Below, in pieces: positions 1-64,000 of a DNA stretch of 64,000 bases. The stretch lies in NCBI GenBank assembly GCA_025200525.1, contig CM045761.1, positions 77,467,551-77,531,550 on the forward strand, in the 5' to 3' direction. Below the pieces are notes generated by a model that was not told where the DNA came from, did not search any database, and saw only the letters and a list, made by a program, of their open reading frames with translations. The stretch comes from Camellia lanceoleosa. Its lineage: Eukaryota > Streptophyta > Magnoliopsida > Ericales > Theaceae. The position numbers were made by a program, and so were the translations under genes. Position 1 is the first letter of the stretch, and each line of letters opens with the position of its first letter.

Positions 1-739
1 AACATTGCGATTTGACTCTCTCATTGCCGAAGAAATTAAACTTTTGCACAACATAGCCTGCACCATCGAATAATCAATTAGTAGCGCCTAAGTCTTAAGG
101 GTAGTCCAAAATAGGGCGTCTATAGTCTCCATGACATCTTTCTTCAGTTTGTGCTTCATGCTATCATCTTTCCACTGATACACTGGCATTCCAACTATAG
201 TGTTCTCCAAACTGCACCGATACACTGCATTGGCACACTCCATTCTCACACTATACTTACACACTGTATCTGACTTCCGCATACACTTGTTTCGCATACT
301 ATACTTACATCCGATACAAATATTGTAGAAGATATTTTGACAACTGTCTTTTAGATTCGAGCTATACCGATTGCACCAGAGTAGCAGCAGTACCAGCACC
401 AGCTGTACCGCCTCCAACAGCAGGAGGGAAAGGTGGAGATAGGGGTACCTGGGGCTAGAGCAATCCTCCAGAGCCCATCTTGAGCGATGACGATGCTGAG
501 ACTAATGACTTTGAGAAGGCAGCGAGTCGACATTCTGAGTCGTCCGAGAGTGGAGACGATGGTGTTGCTAGGAATCCGAGAGCGGAGGTGACGATGCTGC
601 GGACTCTGAAGTAGAGAGCGAGGACGATGTCGGCTCTGGTTCTGGCTTAGAGATTGATTCAAACAACGGTGCTGATGGGGATAGTGCCCTAGAGTTCTCT
701 CCTCCAATGAAGAGGACGAAGAGGGCCTCTCAGGCCTGA
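1..739 (+). pseudogene. 3' end of TatA antisense PMD (plant mobile domain) gene
   Basis: This is the last intron and last exon of a gene whose better copy lies at 51683-55551. The last exon begins near 380, and an acidic, serine-rich tail ends with a KRTKRAS-type basic motif and TGA at 737-739. The 51683 copy ends the same way (PKRRKRASRS), which fixes the frame. Bases 1-375 are intron-like and carry degenerate repeats around CATACT/CACACT. A TAG interrupts the exon in at least one frame, so it is probably dead. It runs opposite to the TatA polyprotein. PMD proteins are plant-specific and often carried by transposons; this tail alone shows no fold, so the identification rests on the match to the other copy. 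Confidence 0.6.
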
Positions 740-1194
740 GGTGACTAACACTAATTCTTGATTTTTTTGCGTAGTTTCATTTTCTTTTTGTAGCATTAGC
801 AGATGTATAGCTTTAGATAGGTTTATTTATTTTGAAACTTGTACTCCTCTTTTGTAAAAACCATGATCGAAATAAAACCTCACAGTTGTTGTTTTTTATT
901 ATTATAAAAAGTATTGTTATTTTTGCATCATTAGCACCATATTTGCATGAAAATGAACATGGAACTAAATTGGCCAAGAACGCTCGATTGAAACAATGTT
1001 CTTAATCCGGTCATGAACCGACCAACAAACGAAATACAAAATACAACATACAACATACAACTCGATAAACAAAGCAAAACAACTCAAGTACAAATAAACA
1101 AACTTGCTAAAACCAAAATGACTCAAAACAAGACCTTAAAACGCACAAAGATCAAAACAAAACACATGCTTCCAGCACTACTCAGCACACAGGT
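740..1194 (+). other. Spacer between the two TatA antisense genes
   Basis: This stretch has no coding region. It matches the spacer at 55552-56110 of TatB in order and partly in sequence: a T-rich stretch, then CTTGTAC...TTTTGTAAAA, then an A-rich part with repeated short AACTCGATAA-like words. An AATAAAA near 870 could be the poly(A) signal of the preceding antisense gene. Confidence 0.5.
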
Positions 1195-1312
1195 GGACGG
1201 AAGGCCTGAAAAAAAGGTTGTCGGCCAAGAAAAGAGACTGCCGGCCATATACCGGCCACAAGAGGTGGCCTGTCGGCTACATGCCGGCCACCTGCCAGCC
1301 ATCAAAGGTGAA
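1195..1312. repeat. Palindromic motif array upstream of TatA DUF7745 promoter
   Basis: Repeated GCCGGCC-type words (TCGGCCA, TGCCGGCCAT, ACCGGCCAC, TGCCGGCCAC) lie in a ~118-bp block. The first three GGCC cores are spaced exactly 20 bp; later ones are 11-20 bp apart. A TATA box follows about 50 bp downstream. TatB has a differently worded array in the same place (56115-56221). Confidence 0.7.
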
Positions 1313-1359
1313 AATCACTAGATTGCTGACAGTTGCCTTCCACTCATAGCCTTATCTTC

Positions 1360-1368
1360 TATAAAAGG
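1360..1368 (+). promoter_or_regulatory. TATA box of the TatA antisense DUF7745-like gene
   Basis: TATAAAAGG lies 65 bp before the start codon at 1425 and just after the palindromic array. The aligned TatB position (about 56275) reads CATAAAGG, a decayed version. This strength and position suggest a real RNA polymerase II core promoter for the antisense gene. Confidence 0.6.
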
Positions 1369-1424
1369 TCCAGCTTTGTGAATTCTTCTCCAGAACTTCA
1401 TTTCAGCTGCAATTTCTTCCACAA

Positions 1425-2692
1425 ATGGAGCCATTTTTTTGCTGAAAAGCTCTTGGATTGGATAGTGACTTTACACGGGTCAGAAATGGTAAATTTTTGG
1501 GGTTTTGGCATAAATGCCCTTTTTTTATTAAGCCGAACTTCACTTTGCCTTGCATTCCTTCATGCCGTGGCTCAATGTTAGGACCCGATTACACACGTCT
1601 TTAGCTTCGGGGGACAAGAGATATGCCCGACAATTGAAGAATTTTAGGCATTAATGGAATCCCAGTGTGATGAGAAAATCATGCCTCAGCCCCGTTTTGG
1701 CCATGCCCAAGATTTGGGATGGATGTGTGGGCTTATTTTACACGGGGCTCAATCTCTGGGCCACAATGGAGAACTAGACATTCCCAGCTTGTTCCATCGA
1801 TTTTGCAACATTAGTGACAGAGGCCACCTTCTCTGGTGAGGATTTTGGCAACATGCCCTCTGCTGATGTATGCTTGCTCATTTCCTTCTTGCCCCTAGTT
1901 TCGACGGGTCCAGCATTCAATTGATCGAAGTGGCCCAAGGGTTGAGAGAAGGCAAGAGTTTGATTGGCTTGGTACTAACTAAGACCTTGATGGGCTTAGA
2001 CGCCTTTCATCGGCGGGAGACTACCAGATTCGAAGGGAGTCCACTATATCTTCAGGTATTCTTCCCACCATTTTTCATATGTGTTTCTCACATCCCTCGG
2101 CACTTATGCTCTATTTTTCTCTCAAAGCCCTTTTCTCACTTTTCTCCCAACATACATCTCTCTATTCTTTAATCTCTCTTTTCTTTCATCCCTTCCTAGG
2201 TGTGGCTTATGGATAAGCTAAAGGTAGTAGACTCTTACCCTGAGTACTCAACTCGAGGCTATTTCTTCCACCATTGACTAGTGGATTTCCCGAATGAGGG
2301 ATGGTGGTACGACTGGATGTGCAACAGGTCTAGTACTAACATTGCTTGGCATTGCCTCTGGCTTAATCTAACCAAGATGAGTTACAGCATGGCTCAGCAG
2401 TGTAGCATACAGTTGATTGGCCTTACGCATTGTGTGTTCTAATTCCCTTTTCAGTTCAGACGTCAGTTTGGGCATGATCAGACCTGCCCAGAGGAGGGGC
2501 TAGAGTACCGGATTTCATTACCCATCTGTGGTTCACATTTGGCTAGGTACCTTATTGCTTGGAGGATGAGAGTGCTTCTGGCCCCTACCCCTAGTTTCAG
2601 TTGTGCCCTTTCTAGCGAATGCTTGGCTTGGCTCGGCTTGAGGATGAGGCACAAATCGGGCCCACTTTGGCATCAAAAGCTTCCACAAGTAT
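1425..2692 (+). pseudogene. TatA antisense DUF7745-like gene (degenerate)
   Basis: Homologous to the plus-strand gene at 56330-57553, with the same landmarks in order: an N-terminal region with ICPT and ALMES words, a central QLIEVAQGLREGKS block, GSPLYLQ at the splice junction, then VWLMDKL, WLNL, RRQFGHDQ and a C-terminal W-rich block. A 144-bp intron (2056-2199, GT...AG) splits the gene at the same codon and with the same length as in TatB. Several frameshifts and stops interrupt the coding region (for example near 1480, 1836 and 2275). The fold resembles DUF7745 proteins, which are related to the plant mobile domain; that assignment is from remembered motif order and should be checked. 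It lies antisense to, and converges on, the TatA polyprotein. Confidence 0.65.
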
Positions 2693-3188
2693 GAATGGAG
2701 AACGCAGGAGCACCTGATTCATCTATACCCCTAGTTTATTGCCTTCACCTTTCTTTTCAAGTTTTTTGATGTAATAAAAGCAACTTTGATTTGTATCAGA
2801 GAGTTCGAGAACTTTAAGTTGAAATCAATGAAATTAAAGCTATAAGCACTGAAAATTTTCTTTTTGGTCCAAAGATGTTCTAAGTTGTGAAAGGTAAAAT
2901 TTGAACAAAATCAACTTTTATTAAAACTTTCCAAAACCATTTTCGAAAAGGATCACCACCAAACACGCACGGAATTAATCCTCATGATGTACAACCCCGA
3001 ATGCAAAGATCACAAATTGCCCCTTTGATTGAACAACACTGCTCAACATTGCAACCAGCTCTTCTCTTAGAGTGAAGATCACAACTGAACTCTCAGGTAA
3101 AGGATAGACAAAGATGACCTGATCAGACATATGGATAGTACAATTGAGTTGGAGGTGTTTATGGCCAAACTTCAAGATGAAGTTGCCT
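2693..3188. other. 3' flank of the antisense DUF7745-like gene
   Basis: This non-coding stretch aligns to 57554-58063 in TatB. It contains the presumed 3' untranslated region (TGTAATAAAAGCAA near 2769, ATCAATGAAATTAAAGC near 2825). Small open frames here are not conserved between copies. Confidence 0.5.
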
Positions 3189-3391
3189 ATGTATCCCGAA
3201 AATGGGAATTAGGCCTTGCGTAGTTCAGTTCAGGTTCACTCGAGTATTAACTCTCTCTTTTTGCACTCTAACTTTTGCCAAAGTCGCCCTTTAGGGGTTT
3301 CAACCTTGTGAGTTTAGTTTTTCTTTATTTCTAATTTTTCATGCTCTAACTTTTGCCTAGGTCGCCCTTCCGGGTTTTCAGCTTAGCGAGC
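3189..3391 (-). other. Post-pol RNA hairpin cluster, TatA copy
   Basis: Three foldable blocks follow the pol stop. In pol sense, the first pairs CTAAG with CCTAG (3382-3386 with 3357-3361, one mismatch) around an inner CCC/GGG. The second pairs CAAGG with CTTTG (3304-3308 with 3279-3283, one G.U) around CCCC/GGG. The third has TCCCA facing GGGA, with a decayed outer arm. The same blocks occur in TatB and TatX with compensatory differences. Confidence 0.5.
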
Positions 3392-3394
3392 CTC

Positions 3395-4290
3395 TCAGGG
3401 ATAATATGTCTTCGACTTGTCCATGTTGATCGGTTATGAAAATTCTAGGCCATCCAGGTCCATGAGAATAACAGCTCCACCCAACCAGATAGTTTTGATG
3501 ATGTAAGGACCTATCCAATTAGGTTTGAACTTACCCCTAGGGTTATGAATGGGAGCTCAGTAGTCTTTCAGCACCATATCCCGCTCTTTGAGATTCCGAG
3601 ACAACTTTCTTGTTAAAAGCCCTGGCAATTTTGCATTGATAGCCCTAAACATGATACAATGCTTTCAGCCTTCTCTCATCAAAAAACATCAGCTCCTTGA
3701 ATACATTACATTGCCGATCCGCCTCTGCTATTTGACACTTTCCATAACTTCGCGATGTGGGACTTCTATCTCAATCGGCAAAACAACTTCCATTGCGTAG
3801 ATAAGAGAATAAGGAGTTGTGCATGTAGACATTCGAATTGAAGTTCTATAGCCCCAGAGTACGAATGGCAATTTATCTTGCCAGTTCCTGTAGTTCTCAA
3901 CCATCTTCTGCAAAATATTCTTGATGTTCTTGTTGGCGGCCTCAACAGCTCCATTGATTTGTGGCCTATATGTAGATGACTTACAAACCGCCACATTGTA
4001 TTTCTCCAACAAGTCTATCACCTCTTTCTTGAAGTGGGAGCCATTATCTGATATGATCACATTTGGCACTCCATATCGGCAAATGATATTCTTTCTAATG
4101 AACTTGGCGACATGCGATGATTTCAACACTGCGTAGGACTGAGCTTCCACCTACTTTGTAAAGTAATCAATTGCCACTAGGATATATTCATGCCCATTCG
4201 ACTCTTTTGGCATGACTGCACCAATGACATCAATTCCCCAAACCGAGAAACGCCATTGTGAAGTCATGTTTTACAGTTTTGACGACGGGA
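3395..4290 (-). pseudogene. TatA integrase core and C-terminal end of the polyprotein
   Basis: The minus-strand reading gives the retroviral-type integrase core: first catalytic Asp in VWGIDVIGA (about 4222-4250), second Asp in IISDNGSHF, and the Glu in NGAVEAANKN. A LPFVLWGYRTS block and a C-terminal TGPYIIK-like region follow, and the reading ends in DKSKTYYP plus TGA at 3395-3397. Integrase would insert element DNA into chromosomes. The longest open piece is 3728-4150; stops and frameshifts flank it, for example a stop near 4152. Upstream comes the second RNase H. It matches TatB 58272-59200 throughout. Confidence 0.85.
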
Positions 4291-5110
4291 TATTCATGCA
4301 ATTAGCATGAATTTGGCATTTGTGGCATCGCCGAACAAAACCAATACAATCCTCCTCTATAGTGGACCAGTAATAACCTTGCCTGAGAATTTTCCAAACT
4401 AATATTACTTCGTTCATGTGTGCTCCGCACTATCCCCCATAGATGGCCTCTATCAGGCGCTTTGATTCCTCATCTTCGAAACACAACTTGTGCATTCCTA
4501 GATGACCTTTGTTGTACAGTTTACCTTCGCAGATGATAAATTGGACGGCTATTCGCTGTATTCCCCTTTTGTCCTTGGCATTTGCCCATGGTGGATAAAT
4601 CTCATTTTCCAAAAAGTTCCAAATATCATAGTGCCAAGGATTTTTGTCTTGCGCTTTATCTATTGCGGTGATAGTTTCATAGGCTGGCGTGTATCTCTGC
4701 TCAATGATAATCAGACGCATTCGGACTCCAAGTGGGATGTCTACCACAGATGATAGAGTTGCTAAGGCATCAACGAACCTATTATTCTCTCTCAACAGAT
4801 GTATGAAAGTCAGCTTTTCAAACCTAGGAATCAGAATGTCCACGGTCAAGTGATAAACTTTCATCTTTTCTTCTTTGACTTTCCAATCTCCATTCGCTTG
4901 AGAAACAACTAAGTTCGAGTCCCCGATAACATCCAATCTTTTTTCCCCTAGTTCCAGCCGGCTTCTAAACTAGCGATACACGTCTCATACTCTGCTTTGT
5001 TATTAGACACCTTGAATCAAAGTTTGAAGGCTAAAGGTATATGGGAGTTATCAGGTGCTAACAGCAACACACCTATCCCATAACCATATTGATTGGATGC
5101 TCTATCAAAG
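4291..5110 (-). pseudogene. TatA second (archaeal-type) RNase H and integrase zinc region
   Basis: The reading begins at about 5110 with MYFDRASNQYGYGIGV, the start of the extra RNase H that defines the Tat lineage, and continues with DSNLVVSQANGDWKVKEEKM. It passes into an open stretch (4430-4936) that includes the LYNKGHLGMHKLC region leading to the integrase zinc-binding H2C2 motif. The part between about 4936 and 5017 is frameshifted. In family terms this second RNase H is thought to supplement the normal one in degrading RNA of the RNA:DNA hybrid. Degenerate and not translatable as one protein. Confidence 0.8.
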
Positions 5111-5640
5111 TACATTGTCCAAATCTCTTCCTCGACTTGCAGAATGACCACATCTGGGGATAGGTATTCCACCGCTTCATCCCCTTCTACTGGGTGGTCT
5201 TCCAGGAACTCCGCTATAGCTCTCCACTTGACCGACTTATGGGTAACATGCTTGAGATCAAATTCGGAGAGAAGAAGAAACCAACGAGCTAGCCTACTCA
5301 TAAGTGCTAGCTTCTCAAAGAGATATTTGATGGGATCTAATCTTGAAACCATGATTATAGAGTGAGCTAACATGTAGTGCCTCAACTTCCTGGTAGCCCA
5401 TACCAAGGCTAGACAAGCTTTCTCCAACAGAGTGTAGCGGGTCTCATAATCCAACATTTTCTTGCTCAAATAGTAGATGCCTTTCTCCATCCTATCTTTA
5501 GATTCCTGAGCAAGCATGCATTCTATCGTTGTGTCTATTAGTGTCAGGTACAGAATCAAAGGCTTTCCTGGCTCTGGCGGCGATAACATAGGCAAATTCT
5601 GAAGGTACTGCTTGATCTATTCAAAGGCAAATTAAAATTG
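5017..5640 (-). pseudogene. TatA RNase H (first, gypsy-type)
   Basis: An open minus-strand stretch (5017-5595) reads GKPLILYLTLIDTTIECMLAQES, then IYYLSKKM, YTLLEKACLALVWA and SRLARWFLLLSEFDL. These are the usual blocks of a Ty3/gypsy RNase H following reverse transcriptase. It runs on into the start of the second RNase H. It would remove the genomic RNA strand during reverse transcription. TatB carries the same blocks at 59998-60615. Confidence 0.85.
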
Positions 5641-6686
5641 ATCATCCCAACAGAATTTCTTTCCTTTCTTTAGAAGACCAAATAGCGGTTCACAAGTCAA
5701 TGTTAATTTGGAAATAAACCGTCTTATGAATTGCACTTTACCCAAAAAGCCTTGCACTTCCTTTTCAGTCCTTGATGGTGGCATTTCTAGGATGGCCTTG
5801 ATTTTAGAAGGGTGCCCCTCAGTGTGATCAAAAAGCCCAGCATTTTCCCTACAGTTACATCAAAAGTACATTTCTGTGGATTCAACCTCAGTCTGTATTC
5901 TCTAATCCGTTAAAGGAATTTCTTCAAGGCGGTGTAGTGACCCCTTTTTTTCTTTGGACTTGACAATCATGTCATCCACATACACCTCGACCTCTTTGTG
6001 GTTCATGTCGTGCAAAATGGTGGCTGTCGCCCTTTGATAGGTAGCACTTGCATTTTTCAGCCCAAACGGCATAACCCAATAACAGTAGGTCTCCCACGAC
6101 GTAGTAAATGTCGTTTTCTCTCTGTCCTCAGGCGCCATCAGAATCTAGTTATACCTAGAAAACCCGTCCATGAAGGATAACAATGCATGACCGCAGTGAA
6201 ATCCACTAACTCATCAATGTGCGGCAAAGGAAAGTCGTCTTTTGGATTGGCTCTGTTCAAATCCCGAAAGTCCACGCACACTCGGATTCTACCATCCTTT
6301 ATCAGCACTAGGACGATGCTGGCCAACCAAGTCAGATATTCAGATACTGACAAGAAACCTGTCTCAATCTGCTTGGTGACCTCTTCTTTGATTTTCAATG
6401 CCCAATCCGGGCAGATTCTTCACAATTTCTGCTTAACGAGTCGGGCCTCGAGGTTAAGAGGGATCCAATGCTGTACAATCTCCAGATTGATTCCAGGCAC
6501 GTCTTTGTAGGACCATGCGAAAACATCTTTGAAATCTTTTAATAAACCGACTAAGCGCTCGCGCTCCTCCGAAGACAACATGGACCCAATCTGGACCAAG
6601 CACGGCTCTTTCTCAGTACCCACACTAATAGAAATGATTTTATCAGCATAGGGTTTTGCAAACCTCTCCTCCTCTTGATTAATCAA
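5641..6686 (-). pseudogene. TatA reverse transcriptase
   Basis: The minus-strand pieces give the reverse transcriptase palm in order: VQHWIPLNLEAR and KQKL (6420-6686), then KDGRIRVCVDFRDLNRANPKDDFPLPH (6138-6398), then MPFGLKNASATYQRA and the catalytic YVDDMIVKS box (5902-6138). A frameshift near 6175 destroys the stretch leading to the usual DGFSGYNQI motif, and another break lies at about 5902. Below 5900 the thumb and connection region is further broken. The active-site Asp pair is still present but the gene cannot make a complete enzyme. Confidence 0.85.
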
Positions 6687-7579
6687 TTTTTCAAAACCAG
6701 TGGAATTCCTTCCTCTTCGTTTTCATTAAAATTCTAAAAATCTTAGTCAATACAATAAACAAGTGGCATAGAGAAATACTTAGAATCAGTGGCATTCTCA
6801 TTCACAAGGTCTAGCTCTTCGGTTACAACCGACTCAAAAGCAAAAGAAAAAGAGGAGCTAGACAAGACCTTGGCATCTAGCTTATCACCTCCAGGAATAC
6901 CAAACTCGGACTTAGAAGAATGGGAATCTGATTTTGACTCCACAGACTTGATGGAATCAGATTCTAGCTTATCACCTGACTCAAAACTAGACAAGTAGCT
7001 CTCTTCCAGCTGCCAGACAAAAGATGGTGCTTCAAATGCATCCAAAATGCTACTGGATGTGTTTACACCCGGTTGATCCCCTATCATGGAGATGGTAAGG
7101 TTATCCCCCAAGTTCTCTAAGTCAACCGGAGGATCTGTAAGGACACATGCCAGTGCTGCCCCTACACCAAGCTCGCTATCGTCCGAGTCACTTTCCAAGC
7201 TCTTTTCTGCTTCAGCACTCGGTTCAGCCTACTCCTCGGCATCACTATCTTGCAACTGTAGATCAAAAAGGATTTCGAAGGCAGGAGCACGTTGCTTCAC
7301 AGAATTCATCCAGGGCTAGGGAAAGCTACAAAAGGGGATGTCTTCACCCTCCCGAACAAAGTGGCCATTCAGTACTCCTCAAATTGGACTGTGAATGAGC
7401 GCATAGTGTTTCCCAGCTTGCTTGGCTTTGGCTCTACCTGTCATCTCTTCCCTTCTCTTGACCCAATCCTCTTTGGTGGGTACATATCTCAGACCAAAGG
7501 TATGCGGATTATGTGGCACGTCAGCCAATGCTGTGACACCTTTTCGGCCACTTCGTCCAAGCCCCATTCTTGGCATATG
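6687..7579 (-). pseudogene. TatA linker between protease and reverse transcriptase
   Basis: The minus strand is open at 6743-7198 and encodes a strongly acidic, Ser/Asp/Glu-rich segment with no recognised fold. It is equivalent to the acidic stretch within TatB 61095-62261. A downstream block (7379-7576) reads PHNPHTFGLRYVPTKEDWVK, which is conserved in TatB. This linker is typical of long Tat polyproteins; its role is unknown. Confidence 0.6.
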
Positions 7580-8220
7580 TTACAATTTATTCATGAAATA
7601 AACAGACTGAGCACTAACATACATGCCCTCATCTGCTACCAAGATGGTTTGCACTACCTGGGCCTCAGCCAACGTGAACCCTAAGAGGAAAACATCCTCC
7701 TCGTCGTGTGTGTTTTCTAACACTGGTGTAGTTACCTCTGGCGATGGATGGATGGATTTATTCCCAAAAACAATCACCACTCCTTTCCGTGAGGGTATTT
7801 TAGCATTTGGTGGAGGGTAGAGGAGACTACTTTCACCAGATGCAACCAGGGTCTCCCTAGCAGTAAGCTGAAGGTAGCCGAGATGTCTACGATATGAAAC
7901 TCGACATCCTACTGAGATGGGCCCAGCTGGACTCTGATTTGTACTATGCCGATAACCTCTCTGCTCGTATTATCATACGCCCAAATCACTTGGGCCATGG
8001 GCACGAAGTCTAATGGTTTAAGGCCCATGGCATAAGTTGTGTGGAAAGGAGAGCTATTGATAGCGAAACCAGTGTCGACCAACACCACTGGTACCCATTT
8101 TTCACTGCACTCAATAGATATGTATAGGGGTTTGTTGTGAGTTGAACCTTCCGGCAGCAGTTCTTTATTGGAAAAGGTTAGGGTTGGCCCGACATCACCT
8201 GGGAAGACCAATCCCACCAA
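7580..8220 (-). pseudogene. TatA aspartic protease
   Basis: The minus-strand reading contains the retropepsin motif VVLVDTGFAIN (within 7909-8220), preceded by NKPLYISIECSEKWVP and followed by LDFVPMAQVIWAYDNTSREV. In TatB the same position reads LVDTGSAIN, so the Ser after DTG is Phe here, which may weaken the flap-side geometry. The segment 7580-7780 continues the domain (FGNKSIHPSPE). It would mature the Gag-Pol polyprotein. A stop separates the two pieces. Confidence 0.8.
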
Positions 8221-9160
8221 CTGTTAAGGGGTAATGTCATTGGACAATTTACCTTTGTCCATTGCTGACAGCACAGCCTGTCGATGTACCTGGAAGGCTA
8301 TAAGAAGACCCCAGATTGAGATGTCGGCTTGGATTTTCTTCAGTTGCATCAAAACTGCTTATTCCTTCAGCTGCTTCTTTTTCTATTTCTCAACCTCTCT
8401 ATCTTTTCCAGAGCCCGTAGCTTGGTCTAAGTGCGGTAGCTTGAAATACTACCCACTTGTTATCTGGAAGGCACTCACCCCAGTCCTCATCGGTGTGAGC
8501 TAGAAGTAGATCGTCATCCTCAAACCATACACCTCCGACGGCCAACAAACAGTTGTTCGGCTCCGTTTGTATCACTTTCATTTTACAAGTTTTCCCCGCT
8601 GGGTGTTAGGTCATTACAGATTTCTGGTTGTCTTCAACCCTCTCTTGGGCAAACTGCCTCAGCGCAACTTTCTATTCTATGTCTACAGTGCTCACAGTGC
8701 CCAGTTCCTGAGCTGAATTGTTCACACTAGTGTTCTCCAGATCTGCCCTTTCGACCACTACAGTAATTCTTGCCTTCTTTTCCTCCTATTTTGTTTCAGT
8801 TCCTTCCTCCATGTCCGGTTCATCACTCAACCACCCAGAGTTTTCTGTTGATCCATTCAAATCGAACCAGTCAATCTTCACATCCCCTTGATCTTGTTCG
8901 TCGAAGAACTGCAGGTTGTCTAAGTCTTCAAGTTCTGCTAAATCATCTAACCCTTGATTCAGGCTATCCTCTCTAACCACATTGACCTCCACTATAGTTG
9001 GCAATACCACTTATCGCTTGACTTGATCAAGCGGCACAATGTAGCAGCTTGGATCATACTCCGCCTCGGACAAGTCCTCAGAGCATTCAGGCAACAGACT
9101 CGTACTCTCCTCTAAGGCCAACCCCCCTTCTACTACAACTATCACCACCATAGATTTAGG
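8221..9160 (-). pseudogene. TatA region between gag and protease
   Basis: Two short open minus-strand stretches (8399-8581 and 8786-9010) match the TatB region 63255-63998: an acidic LDDLAELEDLDNLQFFDEQDQGDV block, then a PNNCLLAVGGVWFEDDDLLLAHTDEDWGE block. No fold is recognised. Several stops separate the pieces. Confidence 0.55.
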
Positions 9161-10034
9161 TTAAAGTGTGGATGTGTCCATCATGCACAAATCTATGCTT
9201 TTAGGAATGAACACTGTCGGTCTGGGTAGGTGGGAAGGGGTAATATATACGCTGGGGTCGTAGGAAATGTCCAGTGTATGGATTAGGTTTGGATTATGCG
9301 GTGGGGAAACTTGATTGTGGGTCGGGAGAGGGTTTGTGGTCACATTCTCTTTTTGGGGTGGTGTAATCACCTTTTTGTCAATGAGGTCTTGAATCTCATG
9401 ACGCAGTTTGAAGCATTAGCCAGTGTCATGACCGTGTTGTGGGTGAAATTCACAGTACTTGGATGGGATGTGTTTTTGTGGAAGATGATCAAGTAGTGGG
9501 TATGGCTCTAATGGCTTGAGGTGCCCCTTTTTGATCAACACCTTTATGCTTTGAGATAAAGCCATGTAGAGTGGGTTAAAGGTCCTCTGGGATTGGGCAG
9601 GGTTATTTGAAGTTTGTGGTGATGTATTGGAAAAGGGATTGGCGGTCTTGGTTGTGGTGGTGACAATGCTCACATTTGACGACTGCACAGCTGTGCTACC
9701 ACTAGCGGTTGCGTTAGAACTGCGCACGAAAGGCCGCTTGGCCTGCTCTTTCTCATCAGTAATCAGCCCTTGTTTGATCGTGTCTTCAATCTAAACCCCT
9801 ATCTTGTGGAGCTCGGTGAATGTGAATAGAGGTAGGACGATTAGTTTTTGAAGTAACTTCCCGTGCAGATTGCAGACTACCATTCTTATCTAATCTTTCT
9901 CTGAAAACCATATGGTCATCATTGAAGCTTTGGCCCTCCACCTTGTCACTAATTCTGAGAAGCCGTCCTTCGACTCCTGGCGTGTTGCCTCAAGATCACG
10001 AGTTGTGACCTCGATTTGTGTGTGGTATGAGTAC
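9161..10034 (-). pseudogene. TatA gag, C-terminal part (interrupted by TatX)
   Basis: The minus-strand reading runs from the TatX insertion at 10034: YSYHTQIEVTTRDLEATRQ, GFSELVTRWRAKASMMT (a capsid core block), then FNPLYMALSQSIKVLIKKGHLKPLEPYPLL and CEFHPQHGHDTG (zinc-knuckle-like) in 9416-9727, and a proline-rich tail with VITPPQKENV. Gag packages element RNA into virus-like particles. The N-terminal half lies 18 kb away at 28199-28837, and the reading frame runs directly across the insertion when the duplicated AGTGC is counted once. Frameshifts near 9730-9890 show that gag itself is also decayed. Confidence 0.85.
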
Positions 10035-10039
10035 AGTGC
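10035..10039. repeat. Target-site duplication AGTGC, left of TatX
   Basis: AGTGC immediately precedes the TG of the left LTR and is repeated exactly after the right LTR at 28194-28198. A 5-bp duplication is the expected integrase signature of Ty3/gypsy elements. Confidence 0.95.
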
Positions 10040-10254
10040 TGTAGACACCCCATTTTTGACCGTCCTCAAGACTTGGACGTCACCGCTTGAACACTCGGTG
10101 ATTATCCATGTTTGTGTTCGTTTGGAGTTCCCGGAGTTCTCGGCTACGCGCCTTGCCTCAGGATCTCCGAACTCGACTGTTTTGTGTCTGGTTTTACACC
10201 AAACACTTGTGCTTTGCCTTGGAGGGGCAGGCAATGCCTTTTGAGGCATCCCCA

Positions 10255-10350
10255 CACACCACCGGCAGTGGCTAGAGGCCACCGGCTGGTTGATGTTGCC
10301 ATCGGCACTATATTGTGCCGGTCGGCACTCTTTTGTGCTGGCTGGCACTA
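10255..10350. repeat. 20-bp-phased palindromic array in TatX 5' LTR
   Basis: CGGC cores stand at 10263, 10283, 10303 and 10323, with a mutated TGGC at 10343: exactly 20 bp apart five times. The best unit reads GTGCCGGTCGGCAC. The spacers between the ~10-bp motifs are unrelated to one another. The array precedes the TATA-like palindrome by about 160 bp. Confidence 0.85.
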
Positions 10351-10503
10351 AATTTTGTCAAAATGACATTCTCTGCCGGCCGGTTACTGTGCAGTTGCTT
10401 TTTCAGATATTTTGAGGCAGCTGTATGGCATTGGCTTCTCCTCCATACACGTGTATGGAGGGATGCCTCTCTTGTTTTGCTTACTAGCTAAGCTTACAAG
10501 ATT

Positions 10504-10524
10504 GCCTCCTCTAGAAGAGGAGGC
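10504..10524 (+). promoter_or_regulatory. Palindromic core promoter site, TATA lost (TatX 5' LTR)
   Basis: An inverted repeat with GCCTCCTCT and AGAGGAGGC-like arms. In the other LTR the centre reads CTATAAG (25152-25172); here it reads CTAGAAG, which removes the TATA box but leaves the palindrome. It is followed by a pyrimidine-rich leader and TTAGGGTTAGAGAG. Confidence 0.5.
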
Positions 10525-12159
10525 CTTGTCTCCCTTGCTTTAGGGTTAGAGAGATTGGAGAGGAGAAGGAAGAGCTTTGGTTTTTAGGGTTTGCTTTGGT
10601 GTATCTAAACTATATCTATACCTCTTCTTCTCTTGCCCTTGTGTGTGTTTGTGTCTCATTATTGCACACAAGCACATAGTATTTCACCTTCCCTTGGCTA
10701 CTGAGGTCCCAAGAGGTTATTCTTCTTTGTTCTTGGTGGTTTGGAGCTCAAGGAAGCAACAAAGTCAACATATGTGAAGAAGGTCAACAAGGGTGAGAAA
10801 CTTGCTTTATATACCCCATTCTTGCGCTCCATTTTGACCTATCTTTGAACTATTTTTGTGCTTGGTGTTCAATACAAAAAAGTTCTATTTTTTAGTCCTC
10901 TTGACAGTTTATTAAGGGTACTTTGTGCTTTGGGGAAGTTTGGCCCCTCTTAGGCCTTGAAAGGCCTCATTTTTGTGCTATTTTGTGAGATCCCCGGGAT
11001 TTTGGTGTTTGGGTCTCTTCACCACTGAAATCTTAAGGGATTTCAGTGGTGAAGATGATGCCTTAAAGCCCTAAGAAGGAGGGGGTCACCCCCTCTCCTT
11101 GATGTCCTTGAAAAGGGCAAGTTTTGCCTCTTGAGGGGGCATTGTGCTTGAGTGTGTGTTGAGCATGTATGGACTGTTATTCATGCTTAGGATATCATGA
11201 TTTAACATTGCTATGTGTTGGTTTTGGTCCCTTATGCATGCTTAGCATAGTTGCCATGTAATGCCTTGTATTGCCTTAACATACCTTAGGTTGTTAGCCC
11301 TAATTTGAGCATGCTTTAGGCTTAGACTTATGAATGTTTTGTGCTTATTTTGACATGTTTTAGCTCTATCCATAGTCATTTGGGTTGATCTTGGCATGCA
11401 TTATATAGCCCCTTTGCATTTTAGGCTTGCTAGCCTTTGAGCATGGATGTGTAGCATGTGTTGCTTACCTCCTTTTGATGGTTTGGAACCATTTGGTATG
11501 TCATTTCAGTCCCTTTGGTGTGTTTGTATGCTTGCCTTAGTTGCCTCTTTAATGCTTTAAAAGCATGTATACTTTGATATGATTTTAGAGCTCATGTTGC
11601 ATGCTAATCATCCATGTTATCTCCTTTTAAGTGCGCTTGAGAGTGGATTGTTTAATGCCTAAGTTGTGTGCCTTAACATGTGTATATGTGCATGTGTGTT
11701 TAGCTCTCATACTTAGCATCTTGGCTACTGATTTTAGGCCTAGTTAGAGTTGCCTAGATCATGTTTAAGTCCACCCCATTGTTTGGTTTACATGTTTGTC
11801 TTGTAGGTGTGTTTGCATATTAACATCCTCACATTCCATTGTCCATGTTGCATGCTAGCCAACATGCTTAGGATTTCATTGCAATCACATGCATGCTAGG
11901 CCTCTTGAGATAAGCATGATAGAGGTTTGGCACCCTTGTTTGTTTATATGGTTTGCATGCATTTGAAATTGAAAGTGCACATTTGGTTCCTTGGGCCATC
12001 ATGCATGGGAATGCGTGATTGGTGGCCCGAGAATCGAGGCACATACTCCTTTGAGTCACAAATATGATAAGGGGCATGATTAGTGCATACATTGTTGGAA
12101 TTACATTGCCATGCAAGTCTTTGCCCTCTACTGCTGTGAGTTGCAGGTTCTGCAGACAT

Positions 12160-12275
12160 TTAGTGCCGGCCGGCAGTGTTTAGTGCCGACCGGCAGTCAA
12201 CTTATGGCCGATGGATCTATTTTGTGCCGATGAACATCTCTTGCGGCCGGTGGCCATTCTACCCAGCCGGCAGTG
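12160..12275. repeat. Second 20-bp-phased palindromic array in TatX 5' LTR
   Basis: GCCG cores start at 12165, 12185, 12207, 12226, 12246 and 12266 (steps 20, 22, 19, 20, 20). The first two units are TGCCGGCCGG and TGCCGACCGG. It lies about 1.3 kb before the LTR end. TatB has a corresponding array at 46205-46330 in its own motif. Confidence 0.8.
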
Positions 12276-13544
12276 ATCCTAAACATCCATTGAGCATATT
12301 CTGAGGTTTTGGCAGTCTTCAGAGGAGCAAAGTAGGGAAAACAGAGGCAAGCTAGGCATGGAAGTGCAATTCCGAGCGGAATCCAAGCGCACATGCATTG
12401 GGCCCTCGCCCCGAGGCGGTTTACTGTTTTTCTTAGATTAATTATTTTGTTAATTTAATTAATTTGTAATATTTAATTAGCTTATGAGTTAATTAATCAG
12501 ATATTATTTTGGTCCCTCCGAGCGAGGGCAAATCTGTAATAAGTGTGCGTGGGTGTGTGCATGTCTTCCAACCCCCACTTCTTTCTTCCCTTTTATTTAC
12601 CTGCTTATGATGGTAGATTAGGGCACGTCTATTTTAGCATACCTTATGCAATGCATGCGTGCATCCATGCATTTGTCTAAACATGCACCGGGCTTGGTAC
12701 ATCATACAAACTGCATTGTATTTCAAATCTAACTTGAATACGTGATTACTCGTGCATTTCACACGTCATTTTTAGGGTTAGCCGAGCCTATCCTAATTAC
12801 ATGTTGTATGTGTTGCATTAGCCACTTAACATGAACTAGGTCATGCATGTTTGCTAACTAGTTTCTTGTTTTGGCACGGAGTACAATGTAAGTATTTATG
12901 CTTTAGCTTATCGCATGCGTGTGAATGCTAACATGACAGTATGATTACCATGTGGCTAAATGCTTATGTGAGATAAATTGTTTGAATGCCTGTGGGTGGA
13001 GGTTGGATTGCTTGAGTTGGGAAAACTCGTTGAAATCTGTGTTTTAGCCTACTTGCGAGTAGCAAATTCCAAATTGTTTTCCAAACGAATGGATATGCAA
13101 TGTTTATTTCCAAATTAGGCAATCTAGTCTATACTTGTTTGCTGTGCGCATAACATAGTAATTCTAGGCTAATAATTGGAATAAGAGCATGTAATGTTTT
13201 CAAAAACGGATATCACGATTAGTAGAGGCCGGTCCTCGGACCGGGCGAGAGGGGGTGCTCATAGCTGACCTTTCCCAATCGTACCCAAGCTCCCGAGCCA
13301 AGACTACTTTGGTTATGACGGACACGTGGCCTTCGGCACCGAGTCAGGGTTTCCTAAATTTCCCATTTAAAAAATATTTAGGTGGCGACTCTGTATCTGG
13401 CAAAACAGTCCATGTTTGGCACTACTTTTCAAAAATCTGTTCTCTCAAACGATTTGCCAAATTTGGACTCTTTGGTTTAGATTTAGAACCACAACAAACA
13501 AAGGGAGTCCGAACTGTAGCGAGGTCCCCCGCGGGCTTGTTATA

Positions 13545-14255
13545 GTTTCTGGCGACTCCGCTGGGGAGTTTAGAGAGCTTGACTCGAACTCGTGATATCC
13601 TGTTTTGACTACACTTATGTGTTTCTTTGCATTACGTGTGCATTGGTGCGCCTAGGACACCGTGTTGGCCATCTGCTATTCTGGCGGTTGTCTTGGGAGG
13701 CTTGTCTTGTCAAGGCATGTCCATAAGGTCGACCGGGTTATGGCTCGCCAAGATGGGAACATAAACCCCGGTTTTACCGGGGCACCCTTTTCGACCATTC
13801 GACCTAGTGCATATCGAAATCCGTAGTGACCATTCCAAGCTAGGACAGGTTGCTCTCCCGATATAGGTTGTTTGAAACCGCTGTGTGCGTAGTGCAACCC
13901 TAGCTCCTGACAAAATAGGACAGGGAAACCCTACCCCAACATAGGGGTGTTTTGGCTCTCCTTTACCTGCTATGTGCTTTTAGAGGTATCTCTGCAGGAA
14001 CACACATATCGGGCTGCGAGATTGATAAGTGCCCGAGGGTACCGTTGTTGTTGAGAATCAACCGTGTCATGGTATCGTCGCTTTTGAATAGTGATTCTGG
14101 GGAACAGTGTTCAGTAGTAGAGTGCAGTTGATCGGCCACACCCGTGTTTGATCTGTTTGGGGCTGAAATACTGCTTGTTTTCCGTTTCAGTTCAGAGATT
14201 CAAGGGGCCGATCCAGAACAGCTAGTGTCTTCTTCTTGCTGAGGCAAGACTGAGC
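13545..14255 (+). other. TatX leader with primer binding site and GC hairpin
   Basis: The primer binding site is at 13550-13567 (TGGCGACTCCGCTGGGGA), five bases after the LTR. It is close to the complement of a plant tRNA-Arg 3' end, the primer class known for Ogre elements; the exact tRNA is from memory. A perfect 7-bp hairpin with a TTT loop (CCCCGGT/ACCGGGG, 13766-13782) lies in the leader before gag, where packaging or dimerisation signals are commonly found. No coding region is seen. Confidence 0.7.
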
Positions 14256-15244
14256 ATGACGCAGAATTCAGAAGAGATTGTGGTCATGACGGCCGCATTG
14301 AGTCAAGGAATTACCCCACAGGATGAGGCTAACATCGATCTACCGCATCCGCCTGTGTCGCCGCCGACATCCAATTTGGACCCTCAACTATATCAAAGCT
14401 CATGAGCCCACCACATTTGAATTAATGGGAATGATAGGTGATCTTCAAAGATCCGTGGCGGATCTCGCCTATGGAATGTCTGCTTTAGCCATCACCGCAC
14501 CATATGCCGGGAGGTTCATACCCCAGAGCCCCCGCCATCGACGAATTGTGATTGAACTCAACCAATCGGAGATGACCTCCAGCTATGGCAACAATGCAGC
14601 AAACCAAACTCTAGATCAGGCCGAGGCCAGAGATAAAGGCAAGATGAAGGCAGATGTCGACCCTACCGAACAACTACTGTGGGCAGTAGAGGCTTTGAAA
14701 GCCGGGGGAATGAACAAGCAACAGATATCCGCAGTTATGTCAAAAGCTGTGGAGGATGCTTTCCCCACTTCACCCGAGGGCAATTCCAGTCAATCAGAAA
14801 ATCGGGACAGGCCCATCATGCCAAAACAGTTCCTCCCCCTCCCAGCCTTGCATCCGGAAAGGATCAGAAACCCAAGGCCGCACCCGCCGATCCGTTCGCT
14901 AGTGCATCTAGCAAGAGTGATCAGACTCCAAAATACCTGCCCTGAGCGCACAGGCTCTTTCATGCTCTCTACATGCCGTTATCCAAGGCACTTCAAATCC
15001 TTGCCGAGAAGGGACACCTTAAACCCCTGGAGCCTCGGCCTCTCCCGAAAAACCTCCCTGATACTCATGACCCTACTCAAGATCAGTCGTATTCACCAGC
15101 CAGACCGGCCATGCTAATCGCTTCCGCCTCCGTCATGAGGTGCAAGATTTGATTGACAACGAAGTTATCCTCCCGCTTACCTCAGCAAAGTCCGTCACCA
15201 CTCAGTTGTTGGATTTTGAGGACACAGACACTGCAAGTATGTAA
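14256..15244 (+). pseudogene. TatX gag remnant
   Basis: A start codon at 14256 opens a reading of about 40 residues (MTQNSEEIVVMTAALSQG), after which stops and frame changes begin. Later words recover the family gag: FHALYMPLSKALQILAEKGHLKPLEPRPLP (about 14955-15040, shifted frame) and FRLRHEVQDLIDNEVILP (about 15120-15175), ending in TAA at 15242-15244. The central capsid part seen in TatA (DRFDG...RWRAKA) is not found, so the gene carries an internal deletion as well as frameshifts. A 264-residue open frame at 14323-15117 spans it in a mixed frame and is not the ancestral protein. Confidence 0.75.
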
Positions 15245-16278
15245 TCAGAAGGTGAACCGCCTGCGGGCCATGTCTTGTATATTTTTGGATGTGGCGTTTG
15301 GCACGCATTTTTGAGCATCTGCCAATGCTAGTTTTGTAAATCCTGACTTGCGTGTCGAGTCAGTCTTTTGTTTTGTTTTTGAGTCTGTCTCTCTGTATTG
15401 AGTCAGTCTTTTTGCTTACAGGGTCTGTCTTGTTGTAACGAGTCAGTCCCTTTTGTATAGTATACCAGGTGATTTTGGGATTGTTGCCTCAAGCATCGTT
15501 TTGTCTTGTAATTAGTTACTTTTGCTTTTTGAGCCTGTTGCTGCCGAGGGGCCGGTTATACCAGCAAATTTGAATGAAACAGCTGTGGCTATCATGTGCC
15601 GTATTTGTTGCTATTTGAGTCAGCCGTGCCGGAGGATGTGAATGGAACGACAGTGCGTACTGCCTGCTCTCTTGGGCCTTGAACATCGTTATGATGACCA
15701 GAGTTTTTTTATAAAACCCTTTTCAAACACTGCGGTGATAAAAACAAAGAGGAAGGAATTCCTCGGGTTTTGCAAAATTTTGACCATTTTGAGAGAAAGA
15801 GAGGCATGTTAAACTTTTAATGAGTGAAATCATGCTCGTCCGCGTGAGTACTGAGAAGGATCCCAGTCCAATCCAGACTGGTTCCACACTACCTTCAACG
15901 CGAATGATTTGTCACTTTATTAAAAACTTTCAAAAACAACATATCTTGCGCAGTCTTGCGAAGACTGATGTGGAACCGCTCTTGAGATTGTGCAGCCCAG
16001 GATCGTTCTTGGTCTCAAGTTTCAATTCATCTGTTGCAAACCGGAATCTGTTCAAAACATTCAGTGCCATGAAACGCCTGTGTGGCCCATTTCAAAGCAG
16101 CCCTCAAGCAAGAGGCGTCAAAGTTAGATCAAGGAGATCAAATCCCACCAAGCAAGGCTCATGAAGTAGCCGTGATGGACTTTTCCTGCAAGTCAATACA
16201 ACAGTCGTTTTCCTAGATACGGAGAGGCTTCATTCTCAAAACCATTTGGCATGGGCTAGCTACACTTTTACCCTTTGA
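15245..16278 (+). pseudogene. TatX pol remnants (almost all of pol deleted)
   Basis: Only two traces of pol are readable. At 15720-15920, KNKEEGIPRVLQNF and VSTEKDPSPIQTGS match the TatB linker before reverse transcriptase. At about 16225-16278, FILKTIW and a terminal TGA match the polyprotein end of TatB (YIIKSIW...YYP). No protease motif, YVDD box, RNase H or integrase catalytic block is present. Bases 15245-15700 hold repeated GAGTCAGTCT/GAGTCTGTCT words and no gene. The deletion explains why TatX cannot be autonomous. Confidence 0.65.
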
Positions 16279-16282
16279 GAGG

Positions 16283-16602
16283 CTCGCTGGGCCGAAAACC
16301 CGGAAGGGCGGCCCAGGCAAAAGTTAGAGCAAAGAAAAAGAAAAAAAAAAGAAAAAAGAAAAAAGAAAAAAAAAAGAGAAAAGAAAAGAACGAAGAATAG
16401 CAAAAGAAAAGAAATAAAAGAAATAAAAGAATGCAAAAGAAATGAAAAAGGAAAAAAGAAGAAAAAAAAAGCTCGCAAGGTTGAAAACCCGCATTGGGCA
16501 CCTTGGCAAACGTTAGAGCCTAAACAGTGAAGGTTAAAATACCCGAGTGTACCTTAACCGGAACTACGTAAGGCTTGATTCCCATGTTTGGGATATGTAG
16601 GC
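16283..16602 (+). other. Post-pol RNA hairpin cluster, TatX copy
   Basis: Hairpin 1 has a perfect 7-bp stem, CTGGGCC (16287-16293) with GGCCCAG (16310-16316), and an inner CCC/GGG. Hairpin 2 pairs CAAGG (16476-16480) with CCTTG (16501-16505) around CCC/GGG. Hairpin 3 pairs CTACGTA (16564-16570) with TATGTAG (16594-16600) and TCCCA with TGGGA. Hairpin 1 starts 8 nt after a TGA at 16276-16278. A purine-only tract has been inserted or expanded between hairpins 1 and 2. Confidence 0.6.
16331..16470 (+). repeat. Low-complexity purine tract (A/AAAAG)
   Basis: About 140 bases of almost pure A and G (GAAAAAAGAAAAAAG-like). Phe/Ser-rich minus-strand open frames across it are artefacts of composition. 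In TatA and TatB the equivalent spacing between the two hairpins is only about 50 bp. Confidence 0.9.
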
Positions 16603-18325
16603 AACTTCATCTTGAAGTCCAGCCCCAACGCTTCCATAGCGTCTCAGTCCATGTCACGGTTTTGATTACTTTTGCCTCCTTCGAATCCAATGTCTCGGTT
16701 GCAGCAACTCGGAATTACGTGATTAACTTCCTCTTGAAGTCCAAACCACCAACACCTTCCAGGTGACTATGTCCATATATTGATTCAAACCGTCTTCGCC
16801 TCCTCCGCGCCCGAGGATCTGATCGTCATCAACGAGGACTGACTCACAAAAATGCCGCGGCATCATCCAAACAAGGGGCAACTTTCCGTTGCCGTGCATT
16901 GCCACAAGTTGCCCCGAGTTACCGTCCAAACCAGGGGCAACTTTCTGCTGCCTCCCCCCCCCCTTTTAAGCCAGGGGCAATTTTCCATTGCCTCCGGTCC
17001 GAGGTTGCGCATCTCGAGGGTAAGTTCTATGCTTGTCGAGCATCGACTATTGGCAAAAATAGTTTTTGAAAATTTTTACTGAGGTTGACTTATTTTCTCG
17101 AAAACTATTTCATTTTCAAAATTGGACCATGTTTGGACCCCTAAAGGAAAATTCTCAGTGCTCACAGCCTGATTCGCATGATTTTCAAATCAAAAATCGA
17201 GTAAGTGTGTTAATCCAACTCTCATTTTGATCAAAGCTGTTTTAGAAAACAAAGAAAAATGGTCGAAGTGACGAACTAGGGGGCATAATTGAGTCAGCCT
17301 TCGTCTCCCCCGCTAACATACTTTTTGGAAAGGCACCCATCTACTGTAAGAAGTGGTCGCAGCTAGTCAGAAGCGTGAACCCACAATCTCCCGTTTACAT
17401 ATCAACCGCACTGGGGAGGGATGAAAAATGAGAGATTAAAGAATAGAGAGGTGCAAGACGAGAGAAAAGTGAGGAGTAGGGTTTTGAGAGAAAAACAGAG
17501 ATTGAGTGCCAGAGTGATGTGAGAATCACAAATGAGAAAGGGTGGGAAATAATACCCGGAGGAACTTCTCTAAATCTGAGGTCTTTTGTAAACATGTCCG
17601 TGTGTCGTGGTCTTTTGATTTGTCGACCTTGATTTTGGCTTTGAGTCTTTTCCGAGCATGTCTCATTAGGTCGTGGTGCCTCTTGTTTCTTTGTTTGAGT
17701 CTGTCTGTCAGATTCTATGGTAGGCTCGATACCGGTTGAAAACCCATCCTCTTCCAAACAAGAATCGCTTGTGCTCGTAATCTCAGGCCATTCTCTACAT
17801 CCGTGCAAAACAAGAGAAGGAAAGGGAAAATTTGGAACATCCGAGTGTATTTCAACTGCAACCGTGTCAGCTTTGTGATCTGTCTCGTCAGATTGGGGCT
17901 ACTTGTTCAAGGTTTGTTGTGTGCAGAATGCACCGAATGCTGTGTTATGAGCTATATGCAGATCGATCCCCAGTAGAGTATGGGGCTGTATATCCAGTTT
18001 GAGCAGTGGTTTGTCTGAGTTGTTTCGCTGTTAATTGGTTGGTTATCCGATTATCATAGTACAATTGTTCAGTTTCCAGACAACAAATCATTTACATTTG
18101 AGGTGTAATATGATGCAATGCAGTGTAAAGTACGCAGATATGAACAGATGTAACATTCTTTTCAGACAAAAGTTTGTTTCATTTCATATCATCTTTTCCA
18201 AATACAAAGTTTGAGGAAAACAAAAATCTGCCTGCGGCAGTACAAAATACTCTATCTACCAACAAAAGAGAAAAGTACAAGAAAAGAAATAAGAAAAACA
18301 GCAAAAGTCTGGGTCATCAACATCA
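16603..18325. pseudogene. TatX 3' non-coding DNA with DUF7745 gene relic
   Basis: The region holds no intact gene. At 16700-17000 the hairpin-3 word GGCAACTT recurs several times (GGGGCAACTTTCC-like). At 17395-17560, read on the minus strand, a pyrimidine tract TTTCTCTCAAAACCCT...TTTAATCTCTCATTTTTCATCCCTCCCCAG matches the single intron of the TatA and TatB DUF7745-like genes, including its acceptor. No exon is clearly recognisable, so this antisense gene has been lost from TatX. Bases 17830-18325 show nothing further. Confidence 0.5.
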
Positions 18326-18649
18326 TCAATGGCTCAAGGCCGGGATCTGTCTCGCCTCTTCCCCGGCGTAAGTCCAGAGCATCACCGAAGTGTCACCGCT
18401 TGAGCCCGAGTTCGAGCCGCCTGCCTCCTCCTCGGATGCCTCCGCCTCCTCGACTCGCTGCTCGAACTGGAGCCCGTGAGTCGCCCCGGCGTAAGCACGC
18501 CTCGTGCGGGGAATATCTTGCCATCCCGAGTAGAAATGGAAGGTCCAGATGGAGCGCCACCACCCACTGGAGGAATCGGGAAAGGAGGCTGAAAAGTACA
18601 AAAGGCAAATGCATCAGTACACATGAAGCAGTTTATCGCTGCGTAATGC

Positions 18650-18855
18650 AAGTATGCAAAGTAATGTGAATGCCGTGAGCAGTTTATCAATGCAGAATGC
18701 AGTGTATGAGTACAGTGTGTGAATGACGTGAGCAGTTTATCAGTGCAGAATGCAGTGTATGAGTACAGAGTATGCATGCCGTGAGCAGTTGAAATAGTAC
18801 AAAATGCAGTGTATGAATACAGTGTGTCAAGTGCCGTGAGGGCTGGGTGTCCAGT
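18650..18855. repeat. Tandem repeat in last intron of TatX PMD gene
   Basis: About four copies of a ~54-bp unit with the words GTGAGCAGTTTATCA.TGCAGAATGCAGTGTATGAG. It lies between exons 5 and 6. Confidence 0.8.
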
Positions 18856-20824
18856 GTTGTGTTATGCATCAGATTATGCGAAGCAGTTTGTGTATGGTTT
18901 GAAGCTATGTCAGAGAGAACATACCGGAAGGCCATAAAAGGCTAAGAACTCGAAGGTCCGCTGCAACATCCCTGCCATGGAGGCATTCATCTCCAATGAC
19001 TGCCGGGTGTACTCGGAGGAAGCCTACAAAAATATCAGATGCATCAATATTCTGTGGAATATCAAATAAACTTAAATGAAATGACTGTACAGAAATGCAG
19101 TAATACATACCGGAGGCAAGTCGGGGATACCGACAAACTCGTGATCAGCCGGCGGAGGGGCGAAGGGAATTTGATAGGTCACCCCATCCGACCCCCGGAA
19201 AGACAGTGAAGAAGGAAAAGCGGGCCAACTAGCCTCCCGTCCTCTCTGGACTCGCCGCCATGACTCGAGCCCTCCTGCCGCCTCCTCCTACTCCGCCACC
19301 GGCCAAGCAGTCTCTCTTCACCGGCGACCACCACCAGAGGTCCGCATGATGAAGGTCCGGACGATTTAAGTAATCGCCTCGCCTCTGGCCGTCCCCACCG
19401 ATGTCAGAGTCCGCCATTCGCTTTCGGTGAAACGCCGGTGTCCTCATATGCTCGTGAGGATGCACCGACTATTCGCCGTAAGCCTAGGTCCGACGCAAGA
19501 AGCGCCACCAGTACCAAGCCCGGCTGCATCGGGCCTTCCAAAGAAAATCCGGTAACGCGAGGTCTCGACGGCGCCAAGAAACCGATCTCCGCACCATCGC
19601 CGCGAGGAGCCCATGGTCGCCAGTGATCTCAAATTGAAATACGCTTGTTACCCATCGTATTGCAAATATACAGTGGAAAAGCGAAGCTTAAATGAACTGC
19701 AAGTAAAACATACCTCTGTGGGAGTGATGGTGTCGAAGTAGCGGCGGAAGAAGCTGAAAGTCTCACGCAGCCTCCGAGCGCACCTCCCGTCATAGCGGCG
19801 TGAGAAGGGAATGACTAGAGGAGTCTCCGTCTCCGGCACTGGCTCCAGCCTGGAAAAGTAGGCATGGACCCACAACTGCAAGACAGATGTCAGAACATTT
19901 ATCAGATAAAGCAGGATACAGAATAAAGCAGAAAAGAGAGGGCCTTTGTTGTACAGTGTATTGAGCAGAGTGTACCGTGTGCACATAAGGTACAACAAGG
20001 TAAACCGTAGTATGTGTGTGCGTGTACAAGATATATACCCCAAAGGAAACAGACACAAGATGTGCAAGCAGTGCATCGAAAGTATAGAGCGTAAATGTAA
20101 AGCGAGGAGAAGACGATTCTCCAAGCTCGCCAAGAGCCTCAAGCAATCGCACGCCACGGGAGACCGAGCTCATGTACCCGTAAAGAGTGGCCAGAGCGGC
20201 GCCACCCCAGTCATAATGCAAGATGTCCCGGACATCCACCAGTGCGCTGAGTAGGCAGAGAGGCACTGTGTTCGCCCGGTCGGCGAAGAGGGTCGTCCCT
20301 AGCAAAAACATCAAAAAGCCACAGACGCTTTCACGGCCGCTTTGCCATCGGCCGCCGCCACCAACGCAGTCGCACTCGAATCGCACCTCGAACCAGGAGT
20401 AGCGGACAAAGCCTGGACGAGCAAGAGGTGGCGCCTCACCAAGCAAATAGATTTGAGCGGCGATCCACTCATCCATATCGGTGTCGAAGGGGATCGGATC
20501 ACCCCCTACCCCGATGCCGGTAAGCACCAAGAAGTTGTAGGGAGTCATCGTCATGTCTCCCGCCGCGGATAGGTGGAACGAATCGGTGGTGTCCCACCAC
20601 CTTCGCCGCCAGGCTAGAAGAGGCTCGCAGCAAGAAGTCGTGTCGCACTCGCAAAGGAACCGGCCCGCCGTCCACAATACGTCGAACCGCCGAAGCTCCA
20701 AATACCAATCTCGAAGACGACGCCCATACCCGCGATGGTATGGGAATCTCCTTGTTTTCAAACAAATAGTTGCGAAGCAATATGAAATGTACAGTTCTGA
20801 GGAAACATGTTAAAGTCGATACAA

Positions 20825-21330
20825 ATCTAGCATGCGTGTAAGTTTTTCAGATTCGAACAGGTACCGGGTGCTGGTGCGCCTACGGTGGACTACAGTGTTT
20901 GATGCGTCAGTGTGTTTTGAGTAAGTGCAATGTAAACATGGTGCACGTGTGCACATTTTCCAGATCCAATCAGATATCAGGTTTCAGTGTACTACGGTGG
21001 ACTACGGCCTGTGATGTGTCAGTGTGTTTGTGAGGATCAGCATACAGATATGGTGCATGTGTGCACATTTTTTAGATTCAAGCAGATATCGGGTTATAGT
21101 GTGCTAGTAGGTGAACTACAACGTATGATGCGTTAGCATGTTTTGTGTGGTTCAGTTTAAATACAGCATACAAAATGTTTTCAGATTCAAATAAGTGCTG
21201 GGTGACGGTAGGTTTGCAGTGAAGTACGGTGTGTGCCGTGTGTTTGGGTGATTGAGACTAGTGCAGTGTGTGTGCATATGTCCATCTTAAACAGATATCA
21301 GTTGTAAGCATGATTGCGATCAACTACATT
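20825..21330. repeat. Tandem repeat in first intron of TatX PMD gene
   Basis: Four to five diverged copies of a ~105-120-bp unit, marked by TTTTCAGATTCAAACAGATATC, ACGGTGGACTAC and GATGCGTCAGTGTGTTTT. The equivalent TatB intron holds a quite different tandem repeat (52030-52990). Confidence 0.75.
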
Positions 21331-22005
21331 GTACAGCATATCAGAGCTAAGCAGTTAAAGAACAGATTCAGCTATGGCAGTTAACAGGCCTACATTGCAA
21401 AAAGTAAAACAGAGAAGAAAAAATGTTACCTCGGAAGCGCCAAAGGATAGGTGAGAGGTCGGCTCGCGCAGGAGAAGCTCCGGGTCCAGCGCTCGGTCAA
21501 AGCCGCGGAAATGGCGAAGACCATCCGGAGGTAGGACATGGATCGCCGGGTGGTATGTCACCGGATCGAAGGGACGCTCGCTCAACGGGAGGAGCTCGAC
21601 CCCGGGATCCATCTCGTGATCCGGGGGAGTCCCGATGTGTGGAACATCATCAGCCATGGCAATGGTAGTGAGAAAATGGCCGGAAAAGCTAGAATGTGAA
21701 AAGTCAACCGAAAAAGTCAACCCCGAGCGGGCCGAAAATGACCGGGAAGGCCGGAAGATGGAAAAGCACGGAAATGAAGAGAAAATCGAGGGGAACAAGT
21801 CCCGAAAAAGTGGAAATAGCGAAGGATGCTCCGAAACGGAATTTCAATCGGTGGAAAATGTCCGAAACGCGAAGAAAATCGTGAATCCGACGACGAAACG
21901 GGCTTGGAACGCGAAGAAAACGAGGAAATGACGAGAGAAAATGCTCTAGAGAGGGAGGGCAAGAGTTTTCGGCGGTGGGGAGGTGAAGAAATAGGGTTAG
22001 AAACC

Positions 22006-22016
22006 CTATTTTTATA
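22006..22016 (-). promoter_or_regulatory. TATA box of the TatX antisense PMD gene
   Basis: On the minus strand TATAAAAATAG lies ~350 bp before the start codon, followed by GGGTTTCTAACCCTATTTC. It sits immediately downstream of the palindromic array at 22060-22165. Confidence 0.6.
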
Positions 22017-22057
22017 AAAACCCGAGGCAAATTGTCAAAACTACCCCCGATCAGTAA

Positions 22058-22168
22058 TTTTGTGCCGGTCGGCACAATATTGTGCCGGTCGGCACAATAT
22101 TGTGCCGGTGGAGTTATTTTGCAGCCGATGGCCAGCCGGTGTCCACCTAGTCCAGCCGGTGATGTTCC
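22058..22168. repeat. 20-bp-phased palindromic array at the antisense PMD promoter
   Basis: GCCG cores start at 22064, 22084, 22104, 22124 and 22155 with an extra at 22135. The first units are identical to the TatX LTR motif (TTGTGCCGGTCGGCAC). It lies about 45 bp upstream of the minus-strand TATA box. Confidence 0.85.
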
Positions 22169-24676
22169 CACAGCCTTGTTTAGGCCATGAGAGCAGTTTT
22201 GGGTCTTCATAGCTCAAGAAAGTGCAAGAAAGTGTATTTCCGATGCTCAACCGGCCTCCGTTTTGACCTCGGACCGTGTCTTCTGTGCGTGGCACTCAGA
22301 TTCAAGCAAAGATTGTATCCTTTTGCATCTTTTTGTCTTTTACAAGATTCAAAAGTTGCCCTCAGATCGCTGCACGATCCATCACATTGTTCGCACATCG
22401 TGATCGCTACCGCCTTTGCACGTCCCTTGTGACTTGCACCATTTTGCATTTTCGTGTGGCGTGCGTGTCATACTTGCATTTTATTTTCCATTCAATGAGG
22501 TACGCATGCCTCATTTCGCATTTCATTGCATCTCGAGGTACGCGTACCTCGTTTTGCATTTCATTTTCCAGTCAATGGCGCATGCGTGTCCCATCTGACA
22601 GACCTTTTGTTTTCCCTCTCTCGCGTGTACTACGCTGAGAGACCTTTTGTTTTCCCTCTCTCGTGTGTACTACACTGAGAGGTTTTTGCACGGTCCAGGA
22701 GACCTAAAATCCTTGGGAGGTGCAAGACCTTCACGCGCGTTATCCGAACGCACCGCGCTGTTTTGCTTATCTCATTGCATTTGGCATGCATTCTATCACG
22801 CAATCCTACACATCGCACTGTCTTGTGCACCGCATCTCAATTCGTGCATTGCCCCACCAGGGTCTGGCGGGACCTTAAACACGCACGGTCTAGGAGACCT
22901 TAAATCCTCGGGAGGTGCAAGACCTTCGGTGCATTAGGACGCACCTCATTGCATTTGGCATACATTTTGCATCCCGGTCTAGGAGACCTTAAATCCTCTG
23001 AAGGTGCAATTCTTTCGGTGTTTGTCGTGCCCGAACGACTTCCGGTGGTCTGGTAAAGCCACATGCCTGTGTTTTCGGTGAGTTCCTAGGAGACCAATGG
23101 GGACGGTGAAAACTAGAGTTTGAATGGCTTATGCCTAGAACGTAAAGATTCGGGATTTCCGAGACTAAAGTCTGGTTTAAATACCCAGGGGGTGTACCCT
23201 CGGCTTGAAATCTGTATGGAAGCCCCATAGGTTGAGGCGACGTGTCTACGCCTCATTTCTGGATACCGAACCAACCTAGTATATCACCCCATTGGGAGAA
23301 TAGGGAAAACTGTAATCATAGCCATTGCATCACATTGCATTTGCCATGCATCATTCTAAATATTGCATATGTCATGCATTTCAAAAAACCAAAAACCCAA
23401 AAAAAACACATTGCATATGTCATGCATCATTCTAAATATTGCATATGTCATGCATTTCAAAATCCAAAAAATCCAAAAACAAAACAAACACTTGCATATG
23501 TCATGCATCATTCTAAATATTGCATATGTCATGCATTTCAAAAAAAAAAAAAACACAACATGCATCATCATTGTAATATAGTGCATATGTCATGCATTTT
23601 CTGTAAATATCCATTCCATTGCATATTGTATATATTGCATTTTAGTTGTATGCATCCACTGCATCATCTTCCATCCATGGCCTGCGCCTTTCCTTGTTGA
23701 GCTTGGTCTGGTATGTGCCCTTACTTTTCACGTTGAAGCACAGTTCTGCATGTGTACGCGCCTATTCCTTGATGAACTTGGTTTGAGGGTGGCGGCACCT
23801 TTTTTGTGTTAGACGTGGCCTGTACGTGTACATGCCTTTCCTACGCAAAATACGGTTTGGCCGCACGCCATATCCATTGTAGATATTACATTGTAGTATA
23901 ATTATTGCATCCAGCATTAGGATCATTATTCTTTCCTCAGCGGGTTGTCACCCCACTTTTGTCAATCCACCCAATACTTGTCCTTGTGTCCGTCTACATC
24001 ACTCATAGTTCAGACATCGTTCTATGGTAGACGACTCAAGCATTTCCATCAATCTATTTGACACTTGTGTGGTTTTGAACCGCTCATGATTGGATCGTGA
24101 TTCAATTGCATTGCATATTACATTGCATATTATTTGCATTGTTTATATTTGTTTTGAAGTTTTTCATATCATTTGCATTACATTAGTTTCAATTGCATTG
24201 AATTTTCATTTGCATTATTCATACATTGTTTTGCATATATTGCATATCATTTTGCATTCGTCATTGCATTGTCATGCATATTGCTAATGATATTGTACTT
24301 GTTAAGTTTACTTTCTTTTCAGGCACGATATTGTATGTACGGTTCATTTGAGGCCGGTGCAACCGGACGAGCCGCACAGGTATTGTATCCTCCGCGTGAG
24401 ACGTTTTGAGAATTACATAATTCTCTTACATCCTTTCTGCATTGTAGTGTAGATTGGCATATGCTAGCTTATAACTGTTGCATGCGTGCTTCATTACAGC
24501 TTTCTTTGCATGATCATAAGTTATGCTCGGCTTCTTGCATCGTCTTGCGTTTTGCCCCTGCCTTCGGGCCCATATCTTGCTTGTCTTGCATGTTTGTCTA
24601 AGTCTTCGGCCTGGTCAAAAATGGGTCGTCTCTGGGGTTTGACATTCACTCCCGTCATTGTTATGACTTTCGAGTT
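22169..24676. other. TatX 3' non-coding region with short tandem repeats
   Basis: No gene is seen. It holds two exact-period 40-bp repeats (GACCTTTTGTTTTCCCTCTC, from 22601 and 22641), three copies of a ~40-bp block around GTCTAGGAGACCTTAAATCC (22696, 22887, 22978), and a run of TTGCATATGTCATGCAT words with A-tracts (23360-23600), then TTGCATA-rich DNA to 24290. The stretch ACGATATTGTATGTACGGTT (24326 on) also occurs inverted in TatB near 50610. The order matches the region between the PPT and PMD gene in TatB. Confidence 0.7.
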
Positions 24677-24694
24677 CTGTCAGAGAGGGGCAAC
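24677..24694 (+). promoter_or_regulatory. Polypurine tract of TatX
   Basis: CTGTCAGAGAGGGGCAAC directly precedes the 3' LTR. The identical 18 bases stand, inverted, next to the TatB LTR at 50233-50250. It would prime plus-strand DNA synthesis. Confidence 0.85.
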
Positions 24695-27600
24695 TGTAGA
24701 CACCCCATTTTTGACCGTCCTCAAGACTTGGACGTCACCGCTTGAACACTCAGTGATTATCCATGTTTGTGTTCGTTTGGAGTTCCCGGAGTTCTCGCCA
24801 CGCCTTTGCCTCGGGATCTCCGAACTCGACTGCTTTTGTGTCCGGTTTACACCAAACACTTGTGCTTTGCCTTGGAGGGGCAGGCAATGCCTTTTGAGGC
24901 ATCCCCACACACCACCGGCAGTGGCTAGAGGCCACCGGCTGGTTGATGTTGCCATCGGCACTATATTGTGCCGGTCGGCACTCTTTTGTGCCGGCCGGCA
25001 CTAAATTTTGTCAAAATGACATTCTTGCCGCCTAAGCATCGCGCTTGCTTTTTCAGATATTTTGAGGAAGTCAGATGGCATATTTCTCCTCCATACACGT
25101 GTATGGAGGGATGCCTCTCTTGTTTTGCTTACTAGCTAAGCTTACAAGATTGCCTCCTCTATAAGAGGAGGCCTTGTCTCCCTTGCTTTAGGGTTAGAGA
25201 GATTGGAGAGGAGAAGGAAGAGCTCTAGTTTTTAGGGTTTGCTTTGGTGTATCTAAACTATATCTATACCTCTTCTTCTCTTGCCCTTGTGTGTGTTTAT
25301 GTCTCATTATTGCACACAAGCACATAGTATTTCACCTTCCCTTGGCTACTGAGGTCCCAAGAGGTTATTCTTGCTGTTCTTGACTGGTTTGGAGCTCAAG
25401 GAAGCAACAAAGTCAACATATGTGAAGAAGGTCAACAAGGGTGAGAAACTTGCTTTATATACCCCATTCTTGCGCTCCATTTTGACCTATCTTTGAACTG
25501 TTTTTGTGCTTGGTGTTCAATACAAAAAAGTTCTATTTTTTAGTCCTCTTGACAGTTTATTAAGGGTACTTTGTGCTTTGGGGAAGTTTGGCCCCTCTTA
25601 GGCCTTGAAAGGCCTCATTTTTGTGCTATTTTGTGAGATCTCCGGGATTTTGGTGTTTGGGTCTCTTCACCACTGAAATATTGAGGGATTTCAGTGGTGA
25701 AGATGATGCCTTAAAGCCCTAAGAAGGAGGGGGTCACCCCCTCTCCTTGATGTCCTTGAAAAGGGCAAGTTTTGCCTCTTGAGGGGGCATTGTGCTTGAG
25801 TGTGTGTTGAGCATGTATGGACTGTTATTCATGCTTAGGATATCATGATTTAACATTGCTATGTGTTGGTTTTGGTCCCTTATGCATGCTTAGCATAGTT
25901 GCCATGTAATGCCTTGTATTGCCTTAACATACCTTAGGTTGTTAGCCCTAATTTGAGCATGCTTTAGGCTTAGACTTATGAATGTTTTGTGCTTATTTTG
26001 ACATGTTTTAGCTCTGTCCATAGTCATTTGGGTTGATCTTGGCATGCATTATATAGCCCCTTTGCATTTTAGGCTTGCTAGCCTTTGAGCATGCATGTGT
26101 AGCATGTGTTGCTTACCTCTTTTTGATGGTTTGGAACCATTTGGTATGTCATTTCAGTCCCTTTGGTGTGTTTGTATGCTTGCCTTAGTTGCCTCTTTAA
26201 TGCTTTAAAAGCATGTATACTTTGATATGATTTTAGAGCTCATGTTGCATGCTAATCATCCATGTTATCTCCTTTTAAGTGCGCTTGAGAGTGGATTGTT
26301 TAATGCCTAAGTTGTGTGCCTTAACATGTGTATATGTGCATGTGTGTTTAGCTCTCATACTTAGCATCTTGGCTACTGATTTTAGGCCTAGTTAGAGTTG
26401 CCTAGATCATGTTTAAGTCCACCCCATTGTTTGGTTTACATGTTTGTCTTGTAGGTGTGTTTGCATATTAACATCCTCACATTACATTGTCCATGTTGCA
26501 TGCTAGCCAACATGCTTAGGATTTCATTGCAATCACAGCATGCTAGGCCTCTTGAGATAAGCATGATAGAGGTTTGGCACCCTTGTTTGTTTATATGGTT
26601 TGCATGCATTTGAAATTGAAAGTGCACATTTGGTTCCTTGGGCCATCATGCATGGGAATGCGTGATTGGTAGCCCGAGAATCGAGGCACATGCTCCTTTG
26701 AGTCACAAATATGATAAGGGGCATGATTAGTGCATACATTGTTGGAATTACATTGCCATGCAAGTCTTTGCCCTCTGCTGCTGTGAGTTGCAGGTTCTGC
26801 AGAAATTTAGTGCCGGCCGGCAGTGTTTAGTGCCGACCGGCAGTCAACTTATGGCCGATGGATCTATTTTGTGCCGATGAACATCTCTTGCGGCCGGTGG
26901 CCATTCTACCCAGCCGGCAGTGATCCTAAACATCCAGTGAGCATAGTCTGAGGTTTTGGCAGTCTTCAGAGGAGCAAAGCAGGGGAAACAGAGGCAAGCT
27001 AGGCATGGCAGTGCAATTCCGAGCGGAATCCGAGCGCGCATGCATTGGGCCCTCGCCCCGAGGCGGTTTACTATTTTTCTTAGATAATTATTTTGTTAAT
27101 TTAATTAATTTGTAATATTTAATTAGCTTGCGTAGTTAATTAATCTGTATTATTATTTGGGTCCCTCCGAGCGAGGGAAAATCTGTAATAAGTGTGCGTG
27201 GGTGTGTGCATGTCTTCCAACCCCCACTTCTTTCTTCCCTTTTATTTACCTGCTTATGATGGTAGATTAGGGCACGTCTATTTTAGCATACCTTATGCAA
27301 TGCATGCGTGCATCCATGCATTTGTCTAAACATGCACCGGGCTTGGTACATCATACAAACTGCATTGTATTTCAAATCTAACTTGAATACGTGATTACTC
27401 GTGCATTTCACACGTCATTTTTAGGGTTAGCCGAGCCTATCCTAATTACATGTTGTACGTGTTGCATTAGCCACTTAACATGAACTAGGTCATGCATGTT
27501 TGCTAACTAGTTTCTTGTTTTGGCACGGAGTACAATGTAAGTATTTATGCTTTAGCATATCGCATGCGTGTGAATGCTAACATGACAGTATGATTACCAT

Positions 27601-28193
27601 GTGGCTAAATGCTTATGTGAGATAAATTGTTTGAATGCCTGTGGGTGGAGGTTGGATTGCTTGAGTTGGGAAAACTCGTTGAAATCCGTGTTTTAGCCTA
27701 CTTGCGAGTAGCAAATTCCAAATTGTTTTCCAAACGAACGGATATGCAATGTTTATTTCCAAATTAGGCAATCTAGTCTATACTTGTTTGCTGTGCGCAT
27801 AACATAGTAATTCTAGGCTAATAATTGGAATAAGAGCATGTAATGTTTTCAAAAATGGATATCACGGTTAGTAGAAGCCGGTCCTCGGACCGGGCGAGAG
27901 GGGGTGCTCATAGCTGACCTTCCCCAATCGTACCCAAGCTCCCGAGCCAAGACTACTTTGGTTATGATGGACACGTGGCCTTCGGCACCGAGTCAGGGTT
28001 TCCTAAATTTCCCATTTAAAAAATATTTAGGTGGCGACTCTGTATCTGGCAAAGCAGTCCATGTTTGGCACTACTTTTCAAATATCTGTTCTCTCAAATG
28101 ATTTGCCAGATTTGGACTCTTTGGTTCAGATTTAGAACCGTAACAAACAAAGGGAGTCCGAACTGTAGGGAGGTCCCCCGCGGGCTTGTTACA
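24695..28193 (+). repeat. TatX 3' LTR (3499 bp)
   Basis: TGTAGACA...TTGTTACA. It aligns along its whole length to 10040-13544, with small differences such as a changed stretch near 25025-25045 and an intact TATA in the palindrome at 25152-25172 (GCCTCCTCTATAAGAGGAGGC as two 9-bp arms around ATA). The two palindromic arrays recur at about 24915-25005 and 26810-26935. Confidence 0.93.
25152..25172 (+). promoter_or_regulatory. TATA box embedded in a perfect palindrome (TatX 3' LTR)
   Basis: Arms GCCTCCTCT and AGAGGAGGC flank ATA, giving CTATAAG at the centre. TatB has a related, imperfect version on the minus strand (CTTCTATAAGAGGGAAG, 49301-49320), so the arrangement is shared between families. 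Confidence 0.6.
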
Positions 28194-28198
28194 AGTGC
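28194..28198. repeat. Target-site duplication AGTGC, right of TatX
   Basis: Exact repeat of 10035-10039. Reading of TatA gag resumes directly after it. Confidence 0.95.
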
Positions 28199-28837
28199 AA
28201 CGAAGGCCTCATCAATCTCCTCCTAAGTTTACTTCACAGAATCCTCCAACTTTGTATACTATATGGCGGCTATACCAGAAATGGTCCGCCCAAAGAGTGA
28301 TATCTTCTGCAATCGGGTCAGGCCCATCAGCAGCAAAATTTCTGAAAATAGTTGAAGATGAACCATGGTGTCTTCGAAACCGTCAAATCTATCGATGTGC
28401 AGCATTTTGAACCGATCTGGCAATGTCATTGCAGAGTCAGTATACCCGTCTTCTATGTCAGGAATAGAATTAACACCCTGCGCTCTTTTGAAGAGCTTCA
28501 CCAACTTGTTGACTTTAAACACAGTCAGGTCAACCTCAAACTCAAATGGAGCCTCGGTCTGACACACATGTGCTTTGGAGGCTTGTGGTGGGATCGGCTC
28601 TGCCAAATTGCCCTGATTCTCAACATGGAAATGGCTCCGGTTGGTGGGATAACCATTGGAGGCGCATGATACAGAAGCTATTGCTGGCTATGGTTGTTGT
28701 TGTTGCAGCCTATTTATTACCTCGGCCTGACGTTCTGTGACCTCGTCTTGCCAAGTAGTGTCTTACTGCATGGTTTCAACTGTTTGCTAAAGATGATGGA
28801 TTAGGTCCTCCATGCTGACTTGGGGATACTGTGCCAT
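28199..28837 (-). pseudogene. TatA gag, N-terminal part
   Basis: Start codon near 28835-28837 (MAQYPQVSMEDLIHHL). A minus-strand open piece (28259-28606) carries FEFEVDLTVFKVNKLVKLF, then LPDRFKMLHIDRFDG, MVHLQLFSEI and LTRLQKISLFGRTISGIAA, the capsid blocks of Tat gag. It then reads WTQEEIDEAFVAL and continues across the TatX insertion into YSYHTQIEV at 10034. In-frame stops (near 28790 and 28690) and a changed codon at 28255 show decay. The split point in the frame is exactly where the duplicated AGTGC lies. Confidence 0.85.
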
Positions 28838-29326
28838 CGGAATTAGCAAGTGATCTCATAATGGACTAGATGTAGAAGACTGAGCATGACTAGATGCAGG
28901 TGAAGTGAGGGGTGACTATATAGAAATTGAACCAGTGAACTCTGCCTTACTCCCATCCGTCTAGTAACCGGTGGGAGCGAAGTAAACACTGGTTGTCCCC
29001 TAACAAGATCTCCGACTTTGCAAGCCTTTTGACACGGGTCCAAAGCACTTAGGGTATATCTAAACTTTCTAAAGCTATGGTGTTATACTACCTTGCCAAA
29101 AAAGAAATAAAGCAAAAAGAAAACAGTAATCAGAAACCATGCAGCACCTCAACCCAGATGTTAACAACACATAGATGTAATCAAAGTTATAAGACTGCAC
29201 TTAACATTGAATTCTACCTCCAAAACTGATACCCAACTTGCAACTGATATCCATATTCCTAAATAGTTTTACTGTAAAGCACATACCAGTTAAGTGAGAA
29301 CCAAAACACCCCTATGAGGGGGTAGG
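28838..29326 (-). other. TatA upstream leader remnant
   Basis: The minus strand is open at 28843-29043 (MDPCQKACKVGDLVRGQPVF), which may be part of the gag leader but has no recognised motif. No PBS is visible before the chromovirus LTR cuts the element off at 29326. The remainder shows nothing. Confidence 0.4.
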
Positions 29327-29659
29327 TGTGATAACCCTGGTTCGTATTTTGCTGATTAATCTTAATTATGATTGTGATTATGTGTTTGATATGATTTTGA
29401 GTGCCATTCATATGAATATATGTGGTTTTGAATTTCTATTTGATCACTGTAAGAAGATTTGTTTGATTATTTGCTTTCGAATTTAAATTGGAGGCCTTAT
29501 CGGCCACAGAAACCGAAATTGATTATGCCATTGTGATTAGCATAATTTTTAGAGCCTACGGTGAAATTTAATTGAAAGCTGATTCGGATCAAAATGATTA
29601 GATTTAGAACGATTATTTAAGTGCCACTAATTAGCTATAATCAAATTTGATTAGGCACA

Positions 29660-29669
29660 TATATATAGG
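29660..29669 (+). promoter_or_regulatory. TATA box of the chromovirus-like LTR
   Basis: TATATATAGG, followed by a pyrimidine-rich probable start region and AGAGAAAGAGAG. Unlike the other promoters here, the palindromic array of this LTR lies about 700 bp downstream of the TATA box. Confidence 0.55.
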
Positions 29670-30350
29670 GCCTTATTACACTTAATTCCTCCTCTTTAAG
29701 TCATTTTGGCTGAGATTAACTCCCTAGAGAAAGAGAGAACCGACTTTGAGAGAGAAAGAGAGGACAGCTTTGTGCATTTTGGCTCAAGATTTGTGAATTG
29801 GGAAGGCTAGGCTCAAGATTTAACCACAATTATGAGAATTAAAGCTCCTAGGTGAGTAATCAAACCTTAACTCATGGGTTTGAGTTTGTAATTAAGTAAA
29901 TTCAAAGAGAATAAGTGATCAAGAACCAGAATTGTGTTGTAATTGATGAGTTTGAAGTCATGGAAAGCATGCATGTGTATAATTGCCATGAATTTGTATA
30001 GTTAAGCATGAGAAGTATGATCCATGTAGAATTTTGGTTAAAATTCATGCTTGTGATCACCATTTGCACCTTTTAAGTTGAAAATGGAAGTTATATCTCA
30101 CATGCATGTACAATTCATGAGAGTATGAGTTTTGAATGCATGAATTTGTTATGTGGAAAGGAGTTTGGTGTATTTGGGAGCATGCATGTATTTGATTCAT
30201 GGGATTTGAGCTTCTTAATGTTGTAATTTGGTGTTTGTATCATGTTAGTATATGTATATGAGAAATATGGGCTGTAAAATGCAAGAATACCAACTTGAAT
30301 GCATGATTGAAGCTCAAAAAGGGAATTTTGGAAAACCCAATTGTGAAGTC

Positions 30351-30572
30351 CGCTCGAGCTGGAAGCTGCCGCCGAGTGTGAAATCTGACTCCATAATCTT
30401 TTTGCAGACATTGATGTCCGCTCGAGCGGGAAAGTTCACGCTCGAGCGGGGAGCTATGTAGAGTGATTTTTCGCTCGAGCGTCCGAATTCACGCTCGAGC
30501 GTAAAAATGAGGTAACCAGTTCTTTTGCAGACCTTGAGGGTTTGCTCGAGCGGGAAAGCCCACGCTCGAGCA
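30351..30572. repeat. CGCTCGAGCG paired-palindrome array in chromovirus LTR
   Basis: Four units of strict form motif(10)-spacer(10)-motif(10): motif pairs at 30351/30371 (decayed), 30419/30439, 30472/30492 and 30543/30563. The perfect motif is CGCTCGAGCG; the spacers differ (GGAAAGTTCA, TCCGAATTCA, GGAAAGCCCA). Each unit could fold as a 10-bp stem with a 10-base loop. Confidence 0.9.
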
Positions 30573-30925
30573 GAGACCCCTGTTTCAGAAATTTTGTAAA
30601 GATGTTCTATGTTTCGTTTTTCGTTCTCTTTCATTTCTAAGCACTCTAAGGCATGCATTGAGCATTATGAATGAATCAAAAGAATAATAAAGAAGCCTAA
30701 GAGGGATGTATGAATTAAGAACAGATTGAATCGTTTATGACCCATATGTGTTATGAAATGTGTAGGGTCGAGCTTAAGGGTGAATCCACCGGTAGAACAC
30801 TGTGAGTAATATCTTAATAAAGATATTTGAAATATGTTATTTGTCTAATTACCTACTTCCATGTAAGTCTTATAAGTTGTTAAATTGAATTGGGGACAAA
30901 TATCTGTTATGCCATCTGATTGGGC

Positions 30926-31090
30926 CAAAGGCCGTATGATACGAATGAATGGGCCAAAGGCCATCCAACATGAATGAATGGGCCAAAGGCCGTATGATAC
31001 GAATGAATGGGCCAAAGGCCGTCGGACAGGAACGGTTGGGCCAAAGGCCGTTGGATATGAATGAATTGGGCCCAAGGCCGTTTGATGTGT
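30926..31090 (+). repeat. ~30-bp tandem repeat GGGCCAAAGGCCGT...GAATGAAT
   Basis: About six copies of a 28-30-bp unit around GAATGAATGGGCCAAAGGCC, with one more loose copy near 31145. The same repeat recurs at 34573-34720, which identifies that stretch as LTR-derived. Confidence 0.9.
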
Positions 31091-31690
31091 TTGGAACCGC
31101 AGTCACTTGACCTATATGTATGTATATATACTAGATAGAAATATGAATTGGGCCCAAGGCCATCTGATGTATGTTGTTCTAATTACCGTTCACGTATCTT
31201 CTTTATTTGATATTATTCACTAGGGTTTCGCTCACGCTCATTCATGTGTTTGTAGGTGAGCCAAGGGAGGTCCAAGCCCAGCCTCAGTGAAGTTTGTGTG
31301 AAACGGTCAAGGTTTTGAAGAGTCAGCCCATATGTCTCACGCACGAGACTTGTTTTCGCCCTTTTGCTATTTTGTTATATTTTGTCATGTTGGCGAGAAC
31401 TTTGGATTACGGTTGTATATAGTTTTGGTTAGTTGACCATGACTTGAATGATCCTATTGTGTAAAGCTTATGTGTTAACTTTCCTTGATGTGAGTTATTA
31501 ATGTATGTTTAAGGAATGTTATGACGTGCCATGTAAGCACAGCTCTATGGACAATTTGTAAGTTTGCTTCCGTTTGGCTGCCTTAACTCTGTTAAAACAT
31601 GTCTGATTTGGCTTAAGGCCGTAGGTAATCTCATGATTACTGGTCGGTTATGTCCTTAACCCATGGGGGCGGGTTCGGGTCATGACAGAG

Positions 31691-31703
31691 TGGTATCGGA
31701 GCA
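31691..31703 (+). promoter_or_regulatory. Primer binding site of the chromovirus-like element
   Basis: TGGTATCGGAGCA differs by one base from the usual TGGTATCAGAGCA complementary to initiator tRNA-Met. It starts 3 bases after the LTR end. Confidence 0.85.
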
Positions 31704-31947
31704 TGAGTTAATAACTCACACACTTGTCCAAAAGAGCAATAAGCGTCTAGAAAAGATCTAGGATGCATTCGTGTGATAAGTATGAATCTGAAAACATCAA
31801 GAATGTGATTAAATGCTTTGTAAATAAATGCTTGTACGCTATATGTTTGTGAACTACTTGCATCATAAATTATGTGAATATGTATGCTCTTTATTATATG
31901 CATACTTGTGAAACTTTTGTATAAAGAATAATGCAAGTCTAATCAGA

Positions 31948-32835
31948 TGGTGAGAACAAGAGGTGATGAGATAGAGGAATCCTCTACTGCCAGAATGGAT
32001 AGAATGGAAACACTGATTCAGGAAATGGCAGAAACATTGAGGCAACAACAGTGGCAGTAACCACATCCTCCACATCCACCTTCGGCACCACCTGTACCAG
32101 ACTTACAAAATGATGACCGAATAATAGCTCTCATCAAAGAGTTTAAGAAAATGAAACCGCCACAGTACCATGGCGGATTAGAACCGTTGAAAGTCGAAGC
32201 ATGGGTCCTCAGCATCGAAAAGCTATTTGAAGTGTTCCCTTGTTCGGAGACACAGAAAGTACTTCTTGCCACCTTTATGCTAGAAGATGAAGCAAGAAGA
32301 TAGTGGATGTTAATGCGTGCAAATCATAAAGATGTCAGTTGGACAAAATTTCTTGAAGTTTTATATCATAAGTACTTCCCTCAATATGTCTCTGACAGGA
32401 AAGTGTCGGAGTTCATGGAACTAAAACATGACAACATGACAGTGGCTGAATATGAGGCCAAATTCACTGAATTTGCCAGGTTTGCACCACATGTGATCAA
32501 TACTGACTATAAGAAAGCGAGGCATTTTGAAGGTGGGCTTCGAAGTGACATTTTAGAAAGGGTGAATGTCTTGAAGCTGGAAACCTATATTGGGGTGCTA
32601 GATAGGGCCATAATATCATAAGCTAACATAGCTAGACAGGCTAAGTCAACAACAAACTGAAAGAATAGGAAAAGACAGGGCTTCTTTTCGAAGAAGAAAT
32701 TTTCAAAGAAACAGAATACAGTCTCCTCGGGTACTTTGAATTCTTCCCGAGATACATCCCCAATGTGTAATATTTGTAGTAAAAGGCATCGTGGGGTTTG
32801 TCACCATGAGCTTGTTTTAAATGTGGTAAACAAGG
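31948..32835 (+). pseudogene. Chromovirus-like gag
   Basis: Starts MVRTRGDEIEESSTARMDRM. Capsid words follow: KEFKKMKPPQYHGGLEPLKVEAW, WTKFLEVLYHKYFP and MTVAEYEAKFTEFARFAPH. A C-terminal zinc knuckle CFKCGKQGHMARDC lies near 32815-32855. Stops at 32058 and 32302, one near 32620, and a frameshift just before the knuckle disable it. Gag would form the particle; the following protease, reverse transcriptase and RNase H complete the usual chromovirus order. Confidence 0.85.
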
Positions 32836-33403
32836 GCATATGGCCAGAGATTGTAACCAGAACAGTGGGAAATTAGCTACTAGTTCAACAACGTCAATCC
32901 CAAAACCAGGAAATACTATGAGATCTACTACCATCGGAGATATAGTGAGGCAAGGGAGAGTTTTCGCACTTATTCCGGGCGATACACGGAATGCCAACGC
33001 AGTTGTCTCAGGAACTATTTCTATATGTAATCAGGATGCTTTTGTGTTAATTGACTTCGGATCAACACACTCTTTCGTAACATTTGCATTTGCATCTAGA
33101 CTGAGTAGACCTCTAGAATTATTACCATATCTGCTATGTGTATCTGCTCCATCTGGGGAATCTGTATTGTGTGAATCCACATGTCATTTTTGTGACATGC
33201 GAATTGGGAATGCTATTCTGTATGTGGATTTGTTGCCCTTGAACTTTAGGCACTTTGATATAATTCTGGGCATGGATTGGTTAACTAAATATTGTGCCAC
33301 CATTGATTGTGTGGCAAAACGGGTTGTATTTAAACCACCAGAACATAAAGAAATTGTGTTTGTGGGTAATGGGGTAGTGCCTCCACCTTACTTAATATCT
33401 TGA
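32836..33403 (+). pseudogene. Chromovirus-like aspartic protease
   Basis: Open from 32840. The retropepsin site reads FVLIDFGSTHSFV where DSGSTHSF is usual, so the residue after the catalytic Asp is changed to Phe. The later FDIILGMDWL block is intact, and a TGA ends the reading at 33401-33403, before reverse transcriptase. Probably inactive. Confidence 0.8.
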
Positions 33404-34558
33404 ATGAAGGCATGCAAATTAATCAGGAAAGGGTGCCAGGGTTATTTGTGTTGTGTGCTATGTAAACAATCTGTGAATGTTGAACTGAACAATATCCCTA
33501 TTGTTAGAGAATTTCCAGACGTGTTTCCAAATAAATTACCAGGGGAATTGGTGGACAGGGAGATAGAGTTTACGATTGAAATTATGCCGGGCACCCAGCC
33601 TATTTCTAAAACTCCCTACGGAATGGCTACTGCTGAAATGAAAGAACTGAAAGAACAGTTACAAGACCTACTTGACAAAGGGTTTATCCAACCTAGCACT
33701 TCACCATGAGTGTTGTTTGTGAAAAAGAAAGATGGAACCTTGCGTTTGTGTATCGACTATCGAGAATTGAACAAGGTAACAATAAAGAATAAATATCCCC
33801 TACCTCGTATTGATGACCTGTTTGATCAGTTGCAGGGATCACAAGTATTTTCCAAAATTGATTTATTCGGATATCATTAGTTGAAAGTGAAAGCAGAAGA
33901 TGTTGAGAAAACCGCATTTCGAACAAGGTATGGCCATTATGAATTTCTTGTTATGCCATTTGGGGTAACTAATGCTCCTGCAGCGTTTATGGACTTAATG
34001 AACCGAATTTTTAAAACCTACCTTGATGAATTTGTTGTGGTCTTTATTGATGACATTTTGATATACTCCAAGAATAGACTTGGACATGAACATCATTTGA
34101 GGACTGTCCTGCAAACACTTAGAGAAAAGAAATTATTTGCCAAACTAAAGAAATGTGAATTTTGGTTGGATGAAGTCATATTTCTAGGACATGTGATCAA
34201 CAAAGACGGGATTTCAGTGGACCCACAGAAGATAGAGGCAATTGTGAATTGGCCTACACCGACAAACATAATGGAAGTCCGCAGTTTCATGGGCTTAGCC
34301 GGGTACTATAGGAGATTTGTGAAGGACTTCTCAAAAATAGTTGTCCCTCTTACCTACCTAACATGCAAAGGGCAACCATTTGAATGGGATGACGAAAGGG
34401 AAACTTCCTTTCATGAATTGAAAACAAGATTGACCACTGCACCAGTTTTGACACTACCGTCAGGTACGGAAAACTTTGTAATTTTCAGTGATGCATCTTA
34501 TAAAGGTTTGGGTTGTGTATTAATGCAGAATGGAAAGGTTATTGCTTATGCCTCTTGA
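33404..34558 (+). pseudogene. Chromovirus-like reverse transcriptase and start of RNase H
   Basis: Blocks in order: IVREFPDVFPNKLPGE, KELKEQLQDLLDKGFIQPS, a TGA at 33707, [23 protein letters not shown], then KIDLFGYH with a stop, [18 protein letters not shown], and the catalytic FIDDILIYS. RNase H begins [27 protein letters not shown] and then hits TGA (arginine position of the usual ASRQL). The EFPDVFP and ELPG words point to the Tekay/Del-type chromoviruses. Integrase and chromodomain are absent because the DNA passes straight into LTR repeats. Confidence 0.88.
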
Positions 34559-34565
34559 CAGTTGA

Positions 34566-34729
34566 GGCAACATGAATGAATGGACCAAAGGCCGTATGAT
34601 ACGAATAAATGGGCCAAAGGCCATTTGACACATATGATTGGGCCAAAGGCCGTCGGACAGGAATGGTTGCACCAAAGGCCGTCGGATATGAATGAATTAG
34701 GCCCAAGGTCGTTTGATGTGTTTGGAACC
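34566..34729 (+). repeat. Fragment of chromovirus LTR fused into RNase H
   Basis: Repeats of GAATGAATGGGCCAAAGGCC identical in type to 30926-31090, ending GTGTTTGGAACC like 31092-31103. The RNase H and LTR sequences share CAACATGAA at the joint. Confidence 0.85.
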
Positions 34730-36404
34730 TTTGGCTGTTGTAACCTCTCCCTTTAGCTTGACATTCTTGCTTTCACATGGTTTGAGCTTGCAAGTCAGTC
34801 TATCATTGATCTTGAACAAGTTCAGAGATTCATTGTAAAGCTTTTCATAAGCTTGTTATAGGTCATCGCCATGAAACTCATCATTGTCTTCCGAGGTTTC
34901 ATCATCTTCTTTTCCCTCCTCTTTCTTTTTGATCTCAACTAGTCGAGACACTAAAGCATAAAAGTTGATGGATGGTTATGAAGATGACTCACCACTTTCA
35001 TGGACTTGACTAAGAGTGTCCGATGCATCTTTGGCCTTCATGTGGTGAGCAATTTGTTGTTGTTCTTCTACAGAAATTGCTTCACGGATCGTAGTCAGAA
35101 CTCTTTGATTGCTTAGATTGTCAACACTTTTAGTATCCTCTTCAATTACTTGCCAACCTTTAGGGTCATGAGCTCTAAAATACATCCTCATTCGTATCTT
35201 CCAAAATAAGTAATCACTCTCATCAAAGGTAGGAGCACGTGCAAACTATGACCACGAGCAAACTCAACTGGCTTTGGAGATGCTTAAGTGACAGTAGACC
35301 AGAATTCCATGTAAGCACTATCCCTGTCCTCACTGGAATCGGTTTCTTCAGGTTCTTACTCTAACCCGCTTTCATCATCCTAAGTCACAGTATAGACTCT
35401 CTTGCGATTCCTTTTTGATGGACATTCAAGTGCAATATGTCCAAATCCTTCACATTCATAACACTTGACACCTTGCCCCTTTACAGTCTTTTTCTCAGTA
35501 TTAGGAGCAACTTTTGGTGGAAGAGTTTTGAATTTTTCGTTACCCTTATCTTTTGAGCTAGAGTCCTTCAAATTCAGCTTCTTTTTCTTTAATTTTTTTT
35601 TTTAACTATTTGGTAAACATAGCCGTCATTTCGTACTCTAGATCAAACTCAACCTCAAGGGTCTTAGCAGTCTCATGAGCACTGGTAAAAGCCACACTAT
35701 CTTTTTATTTTTTCTTAGAAATCTGGTGGGCCTCATAAGTCTGCAAGTTTCCAACCAACTGATGAAGCTTGAGGGTATCAACATTTTGAGCCTCCTCGAT
35801 AGCTGTAACTTTTGATTAGAACCTCTCGGGTAAAGACCTCAAAATTTTTCCAACAACCTTAGTTTTAGGGATTTTTTCACCGAGAGTGAAATAGGAATTC
35901 ATGATGTCACTAAGTTTAGCATAAAAATCATCAAACTTCTCATCATCATACATAAAAAGAGTTTTAAAAGAGGAGGTGGGATGTTGAAGTTTTGATCTTT
36001 TTACAATAGTAGTACACTCATGAATAGTTTCAAGAATGTCCCAAGCCTCTTTTGCTACATCACATGTACAGATACGACGAAACTCTTCAAGTGTGACGGA
36101 GCAAAAGAGGGAATTGAGAGCTTTACCGTTCCAACTCGAGTTTTGATAATCGGTTGCATACCATCAATTGAGTGGTTTGGGAATATCAGCACCATCAATG
36201 GTGACAAGAAGTTCACTCCACCCATAGAGTATACAGTGCCAAACTTTCTCATTGATAGATTTTAAAAATGCCCTCATACGAGCTTTCCAATAAGAATAAT
36301 TTGTACCTTCGACTAACGGAGGTCTATGGGTCGAGTTACCTTCGTAAATTGAATCTATATCACAAATCACACTCCTATAGTTTTGAGAAAAACAAAGAGT
36401 GACA
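34730..36404 (-). pseudogene. Ty1/copia gag and start of pol (fragment)
   Basis: Minus-strand reading from 36418: HRPPLVEGTNYSYWKARMRAF (copia gag start), then LGEKIPKTKVVGKILRSLPERF and NVDTLKLHQLVGNLQTYE (UBN2-type gag), then a zinc knuckle CYECEGFGHIALEC (about 35440-35480), and a later FMAMT and LKPC region near 34750-34860. Numerous stops are present. The element is cut at 34730 where it meets the chromovirus LTR scrap, so protease, integrase and reverse transcriptase are absent. Gag of copia elements packages their RNA. Confidence 0.82.
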
Positions 36405-36417
36405 TGCTCTAATACCA
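36405..36417 (-). promoter_or_regulatory. Primer binding site of the copia element
   Basis: On the minus strand TGGTATTAGAGCA, one base from the initiator tRNA-Met complement, two bases from the LTR end. Confidence 0.85.
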
Positions 36418-37030
36418 ATTGAAAAATCTAAGTGATTTGTGATTAGATCAAGATTTAATTATAACAATTCCCAAACGATTAAAACTAGCAATCTAAATCA
36501 TCTACCACATACGAAAGTGATTTAGATTGTCGCTTCAAAAAAAAAATAAATCGACACAAATGATTTTTACGTGAAAAAACCACAATTGGAGCACCTCCAA
36601 TTATGATTAAAAAAACTACAGGCAAAACCCACAAATCAATCCACTATGAAAGGATGACAGAGTACAAATATGTAAAACAAATTACCTAAATACTGTCAAT
36701 TTGTCTTCAATAATCTGTATCTCTTTCATCGTAAACTTCGTCTCGGAATTGATTAGAATGATGTTGAATCCACAACATCCGTTGTTGAATTAACGACTGA
36801 ACACAGCATCAAACTCTTTCGAATACTCCACGCTTGAAACTCCGGATTCCACTGAAGAAGAACACTCTTGAAGTCAATTGATCAAACAACTCTTTGATGT
36901 AACTTCGTCAAACCATGAGTATTATACTCAATCAAACATCAAAGAAAACTAGGAAAATAGCCCCATAAGAAAACCCTAGAACGCTCAAAGAAGATCTGGA
37001 AGCTGTAACCCTAAAAACGGATTGAAACAT

Positions 37031-37040
37031 ATATTTATAG
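37031..37040 (-). promoter_or_regulatory. TATA box of copia LTR
   Basis: CTATAAATAT on the minus strand, about 20 bp downstream of the first palindrome unit. Confidence 0.6.
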
Positions 37041-37059
37041 AAAACAAGGGCGTGATCCC

Positions 37060-37244
37060 TGCTCGAGCGCAGGACTTGGCTCTCAAGCAGTGTCACTAAA
37101 ATACGTGTGGCTAGACAGGGTATCTGCTCGAGCGTTGGACCTTACGCTCTAGTGTAAAATCATATCTCCTAGTAGTTTTGTAGACAAGCCAAACTTTTGA
37201 GAGTGTGCAAACTCCGCTCAAGTGCAGCTTGTCTCGCTCAAGCG
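37060..37244. repeat. Paired-palindrome array in copia LTR
   Basis: Three units of motif(10)-spacer(10)-motif(10): 37060/37080 (TGCTCGAGCG...CTCTCAAGCA), 37125/37145 (TGCTCGAGCG...CGCTCTAGTG) and 37215/37235 (CGCTCAAGTG...CGCTCAAGCG). Same consensus and spacing as the chromovirus LTR array, although the two elements belong to different superfamilies. Confidence 0.88.
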
Positions 37245-37326
37245 GGAAGACCAAAAAACAAGGAAAAATTACAACTCAATTAAACTAAGCTTGTTCGCAG
37301 AATTGGCAACAAGTAGGGACCTAACA

Positions 37327-40300
37327 CGTATTACACTTAAATCGTCAATTCAACTTCCAAAACTTTAAAACCCTAATTTCCTTTACATGTTATTTGAAAA
37401 TCTCCTCAAAATGAGCATTTTATGTAATAGAAATTACCACCTATCTATCCACAAGATAATATTGAAGAGAAGCAAGGAAAATCCCTACCTCAAGAAAGAA
37501 GAGGAAGAGACCCAAAATTTTAACTTTAGCAAAATAGCAATCCACTTGGATGGATAAAAAGTCCTCGGTATGCTCTTTGTTTTGATATAAGGAACATGGG
37601 GTGAAAAATGAGAGGAAGGAGATGAAAATCAAGCTTGAAAGCTTGAAACTCTCAACAATGGTAGAAAAGGAGAAGAAGAGAGAAAAATGAGAGAAAATGA
37701 GCAAAAATAAATTTTTATACTGGCTGATCACAAACAGACCGCTTGCGCACAACTTCTTATGCTCGAGTGAATAACACAAACTTGAAGACATCGCTCAAGT
37801 GAGAATTCCACTGCTCGAGTGAAAAAAAGAGAAGCCCTAGAAGTTTTGCAGAACTATAGTGAAAATACTGAGAGTTAGTATTCTACGCTTGAGCAACCAT
37901 TGATGTGCTCAAACGATCTCGCCTAAAAACCTGCGAAATACTGGGAGCTACAAATCACTACTCGAGCGACCAAATGACCGCTCAAGCAGTCACCTAAAAA
38001 CAGTTGTTACACAATCTTATGATTTCCTTTAATCACACTTGATCTCTCTAAATCTTCTTTTAAGACCCTTGCAAGGCTTAAGGTTGTCAAGTGGAACAAC
38101 ATTTTCAGTTGTCACCTCTTGAAGCAATTTATGAAAAATCACAATAGAATTTCACTATTCTGATTTTCCAAAAACTAAACTTAACACTAGAATATCAAAA
38201 GTCTAAAATTTAATTCAATATTGATCTCATCACTTACCCTAGAATCGAACATATTTAGGAAAGTTTCTAGGAAGGCTAGAAGGGCCACACCGGTCCCACT
38301 TAAGACCCGGTTAACCTTAGACAAAACTTTCAAGAGTATGTTGACTCCTAGTCCATGGGAAACAAATTTAGAATTAAATTTTTCAGGGGATAAATTAGGT
38401 TAAAAAAAAATCAAATTCCAAGCAAATAAAAATTGCTACATGAATTACACCGCTCCTAAAAGTTAACCAATACTCCTGGAACAGAGCATATTATTTCTAA
38501 ATAAAAATCATAAATATTTAAGCAGATGCTAAAATTTTGTTTCTTCTCCCAAAACCAAAACACTTTGGAAATAATCAAATTACAACCAAAGACTTTCTCA
38601 AAACTTGGTTTCCTACCACTTTGGGAATAAAAAGATTGACTCCAAAGATTTCCTATAAGCACAAAGGTTTGAAACCAAATCCATCTTAGTTGTTGTTTTT
38701 GAACATAACTCAAAAATACTCTTTAGCCAAGGCTAAACACTTTGGTTTCTATTACAGAAAACCAAAACACTTTGGGAATAATAAAATTAATCCCAAAGAA
38801 TTTCTTCAAACCTAAAGGTTTATAATTTATTTCTCTCCCCATTTACTTTCACCATGGTGAAACTATTACAAACTAGAAATTAAAATACTACAAATTGAAA
38901 TACAACTATTATAATTAAAAATTGTCCAAATTTACAAAAACAGAATTCACGGTTACATCCGGAATGGTCTGTTTAGCCAAGAACACACAACCGTGTAGGT
39001 TCATTCGGACTCCTTTGAGACGTTCTTATATCGTCGGAAAGCTCTCGACAAGATGAATCTCTTGAAATTCTCAAAACATAAAATCCAACTCGCCTTTTTT
39101 TCTAGAATTTAATTAATCGAATTGAATTGAAATGGTTCACAAACGAAATAAATTTGAAATAAAACTGAACTATAAAGTGAATAATTAAATTCACAAATAT
39201 GTCCAAAAATTTAAAGGTCCAATATAATGTCTTATTCTACACAAAGGTAATCCTGTTCAAATAAAAAATTAGTAGTCCATTTACTAATTCCAATTTGTTT
39301 TGTTTGTTCGTATTACATATGCTCTGTTTTCATTTAAATAAACCTGTAGAGAAAGTTAACTACAAAAGGAAACAAATAACATGCAAATCAAATAAATTAG
39401 TAAGAATCTTAACAAATAAAATTCTTATTTTATTTTATCAATTCTTAGTAACTTATGCACTAACAACCAAATTACTCATGCAATAACAACTAATTAACAT
39501 AAAATAAATTGTATGAATAAATTACTAAAAATGAACAACTCATAACTCTTAGTACTTAGATTAATTTTAATTCCAAAAGTCACTAGAATAAAACTATAAT
39601 AAAACTAAATTATTTTATCAAAACCTATTTATATGAATCTGTTTTAAGATTGCTAGTATTTTTCCATAATAATATAAGAAAAATATATAAAATAAAATAA
39701 ATAGAAATGAAAAAACAATTTTATTATTATTAAAAAATGAAATACAGAATAAATTACAGTACTAAAAATACATAAATCTACTAGATTACATCATGGAACA
39801 TGTTACAAGATGGATTCCCATGAACATATAAAATAATATGCAAGAAATAGTTTAAATCTAAAAGTTTAAAGAACAAAAGATTAGAGATACAAACTGAAAC
39901 TTGTGTGATACCACAGTTTCCTTAAAACAGTTTCACCGCCTCTCAATGAATGCTAGAGGTACGCTGGTGTCTGTCTCCCAAGATACAATAGTCCAAACCA
40001 GCTAATGCAAAAGAACCTTCTGAATAGCTTCGGTGAACTTGACAATGGAGCATTCTCTCTAACAAAAACCAAAGAAGGGCTAGCAAAAGAAGATAGGAAA
40101 AATTTTCTTCGGTGGAAAAAATAAAAATAAAAATAAAAATCTCCAACTTTTTATCTGAAAGCACCATCTCAGTTTCCATGACAAAACCTCTCTAAAAAAA
40201 ACCTACCAAGTTGGAGAAGAAAGGTCTCTATTTATACTAGTAGGGGAGAGCCTTAGCCATGAAGGCTATACATCAATAGGGCCATCAAATGCCATTCACC

Positions 40301-40640
40301 AAAGCCATCAACTCTAACCGTGAGGGCCAAAGTTACAAAGGTCGAAAACCTATGGCCAGTGACACGGTCATCAAAAGATGAGAGTTACAAAAACTTACAT
40401 TTCTCATGTGCTTAATATATACAAATAAATATGTGTATAATGATGTTTGATTAAACTAACTAGATGGATCACAAAGTGGATACTAATGTTGGGTCATACC
40501 CGATCCAAGTCCAATTCTCAAACACATGTACAAGTTAAGCCCAACACAACATAGCTTAGCCTAAGCTCATGATTAAGTCCAAGTCCAAGTCTAAGACCAA
40601 ACCCAACACATGCACAGGCACAAGCCTAGGCACAGTCCAA
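37327..40640 (-). other. AT-rich LTR-like DNA of unknown class, minus orientation
   Basis: No protein family is recognised. There are two promoter-like sites on the minus strand: GTATAAAAA at 37712-37720, preceded upstream by a paired-palindrome array, and TATAAATAG near 40228-40236, followed by a leader with a short open frame (39943-40179, METEMVLSDKK). The region also has the phrase CGTCGGAAAGCTCTCGACAA near 39034, common in plant LTR-type repeats. The copia LTR ends at 37326 and may have inserted into this element. The stretch between 38400 and 39900 holds only AT-rich sequence without a gene. Confidence 0.4.
37740..37988. repeat. Paired-palindrome array upstream of an unassigned TATA box
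   Basis: Four units of strict 10-10-10 form: 37740/37760 (CGCTTGCGCA...TGCTCGAGTG), 37792/37812, 37886/37906 and 37959/37979 (TACTCGAGCG...CGCTCAAGCA). Minus-strand TATA follows at 37720. Confidence 0.88.
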
Positions 40641-40650
40641 ACCAAGATTA

Positions 40651-40735
40651 AGGCCCTGTTTGGTATAGTTGTAAGCAAGTGACTATAGATTATAGGCCCA
40701 ATCCATACAAAGATTAAGGCCCTGTTTGGGTACAA
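40651..40735. repeat. Terminal-repeat words AGGCCCTGTTTGG, two copies
   Basis: GATTAAGGCCCTGTTTGG occurs at 40646 and again at 40712, each preceded by TTA. GGCCCTGTTTGG is typical of PIF/Harbinger-type ends with TTA target duplications. The second is probably the left end of the adjacent Harbinger element; the first may be a remnant of another insertion. Confidence 0.5.
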
Positions 40736-42195
40736 AGAACCAAAAAAAAAAAAAAAACAAAATAAAACAAAACAAAACAAAACAAAACAATAAAAGGGAC
40801 TAGACCCTAACAAAAGGTGAACCAACAGTCAACAATGAGCAATTTTGCTAGTTTTCTCTACAAATTGACATACAAATATTACGTCTCCTCACTTCCATCT
40901 CATTGTCATCAGATTGAATATGACTTCCATGGCGTGTCTCTTGTGACATTGACCCTCCTTCATCAATAGGCATATAATCACTGAATTTATCATAAGATTC
41001 AAATTGGACGTCTGGTAGCTTACTTTGCCTGATAAAACCATGAATTGTCATTGTTGCATAAACAAATTTTACTTGAGTTGGCCACCCATAGTTTGGTGCG
41101 ATATCCTTCATCATCTACTATCTTGATTTCCAAACCCCAAATGTTCTTTCTATTAAACTTCTAAGTGATGAATGTGATTGGTTAAATATCTCTTCTGCAT
41201 TTTGGAGAGGTTAACCAATTTGAAATTCAGCTAAATGGTATCATTCTCCTTTGTAGGGTGCAAGATATCCCTTTGTATTAGGATACCCAGAATCCACCAA
41301 GTAAAACTTATCTACATGATACCCAAAATGAAATTAATTAAAGCAACTTATAATAAATATATATATATATATATATCAAAAGATGTGAGTGTCATGCATC
41401 TACTATAGTAAACAATTATAAAATACCTCATTGCGGTTTTGGGAAATTACGACTAGGGTTCCTAATTGTATCCAAGATTATTTGAGTATTGTGTCCACTT
41501 CCTTCCCATCTTGGCAAGCAAAATGTGAAACACATATCAAAGTCACATGTGGCCATTATGTTTTGTGTCGCATACTCCTTTCTACCTATTAAGCGGGGTT
41601 GTTTATCTGGAGAAATATATGCTTTGATGTGTGTTCCAGCGATTGCCCCAATGCAATCTTATTGAAAATTAATACATAAAAATATTTTTATTAATTATTG
41701 GAATCATCCTAACTACATTAATATGCAACAAAAAATTCACAATTGTAAGTAATTATTACCTTGAAGTGAGGATAGTATCTGCGGTTTCTTCTTATGTATG
41801 TATGCACATCATTACTTGGTTGTGGCTTTACCCAATCAATAGACATCATTATAGCAGCTTTTAACACCTTGTGGGAGTATTTCAATATTGTCTCTCCCAA
41901 GTGTTGAAATCTTTCTTGGACATTTCTATTTCAAATGTCACCACCAACAATATACAAAAATATTGCCACCTGCTCTTGAATCTGAACTTTTTTACTAGTT
42001 TTAAGGCCATACCTAGAATGTAACAAATCACACAATTGGTAGGACAAATCTCTATCCATTCGAAAATTTTCATAACATCTTTTTCGATTTTCCTCTTGTA
42101 ATTCTACCATCCATTGCCACAGTATTAGAGAAGATATCCTACATGGTTCTTTAATCAAATAATTTTTGGCATATGCCACTGCAACTGTTTCTACT
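40717..42195 (-). pseudogene. PIF/Harbinger transposase, truncated and catalytically damaged
   Basis: Minus-strand exons read LIKEPCRISSLILWQWMVELQ, RCYENFRMDRDLSYQLCDLL and QVAIFLYIVG (about 41931-42190), then GETILKYSHKVLKAA and RRNRRYYPHFK (41718-41900), then DCIGAIAGTHIKAYIS to RNPSRNFPKPQ (about 41420-41667), and KFYLVDSGYPNTKGYLAPYKGE, SLIERTFGVWKSR and KDIAPNYGWPTQVKFVYATM (about 40860-41310). These are the HARBI1-type DDE blocks. The first catalytic Asp of GAIDGTH is Ala here, while the LVDSGYP Asp and the LIER Glu remain. Stops occur in the last exon. The 5' part is cut off at 42195 by a Tat LTR. Confidence 0.8.
41353..41376. repeat. (TA)n microsatellite
   Basis: A run of about 12 TA units inside an intron-like gap of the Harbinger gene. 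Confidence 0.9.
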
Positions 42196-42784
42196 TGTAG
42201 ACACCCCCATTTTTTACCACCCTTAAGACTTAGGCACCTCAGGTTGATCACTTGATGATGAAAGTTATGTTGTACAATTGTTCAAGTTCTTCAACAAAAG
42301 AGCTTCAGTTTTGATGCTTCCTTAAACCCCATTTTAACCAAAACTATTTTAGACCTTAAAACCCTCTTTTTCAAAATATGTTTTCCAAATATTTCTATGA
42401 TATTCTGAGGCTTGCATTTCAGTTAAAATATTGCACTTTTCAGTAAACTGAGTAAGGACAAAGTGGAAATAAATGGAAGGGAGGTGAACTATTTGAAAAA
42501 TATTTAAAACATCTTATTTATAGGTTTGGAGTTAAAGGGAATAGGAGGGGAGGAAAGAAAACCAGTTGGGGAAAAGGTTGGGCATCAATCCGTTAGGATA
42601 GAAATGAGCAGCCTTCACTAAATTAGTCATATATCTTTTCACACTTAAAATTTATATATGAGGCCACCACAATTGGAAATTATACTTTCAGGGCTTCAAT
42701 TTAGACACAAGAATCACCTAAAATCGAGTCCGAATGAGGAATATATGCGCATTTCAGGTCAGGCCTAAAAGCATATTTTTGTGT

Positions 42785-42965
42785 ACGGCCGGCCACTCTT
42801 TATGTACAGCCATACAAGTATTTGGCAAGCCGTCCAGGTGTCCCGAGAGGTAGTTTTTTATAGCCAAGTGCCCCCATTAGTGTATGGACGTGCCCTTTAG
42901 TGGCCGGCCAGCCACTTGTGTCAAAAAATAGATATTTTGTTGCCAATTGTGCCAGTTGTCTCCAC
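42785..42965. repeat. Palindromic array in TatY LTR
   Basis: GTACGGCCGGCCAC, then GTACAGCC 21 bp later and GGCAAGCC 20 bp after that; the array continues more loosely to GTGGCCGGCCAGCCAC. A TATA box follows about 60 bp downstream. Confidence 0.7.
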
Positions 42966-43026
42966 AGGTGCATGCACTGCACTTGCTATCTCTATACTGA
43001 TATTTCCAGGATAGGAAAATGTTTTT

Positions 43027-43036
43027 CTATATATAG
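43027..43036 (+). promoter_or_regulatory. TATA box of TatY LTR
   Basis: CTATATATAG, about 60 bp after the palindromic array. Confidence 0.6.
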
Positions 43037-43828
43037 ATGACCACCCCCCTTGGTTTTAGGTTAGAAAAAATTCCAAAGACTTCAAAACTTGCATAGCACT
43101 CTCTCTCTATCTTGCAACCTACACACTCTCTCTCTACACTTCCTAAACCAAAAATTGGGCTCTTCTTCCTGAGGTTCTTGAGCTCAAATGTCAAACCCTA
43201 AGAATGAGAACTTGTTGTTTTGTGAACAAAAGTGTTACTCCTCGTCAAGAGGTATAACTAGTAGCTCCTTTGCACTACTTTTTTTTCTATCTTTTCTTAC
43301 TGTTTTTGGGCTGTTTAGAGGGGTTAATCACCCTTCTTTATACCATGTCTCCTAAGCCTTCCCCCTTGTGTTTTCCATCTCTTCATCAACTTTTTTTCAA
43401 CTTTTTACCACTGATTTTCAAAGATTTTTAGAGGCTAAAAATGTTGTTTTGAAGTCCCAAAAGTGAAAGGGTTAGCCTTCCCTCCTTATGCTTGTTTACT
43501 CTCTCAATTTCCTCAATATTGAAGCTAGCTTTTTCAAACTTTACCATATGAATTTCAGTGCTATTTTTGACCGTTATAGGACTGTTTTAGGTTGTTAGTT
43601 TCATTTATGCTTTGTATAGCATGTTTATAGTGTAATAGTCCTCACAGGTTTGGTGTTTTAGGCATTAGACACCAACCTATTTCAGTTTATAGTATTTATT
43701 TAGTGCTTTACATACTTATGTTCACCTCTAGTCGCCTCTGCACTCCCCCTCTTTTCTTGGCATTTTGTTTGTTTTGAGAGTTGCTTCAAAATGAGCGTTG
43801 TTTAAACTTCAAAGATTACCTTGTGCTT

Positions 43829-44056
43829 AATGGTTTAATCTCTAGAGAGGGACCAAGTGCGGATAGTGGTGCAGAACCTTGAGCCTGATATGTTAGAAAA
43901 GTTAATAGTCGCTCCACTATTCACTTTCAAAAATTTGCATGAATTAGGGGTTCAGATTGAGAGTGCATTTAACAGAGGGATTATTCCTAGAGCAACCGAA
44001 CCAACAAGGAGAGTGAGTCAATTCAAGACATCCGTAGAACACGCATTCAACTAAGG
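43829..44056 (+). pseudogene. Tat gag scrap
   Basis: The plus-strand reading ERDQVRIVVQNLEPDMLEKLIV, FTFKNLHELGVQIESAF and GIIPRATEP is the part of Tat gag just after the RWRAKA block. It is flanked on both sides by LTR-derived DNA with no leader or PBS, so it was joined by deletion or recombination. Confidence 0.75.
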
Positions 44057-44084
44057 AATTTTGAAATTGACATTGACTAGTATA

Positions 44085-44600
44085 ATGAGCCGAACCCTTA
44101 TGCATGCAAGACGAATGGATGCAAGTCATGGAAAATGCTAATTAAAACATGATGCTCTATGCTATCTGTCATAAGCAGGTAAATAAAAGGGAGAAAGATG
44201 TGAGGTTGGAAGACATACACATTATTACACTTTTGCCCTAGCACAGGAGGGTCCGAATAAATGTCCTAACTAATTTAAGCTAATTAACTAGCTATTACAA
44301 ACCAAATGGAAATAAATTAACTACACTAGCTAATTATTACATATTAAAATTAACTACTTAATTACAACATAAGATTAATTAACTAAGCTATTACAAAATT
44401 CTAAGGAAGTAACTCACTAATTAATTTTACACTAATTAAACCCGAGTGGCGGTTAAAGAACCATGCATGCCAATACGATCATCCTCCCGGAAATGCCTCT
44501 ATTTTACTACCAGAACTATTCTGTTTGCAGAAAATGCCTCTATTTTGCCACTGCTTCTGCTCTGTTTAGGCTTCAAACATATATTCATTTCACTTTTCCT
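44085..44600 (-). repeat. Inverted Tat LTR scrap
   Basis: ATGCATGCAAGACGAATGGATGC, AAAAGGGAGAAAG and GAGGTTGGAAGACAT match 45720-45840 of the TatB LTR in the same (inverted) orientation, followed by the same TTAATTAACTA-rich patch. It is a separate partial copy. Bases 44600-44811 contain CTCTCTCTCT-rich DNA of unknown origin. Confidence 0.6.
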
Positions 44601-46204
44601 CCTCTTTTCTCTCTCTCTACACTGTGAGTTCTCTTCTCTCTCTCTAAACTCAAACTTTTTCACTTAGATCTCTAAATCTACTCACTTAGAGTGATCTTTT
44701 CACCTTGGTCATTTGAGAAAGCTTGTAGATCTTGTCAAGGGCTTCCTTTTGATCCAAGAGTTACGTGGTTTTGTAGACGCGCTACTGAGGGCCCCCGAAC
44801 TCCGCGCTTCTGTGAAGGCGCGAAATTTGTTTGCTCTCTAGCTACTACAGTTCGGACTCAAATGTCACAGTTCTTAATCTGATCTCGCAATGTGCGATAT
44901 GAGATTGATAAATCACCAAAGAGTCCAAATCCAGCAAATCGTTTTGGACAATAGATTTTTAGAAAGAAGTGCCAAACATGGACTGCTTTGCCAGATACAG
45001 AGTTACCATCTAAATATTTTATTTGGGAGAATTTAGGAAACCCTAACTCATGCCTAAGGCCACGTATTTGTCATTACCAAAGTTGCCTCGGCTCGGGAAC
45101 TTGGGTACGATTGGGGAAAGTCATTTAATGAGCACCCCCGCTCGCCCGATCAAAGATCGGCCTGTACTAAGCATGATATCGAGTTTTTGAAAACACATGC
45201 GTTCTTATTCTGGTTAATTAGCTAGAATTACTATGTGATGCGCATAGCAAAACAAGTATACACTAGATTGCCTAATTTGGGAACAAAGCATTGCATATCC
45301 GTTTGTTTGGAAAATGGTTTGAAATTTGCTACTTGCAAGTAGGCTAAAATGCGGATTTCGATGAATTGTCCCAATTCAAGTAATCCAACCTTCACCCATA
45401 GGTATTCAAGCAGTTATATCACATAAGCAAATAGCCTCATGGCAAACATGCTTTCATGGCAACATTAATACACATGCAGTATGCTAAAGCGTAAACACTC
45501 ACAGTGTACTCCGAGCCAAAACAAAGAACTAGTTAAAAATCATGCATGATCCTAGTTCATGTTAAGATGGCTAATGCAACACATGCAAAAATGCAATTAA
45601 GATAGGCTTGGCTATCCTAAGAATGGCATGTGAGATGCAACTCGGTACATGTATTCAAATAGGAATTGAAATACAATGCAGTTAGTATGATGCGCCGAGC
45701 CCGGTGCATGCAATACAGATGAATGGATGCACGCATGCAAGCATAAGGTATGCTAAATGAAACGTGCCCTAAAACTAACCATCGTAAGTGATTAAGTAAA
45801 AGGGAGAAAGAAATAGAGGTTGGAAGACATGCATCACACACACGCACGCTTATTACAACAATTGGCTCTCTCGAGGGAGAGACCGAATAAAGAGCTAACC
45901 ATTTAATCTAAGCTAATTAAACTAATTATTACACAGCAAATTAATTAACTAATCCTAGTTAACTAATTATTACAAAACGAATTGAAAAGCTAACGCATTA
46001 ACTATTAAAGGGACAAACCAAAGCAAAACCTAGCTATCTAAGCATGGCAGCTAAGGAAAGCAATAAAAGCAGGAGGTTCTTAGAGGGAGAAGACTGGATG
46101 CATGCTCGGTTGCCTCGTTCGGAAATCCAATGCGATGCCCCGATTTGCCTCTGTTTTCATTTGTTCTCAGAAACTTGCACCAAGCTTCAGACAGTTGAAA
46201 ATTC

Positions 46205-46330
46205 ACCTTGGGAATCCAGTGGGAGGGTGGCTGACCACTATTGGTCTCTCCAGACCCTTGCCGACCTGTTGAAAACCAAGAAAAGTGGTCGACCAGCTAC
46301 TTTTTCTGGCTAGCCGACCAGTTGTTGCCG
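46205..46330. repeat. Second palindromic array in TatB LTR
   Basis: Words GGCTGACCA, TGCCGACCTG, GTGGTCGACCAGC and TAGCCGACCAG recur through ~125 bp. Position matches the TatX array at 12160-12275, but in the TatB motif. Confidence 0.7.
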
Positions 46331-49300
46331 CTAAACTGCAATTTGCTACAACAGAGAGCAAGAAAGGGCATGTAATGTATTTGCAAGATATGTGTGCACA
46401 ACCACCCTCCCTATCATGTCATGAACTCAAGGGAGTGTGGGTTCTCGACCCTCGGGCCACTAATCGTACATTTTCATGCATGATGGCCGAGAGGCGAAGT
46501 TGCACAATGCAATATGAAAATGAATGCACAAGTAAACACAAAAAGCCTAAAACTCTATCATGGATGATCAAGAGCGTCGGCGACGGGGAATTAAGGCACG
46601 TTTCATCACTGTAAGTATGAAACATCCCTTGTTTCCTGTGTTTGGACTAACACCTACTCCAAACACAATGCAAACAAGTATGGCATACACAATGCGACTC
46701 GAGCATGCAAGTATGCAATATGACTTAAGCATGCAAACATGCAATGCAATATGAACAACCTAACAAGGCTAATGGCATGCACAATGTTAAAGCATGTAAC
46801 AACTAGCATACACAATGCTAAATGCTAAGAACTAGATGGCCTACTCCATGCAAGGCATTCATAAGGTTCTAAGCATAATGTAATGGATGCATGCACAATG
46901 CAATGCAACAAGGGCAACTTATGTCATATACCAAGCATGGCATGCTCAATGCAAATAAACATGTCATATTCAATGGAATATGATCTAAGCATACACAATG
47001 CAAAGTATATGGCATACACAATGTGATAAACATGGCATGCATAATGCGATGTAATGTAAGTATTCAAACAACATGGCATACGTAATGCTAGATGCACTTA
47101 AACTAAAAAGGGTAGGCCTCAGCCATGCCCAAATTAGTGGCCATTAGTGATGAAATGAAGGCACATAAAGCAAGGCATGCATGCACAATGCATTAGCCAT
47201 CAAAGAGGCCAAAGAGCACAACTCTCAAGAGTGCTCAATGAGTGACAAAAGTGGAAGTGTAACAACACTAAGTGCACTGAAATGAAGCAAGAAATGATGC
47301 CAAATCATTCAAACAACATAAGTAAAGCATGCTAGGGTCCTAAGGCATGAAAGCTAGCAAAGAGCAACACAAAGGAGGCATGCAATACATGGCACAAATG
47401 CATGAACTAAGCATGGTTAGAGCTTAAATAGGTCAAAATAAGGACCTAAACAATGCTAAGATAAGGGCCCGAAGGCCTAGGCATGCAAGCATACAAGCTA
47501 AGCCATAAGCTAGGCAAACATGGACAACACTTAAATACATTCAAAGCATGAATGAAGTGGGAACATGACAATGCTATAAGCTCTGAAATGTCATGTTAGA
47601 TGATGCCAAATCATGTACACAACACAAATGAAGCATGCAATGATGCTCAAAGCTTAAGGCAAACAAGAGCATTTGTACTACAAGTATACAAAGCATGAAG
47701 CATGAGATTAAAGCAATCCAAAACAGTCCCAGAACATGTTAAAATGAGTCTAAACCATGAATGGAAGTAAGCCAAAATGTGCTAGCATGAAGGGCATAAG
47801 GCATGATTCATACAAGGTAAATTGGGTGGATTACACTACACCTATTAAGACCAAGCATGGAATGACTTAAGCAATGAAAATCAGAGTTATATCCCAAAAA
47901 CACACTGAGATGGTGGCTCGCAAGCAAAGGCATGAAGGCATACACAATGGTTCATGTTAAGACATAAAGGGGGAAACCCTCCAACGCATTAAATGAGTGA
48001 TAAATGCGAATGTATGGCCATGAAACATGGACTGAAATCATATAACAAGTGATTCCAAAGCACTAAAGTAGGCCAAGCAATGCATGCTAGTGGGTTCAAC
48101 ACATAAGGCTGAAAAGCTAGATTGAACTATAGCTATACAAAGCAAGTCATGGATGAACAATACAACCAAAATTAGACCTTAGACATGTTAAAACATGAAC
48201 AAAGTTTTCTTGAAGTTAAGCCAAAAGCATGCTAGAATGACATGTCACAACATGATGCATGTTAGGCTAGTTTAAGGGGATTGCACTACAAGTACAAGGA
48301 GCATGCCAAGGCTAACCAAACCAACCCAAAATAGAGGTATGACATGGTAAAACAGCCCAAAAACATGCTGAAAAGGACACAACATAGGCTAGAATGAGAT
48401 GCTACTTCATGAAGCATACAAAGCTAGTGTGTGTGGTTTACACTACAAGTGTATAAGGCATGCAAGAGCCAACCAAACCAACCCAAAATAGATCTAAGGA
48501 ATGTCAAAAAAACACTAAAAACCTATTGAGATGGCTCCAAAACAAGCTAGAAACGCATGCTCAAACATGAGGCATACAAGACTAGATTGTGTGATTTACA
48601 CTACAAGTGTGTGAACCATGCATGGAGTGACCAAAGCAAGTAAAAACAGTAGCATGCCTCAGAAAAATAGCCAGAAATACAAGCTAAGACATGGTCAACA
48701 AACACTTAACAAAGGTGCTCAACCATGAGGCATATTAAGGCATGTATTGAAGATACAAGGAGAGGGGATGGCCCTCTCCTTCTTAGGACCTTAAAACACC
48801 ATCCCCACCACTGAAATACCTCTGGATTTCAGTTGTGTGAAGGGAAAAACAAGGTGGTCCCGAAGCTCACAAAAAAGGCTCAAAAACAAGGCCAAACAAG
48901 ACCTAAGAGGGGGTAAACAACCCCCAAAAAAAAAGTGATCTTAAACAAACTTTTTAAGCATGCAAAAACAAAATTTTTATCAGTTAAGTGGTAAGCTTAA
49001 AAATGTGTGCAAGAAGGGCTAAAAGCTTAAGCAAGAGAGGGGGTTTTAAGGCTTAAAAACTCACCCTTGTACAACCGCTTCAAGGCTGCAACTTCAGCAA
49101 GTTTTTTGAGCTTAAACCAGTCCAAGAACACCAAAAACAACCCCTTAGCACCTCAGCACCACAAGCAAGGTGTTTGAGTGTGTGTTAAAGTAAGACAAAT
49201 TTACACTTTTGATGCACAAAAATGAAGAAACAAAGAAATATAGATACAACGCTATATCTATCCTTAGCTAGTTTTTCTGACCTTGGAGGAGGGAGAAGGA

Positions 49301-49320
49301 GCTTCCCTCTTATAGAAGAG
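49301..49320 (-). promoter_or_regulatory. TatB LTR promoter, TATA inside an imperfect palindrome
   Basis: The minus strand reads CTCTTCTATAAGAGGGAAGC. It is about 130 bp downstream of the array at 49440-49560. Confidence 0.6.
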
Positions 49321-49439
49321 GAAAGCCAAAGCTTCTTGGAGAAGCTAAGCTTCAAACAAACCCCTCCATACACGTGTATGGAGGATGGCCATAATGTCCT
49401 CCAGCTACAGCTGGAGGAAACTATCTCCAAAAAGGTGCC

Positions 49440-49560
49440 AAAAAGTAGCCGACCACTTGAAGTGGTCGGCCTGCTAGTTTAAGTGGTCGGCCGACCACTT
49501 TATATGGTCAACCAAAGAAAAAACTGGTCGGCCATAGGTGGGAGAGGTCAACACACTAAA
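49440..49560. repeat. 20-bp-phased GTCGGCCGAC array in TatB LTR
   Basis: GGTC cores at 49464, 49485, 49506, 49526 and 49546 (steps 21, 21, 20, 20). The central unit is a perfect 20-bp palindrome, AAGTGGTCGGCCGACCACTT (49481-49500), which recurs identically at 56202-56221. Confidence 0.88.
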
Positions 49561-50232
49561 TGCAAGGTGGTGGTATGGTGGCCGACCAGAAAAGATGGTC
49601 CAAAGACCAAGAAAGCCAGTTATCTAACAAGAAAACTAGATGGAGAAAGGAAAAGTGGTCTCCAAGGAGAAATACTGGTCTTCCACCCTTGTACCACCTT
49701 CCAAACAAGAAAAACAAGGTTTGTACCAAAAACAAACCAAAGCAGATGCAAGACGAGAAATCGGGAGGCGAAACACGCGGCCAAAAGTCTCGAAAACTAG
49801 GTGACGAGCATCAAAAGTGGTATGCAACCACATAAGTGGTCTACCGAACCACAGTGTTCCTCTAAGTTGAGGCAACAAGGTGTGGTTCAAAAATCACGCC
49901 AAACGGAGAATGTTAAGCGGTCCCGAGACAAAGAGCGCTGCCAAAGGCTCCAAAAATCGAAAACTAATCTCCAAATGGGAAAAGTGGCCTACGACCACAA
50001 AAAGTAGTCTACGACCACAGAGAGATGGTCTACAAGACCACTCCTTCCCTCCAGGAAAGGAAAACAAGACTTGGTCCGCAAACCGAGCCAAAGCACAAAG
50101 AGTTCCGAGGCTTGAAGGCTAGGCTCTCGACCAAAACTCCGAAACCTCAGAACGAGCATAACATGCACCATCACCAAGTGCTCAATCGATGGCGTCTGAG
50201 TCTTAAGATCGGTCAAAAATGGGGTGTCCACA

Positions 50233-50250
50233 GTTGCCCCTCTCTGACAG
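50233..50250 (-). promoter_or_regulatory. Polypurine tract of TatB
   Basis: The minus strand reads CTGTCAGAGAGGGGCAAC directly before the LTR, identical to TatX 24677-24694. Confidence 0.85.
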
Positions 50251-51190
50251 AACTCGAAAGTCATAAGTGACGGGAGTGAATGTCAAAGCCCAGAGATGAC
50301 CTATTTTTGACAAGACCGAAGACTTAGACAAACAGGAAAGATAACAAAGAAATGTGCCCCAAGCAGGGGCAAAATGCAAGGGACATGCACAAAGCCGAAC
50401 ATAACTTATGATCATGCAAAGAAAGCTGTAATGAAGCAATTATGCAAAATAAATGCAACAGTTTTAAGCAGGTGAATACAAATCAAACTACATTACATGC
50501 AGAAAGGATGTAAGAGAATTATACAATTCTCATCACGTCTCACACGAAGTACATACAATACTTGTCCGGTTCGTCTGGTCGCGCCAGTTTCAAATGAACC
50601 GTACATACAATATCGTGCCTGCAAAAGAGAGAAACTCAACAGGTACAATATTGTTAGAAACATGCATAGCAATGCAAGTGAAAAGTGCGTGATAACACAA
50701 GTCGAGGGATGCATGACAATGCAACCTAAGTGTGACGCATAACAATGCGGTATGGATGCAAAACAATGCAACCGAAACGAGCGCGCCAAACCAAGTAGTG
50801 AGTGTGTAACAAAGCCACAAGTGGTGTGCATAACAATGCAGGTAAAACATGCACGACAACGCGTGCGAAAAGTGCAAGAGAATGCGAAAGAAATGCACAA
50901 CTTTAGATGTATGTTTGAAAGGAAACGCCGAAAAAGGAAACGTAGGCTTTAACAAGCGTAATTCAGCAATAACCTCCGATTTACCTCTCAGAAGGGTCGT
51001 AATATACTTAAAAAAGGATACACCTCGCTCTTTGGACAAGTGACGATGAGCCATACATCAAAGACTTGAATCGGAGTTCCGTGGGGACATTTTCGAGCCG
51101 AAAAGTGTTACTTTTCTTGCACTTTCTCGAGAACCGAGGACTCCAATCACCACCAAAACACACAGGGAGAACAATGGAGCTCTGAAGATC
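50251..51190. other. TatB non-coding DNA between PPT and antisense PMD gene
   Basis: No gene is seen. It contains inverted homology to TatX 24326-24420 (CGTACATACAATATCGTGCC) and diverged ~35-bp repeats with GCATAACAATGC words at 50640-50900. Order matches the TatX region 22169-24676. Confidence 0.6.
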
Positions 51191-51300
51191 ATTAAGGAAG
51201 CTGGCCGACCAATTATAAAGTTGGTTGACCAGTTATTGCTCACCAAAGTGGTCGGCCGACCAGAAAAACTGGCTGGTCGACCAGTTTTTGAAACTTCGGG
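51190..51300. repeat. Palindromic array upstream of TatB PMD gene
   Basis: Units CTGGCCGACCAA, TTGGTTGACCAG, GTGGTCGGCCGACCAG and CTGGTCGACCAG, the first two 20 bp apart. Same motif as the TatB LTR. A possible TATA remnant CTTTAAGTAC lies at 51326-51335. Confidence 0.8.
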
Positions 51301-52029
51301 GCAGTTTGGTCTTTTAAGCTTCGACTCTTTAAGTACACCACTCCAAATCAGTTGGTATCACACCTTCAAGGCCGAAATACATCCTTCTTGCTCCCTAGAC
51401 CCTTTTTTCTCTCAAATCTGCACTTTGTATGCGTTTTCCAACGCCCCACGTGAAGTTGTTTTGCGAAAACTTTCAATTTCCTTTTATTTGAACCGATTAG
51501 AATTTGTTTTCGAAGTCTCTTTCTCCATTTTCACCACTTGAGGTATGTTTGTCTCAAAGTTTGGCACCTTTTCTCAGGTGTTGACTTTTGTTGACTTTTT
51601 CTTCCCGAGAGTTGACTTTTGTTGATTTTTTGCGATTTTGGCTTATTTTGCTCATTTTCTCATCTTTTGCAAATTTATTCAGATGGCCGACGATATTCCG
51701 TATGGCGAAGACTTTCCGTACACGGAGGACGAACCTGACATCATACTGTTGCCTTCGAGGATACGACATTCGATCCAGAGGAATACGACCCGCAAGAGCA
51801 CATTCTACCTCCTTGCACCTTCTATCACTTCACAGACTTCGTGCAGCGGGCACCTGAAGACCTACTACTGCTGGAGCCGAAGTCCCATCTTTCTCATCAC
51901 GCACATGAGGTACATACTACATTTTCACATGTTCTGTGATGTATTTTGTCTGCTCATCATGAACATATTCTCATATCCAGTACTTCAGTCATTCTGAACA
52001 CACAGTTCGTACATAGCATTCTGCTGACT

Positions 52030-52990
52030 TGGTGCACAGCATATTTGGGCACACAGCACATTTGGGCACACAGCATATAACACCGCTCAATCTGAACACT
52101 CAGTCCATAACACAACATTCTGTTTAGTTGGGACACAGCTCATAACATAGCACACTTTTGCATTTTGAACACACAGCTCGAAGTTTTAAATTTATGAACA
52201 CGCAGTTCGAAATTTTGATTGTGAAGCCCACAATTTTTTATGAAGTTTGAACACGCAGCCCAAACTTTTGTTGTTGTAAACATGCAGCCCACAAATTTTG
52301 AAGTCTAAACACGCAGCTCAAACTTTTGTTGTTGTGAACACGCAGCCTACAAATTTTGAAGTCTGAACATGCAGCTCAAACTTTTAGTTGTTGTGAACAT
52401 GCAGTCCACAAATTTTCAAATCTGAGCACGCAGCTCATGCATTTGAATTTGAACACGCAGCTCAAAGTTTTGGTGAACACGCAGCCCACATCTTTTGAAA
52501 TTTTTAACACGCAGCTCAAATGTTTTGGTGAACACGCAGCCCACATCTTTTGAAATTTTGAATACGCAGCTCAAATGTTTTGGTGAACACGTAGCCCAAA
52601 TCTTTTGAAATTTGAAATTTTGAACACGCATCTCAAATGTTTTGGTGAACACGCAGTCCACATCTTTTGAAATTTTGAAATTTTGAACACGCAGCTCAAA
52701 TGTTTTGGAGAACACGCAGCCCACATATTTTTCAAATCTAAACACGCAGCTCATGCATTCGAATTTGAATACGTAGCTCAAAGTTTTGGGGTCAACACGT
52801 AGCTCATGCATTTGAATTTGAACACGCAGCTCAAAGTTTTGGGTTGAACACGCAGCTCACATATTTTTCAAATCTGAACGCGCAGCTCATGCATTTTAAT
52901 TTGAACACGCAGCTCAAAGTTTTGGGGTGAACACGTAGCTCACACATTTTCATTTGCACGCAGCCCATACATTTCAATCTGAAACTGCAG
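52030..52990. repeat. Tandem repeat in intron 1 of TatB PMD gene
   Basis: About 30 half-units of ~27 bp (GAACACGCAGCTCAAA...TTTT alternating with GAACACGCAGCCCACA), forming a ~54-bp higher unit with TTTTGAAATTTTGAACACGC. It fills most of the 1.1-kb intron. Confidence 0.9.
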
Positions 52991-53739
52991 CGCATACATT
53001 TCATTTCTGAAACAGAATACATCTGTTCATTCTGAATGCAGGTATCTTCCCGTTTTACACGGGGTTATGGGTCCGTCCTTGCGAGGGAGTGGTACGCGGA
53101 GCTCCCAGATACTATCCAACGTATTGTGGACGAGGGAGGGTTCGGCCCACTCTGTGCGCGATTGTCACGTCATTCGGCGAGCAGAGCCCTCCTGGGCGCA
53201 CTTGTAGAGAGATGGTGGGACACCACCAACTCCTTCCATTTTTCGGCCACTGGGATATCACGATGACCCCATTTGATTTCTCCATGCTAACGGGCCTTGA
53301 TGTGGGAAGCCGGTCGATCCCATACGGCGCAGACATGGGTGAGTGGGAGGCCGCATGGATCTACCTGCTCGGAGACCATCCACCAATCGATAGATCGTCA
53401 GGTAGAGTCAAGTACACTGGGTTCGTTGAGCATTACCGGAGGACTATGCCCCAGATGATTGAGGCCATACATCAGTATGCCTGGGGATTTTTGATGTTCC
53501 TTTTCGGGACCACACTGTTCTCTGACAGAGGGAACACAGTTGGACTTTATCTGCTGAGTGCTCTAGTGGACCTATCACAGGTCCGGTGCTTTGATTGGGG
53601 TGGCGCTGCCCTCGCTACCCTTTACTGCTACATGAGCGCGACCTCCTGCGAGCGGGGGACCATAGTTAGAGGCTACTGGCGAGCCTGGGAGGAACATTCT
53701 GCCCTCTTGATTTACAGTTCTATTTTTTTTTTATTATCT

Positions 53740-53995
53740 ATACACTGCACACGGCACGCATTACATTCTATATTCCGTGTTTCGCACTCAGCACTCTACA
53801 TTCTCTGTACATTTTGTATACTGCACATAGCATTCTGCACTCAGCATTCTATATTCTTTGTACATTCTGTATACTGCACACACCATTCTGCACTCAGCAT
53901 TCTGTATTCACTTTACATTTTGTATATTGCACAAGACGTGCACTAAGATTCTCAGATTCTCTGTACATTCTATATGCTGCACACAAGATTCTCGA
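53740..53995. repeat. Tandem repeat in intron 2 of TatB PMD gene
   Basis: Four to five copies of a ~53-bp unit with CATTCTGCACTCAGCATTCT and TGTACATTCTGTATACTGCACA. Similar words (TGCATTCTGCA) occur in the unrelated-position tandem repeat of TatX (18650-18855). Confidence 0.85.
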
Positions 53996-55551
53996 CTCAA
54001 GATTCTCAGATTCGACGCCACTTTGTTTTCCCTTTTACAACTGTGGGTTTTTGCATATTTCCCGACGCTGGCTCCGGAGCTTGAGGTTGAGGTACCCCTG
54101 GAGATCCCCTACTCGCACAAATTTGAGAGTCGGTGCCAACCGAGGCCCCGGCAGACTTTGCTCTTCCTCCGACAGTTCTTCGATACTGTACGGACAACGG
54201 AGGTAATCTAGAACTCTCAATTTTTCATGCTTTCAGTTTTGATTCATCTCACATATTCATGACATCTAATTAGTTCATGCACTTGCTACCCTCAGGTGAA
54301 CTGGCAGCCTTGGATAGCCATGCCAAGGAATCCTCAGTTTCTGTTCCCTCGGGCATGGGGCACTTCGCGATACAGGGTTCTGCTTGAGGGACCGGTTGGC
54401 AGAGCGTGGTTCCTCGGAGAGCGCTTCATGTGCCAGACGATGGGGAACTCCGATCAAGATGTCCCCTCATTGCCTCCATCAGAAATGCGGTCTTCAGGGG
54501 ATCTCACACCCCGGAAGACGGAGGACCTCATGTTGGGTATTGACCCGGTCCTTTTCCTAGAGGAGAGAGACTATGCGACATATCGCCATACTTATTTGAT
54601 GCCCCCACTGTCAGATGTTCGTGCCTCCAGGAGGAGGGCTGTTGACGTGCCTTGCTCGAGTCGCACCCGAGGTAAAGACATTCCTTCGACCAACGGAGCT
54701 GGTACATCGAGGGATGGGGTTGGATGGATGCCCCCTACTTGCTAGTATGCCGGATGGCTAGATCTTCCAACCAGGCTGACAGGTTGGGAGTATGGGACAC
54801 CATACCAGATCCCGCTACAGCCTCCGAGGCCAGATCACCGATATGTCAGTGACCCTGACTCACCACCAGTATGCTTCACAGTTTTCATTTATCACTCAGA
54901 TATTTAGATATTCATTCATTTACTGACGACTTGAACTTGGGTCTGCAGCCTCCCAGAGAGTACACTGATGGGTTGCTCGGAGTGGTGGCCTCGTTCAAGG
55001 GCATGGTCTTAGGAGAGAGACACTGCTGCACTCCTACAGCATTCTGGTATTTTCCAGTCTTCTTGTACTTATCATACTTCTGATGACATGCAAAACTGAA
55101 CATTTCACCATACTGGCTCACTGCATGTGTAAAGCACATCTGTCACACCGCATTCACATACTATATCTGCATGCACTCATTCTATACATCATTCTTGTAT
55201 CTGATATACATGCTCTGGCTTATGTACCCCAAACTGTCTTTTTAGGTCGCACCTGTACTGCCCGGGCCATCCCAGCCTTCTCGAGTAGCTAGGAGATGAG
55301 CATCGACTCGCTGTCGAGGTGGGCGCAGAGCACCTGCCAAATATGAGAAAGAGTCTAGCGAGGAGGATTTAGTACATCCACAGTCAGAGACATCTGCAGG
55401 TAGAGATGATGACTCCAGTTCGGGTTCTGAGGATGGAGGTGACACCGAGGAGGTTTCTGAGGGTGGTGACTCTAATTCAAAAGGGGGTGCTGACGGCGGT
55501 GGCGCGGAGGCTGTTCAGCCGAAGAGAAGGAAGAGGGCCTCTCGGTCTTGA

Positions 55552-56110
55552 GCTTCTTAGCACTGATGTAGATGATCCTGCTTTATGTTTCTTTTCACAT
55601 GTAGTTGTAGCACATTGTACAACTTAGACAGTTTTATTTTCTTCAAAACTTGTACCCTTTTGTAAAATGTTGTAAAAAAAGAAGCCATGATGGAATGAAA
55701 ACGACTTTTTGTTCAAAAAAAAAGTGTTGTACTTGTATTCTTAGTATCGCATCACATTGCACCATTTTGCACAAAAATGAATTTGAATGGAGATTAAACC
55801 CTGTGTATTACCAAGTCAGGTAGTGAACCGACGCAACAAACTAAACAAATTAACTCACTAAAAAAACAAAACCTTAGCAAGTTTACAACTCGATAAGCAA
55901 CGAGCAACAACTCAATAAGCAAAGAGTAACAATTCGATAAGTAAAACTTAACAACTCGATAAGCAAAACTTAACAACTCGAAGAGCGAAGGCATTTTGAG
56001 ACAAACAAATTGACAAAATGCACCCGAAACAGAGGTAAACTTGTACCTTCAATACTCTCAGCACACAGGAAAGCTAGAGACTCCCTTCTAGAGGAAAGAA
56101 ACAGCTGGAA
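55552..56110. other. Spacer between the TatB antisense genes
   Basis: No coding region. CTTGTACCCTTTTGTAAAA and an A-run near 55718 mark the presumed 3' end of the PMD gene. An AACTCGATAAGCAA repeat occupies 55870-55990. Confidence 0.6.
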
Positions 56111-56114
56111 ACCA

Positions 56115-56221
56115 GCTTTTTTGCACATGGCCGACCACTTTTAGAGCATGCCGAGCAGTTTTTCTGTCTGGAACCCAAAAAAGTAGCTGGCTGACCAGAA
56201 AAAGTGGTCGGCCGACCACTT
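56115..56221. repeat. Palindromic array at TatB DUF7745 promoter
   Basis: GCCGA cores 20 bp apart, then a GGCTGACCA unit, ending with AAGTGGTCGGCCGACCACTT (56202-56221), the same 20-mer as in the LTR at 49481. A decayed TATA (CATAAAGG, about 56275) and the start codon at 56330 follow. Confidence 0.85.
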
Positions 56222-56329
56222 ATTTTGGGGACCTCCAATTTTGTGACACTTGTCCTCCAAACAGTGCCTTATCCTCCATAAAGGTTCCAGCTTCGTGGTT
56301 CCCTCATTCTAACTTAGTTTTGCACCAAA

Positions 56330-57553
56330 ATGGAGGCTTTTCTTGTCCAAAATCTCACAAATTGGATTGCTTCCTTAGACGGCTCGGAAAGGTTGAATTT
56401 TCGGGGCTTCGGCATAAATGCACTATTCACGTTGAGTCGCACTCCGCCGTGTTTTCCTTTCCTTTATGCCGCGGCAAGGTTTTGGAATCCAATAACACAT
56501 GTAGTTTGCTTTGGCAGGCAAGAGATATGTCCTACTTTCGAAGACTTCCAAGTTTTGATGGAATCCGAACGTAATGAAGAAATTTTGCCACAATTCTACT
56601 TTGGCCACATCCAAGCCTTAAGAGGGATGTGTGGACTCACTTTGCATGACGCTCGGTCATTGACTCGCGATGGAGTGCTGGATATCCCCAGCTTGATTCG
56701 TCGGTTTTCCAACGCCGGTAACCACGACGACCATGACTGACAGGGTTATCGGTGACATGCGCTTTGCTTGTGCATGTTATTTCATTTCTTGCTAGCCCCA
56801 GGCTCCGGTGGGTTTAGCACTCATTTAATTGAAGTTGCCCAGGGCTTAAGAGAGGGCAAGAGCTGCATCGCTATGACATTGGCTGAGACATTGATGGGAT
56901 TGGATGCTTTCTGCTGGCAAGAAACGACTAGATTCACGGGGAGTCCACTACTATTGCAGGTAATGTTTCCCACCCCATCTCTCACATGTTACTCACATCA
57001 CTCGGCCCTCAGGCTTAGTTTTTCTCTCAAAACCCTTTTTCTTAATTTTCTCTCATCGTACACCACTCTATTCTTTAATCTCTCATTTTTCATCCCTCCC
57101 CAGGTGTGGTTGATGGACAAATTGCAGGTTATAGACTCCTGCCCAGCATACTCAATTCGCAGCTATTTCTTCCGACGACGTTTAGTCGATGCGCTTGATC
57201 AGGGATGGTGGTTTGAATGGATGTGCAACTTGTCTGCAGACCGCATTGCTTGGCGGTGCCCTTGGCTCAATCTGCCGGCGATGAGCTACAGCATGACTCG
57301 CCAGCCCGGGATCCAACTGATTGGCATGACACACTGTGTGTTCTATTTTCCTTTCCGGTTCCAGCGTCAATTCGGACATGATCAGATTTGCCCAGAAGAG
57401 GGGATAGAGTACCCTACTGCATTTCTAGTCAGAGGCACGCAGCTTGCTCGGTATGCCACGGCATGGAGGACTAGAGAGTTTCTGGCCCCCGCTTCCACTT
57501 TCAATTACACCCTCTCTGACGAGTGCATAGATTGGCTCAATAAAGAGGCATAG
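56330..57553 (+). pseudogene. TatB antisense DUF7745-like gene
   Basis: Start at 56330 (MEAFLVQNLTNWIASLDGS). Open to 56740 with PITHVVCFGRQEICPTFEDF and MCGLTLHDARSL; a frameshift near 56720 leads to the next open part (56768-) with LLAPGSGGFSTHLIEVAQGLREG and LMGLDAFCWQETT. A 144-bp intron (56960-57103) follows GSPLLLQ; exon 2 reads VWLMDKLQVIDSCPAYSIRSYFF, WWFEWMCNLSADRIAWRCPWLNLPAMSY and RQFGHDQICPEEGIEYP, ending at TAG 57551-57553. The intron has the same length and place as in TatA. Related to DUF7745/plant mobile domain proteins by motif order; the reaction or partner is unknown. Much better preserved than the TatA copy. Confidence 0.75.
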
Positions 57554-58063
57554 GTTGGGCCCACTTTGGCGTCAAAGTCCTCGACCAGCTCTGGGAGGGG
57601 GCGCAAGAACACCTGAGTTATCTATGCCCCGAATTTATTGCTTTAATCATGAATTTCAAGCTTTATTTATGAATGTAATGAAAAATAACTTCAATTTGTA
57701 TTCAAGAGTAGGAGAACTCTGTATGGAAATCAATAAAATTGAAGATTGTAGGTACTGAAAATTTCCTGTTTGGTCCAAAAATGGTTTAAGTTTTAAAAAG
57801 ATTAATTTGAGCAAAATCAACTTTTATTAAAACTTGGCAAAACTATTTTCTATATGAATCAGAATTGGACACGCCTGAGATCTGTCACTGAGATGCATAA
57901 CCCCGGATTCCGACAACTGGAAAGTTGCCCCTAGTCTGTATAGCACTGCACCGGAGATCACAATCGAGCTCTCGAATGTAGAATAGACAAAGATGACTGA
58001 GATGATCAAATGGACAAAGCTGATCGGGGAAGTGTTTATGGCTAGACTTCAGGATGAAGTTGC
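57554..58063. other. 3' flank of the TatB DUF7745-like gene
   Basis: Non-coding, alignable with TatA 2693-3188. Contains ATGAATGTAATGAAAAATAAC and AATCAATAAAATTGAAG, likely 3' end signals. Confidence 0.5.
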
Positions 58064-58268
58064 CTACGTATCCCAAAAATGGGAATCAGGCCTTACGTAG
58101 TTCGGCTTGGGTTCATTCGAGTATTTACACTCTCCTTTTGCGCTCCAACTTTTTTCAAGGCCGCCCTTTATGGCTTTTTAACCTTGCGAGCTCAGTTTTT
58201 ATAATTTCAAATTTTCTGTGCTCTAACTTTTGCCTAGGTCGCCCTTTCGGGTTTTCGGCCTAGCGAGC
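58064..58268 (-). other. Post-pol RNA hairpin cluster, TatB copy
   Basis: In pol sense: hairpin 1 pairs CTAGG with CCTAG (58259-58263 with 58234-58238) with an inner CCC GAAA GGG; hairpin 2 pairs CAAGG with CCTTG (58182-58186 with 58156-58160); hairpin 3 pairs CTACGTA with TACGTAG (58094-58100 with 58064-58070) and TCCCA with TGGGA. Hairpin 1 starts 8 nt after the pol TGA. Confidence 0.6.
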
Positions 58269-58271
58269 CAC

Positions 58272-59700
58272 TCAGGGATAATATTTCTTCAACTTGTCCA
58301 TGTTGATTGGTTGGGAGAACTCTAGGCCATCTAGGTCCATCAGAATGACAGCTCCGCCCAACCAGATAGACTTGATGATGTAAGGGCCAGTCCAATTGGG
58401 CTTGAACTTGCCCCTAGGGTCGTGGATGAGAGCTTGATTGTCTTTGAGCACCAAATCTCCTTCTTTTAAGTTCCTGGACTTAACTTTCTTGCTGAAAGCT
58501 CTGGCGACTCTTCGTTGATAACCTTGAACATGGTACAGTGCTTTGAGTCTTCTCTCATCAAACAGCATGAGTTCCTCGAACCTGCTCTGCTGCCAATCTG
58601 CCTCAGCTATCTGACACTCAGCCAGTACCCGTAACAACGGAACCTCAATCTCAATAGGCAAGATAGCCTCCATCCCATACACCAATGAATACGGAGTCGC
58701 CCCAGAGGAAGTTCGAATTGACGTCCGGTAGCTCCACAGAGCAAATGGCAACTTATCTGGCCAATCCGGTAGGTTTCCACCATTTTCTGCAAAATGTGTT
58801 TGATGTTATTGTTGGCGGCCTCAACTGGCCCGTTGGTCTGCGGCCGATATGTAGATGACTTGTGAAAAGCCACGTTGTATTTGTCCAACAAGTCGATCAC
58901 TTCCTTCTTGAAGTGGGAGCCATTATCTGAAATGATCTCATTCAGAACCCCATAACAGCAGATGACGTTGTTCTTGATGAACTTTGTAACATGTGAAGCC
59001 TTCAGCACCGTGTAAGATTGGGCCTCAACCCACTTTGTGAAGTAGTCTATTGCTACTAAAATGTACTCATGCCCGTTGGACCCTTTTGGAGTGCCAGCTC
59101 CAATCACATCAATCCCCCAGACTGAAAATGGCCACAGCGAAGTCATGTTGTGCAGCCTTGACAGTGGAATGTTCATGCGATTTGCATAGATCTGACGTTT
59201 GTGGCATCGCCGAACAAAACCAATACAATCCTCCTCTGTGGTGGACCAGTAGTAGCCCTGTCTAAGGATCTTCTGGGCTACCATCACCCCGTTTATGTGC
59301 ACTCCGCACTCTCCTCCATGGATGGCCTCCATCAGGCGTTTCGATTCTTCAACATCAACACACAGCTTATGCATTCCCAGATGACCTCTCTTGTACAATT
59401 TTCCCCCGCAGACAATGAACTGAGAAGCCATTCTTTGAATTGCCCTCTTATCCCTAGCGTTTGCTCCTAGTGGATACACTTCCTTTTTCAAGAAGTTCCA
59501 GACATCGTAATACCAAGGATTCTCGTCTTGTATTTCATCTATGGCAGCAAGCAGCTCGTAGGTCGGCACAAACTTCTGTTCGATGATGATCGGATGCATC
59601 CGGACTCTGAAAGAGATGTCTATCATGGAAGATATAGTTGCTAGTGAATCTGTGAACTTGTTGTTTTCTCTTAACAGATGGGTGAAATTCTGCTTCTCAA
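58272..59700 (-). pseudogene. TatB integrase
   Basis: The minus-strand reading from a ~1.25-kb open frame gives the zinc region (HLGMHKLC...GYYWSTTEEDC...CHKRQ), then the catalytic core: FSVWGIDVIGAG (first Asp), IISDNGSHF (second Asp) and NGPVEAANNNI (Glu). After a one-base frameshift near 58770 the C-terminal part continues from MPFALWSYRTS to FKPNWTGPYIIKSIW and DKLKKYYP, TGA at 58272-58274. All three catalytic residues are present; the frameshift separates the core from the C-terminal domain. Confidence 0.9.
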
Positions 59701-59997
59701 ACCGAGGAATTAGCATGTCTAAGGCTTGGTGATAGATTTTCATCTTTTCTTCTTTGACTTTCCAATCTCCTTTAGCTTGAGATACAACAAGGTTTGAGTC
59801 CTTGATGACGTCCAACCGTTTTCCCCTAGTTCTAGGGCGGCTTCTAAACCGGCAATACATGCCTCATACTTTGCCTCATTGTTCGATACTTTGAACCGGA
59901 GTTTGAATGCTAGGGGTATACGGGAATTGTCGGGTGCTATCAGCAACACCCCTATCCCATACCCATATTGGTTTGACACTCCATCAAAGTACATCGT
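59701..59997 (-). pseudogene. TatB second (archaeal-type) RNase H
   Basis: Begins MYFDGVSNQYGYGIGVLL and continues NNEAKYEACIAGLEAALELG; after a frameshift near 59830 comes VIKDSNLVVSQAKGDWKVKEEKM. The Asp in YFDG, the Glu in KYEA and the Asp in KDSNL are the expected RNase H acids. This extra domain is the main evidence for the Tat lineage. Confidence 0.88.
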
Positions 59998-60615
59998 CTA
60001 AGTTTCGTCTTCGACATGCAAGATGGCCTCGTGTGGGAATAGGTACTCAACTGCTTCATCCCCTTCAACTGGGTGATCGGCTAGGAATTCTACTACCGCT
60101 CTTCCTTTTACTGACTTGCGCGTCACATATTTCAGATCGAATTCGGAAAGCAGAAGCAACCAACAAGCTAGCCTACTCGTCAGCGTTGGTTTCTCGAAAA
60201 TATATTTGATGGGATCTAATCTTGAAACCAGCGTTATGAAGTGAGCTAACAGGTAGTGCCGCAGCTTCTTGGTAGCCCATACCAAGGCCAAACAAGCCTT
60301 CTCCAACAGAGTGTAGCGGGTCTCATACTCTATCATTTTCTTGCTTAGGTAGTAGATAGCTCTCTCCACTTTGTCCTCAGACTCTTGTGCAAGCATGTAG
60401 CCCATTGTAGTTTCAGTCGCTGAAAGATACAGAATCAACGGTTTCCCCAGCTCAAGCGGTGACGACACAGGTGGGTTCTGTAAGTATTGTTTGATCTGCT
60501 CGAAAACTGTTTGGCATTGGCCGTCCCATTGGAACTTCGTTCCTTTCTTCAGGAGACCAAAGAGTGGTTCACAAGTCAAGGTTAATTTAGAAATAAACCC
60601 TCTTATGAATTGCAC
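59998..60615 (-). pseudogene. TatB RNase H (first) with reverse transcriptase connection
   Basis: Open 205 residues: MQFIRGFISKLTLTCEPLFGLLKK (end of reverse transcriptase), LILYLSATETTMGYMLAQES, AIYYLSKKMIEYETRYTLLEKACLALVWATKKLRHY and LTSRLACWLLLLSEFDLKYV. A stop at the end separates it from the second RNase H by a single codon. Confidence 0.87.
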
Positions 60616-61450
60616 TTTACCCAGAAAGACTCACACCTCCTTTTCAGTCCTTGGTGGTGGCATTTCTAAGATGGCCTTGATTTTGGAAGGGTCGACCTCG
60701 ATACCTCTCTGTGTGATCAAGAACCCCAGCATTTTCCCTGCTGTAACACCAAACGTACACTTCTGAGGATTCAGCCGCAGCCTATACTCTCTGATCCGTT
60801 GAAAGAACTTTTGCAAGGCAGTGTAATGGCCCTCTCTTTCATTGGACTTGACAATCATGTCGTCCACGTACACCTCAACCTCCTTGTGGATCATGTCGTG
60901 CAATATTGCGGTCGTAGCCCGTTGATACATAGCTCCAGCATTCTTCAGCCCAAACAGCATTACCCTATAGCAATAGGTCCCCCATGGGGTGGTAAAAGTA
61001 GTCTTTTCCTGGTCTTCGGGTCACATCAATATTTGATTGTAGCCAGAAAACCCATCCATGAATGAGAGCAACGCATGCCCTGCAGTGAAGTCCACTAACT
61101 CATCGAATGTGGTAAAGGAAAGTCGTCTTTCAGACTGGCTTTATTCAAATCCCTGAAATCCACACATACCTGAATTCTGCCGTCCTTCTTCAGCATTGGA
61201 ACTATGTTGGCCAAACAAGTTGGGTATTCGGATACCAACAAGAACCCTGCGTCAATTTGCTTGGCGACCTCTTTTTTTATCTTAATGGCCCAATCTGAGC
61301 GGATCCTTCTGAGTTTCTGTTTGATAGGTCGGTTCTCTGGGTCAAGAGGGATCCGGTGCTGTACAATCGCAGGATCGATTCCAGGCATGTCTTTGTAGGA
61401 CCACGCGAAAACATCTTTGAAATCTTTTAATAAATCGACTAAGCGCTCGC
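60616..61450 (-). pseudogene. TatB reverse transcriptase
   Basis: Palm blocks on the minus strand: AIKIKKEVAKQIDAGFL, KDGRIQVCVDFRDLNKASLKDDFPLPH (open to 61095), then after a frameshift SFMDGFSGYNQIL, a TGA near 61021, FGLKNAGAMYQRA and the catalytic YVDDMIVKS (60631-60960), ending LGFLITQRGIEVDPSKIKAIL. A stop near 60630 precedes the connection region. Active-site residues are kept but the frame is broken at least three times. Confidence 0.88.
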
Positions 61451-62327
61451 GCTCCTCCGAAGACAACATGGACCCAATCTGGACCAGCCGCAGGTCCTTC
61501 TCAGTACCAACGTTAATTTGGGTGATTTCATCAACCAAGGGTTTAATGAATCTCTCCTGCTCTTGATCAAGCAAATATTGCAAAACCAGAGGAATTCCTT
61601 CCTCATCGTTTTTATCAAATTTTTGAAAATCCTGATTCAAGCAATAAATTAAGGGCACAGAAAAGTAATCGAAGGCCACAGCCGCATCATTCTCATTAAT
61701 CATTCCCAAGTCGCCCGCTTCCTCTGTTATAACAGACTCAAAAGAAAAAGAAAAAAACGACCTAGACAGGACTGTGGCATCCGAGTTATCACGCCCAGGA
61801 ATACCGGACTTAGACTCAGACGAGTTGGAACCTGATTCCCACCCTACGGACTCAGTGGAATCAGATTCTGGCTCACTACTTGACCCGGTGCTACTCGATA
61901 AGAAGCCTTCCTCGTACTGCCAGACGAGGGAAGGTGTAATGGACGCATCCAAGATATTTGAAGATGGGTCTGCAGCCGTTTCATTCCCAATCATGAATAC
62001 TAAGAGGTCATTCCCCAAGCACTCATGTACAATCAGAGGATCTGAAAGTTGACAAGCCAGTGCTATCCCCATTTCAAACTCTATTTCCTCGGAAACCTCC
62101 TCTTTACACCGATTAGCCTCAACTATCGAGTGTGTTTGCTCCTCGGCAACGTCATCCCCAGATAATTGTAAGTCAAATAAGATCTCAAATCCCAGCAAGC
62201 ACCGCCTCTCTGCATTCAACCATGGCTCTAGGAAGCCGCAGAATGGAAAGCCCTCTCCCACCCGGACAAAGCGTCCGTTTAGCGTACCCCGGATTGATCA
62301 GTGTGTCAACTCAAAATGTCTTTCCAT
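61451..62327 (-). pseudogene. TatB acidic linker between protease and reverse transcriptase
   Basis: The minus strand is open as one frame with the start of reverse transcriptase (61095-62261). It holds Ser/Glu/Asp-rich stretches with no known fold, then QYLLDQEQERFIKPLVDEI, TEKDLRLVQIGSMLSSEERERLVDLLKDFKDVFAW and GIDPAIVQHRIPL. The latter words survive in TatX, which identifies its pol relic. Confidence 0.65.
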
Positions 62328-63254
62328 CTACTTTGTTATGGCCCTTCCGGCCATTTCTTTTCCTTTCCTCACCCAGTCCTCCTTGGTAGGAAAATAACCT
62401 GGACCAAAGGTATGTGGGTTATGCGGCACTTCGGCCGATGTTGCAGCGCCTTTCCGGCCACTGTGCCCTAATCCCATCCTAAGGATGTGCTGTAACTTGT
62501 TCATGAGATACACTGATTGTGCGCTGACATAGACCCCCTCATCAATAGCCAGAATGTTCTGTACAACCCAGGCCTCGGCTAGGGTGAACCCTGACAGGAA
62601 CACATCCTCTGCGCCATGTTCGATCACCAATACTGGCGTAGACATCTCTAGCGGCGGATGGATTGACGAATTCCCAAAAACAATGGCCACCCCCTTCCCG
62701 TGGGGGTACTTCAACATCTGATGGAGGGTGGAAAAAACCGCCTTTACCTGGAGCAGCCACGGCCGCCCTAGGAGTAGATTGAAGGTTGTAGGAACGTCCA
62801 GGACATGGAAGTCAATATCGTGTTGCCCTAGACCAATCTTAGTCTGAACTTGCACAGTCTCCATCACTTCTCTGCTGGTGTTGTCATATGCCCGAATCAC
62901 TTGGGCAGTGGGTACAAAGTCCGCGTGCTTCAACCCGATTGCATATGCTGTCCTTGACGGGCACACGTTAATGGCGGATCCTGTGTCGACAAGAACCACC
63001 GGTATCCACTTGTCTCTACATTCCACAGAGATGTAGAGTGGTTTGTTATGGTTTGCGCCCTCAGGCGGTAGTTCCTTATCAGTAAAGGTTAACGTTAGGG
63101 AAGTTCCTCCAGAAAAAACCAACCCCACCAACTGTTCAGACGTGGTGTCAATTGAAAGTTTGGCTCTGTCCATTGCAGAAAGGACAGCTTGTATGTGTAC
63201 TCTTGAAGCCATAAGCAGTCTCCAGATAGAGATGTCTGCTTGTATCTTCTTCAA
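62328..63254 (-). CDS. TatB aspartic protease region
   Basis: One open 308-residue stretch. The retropepsin motif VVLVDTGSAINVCP lies about a third of the way in, with a flap-like region and FNLLLGRPWL further on (the ILGRPWL block). The N-terminal part reads ASRVHIQAVLSAMDRAKLS; the C-terminal part reads PHNPHTFGPGYFPTKEDWV. It would cut the Gag-Pol polyprotein. It is open across its length and the catalytic DTG is intact, so this may be the best-kept enzyme in TatB; stops lie at both ends, so it is not part of a full polyprotein. Confidence 0.8.
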   Translation of the reverse strand: MKKIQADISIWRLLMASRVHIQAVLSAMDRAKLSIDTTSEQLVGLVFSGGTSLTLTFTDKELPPEGANHNKPLYISVECRDKWIPVVLVDTGSAINVCPSRTAYAIGLKHADFVPTAQVIRAYDNTSREVMETVQVQTKIGLGQHDIDFHVLDVPTTFNLLLGRPWLLQVKAVFSTLHQMLKYPHGKGVAIVFGNSSIHPPLEMSTPVLVIEHGAEDVFLSGFTLAEAWVVQNILAIDEGVYVSAQSVYLMNKLQHILRMGLGHSGRKGAATSAEVPHNPHTFGPGYFPTKEDWVRKGKEMAGRAITK

Positions 63255-64000
63255 CTATTTCGGCACAGCCTCCTCTTCGAGTAACTTTCCTTTCTGTTTC
63301 TCTGCCTCCCTGTCCTTCCTGGACGCATCTGGTTGATCTAGATGTGGGGGCTTGAAGTACTGCCCACTCCTGGTCATGTGGTCCACCTCTCCAAGATACC
63401 AGGTATTATCCGGTTGGTTGTTCCCCCAATCTTCATTTGTGTGGGTGAGACACAGGTCATCGTCCTCCCACCACATTTCGTCGGCCATCAACAAGCAACT
63501 ATCTGGTTTTAGTACAACTGTTCCTGTGCCCACAATATATTCTGTTCCCGTACTCACAGCATATTTAGTCTCCACAGGGGCTTTGGCCTTTCTAACTCTC
63601 TTCAGATCTTCGATCTTCTCTTGTTCAAACTATTTCAATGCAGCTTGCTGCTCAGCATCCTCTGTACTCAAACTGTTTTGATCCCGAGCAAAATGCTTAT
63701 CACTGGTGCTCTCCGGCGGTTGCTCCTGATTCCCGGCCATCATGGCCACTGTTGATGTCTCCATTTCTGGTCGTCCCTGAGCTAACTGAGGTTGTTCAAT
63801 AACATCGGGCTCGTCGCTGAGCCATCCCGTAGCTTCTACTGATCTTTCCAGGTTGAACAAGTTGACGGTCACGTCTCCCGGGTCTTGTTCATTGAAGAAT
63901 TGAAGGTCGGCGATATCCTCTTCCAATTCTGCTAGGTCATCTAACCCTTGATTATGTTCATCTTCCCTAACTACACTGATCTCTGCCTGCACTGGCAATT
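63255..64000 (-). pseudogene. TatB region between gag and protease (runs off the window)
   Basis: Two open minus-strand stretches, 63630-63998 (ISVVREDEHNQGLDDLAELEEDI and GWLSDEPDV) and 63255-63575 (PDSCLLMADEMWWEDDDLCLTHTNEDWG), homologous to TatA 8399-9010. Gag and the 5' LTR lie beyond the right edge. No known domain. Confidence 0.6.

Follow-up and report, generated by a model that had tools for sequence, protein, structure and literature searches.

The accessible text on the VANDAL elements of Arabidopsis describes short noncoding motif repeats that are family-specific and change together, and an element-encoded protein, VANC (PMC5735166, PMC10398659), whose domain is DUF1985 (PMC5735166). 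The VANC protein binds its motif and removes DNA methylation; for the Tat arrays reported here a comparable protein is proposed. VANDALs are DNA transposons with a VANA transposase, whereas Tat elements are LTR retrotransposons, and the VANC21 motifs of an array all point the same way in the available parts of the reports (PMC5735166, PMC10398659), in contrast to the Tat sites, which are palindromic dyads, often 20-21 bp apart, that adjoin promoters.

For Ogre/Tat elements, the available sections of the literature state that 57% of Ogre elements contain PMD, that the Tat lineage has two RNase H domains and that PMD-A clades are encoded by Gypsy elements, and describe no promoter motif arrays beside the PMD extra ORFs (PMC6317226, PMC5418596). 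Retand elements resemble Tat in their antisense ORFs (TRP28), proposed as DNA-binding element regulators, their family-specific tandem repeats and some non-autonomous members, but have another protein domain and repeats that lie between pol and the 3′ LTR and are not tied to promoters, according to the excerpts available (PMC11963269). The BII boxes in the U3 of Tnt1 are likewise protein-binding boxes in an LTR promoter, although the accessible part of the source has them bound by defence-induced factors and in the sense promoter only (PMC3316501). MAIN, MAIL1 and PP7L connect PMD proteins with a promoter motif, ‘DOWN’, and with TE silencing, but in the passages available they are host genes and the motif differs (CATGCAGTTT in the MORC1 promoter) (PMC7156037, PMC9899485); host PMD proteins such as MAIN/MAIL1, acting in silencing with a different motif, count against an element-encoded PMD binder. 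Literature searches, in which subscription papers and preprints were partly covered, found among the papers listed no description of Tat promoter arrays and nothing relevant for CGCTCGAGCG.

Tat elements and their promoter arrays in Camellia lanceoleosa

Here we report dyad arrays in a 64,000-nucleotide stretch of Camellia lanceoleosa DNA (the window), which contains the nested Tat-type Ty3/gypsy elements TatX, TatB, TatA and TatY, the last assigned on the basis of its LTR alone. The LTRs, RNase H and integrase domains are of Ty3/gypsy type, and the two RNase H domains (RH and aRH) that mark the Tat lineage were both found by Pfam in TatB (RT_RNaseH in 60001-60630, RVT_3 in 58610-59863) and in TatA (5020-5616 and 4430-4966, respectively); an RT domain was absent among the Pfam matches of the scanned TatB ORFs. 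TatX has a 5′ LTR at 10039-13542 (+) with 97.5% identity to its 3′ LTR at 24694-28191 (+), both bounded by blast matches, while the bounds of the TatB LTR (44909-50233, -) are approximate and come from matches to that of TatX. The PMD extra ORF, as in many Ogre elements, is present in antisense in TatX (18300-21657, -; PF10536 in ORF 19793-20809) and TatB (51683-55550, +; PF10536 in ORF 53011-53943), in each case as a frameshifted copy with an approximate 3′ bound, and TatB also carries an antisense DUF7745 gene (56330-57553, +). A tblastn search of TatX with four TatB pol ORFs gave no match, and this pol-less element retains its LTRs, arrays and PMD gene.

The initial annotation had described palindromic arrays before nearly every promoter, and the TatX and TatB cores were found at the positions it gave. 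The dyads are 14-16 bp long, mostly palindromic and usually spaced 20-21 bp apart, and their arrays precede three kinds of promoter: that of the sense LTR and those of the antisense PMD and DUF7745 genes. Array 1 of the TatX 5′ LTR (10261-10390, +) has five units at exactly 20 bp, with cores of CGGC at 10263, 10283, 10303 and 10323 and TGGC at 10343, plus an extra GC-rich dyad at 10375; its 3′ LTR equivalent (24913-25003, +; TATAAG at 25160) has CGGC at 24996 as the counterpart of the 10343 core. The array before the TatX antisense PMD promoter (22056-22160, -; TATA box at 22016-22017, -) has GCCGG at 22064, 22084 and 22104 and GCCGA at 22124, and no array was seen at the TatX DUF7745 remnant. 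TatB has an LTR array of GTGGTCGGCCGACCAC type at 49447-49595 (-; TATAAG at 49314, -) and arrays upstream of its antisense PMD gene (51197-51290, +; downstream only TTTAAG at 51313 and 51328) and antisense DUF7745 gene (56123-56221, +; CATAAA at 56277), with one 16-mer exact at 49483 and 56204 and recurring at 51248 with one mismatch. In TatA the array lies upstream of the antisense DUF7745 gene (1217-1302, +; TATAAA at 1360) and in TatY within the LTR (42781-42970, +; GTGTACGGCCGGCCAC and GTGGCCGGCCAGCCAC; TATATA at 43028). Further arrays, new to this analysis, lie inside the LTRs (TatX, 12160-12290 and 26806-26930, both +; TatB, 46225-46330, -) and have no TATA-like word within 350 bp. Hand-sampled spacers are 94-100% AT, those of TatX LTR units 1-3 being exceptions.

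The claimed 20-bp period is clearest in TatX. Lag 20 gave the best autocorrelation in each of the three TatX arrays analysed (z 7.1, 4.5 and 7.2). The six other arrays were all positive at lags 20 and 21, but for four of them (B1, B3, A4 and Y) a different lag was best, and taken singly just two reached significance (B4, p 0.01; Y, p 0.0075). A blind scan for CG-containing dyads found 102, with six pairs exactly 20 bp apart (none in TatB, TatA or TatY) against at most two pairs at each other spacing from 13 to 60 bp and a null of 0.17 for 20/21 bp. Among 1,825 tiles, 29 had a best lag of 19-22 with a match of at least 0.42, 12 of them at TatX arrays and the rest elsewhere. The core GYCGGYCGRC, taken from the arrays themselves rather than chosen beforehand, has 21 matches at up to one mismatch, 18 of them inside arrays (null mean 2.7).

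Wording by element and by PMD type

Within an element, arrays at different places share their wording: all nine between-place pairs (three TatX, six TatB) share words above all 500 shuffles, and when the boxes compared were anchored to TATA boxes or to flanks that are homologous, the observed sharing was reached by at most one of 300 shuffles. Between elements, five of six same-place pairs lack clear word sharing, the exception being TatX array 1 and TatY, whose sharing was matched in 2/500 shuffles; with anchored boxes at k=7, which include flanks, the LTR pairs X-B and X-Y also share words (0/300 shuffles). Alignment between elements gives 44-49% for the arrays (42-44% after shuffling), compared with 58-70% for LTR flanks and 66% downstream at DUF7745, although at the PMD promoter the flank upstream of the array (48.0%) does no better than the array itself (49.0%). 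The family wordings are variants on one scaffold. Among words picked after the arrays had been read, TGGTCGG has 13 of its 15 window occurrences inside TatB arrays, GTGCCG 19 of 35 inside TatX arrays (counting both LTR copies) and GTGGCCGG four of five in TatA/TatY.

Genome-wide, the TatX 16-mer has 3,506 + 3,593 = 7,099 exact matches and its reversed control none, which extends the arrays well beyond the window. In the first 100 places listed, 13 neighbour gaps are exactly 20 bp and none is of 21-2,499 bp, while those of up to 17 kb are on the same strand in 41/41 cases, mostly with TatX dimensions. The 21 matches to this 16-mer in the viral_contigs collection, one match each, were taken for chance.

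We sampled 36 genome copies, whose PMD types form separate clades: 12 of the P0001/TatX type, 20 of the P0044 type and four of the P0107/TatB type. All four P0107/TatB copies have TGGTCGG at both LTR and PMD promoter, and TGGCCGG and GCCGGCC occur in none of them. In the P0044 type, 15/20 copies have at least two GCCGGCC matches at each of these two places, and 201 of 218 matches fall within the LTR and PMD-promoter intervals (10.9 per copy versus 0.57 by chance). A 20-bp array stands at the PMD promoter in 11 of the 12 P0001/TatX copies, and at the LTR too in eight, with wording that varies among GTGCCG, TTGCCG and TGGCCG. In these eight copies the half-site agrees between a copy's two arrays (16 of 40,320 permutations, in a test devised after the arrays had been seen), and in a broad-window test within-copy sharing was mostly not significant (p 0.16-0.55 for the P0001 type, 0.03-0.35 for the P0044 type). 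A copy's two arrays are inherited together, and copies are therefore not independent. The proposal that all sites face one side of the helix suits the TatX-type copies, in which every gap under 200 bp between full dyads is 20 bp (11/11), but not the loosely spaced P0044 type (21 bp in 13/53 gaps, 20 bp in none); a lack of periodicity or of family tracking in other members, which would have refuted the initial annotation, was not seen in the 36 copies, the spacing of the P0044 type being the one exception.

PMD distance correlates with wording at the PMD-promoter array (Mantel r 0.36, p 0.034; 11 copies) and hardly at the LTR array (r 0.11, p 0.18; eight copies), and the protein-wording correlation is weak. 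Since wording tracks element lineage, it fits PMD but fits any other gene of the element equally.

Candidate binders and rival explanations

We consider it somewhat probable that the arrays are clusters of sites for a nuclear protein that binds specific sequences as a dimer and is itself a product of the element family, most likely of the antisense PMD type, that is PMD or its PMD-like neighbour DUF7745. The annotation's idea of a family-matched binder gains from the binding-site-like dyads and from wording matched at separate promoters in the window and the sampled copies, and PMD/DUF7745 are candidates for this binder. The AlphaFold model of one protein has a mean pLDDT of 46.6 and a pTM of 0.41, and a sequence search for PDB relatives of A1 and A2 found none at E up to 1. 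NCBIfam gave no match for three proteins, and no PMD relatives were found in the viral_contigs or genome_contigs collections. Comparison of PMD and DUF7745 profiles gave a probability of 6%, although the Pfam PMD model nonetheless matches in 12 of 20 cases.

One dimer would occupy each dyad, and spacing of 20-21 bp would set neighbouring dimers two turns apart on the same helix face. Because the sense LTR promoter and its antisense counterparts are preceded by the same wording, the protein would act on the genomic RNA and on its own gene together. By analogy with VANC, the most plausible effect would be to hold promoters open against host silencing, and half-site drift (TGGCCG to TGGTCG, GTGCCG or TTGCCG) would shift all arrays of a lineage jointly.

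The likeness to VANC targets that the initial annotation drew is borne out by multiple short motifs that are family-specific and change together. On the protein side there is a faint similarity: among the Pfam matches of PMD relatives, DUF1985 ranks second in frequency (11/69, weak, best E 0.0033), with four scores of 12.4-13.5 bits, far under the cut-off of 35.1, and in one member an unrelated family had a better E. DUF1985 was dropped as a firm assignment. We hold more tentatively a fuller version, in which antisense PMD/DUF7745 proteins, as distant VANC-domain relatives within the protein family of MAIN/MAIL1, would form a VANC-like self-recognition code, binding helix-phased dyads of their own family, holding promoters open and serving pol-less TatX.

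ERF/DREB factors bind RCCGAC, and this core or its complement occurs two to six times per TatB array, once or twice per TatX array and twice in the TatA array, as would be expected if the arrays were enhancers for host transcription factors, different ones in different families, like the Tnt1 U3 boxes. Two of the six blind-scan pairs, moreover, fall in an unrelated LTR, and the available text on Tnt1 offers a precedent in BII boxes bound by defence-induced factors (PMC3316501). The TatY array lacks the core, which is thus not the common denominator of the arrays, and a DRE core shared by all was discarded as an explanation on its own. Host enhancers appear unlikely to us, as host factors are common to all families in one nucleus, which gives no reason to expect several places of a single lineage to change in concert.

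Recognition by a host repressor or silencing machinery, with changed wording marking an element's escape, is a decidedly improbable reading. CG and CHG abound in the dyads, one dyad in the TatX 5′ LTR has lost two CpGs through C-to-T change, and phasiRNAs arise from PMD genes in tea (175 PHAS loci, in the part of the source available; PMC10673657), but escape should break phased dyads, not rebuild a consistent new wording at separate promoters. Least probable of all is that local duplication, gene conversion and common descent produced the within-element wording with no binding protein, as the short tandem units found by TRF in TatX arrays, the joint inheritance of a copy's two arrays and the similar spread of VANC target repeats by tandem duplication (available text of PMC5735166) would allow, since several of TatX LTR units 1-5 have a common dyad and unlike spacers yet keep exact 20-bp register, and parallel change is seen at non-homologous places but not in the LTR flanks.

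Tat/Ogre elements are major parts of large plant genomes, and the reason for their antisense PMD/DUF7745 genes has so far been a matter of suggestion; that TE-encoded PMD may counter silencing is put forward in the accessible part of a review, as a suggestion only (PMC8616336). A family-matched cis code at several promoters, if true, would be the missing DNA target for this idea and would explain how pol-less members could be served. Sequence-specific anti-silencing would then be a feature of LTR retrotransposons as well as of DNA transposons.

Placement of the arrays in nested Tat elements

The window carries nested Ty3/gypsy elements in plant DNA. Among the matches listed, the antisense PMD genes of TatX and TatB have named relatives from Camellia, as does the antisense DUF7745 gene of TatB (with a relative in TatA) except for two from Rhododendron; the PMD copies of the window contain frameshifts. 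The LTR of TatB, an element on the reverse strand, spans approximately 50233-44909; its protease-like, RNase H and integrase domains lie from 58.2 to 63.3 kb. TatA (1327-8457) is related to it (72.7% by blastn), and each has two RNase H domains, a mark of the Tat lineage (PMC6317226). The TatX LTRs (10039-13542 and 24694-28191, forward strand) are 97.5% identical to each other. Four TatB pol ORFs, which match TatA at 49-75% by tblastn, had no tblastn match inside TatX, and one gave a ~300 bp blastn match (67%) at 15720-16011. Because short remnants of the TatB region that runs from DUF7745 into pol lie at 15700-17600, TatX appears to have lost pol and retained its LTRs, arrays and PMD gene. 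Over the final ~1 kb of the LTR, TatX (12446-13485) and TatB (44909-45952) are 81% identical, as they are over the LTR start with the adjoining internal end (24264-24793 versus 50135-50677); other aligned LTR stretches of the pair reach ~69-75%.

The arrays, rows of palindromic words (dyads) typically 20-21 bp apart, stand at the sense LTR promoter (TatX, TatB and TatY), further inside the LTR (TatX and TatB; absent from the initial annotation), at the antisense PMD promoter (TatX and TatB) and at the antisense DUF7745 promoter (TatB and TatA). The TATA-like box follows the edge of the array at a distance of ~40 bp at the TatX PMD promoter, 56-58 bp at both DUF7745 promoters and ~130-160 bp at the TatB and TatX LTRs; TTTAAG is the only TATA-like word at the TatB PMD promoter. 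No TATA-like word stands nearer than 350 bp to the LTR-internal arrays of TatX and TatB. In the LTRs of both elements a palindrome of 22 bp, CCTCCATACACGTGTATGGAGG, which includes a G-box-like CACGTG, separates array 1 from the TATA box (10440-10461, 25088-25109 and 49363-49384); it is unchanged between TatX and TatB although the neighbouring array differs.

Period and wording within the window

A blind dyad scan of the window returned six pairs at exactly 20 bp (0.17 under the null) and at most two at any other spacing; two of the six lie in an unrelated LTR, and two more represent a single array in its two LTR copies. Autocorrelation peaked at lag 20 in all three TatX arrays tested and was weaker there in the others. 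A period of ~20 bp is not unique to the Tat arrays, since 17 of 29 strong tiles fall elsewhere. An unrelated Ty3 element, whose RT and CCHC-RVP_2 domains lie at 32.8-34.6 kb, has in its apparent LTR three pairs of GCTCGAGC palindromes, each exactly 20 bp apart (30352-30575, also 37061 and 37126); because a TATA-like stretch lies ~0.7 kb upstream, at 29659, these stand inside the LTR and not before a promoter. A 29-bp tandem repeat (GGGCCAAAGGCC type) in the unrelated Ty3 element's LTR (30917-31086) recurs directly after the RT ORF (34574-34729), which suggests internal deletion or recombination.

Judged by shared 6-mers, all nine pairs of arrays from different places in one element score above every one of 500 shuffles, and five of six same-place pairs between elements were not clearly above shuffles (as good, of 500 each: 147, 400 and 89 for TatX-TatB, 145 for TatB-TatY, 40 for TatA-TatB). 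The sixth pair, TatX-TatY, does share words (2/500 shuffles as good). The TatA array also shares words with the first TatB LTR array (1/500), the second TatX LTR array and TatY (2/500 each) and the first TatX LTR array (12/500). In boxes placed by TATA boxes or homologous flanks, flanks included, within-element pairs gave z of 3.2-5.4 at k=6; at the LTR, again with flanks, z was 2.2 (k=6) and 4.5 (k=7) for TatX-TatB, 3.4 (k=6) and 4.6 (k=7) for TatX-TatY. Between elements, arrays align at 44-49% (shuffled 42-44%), compared with 58-70% for LTR flanks and 66% downstream at DUF7745; at the PMD place the upstream flank (48.0%) is no better than the array (49.0%), the other flank reaching 53.7%.

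The dyads of all elements form one scaffold, with half-sites (dyad arms) GTGGCCGG in TatA and TatY, GTGGTCGG in TatB and GTGCCGG in TatX; spacers picked by hand are 94-100% AT; those of TatX LTR units 1-3 fall outside this range. Two CpGs are lost in one dyad of the TatX 5' LTR, and 21 of the 57 transitions between the TatX LTRs fall at CG and 13 at CHG, as expected of methylated copies.

Arrays across the genome and the PMD tree

A TatX 16-mer had 7,099 exact matches in the 3.0 Gb genome, its reversed control none. Among the first 100 matches listed, 13 neighbour gaps were exactly 20 bp and none 21-2,499 bp; larger gaps approximated PMD-to-3' LTR (7), 5' LTR-to-PMD (12) and LTR-to-LTR (8) distances, and all 41 gaps up to 17 kb joined matches on the same strand. 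A search of the genome yielded PMD genes of three types, and the upstream stretches of 36 copies, picked from match lists and mostly good matches, were read: 20 of P0044 type (of at least 77 candidates scored), 12 of P0001 or TatX type (of at least 72) and four of P0107 or TatB type (of at least 76).

In the 20 P0044-type copies GCCGGCC occurs 10.9 times per copy against 0.57 by chance. Two intervals, LTR and PMD promoter, set after the matches had been seen, hold 201 of 218 occurrences, with at least two at both places in 15 copies; of the remainder, two lack the word at the PMD place, in two the other cluster lies further upstream and one has none. Spacing is loose (13 of 53 gaps at 21 bp, eight at 27, none at 20). 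Some 3.6 and 1.7 kb upstream of the PMD domain in these copies, GCCGGC centre gaps cluster at 21, 27, 31, 36 and 57 bp rather than 20, which may reflect increments of roughly half a helical turn, and several copies carry AACACGCAG-type repeats within ~1 kb upstream of the domain. All four P0107-type copies have TGGTCGG at LTR and PMD promoter, with TGGCCGG and GCCGGCC at neither place, and in three the best lag-21 stretch lies inside the LTR array. A 20-bp array is present at the PMD promoter in 11 of 12 P0001-type copies, and at the LTR also in eight, with half-sites differing among GTGCCG, TTGCCG and TGGCCG. In those eight the two arrays of one copy agree (mean cosine 0.92 within versus 0.49 between; 16 of 40,320 permutations as good), the commonest word being equal in six; a broad-window version of this sharing test was mostly not significant.

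The three types separate in a PMD domain tree, with strong support for the P0044 and P0001 types and only 88/70 for TatB with P0107. Because TGG-type copies branch first in the P0001 clade, GTG and TTG types being nested inside, and because the P0044, TatA and TatY types use TGGCCG too, the tree, in which many forks are weak and TatX has a long branch, suggests that TGGCCG may be the ancestral half-site. PMD distance correlates with wording at the PMD promoter (Mantel r 0.36, p 0.034, 11 copies); for wording at the LTR the correlation is not significant (r 0.11, p 0.18, 8 copies). The correlation at the PMD promoter does not single out PMD, because descent links everything in one element.

Candidate readers of the arrays

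A known analogue is VANC, the DUF1985-domain protein of VANDAL transposons. A domain scan covered 69 of 120 PMD relatives listed: 67 gave hits to PMD and 11 to DUF1985 (best E 0.0033), with one other family beating the DUF1985 E in one relative only, and the four DUF1985 matches of known location all fall on model positions 83-138. No DUF1985 match was found in 17 of 20 relatives scanned singly, nor in the TatB query. Among 20 DUF7745 relatives, 12 have a hit to the Pfam PMD model; direct profile comparison of the two families is weak. Acidic tails followed by basic ends occur in nuclear proteins, and such a pattern is present in three of 10 relatives with full sequences and in a TatB frame. 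An AlphaFold model was too poor in quality for use.

On balance we favour the arrays as candidate binding sites of a dimeric, family-matched, element-encoded regulator, most likely antisense PMD-type and VANC-like. The antisense protein would bind the phased dyads as dimers, would counter silencing so that the LTR and antisense promoters stay active, and would act in the same way on pol-less relatives. Such binding and activation, pol-less relatives included, is likely; what the analysis itself shows is anatomy, grouping and lineage tracking. Autorepression by the antisense protein fits the same anatomy. That host transcription factors read the arrays is improbable; the genome results move weight from a host factor to an element-encoded regulator and a VANC-like code.

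PMD ORFs in Ogre elements are already in print, Retand antisense TRP28 ORFs have been proposed to bind DNA (PMC11963269), and counter-silencing has been suggested for TE-encoded PMD (PMC8616336) and MULE-captured PMD (PMC5418596). The literature searched contained no description of these arrays. We tentatively propose that Tat antisense PMD and DUF7745 may constitute a VANC-like self-recognition code that holds the promoters of their own family open, pol-less members included.
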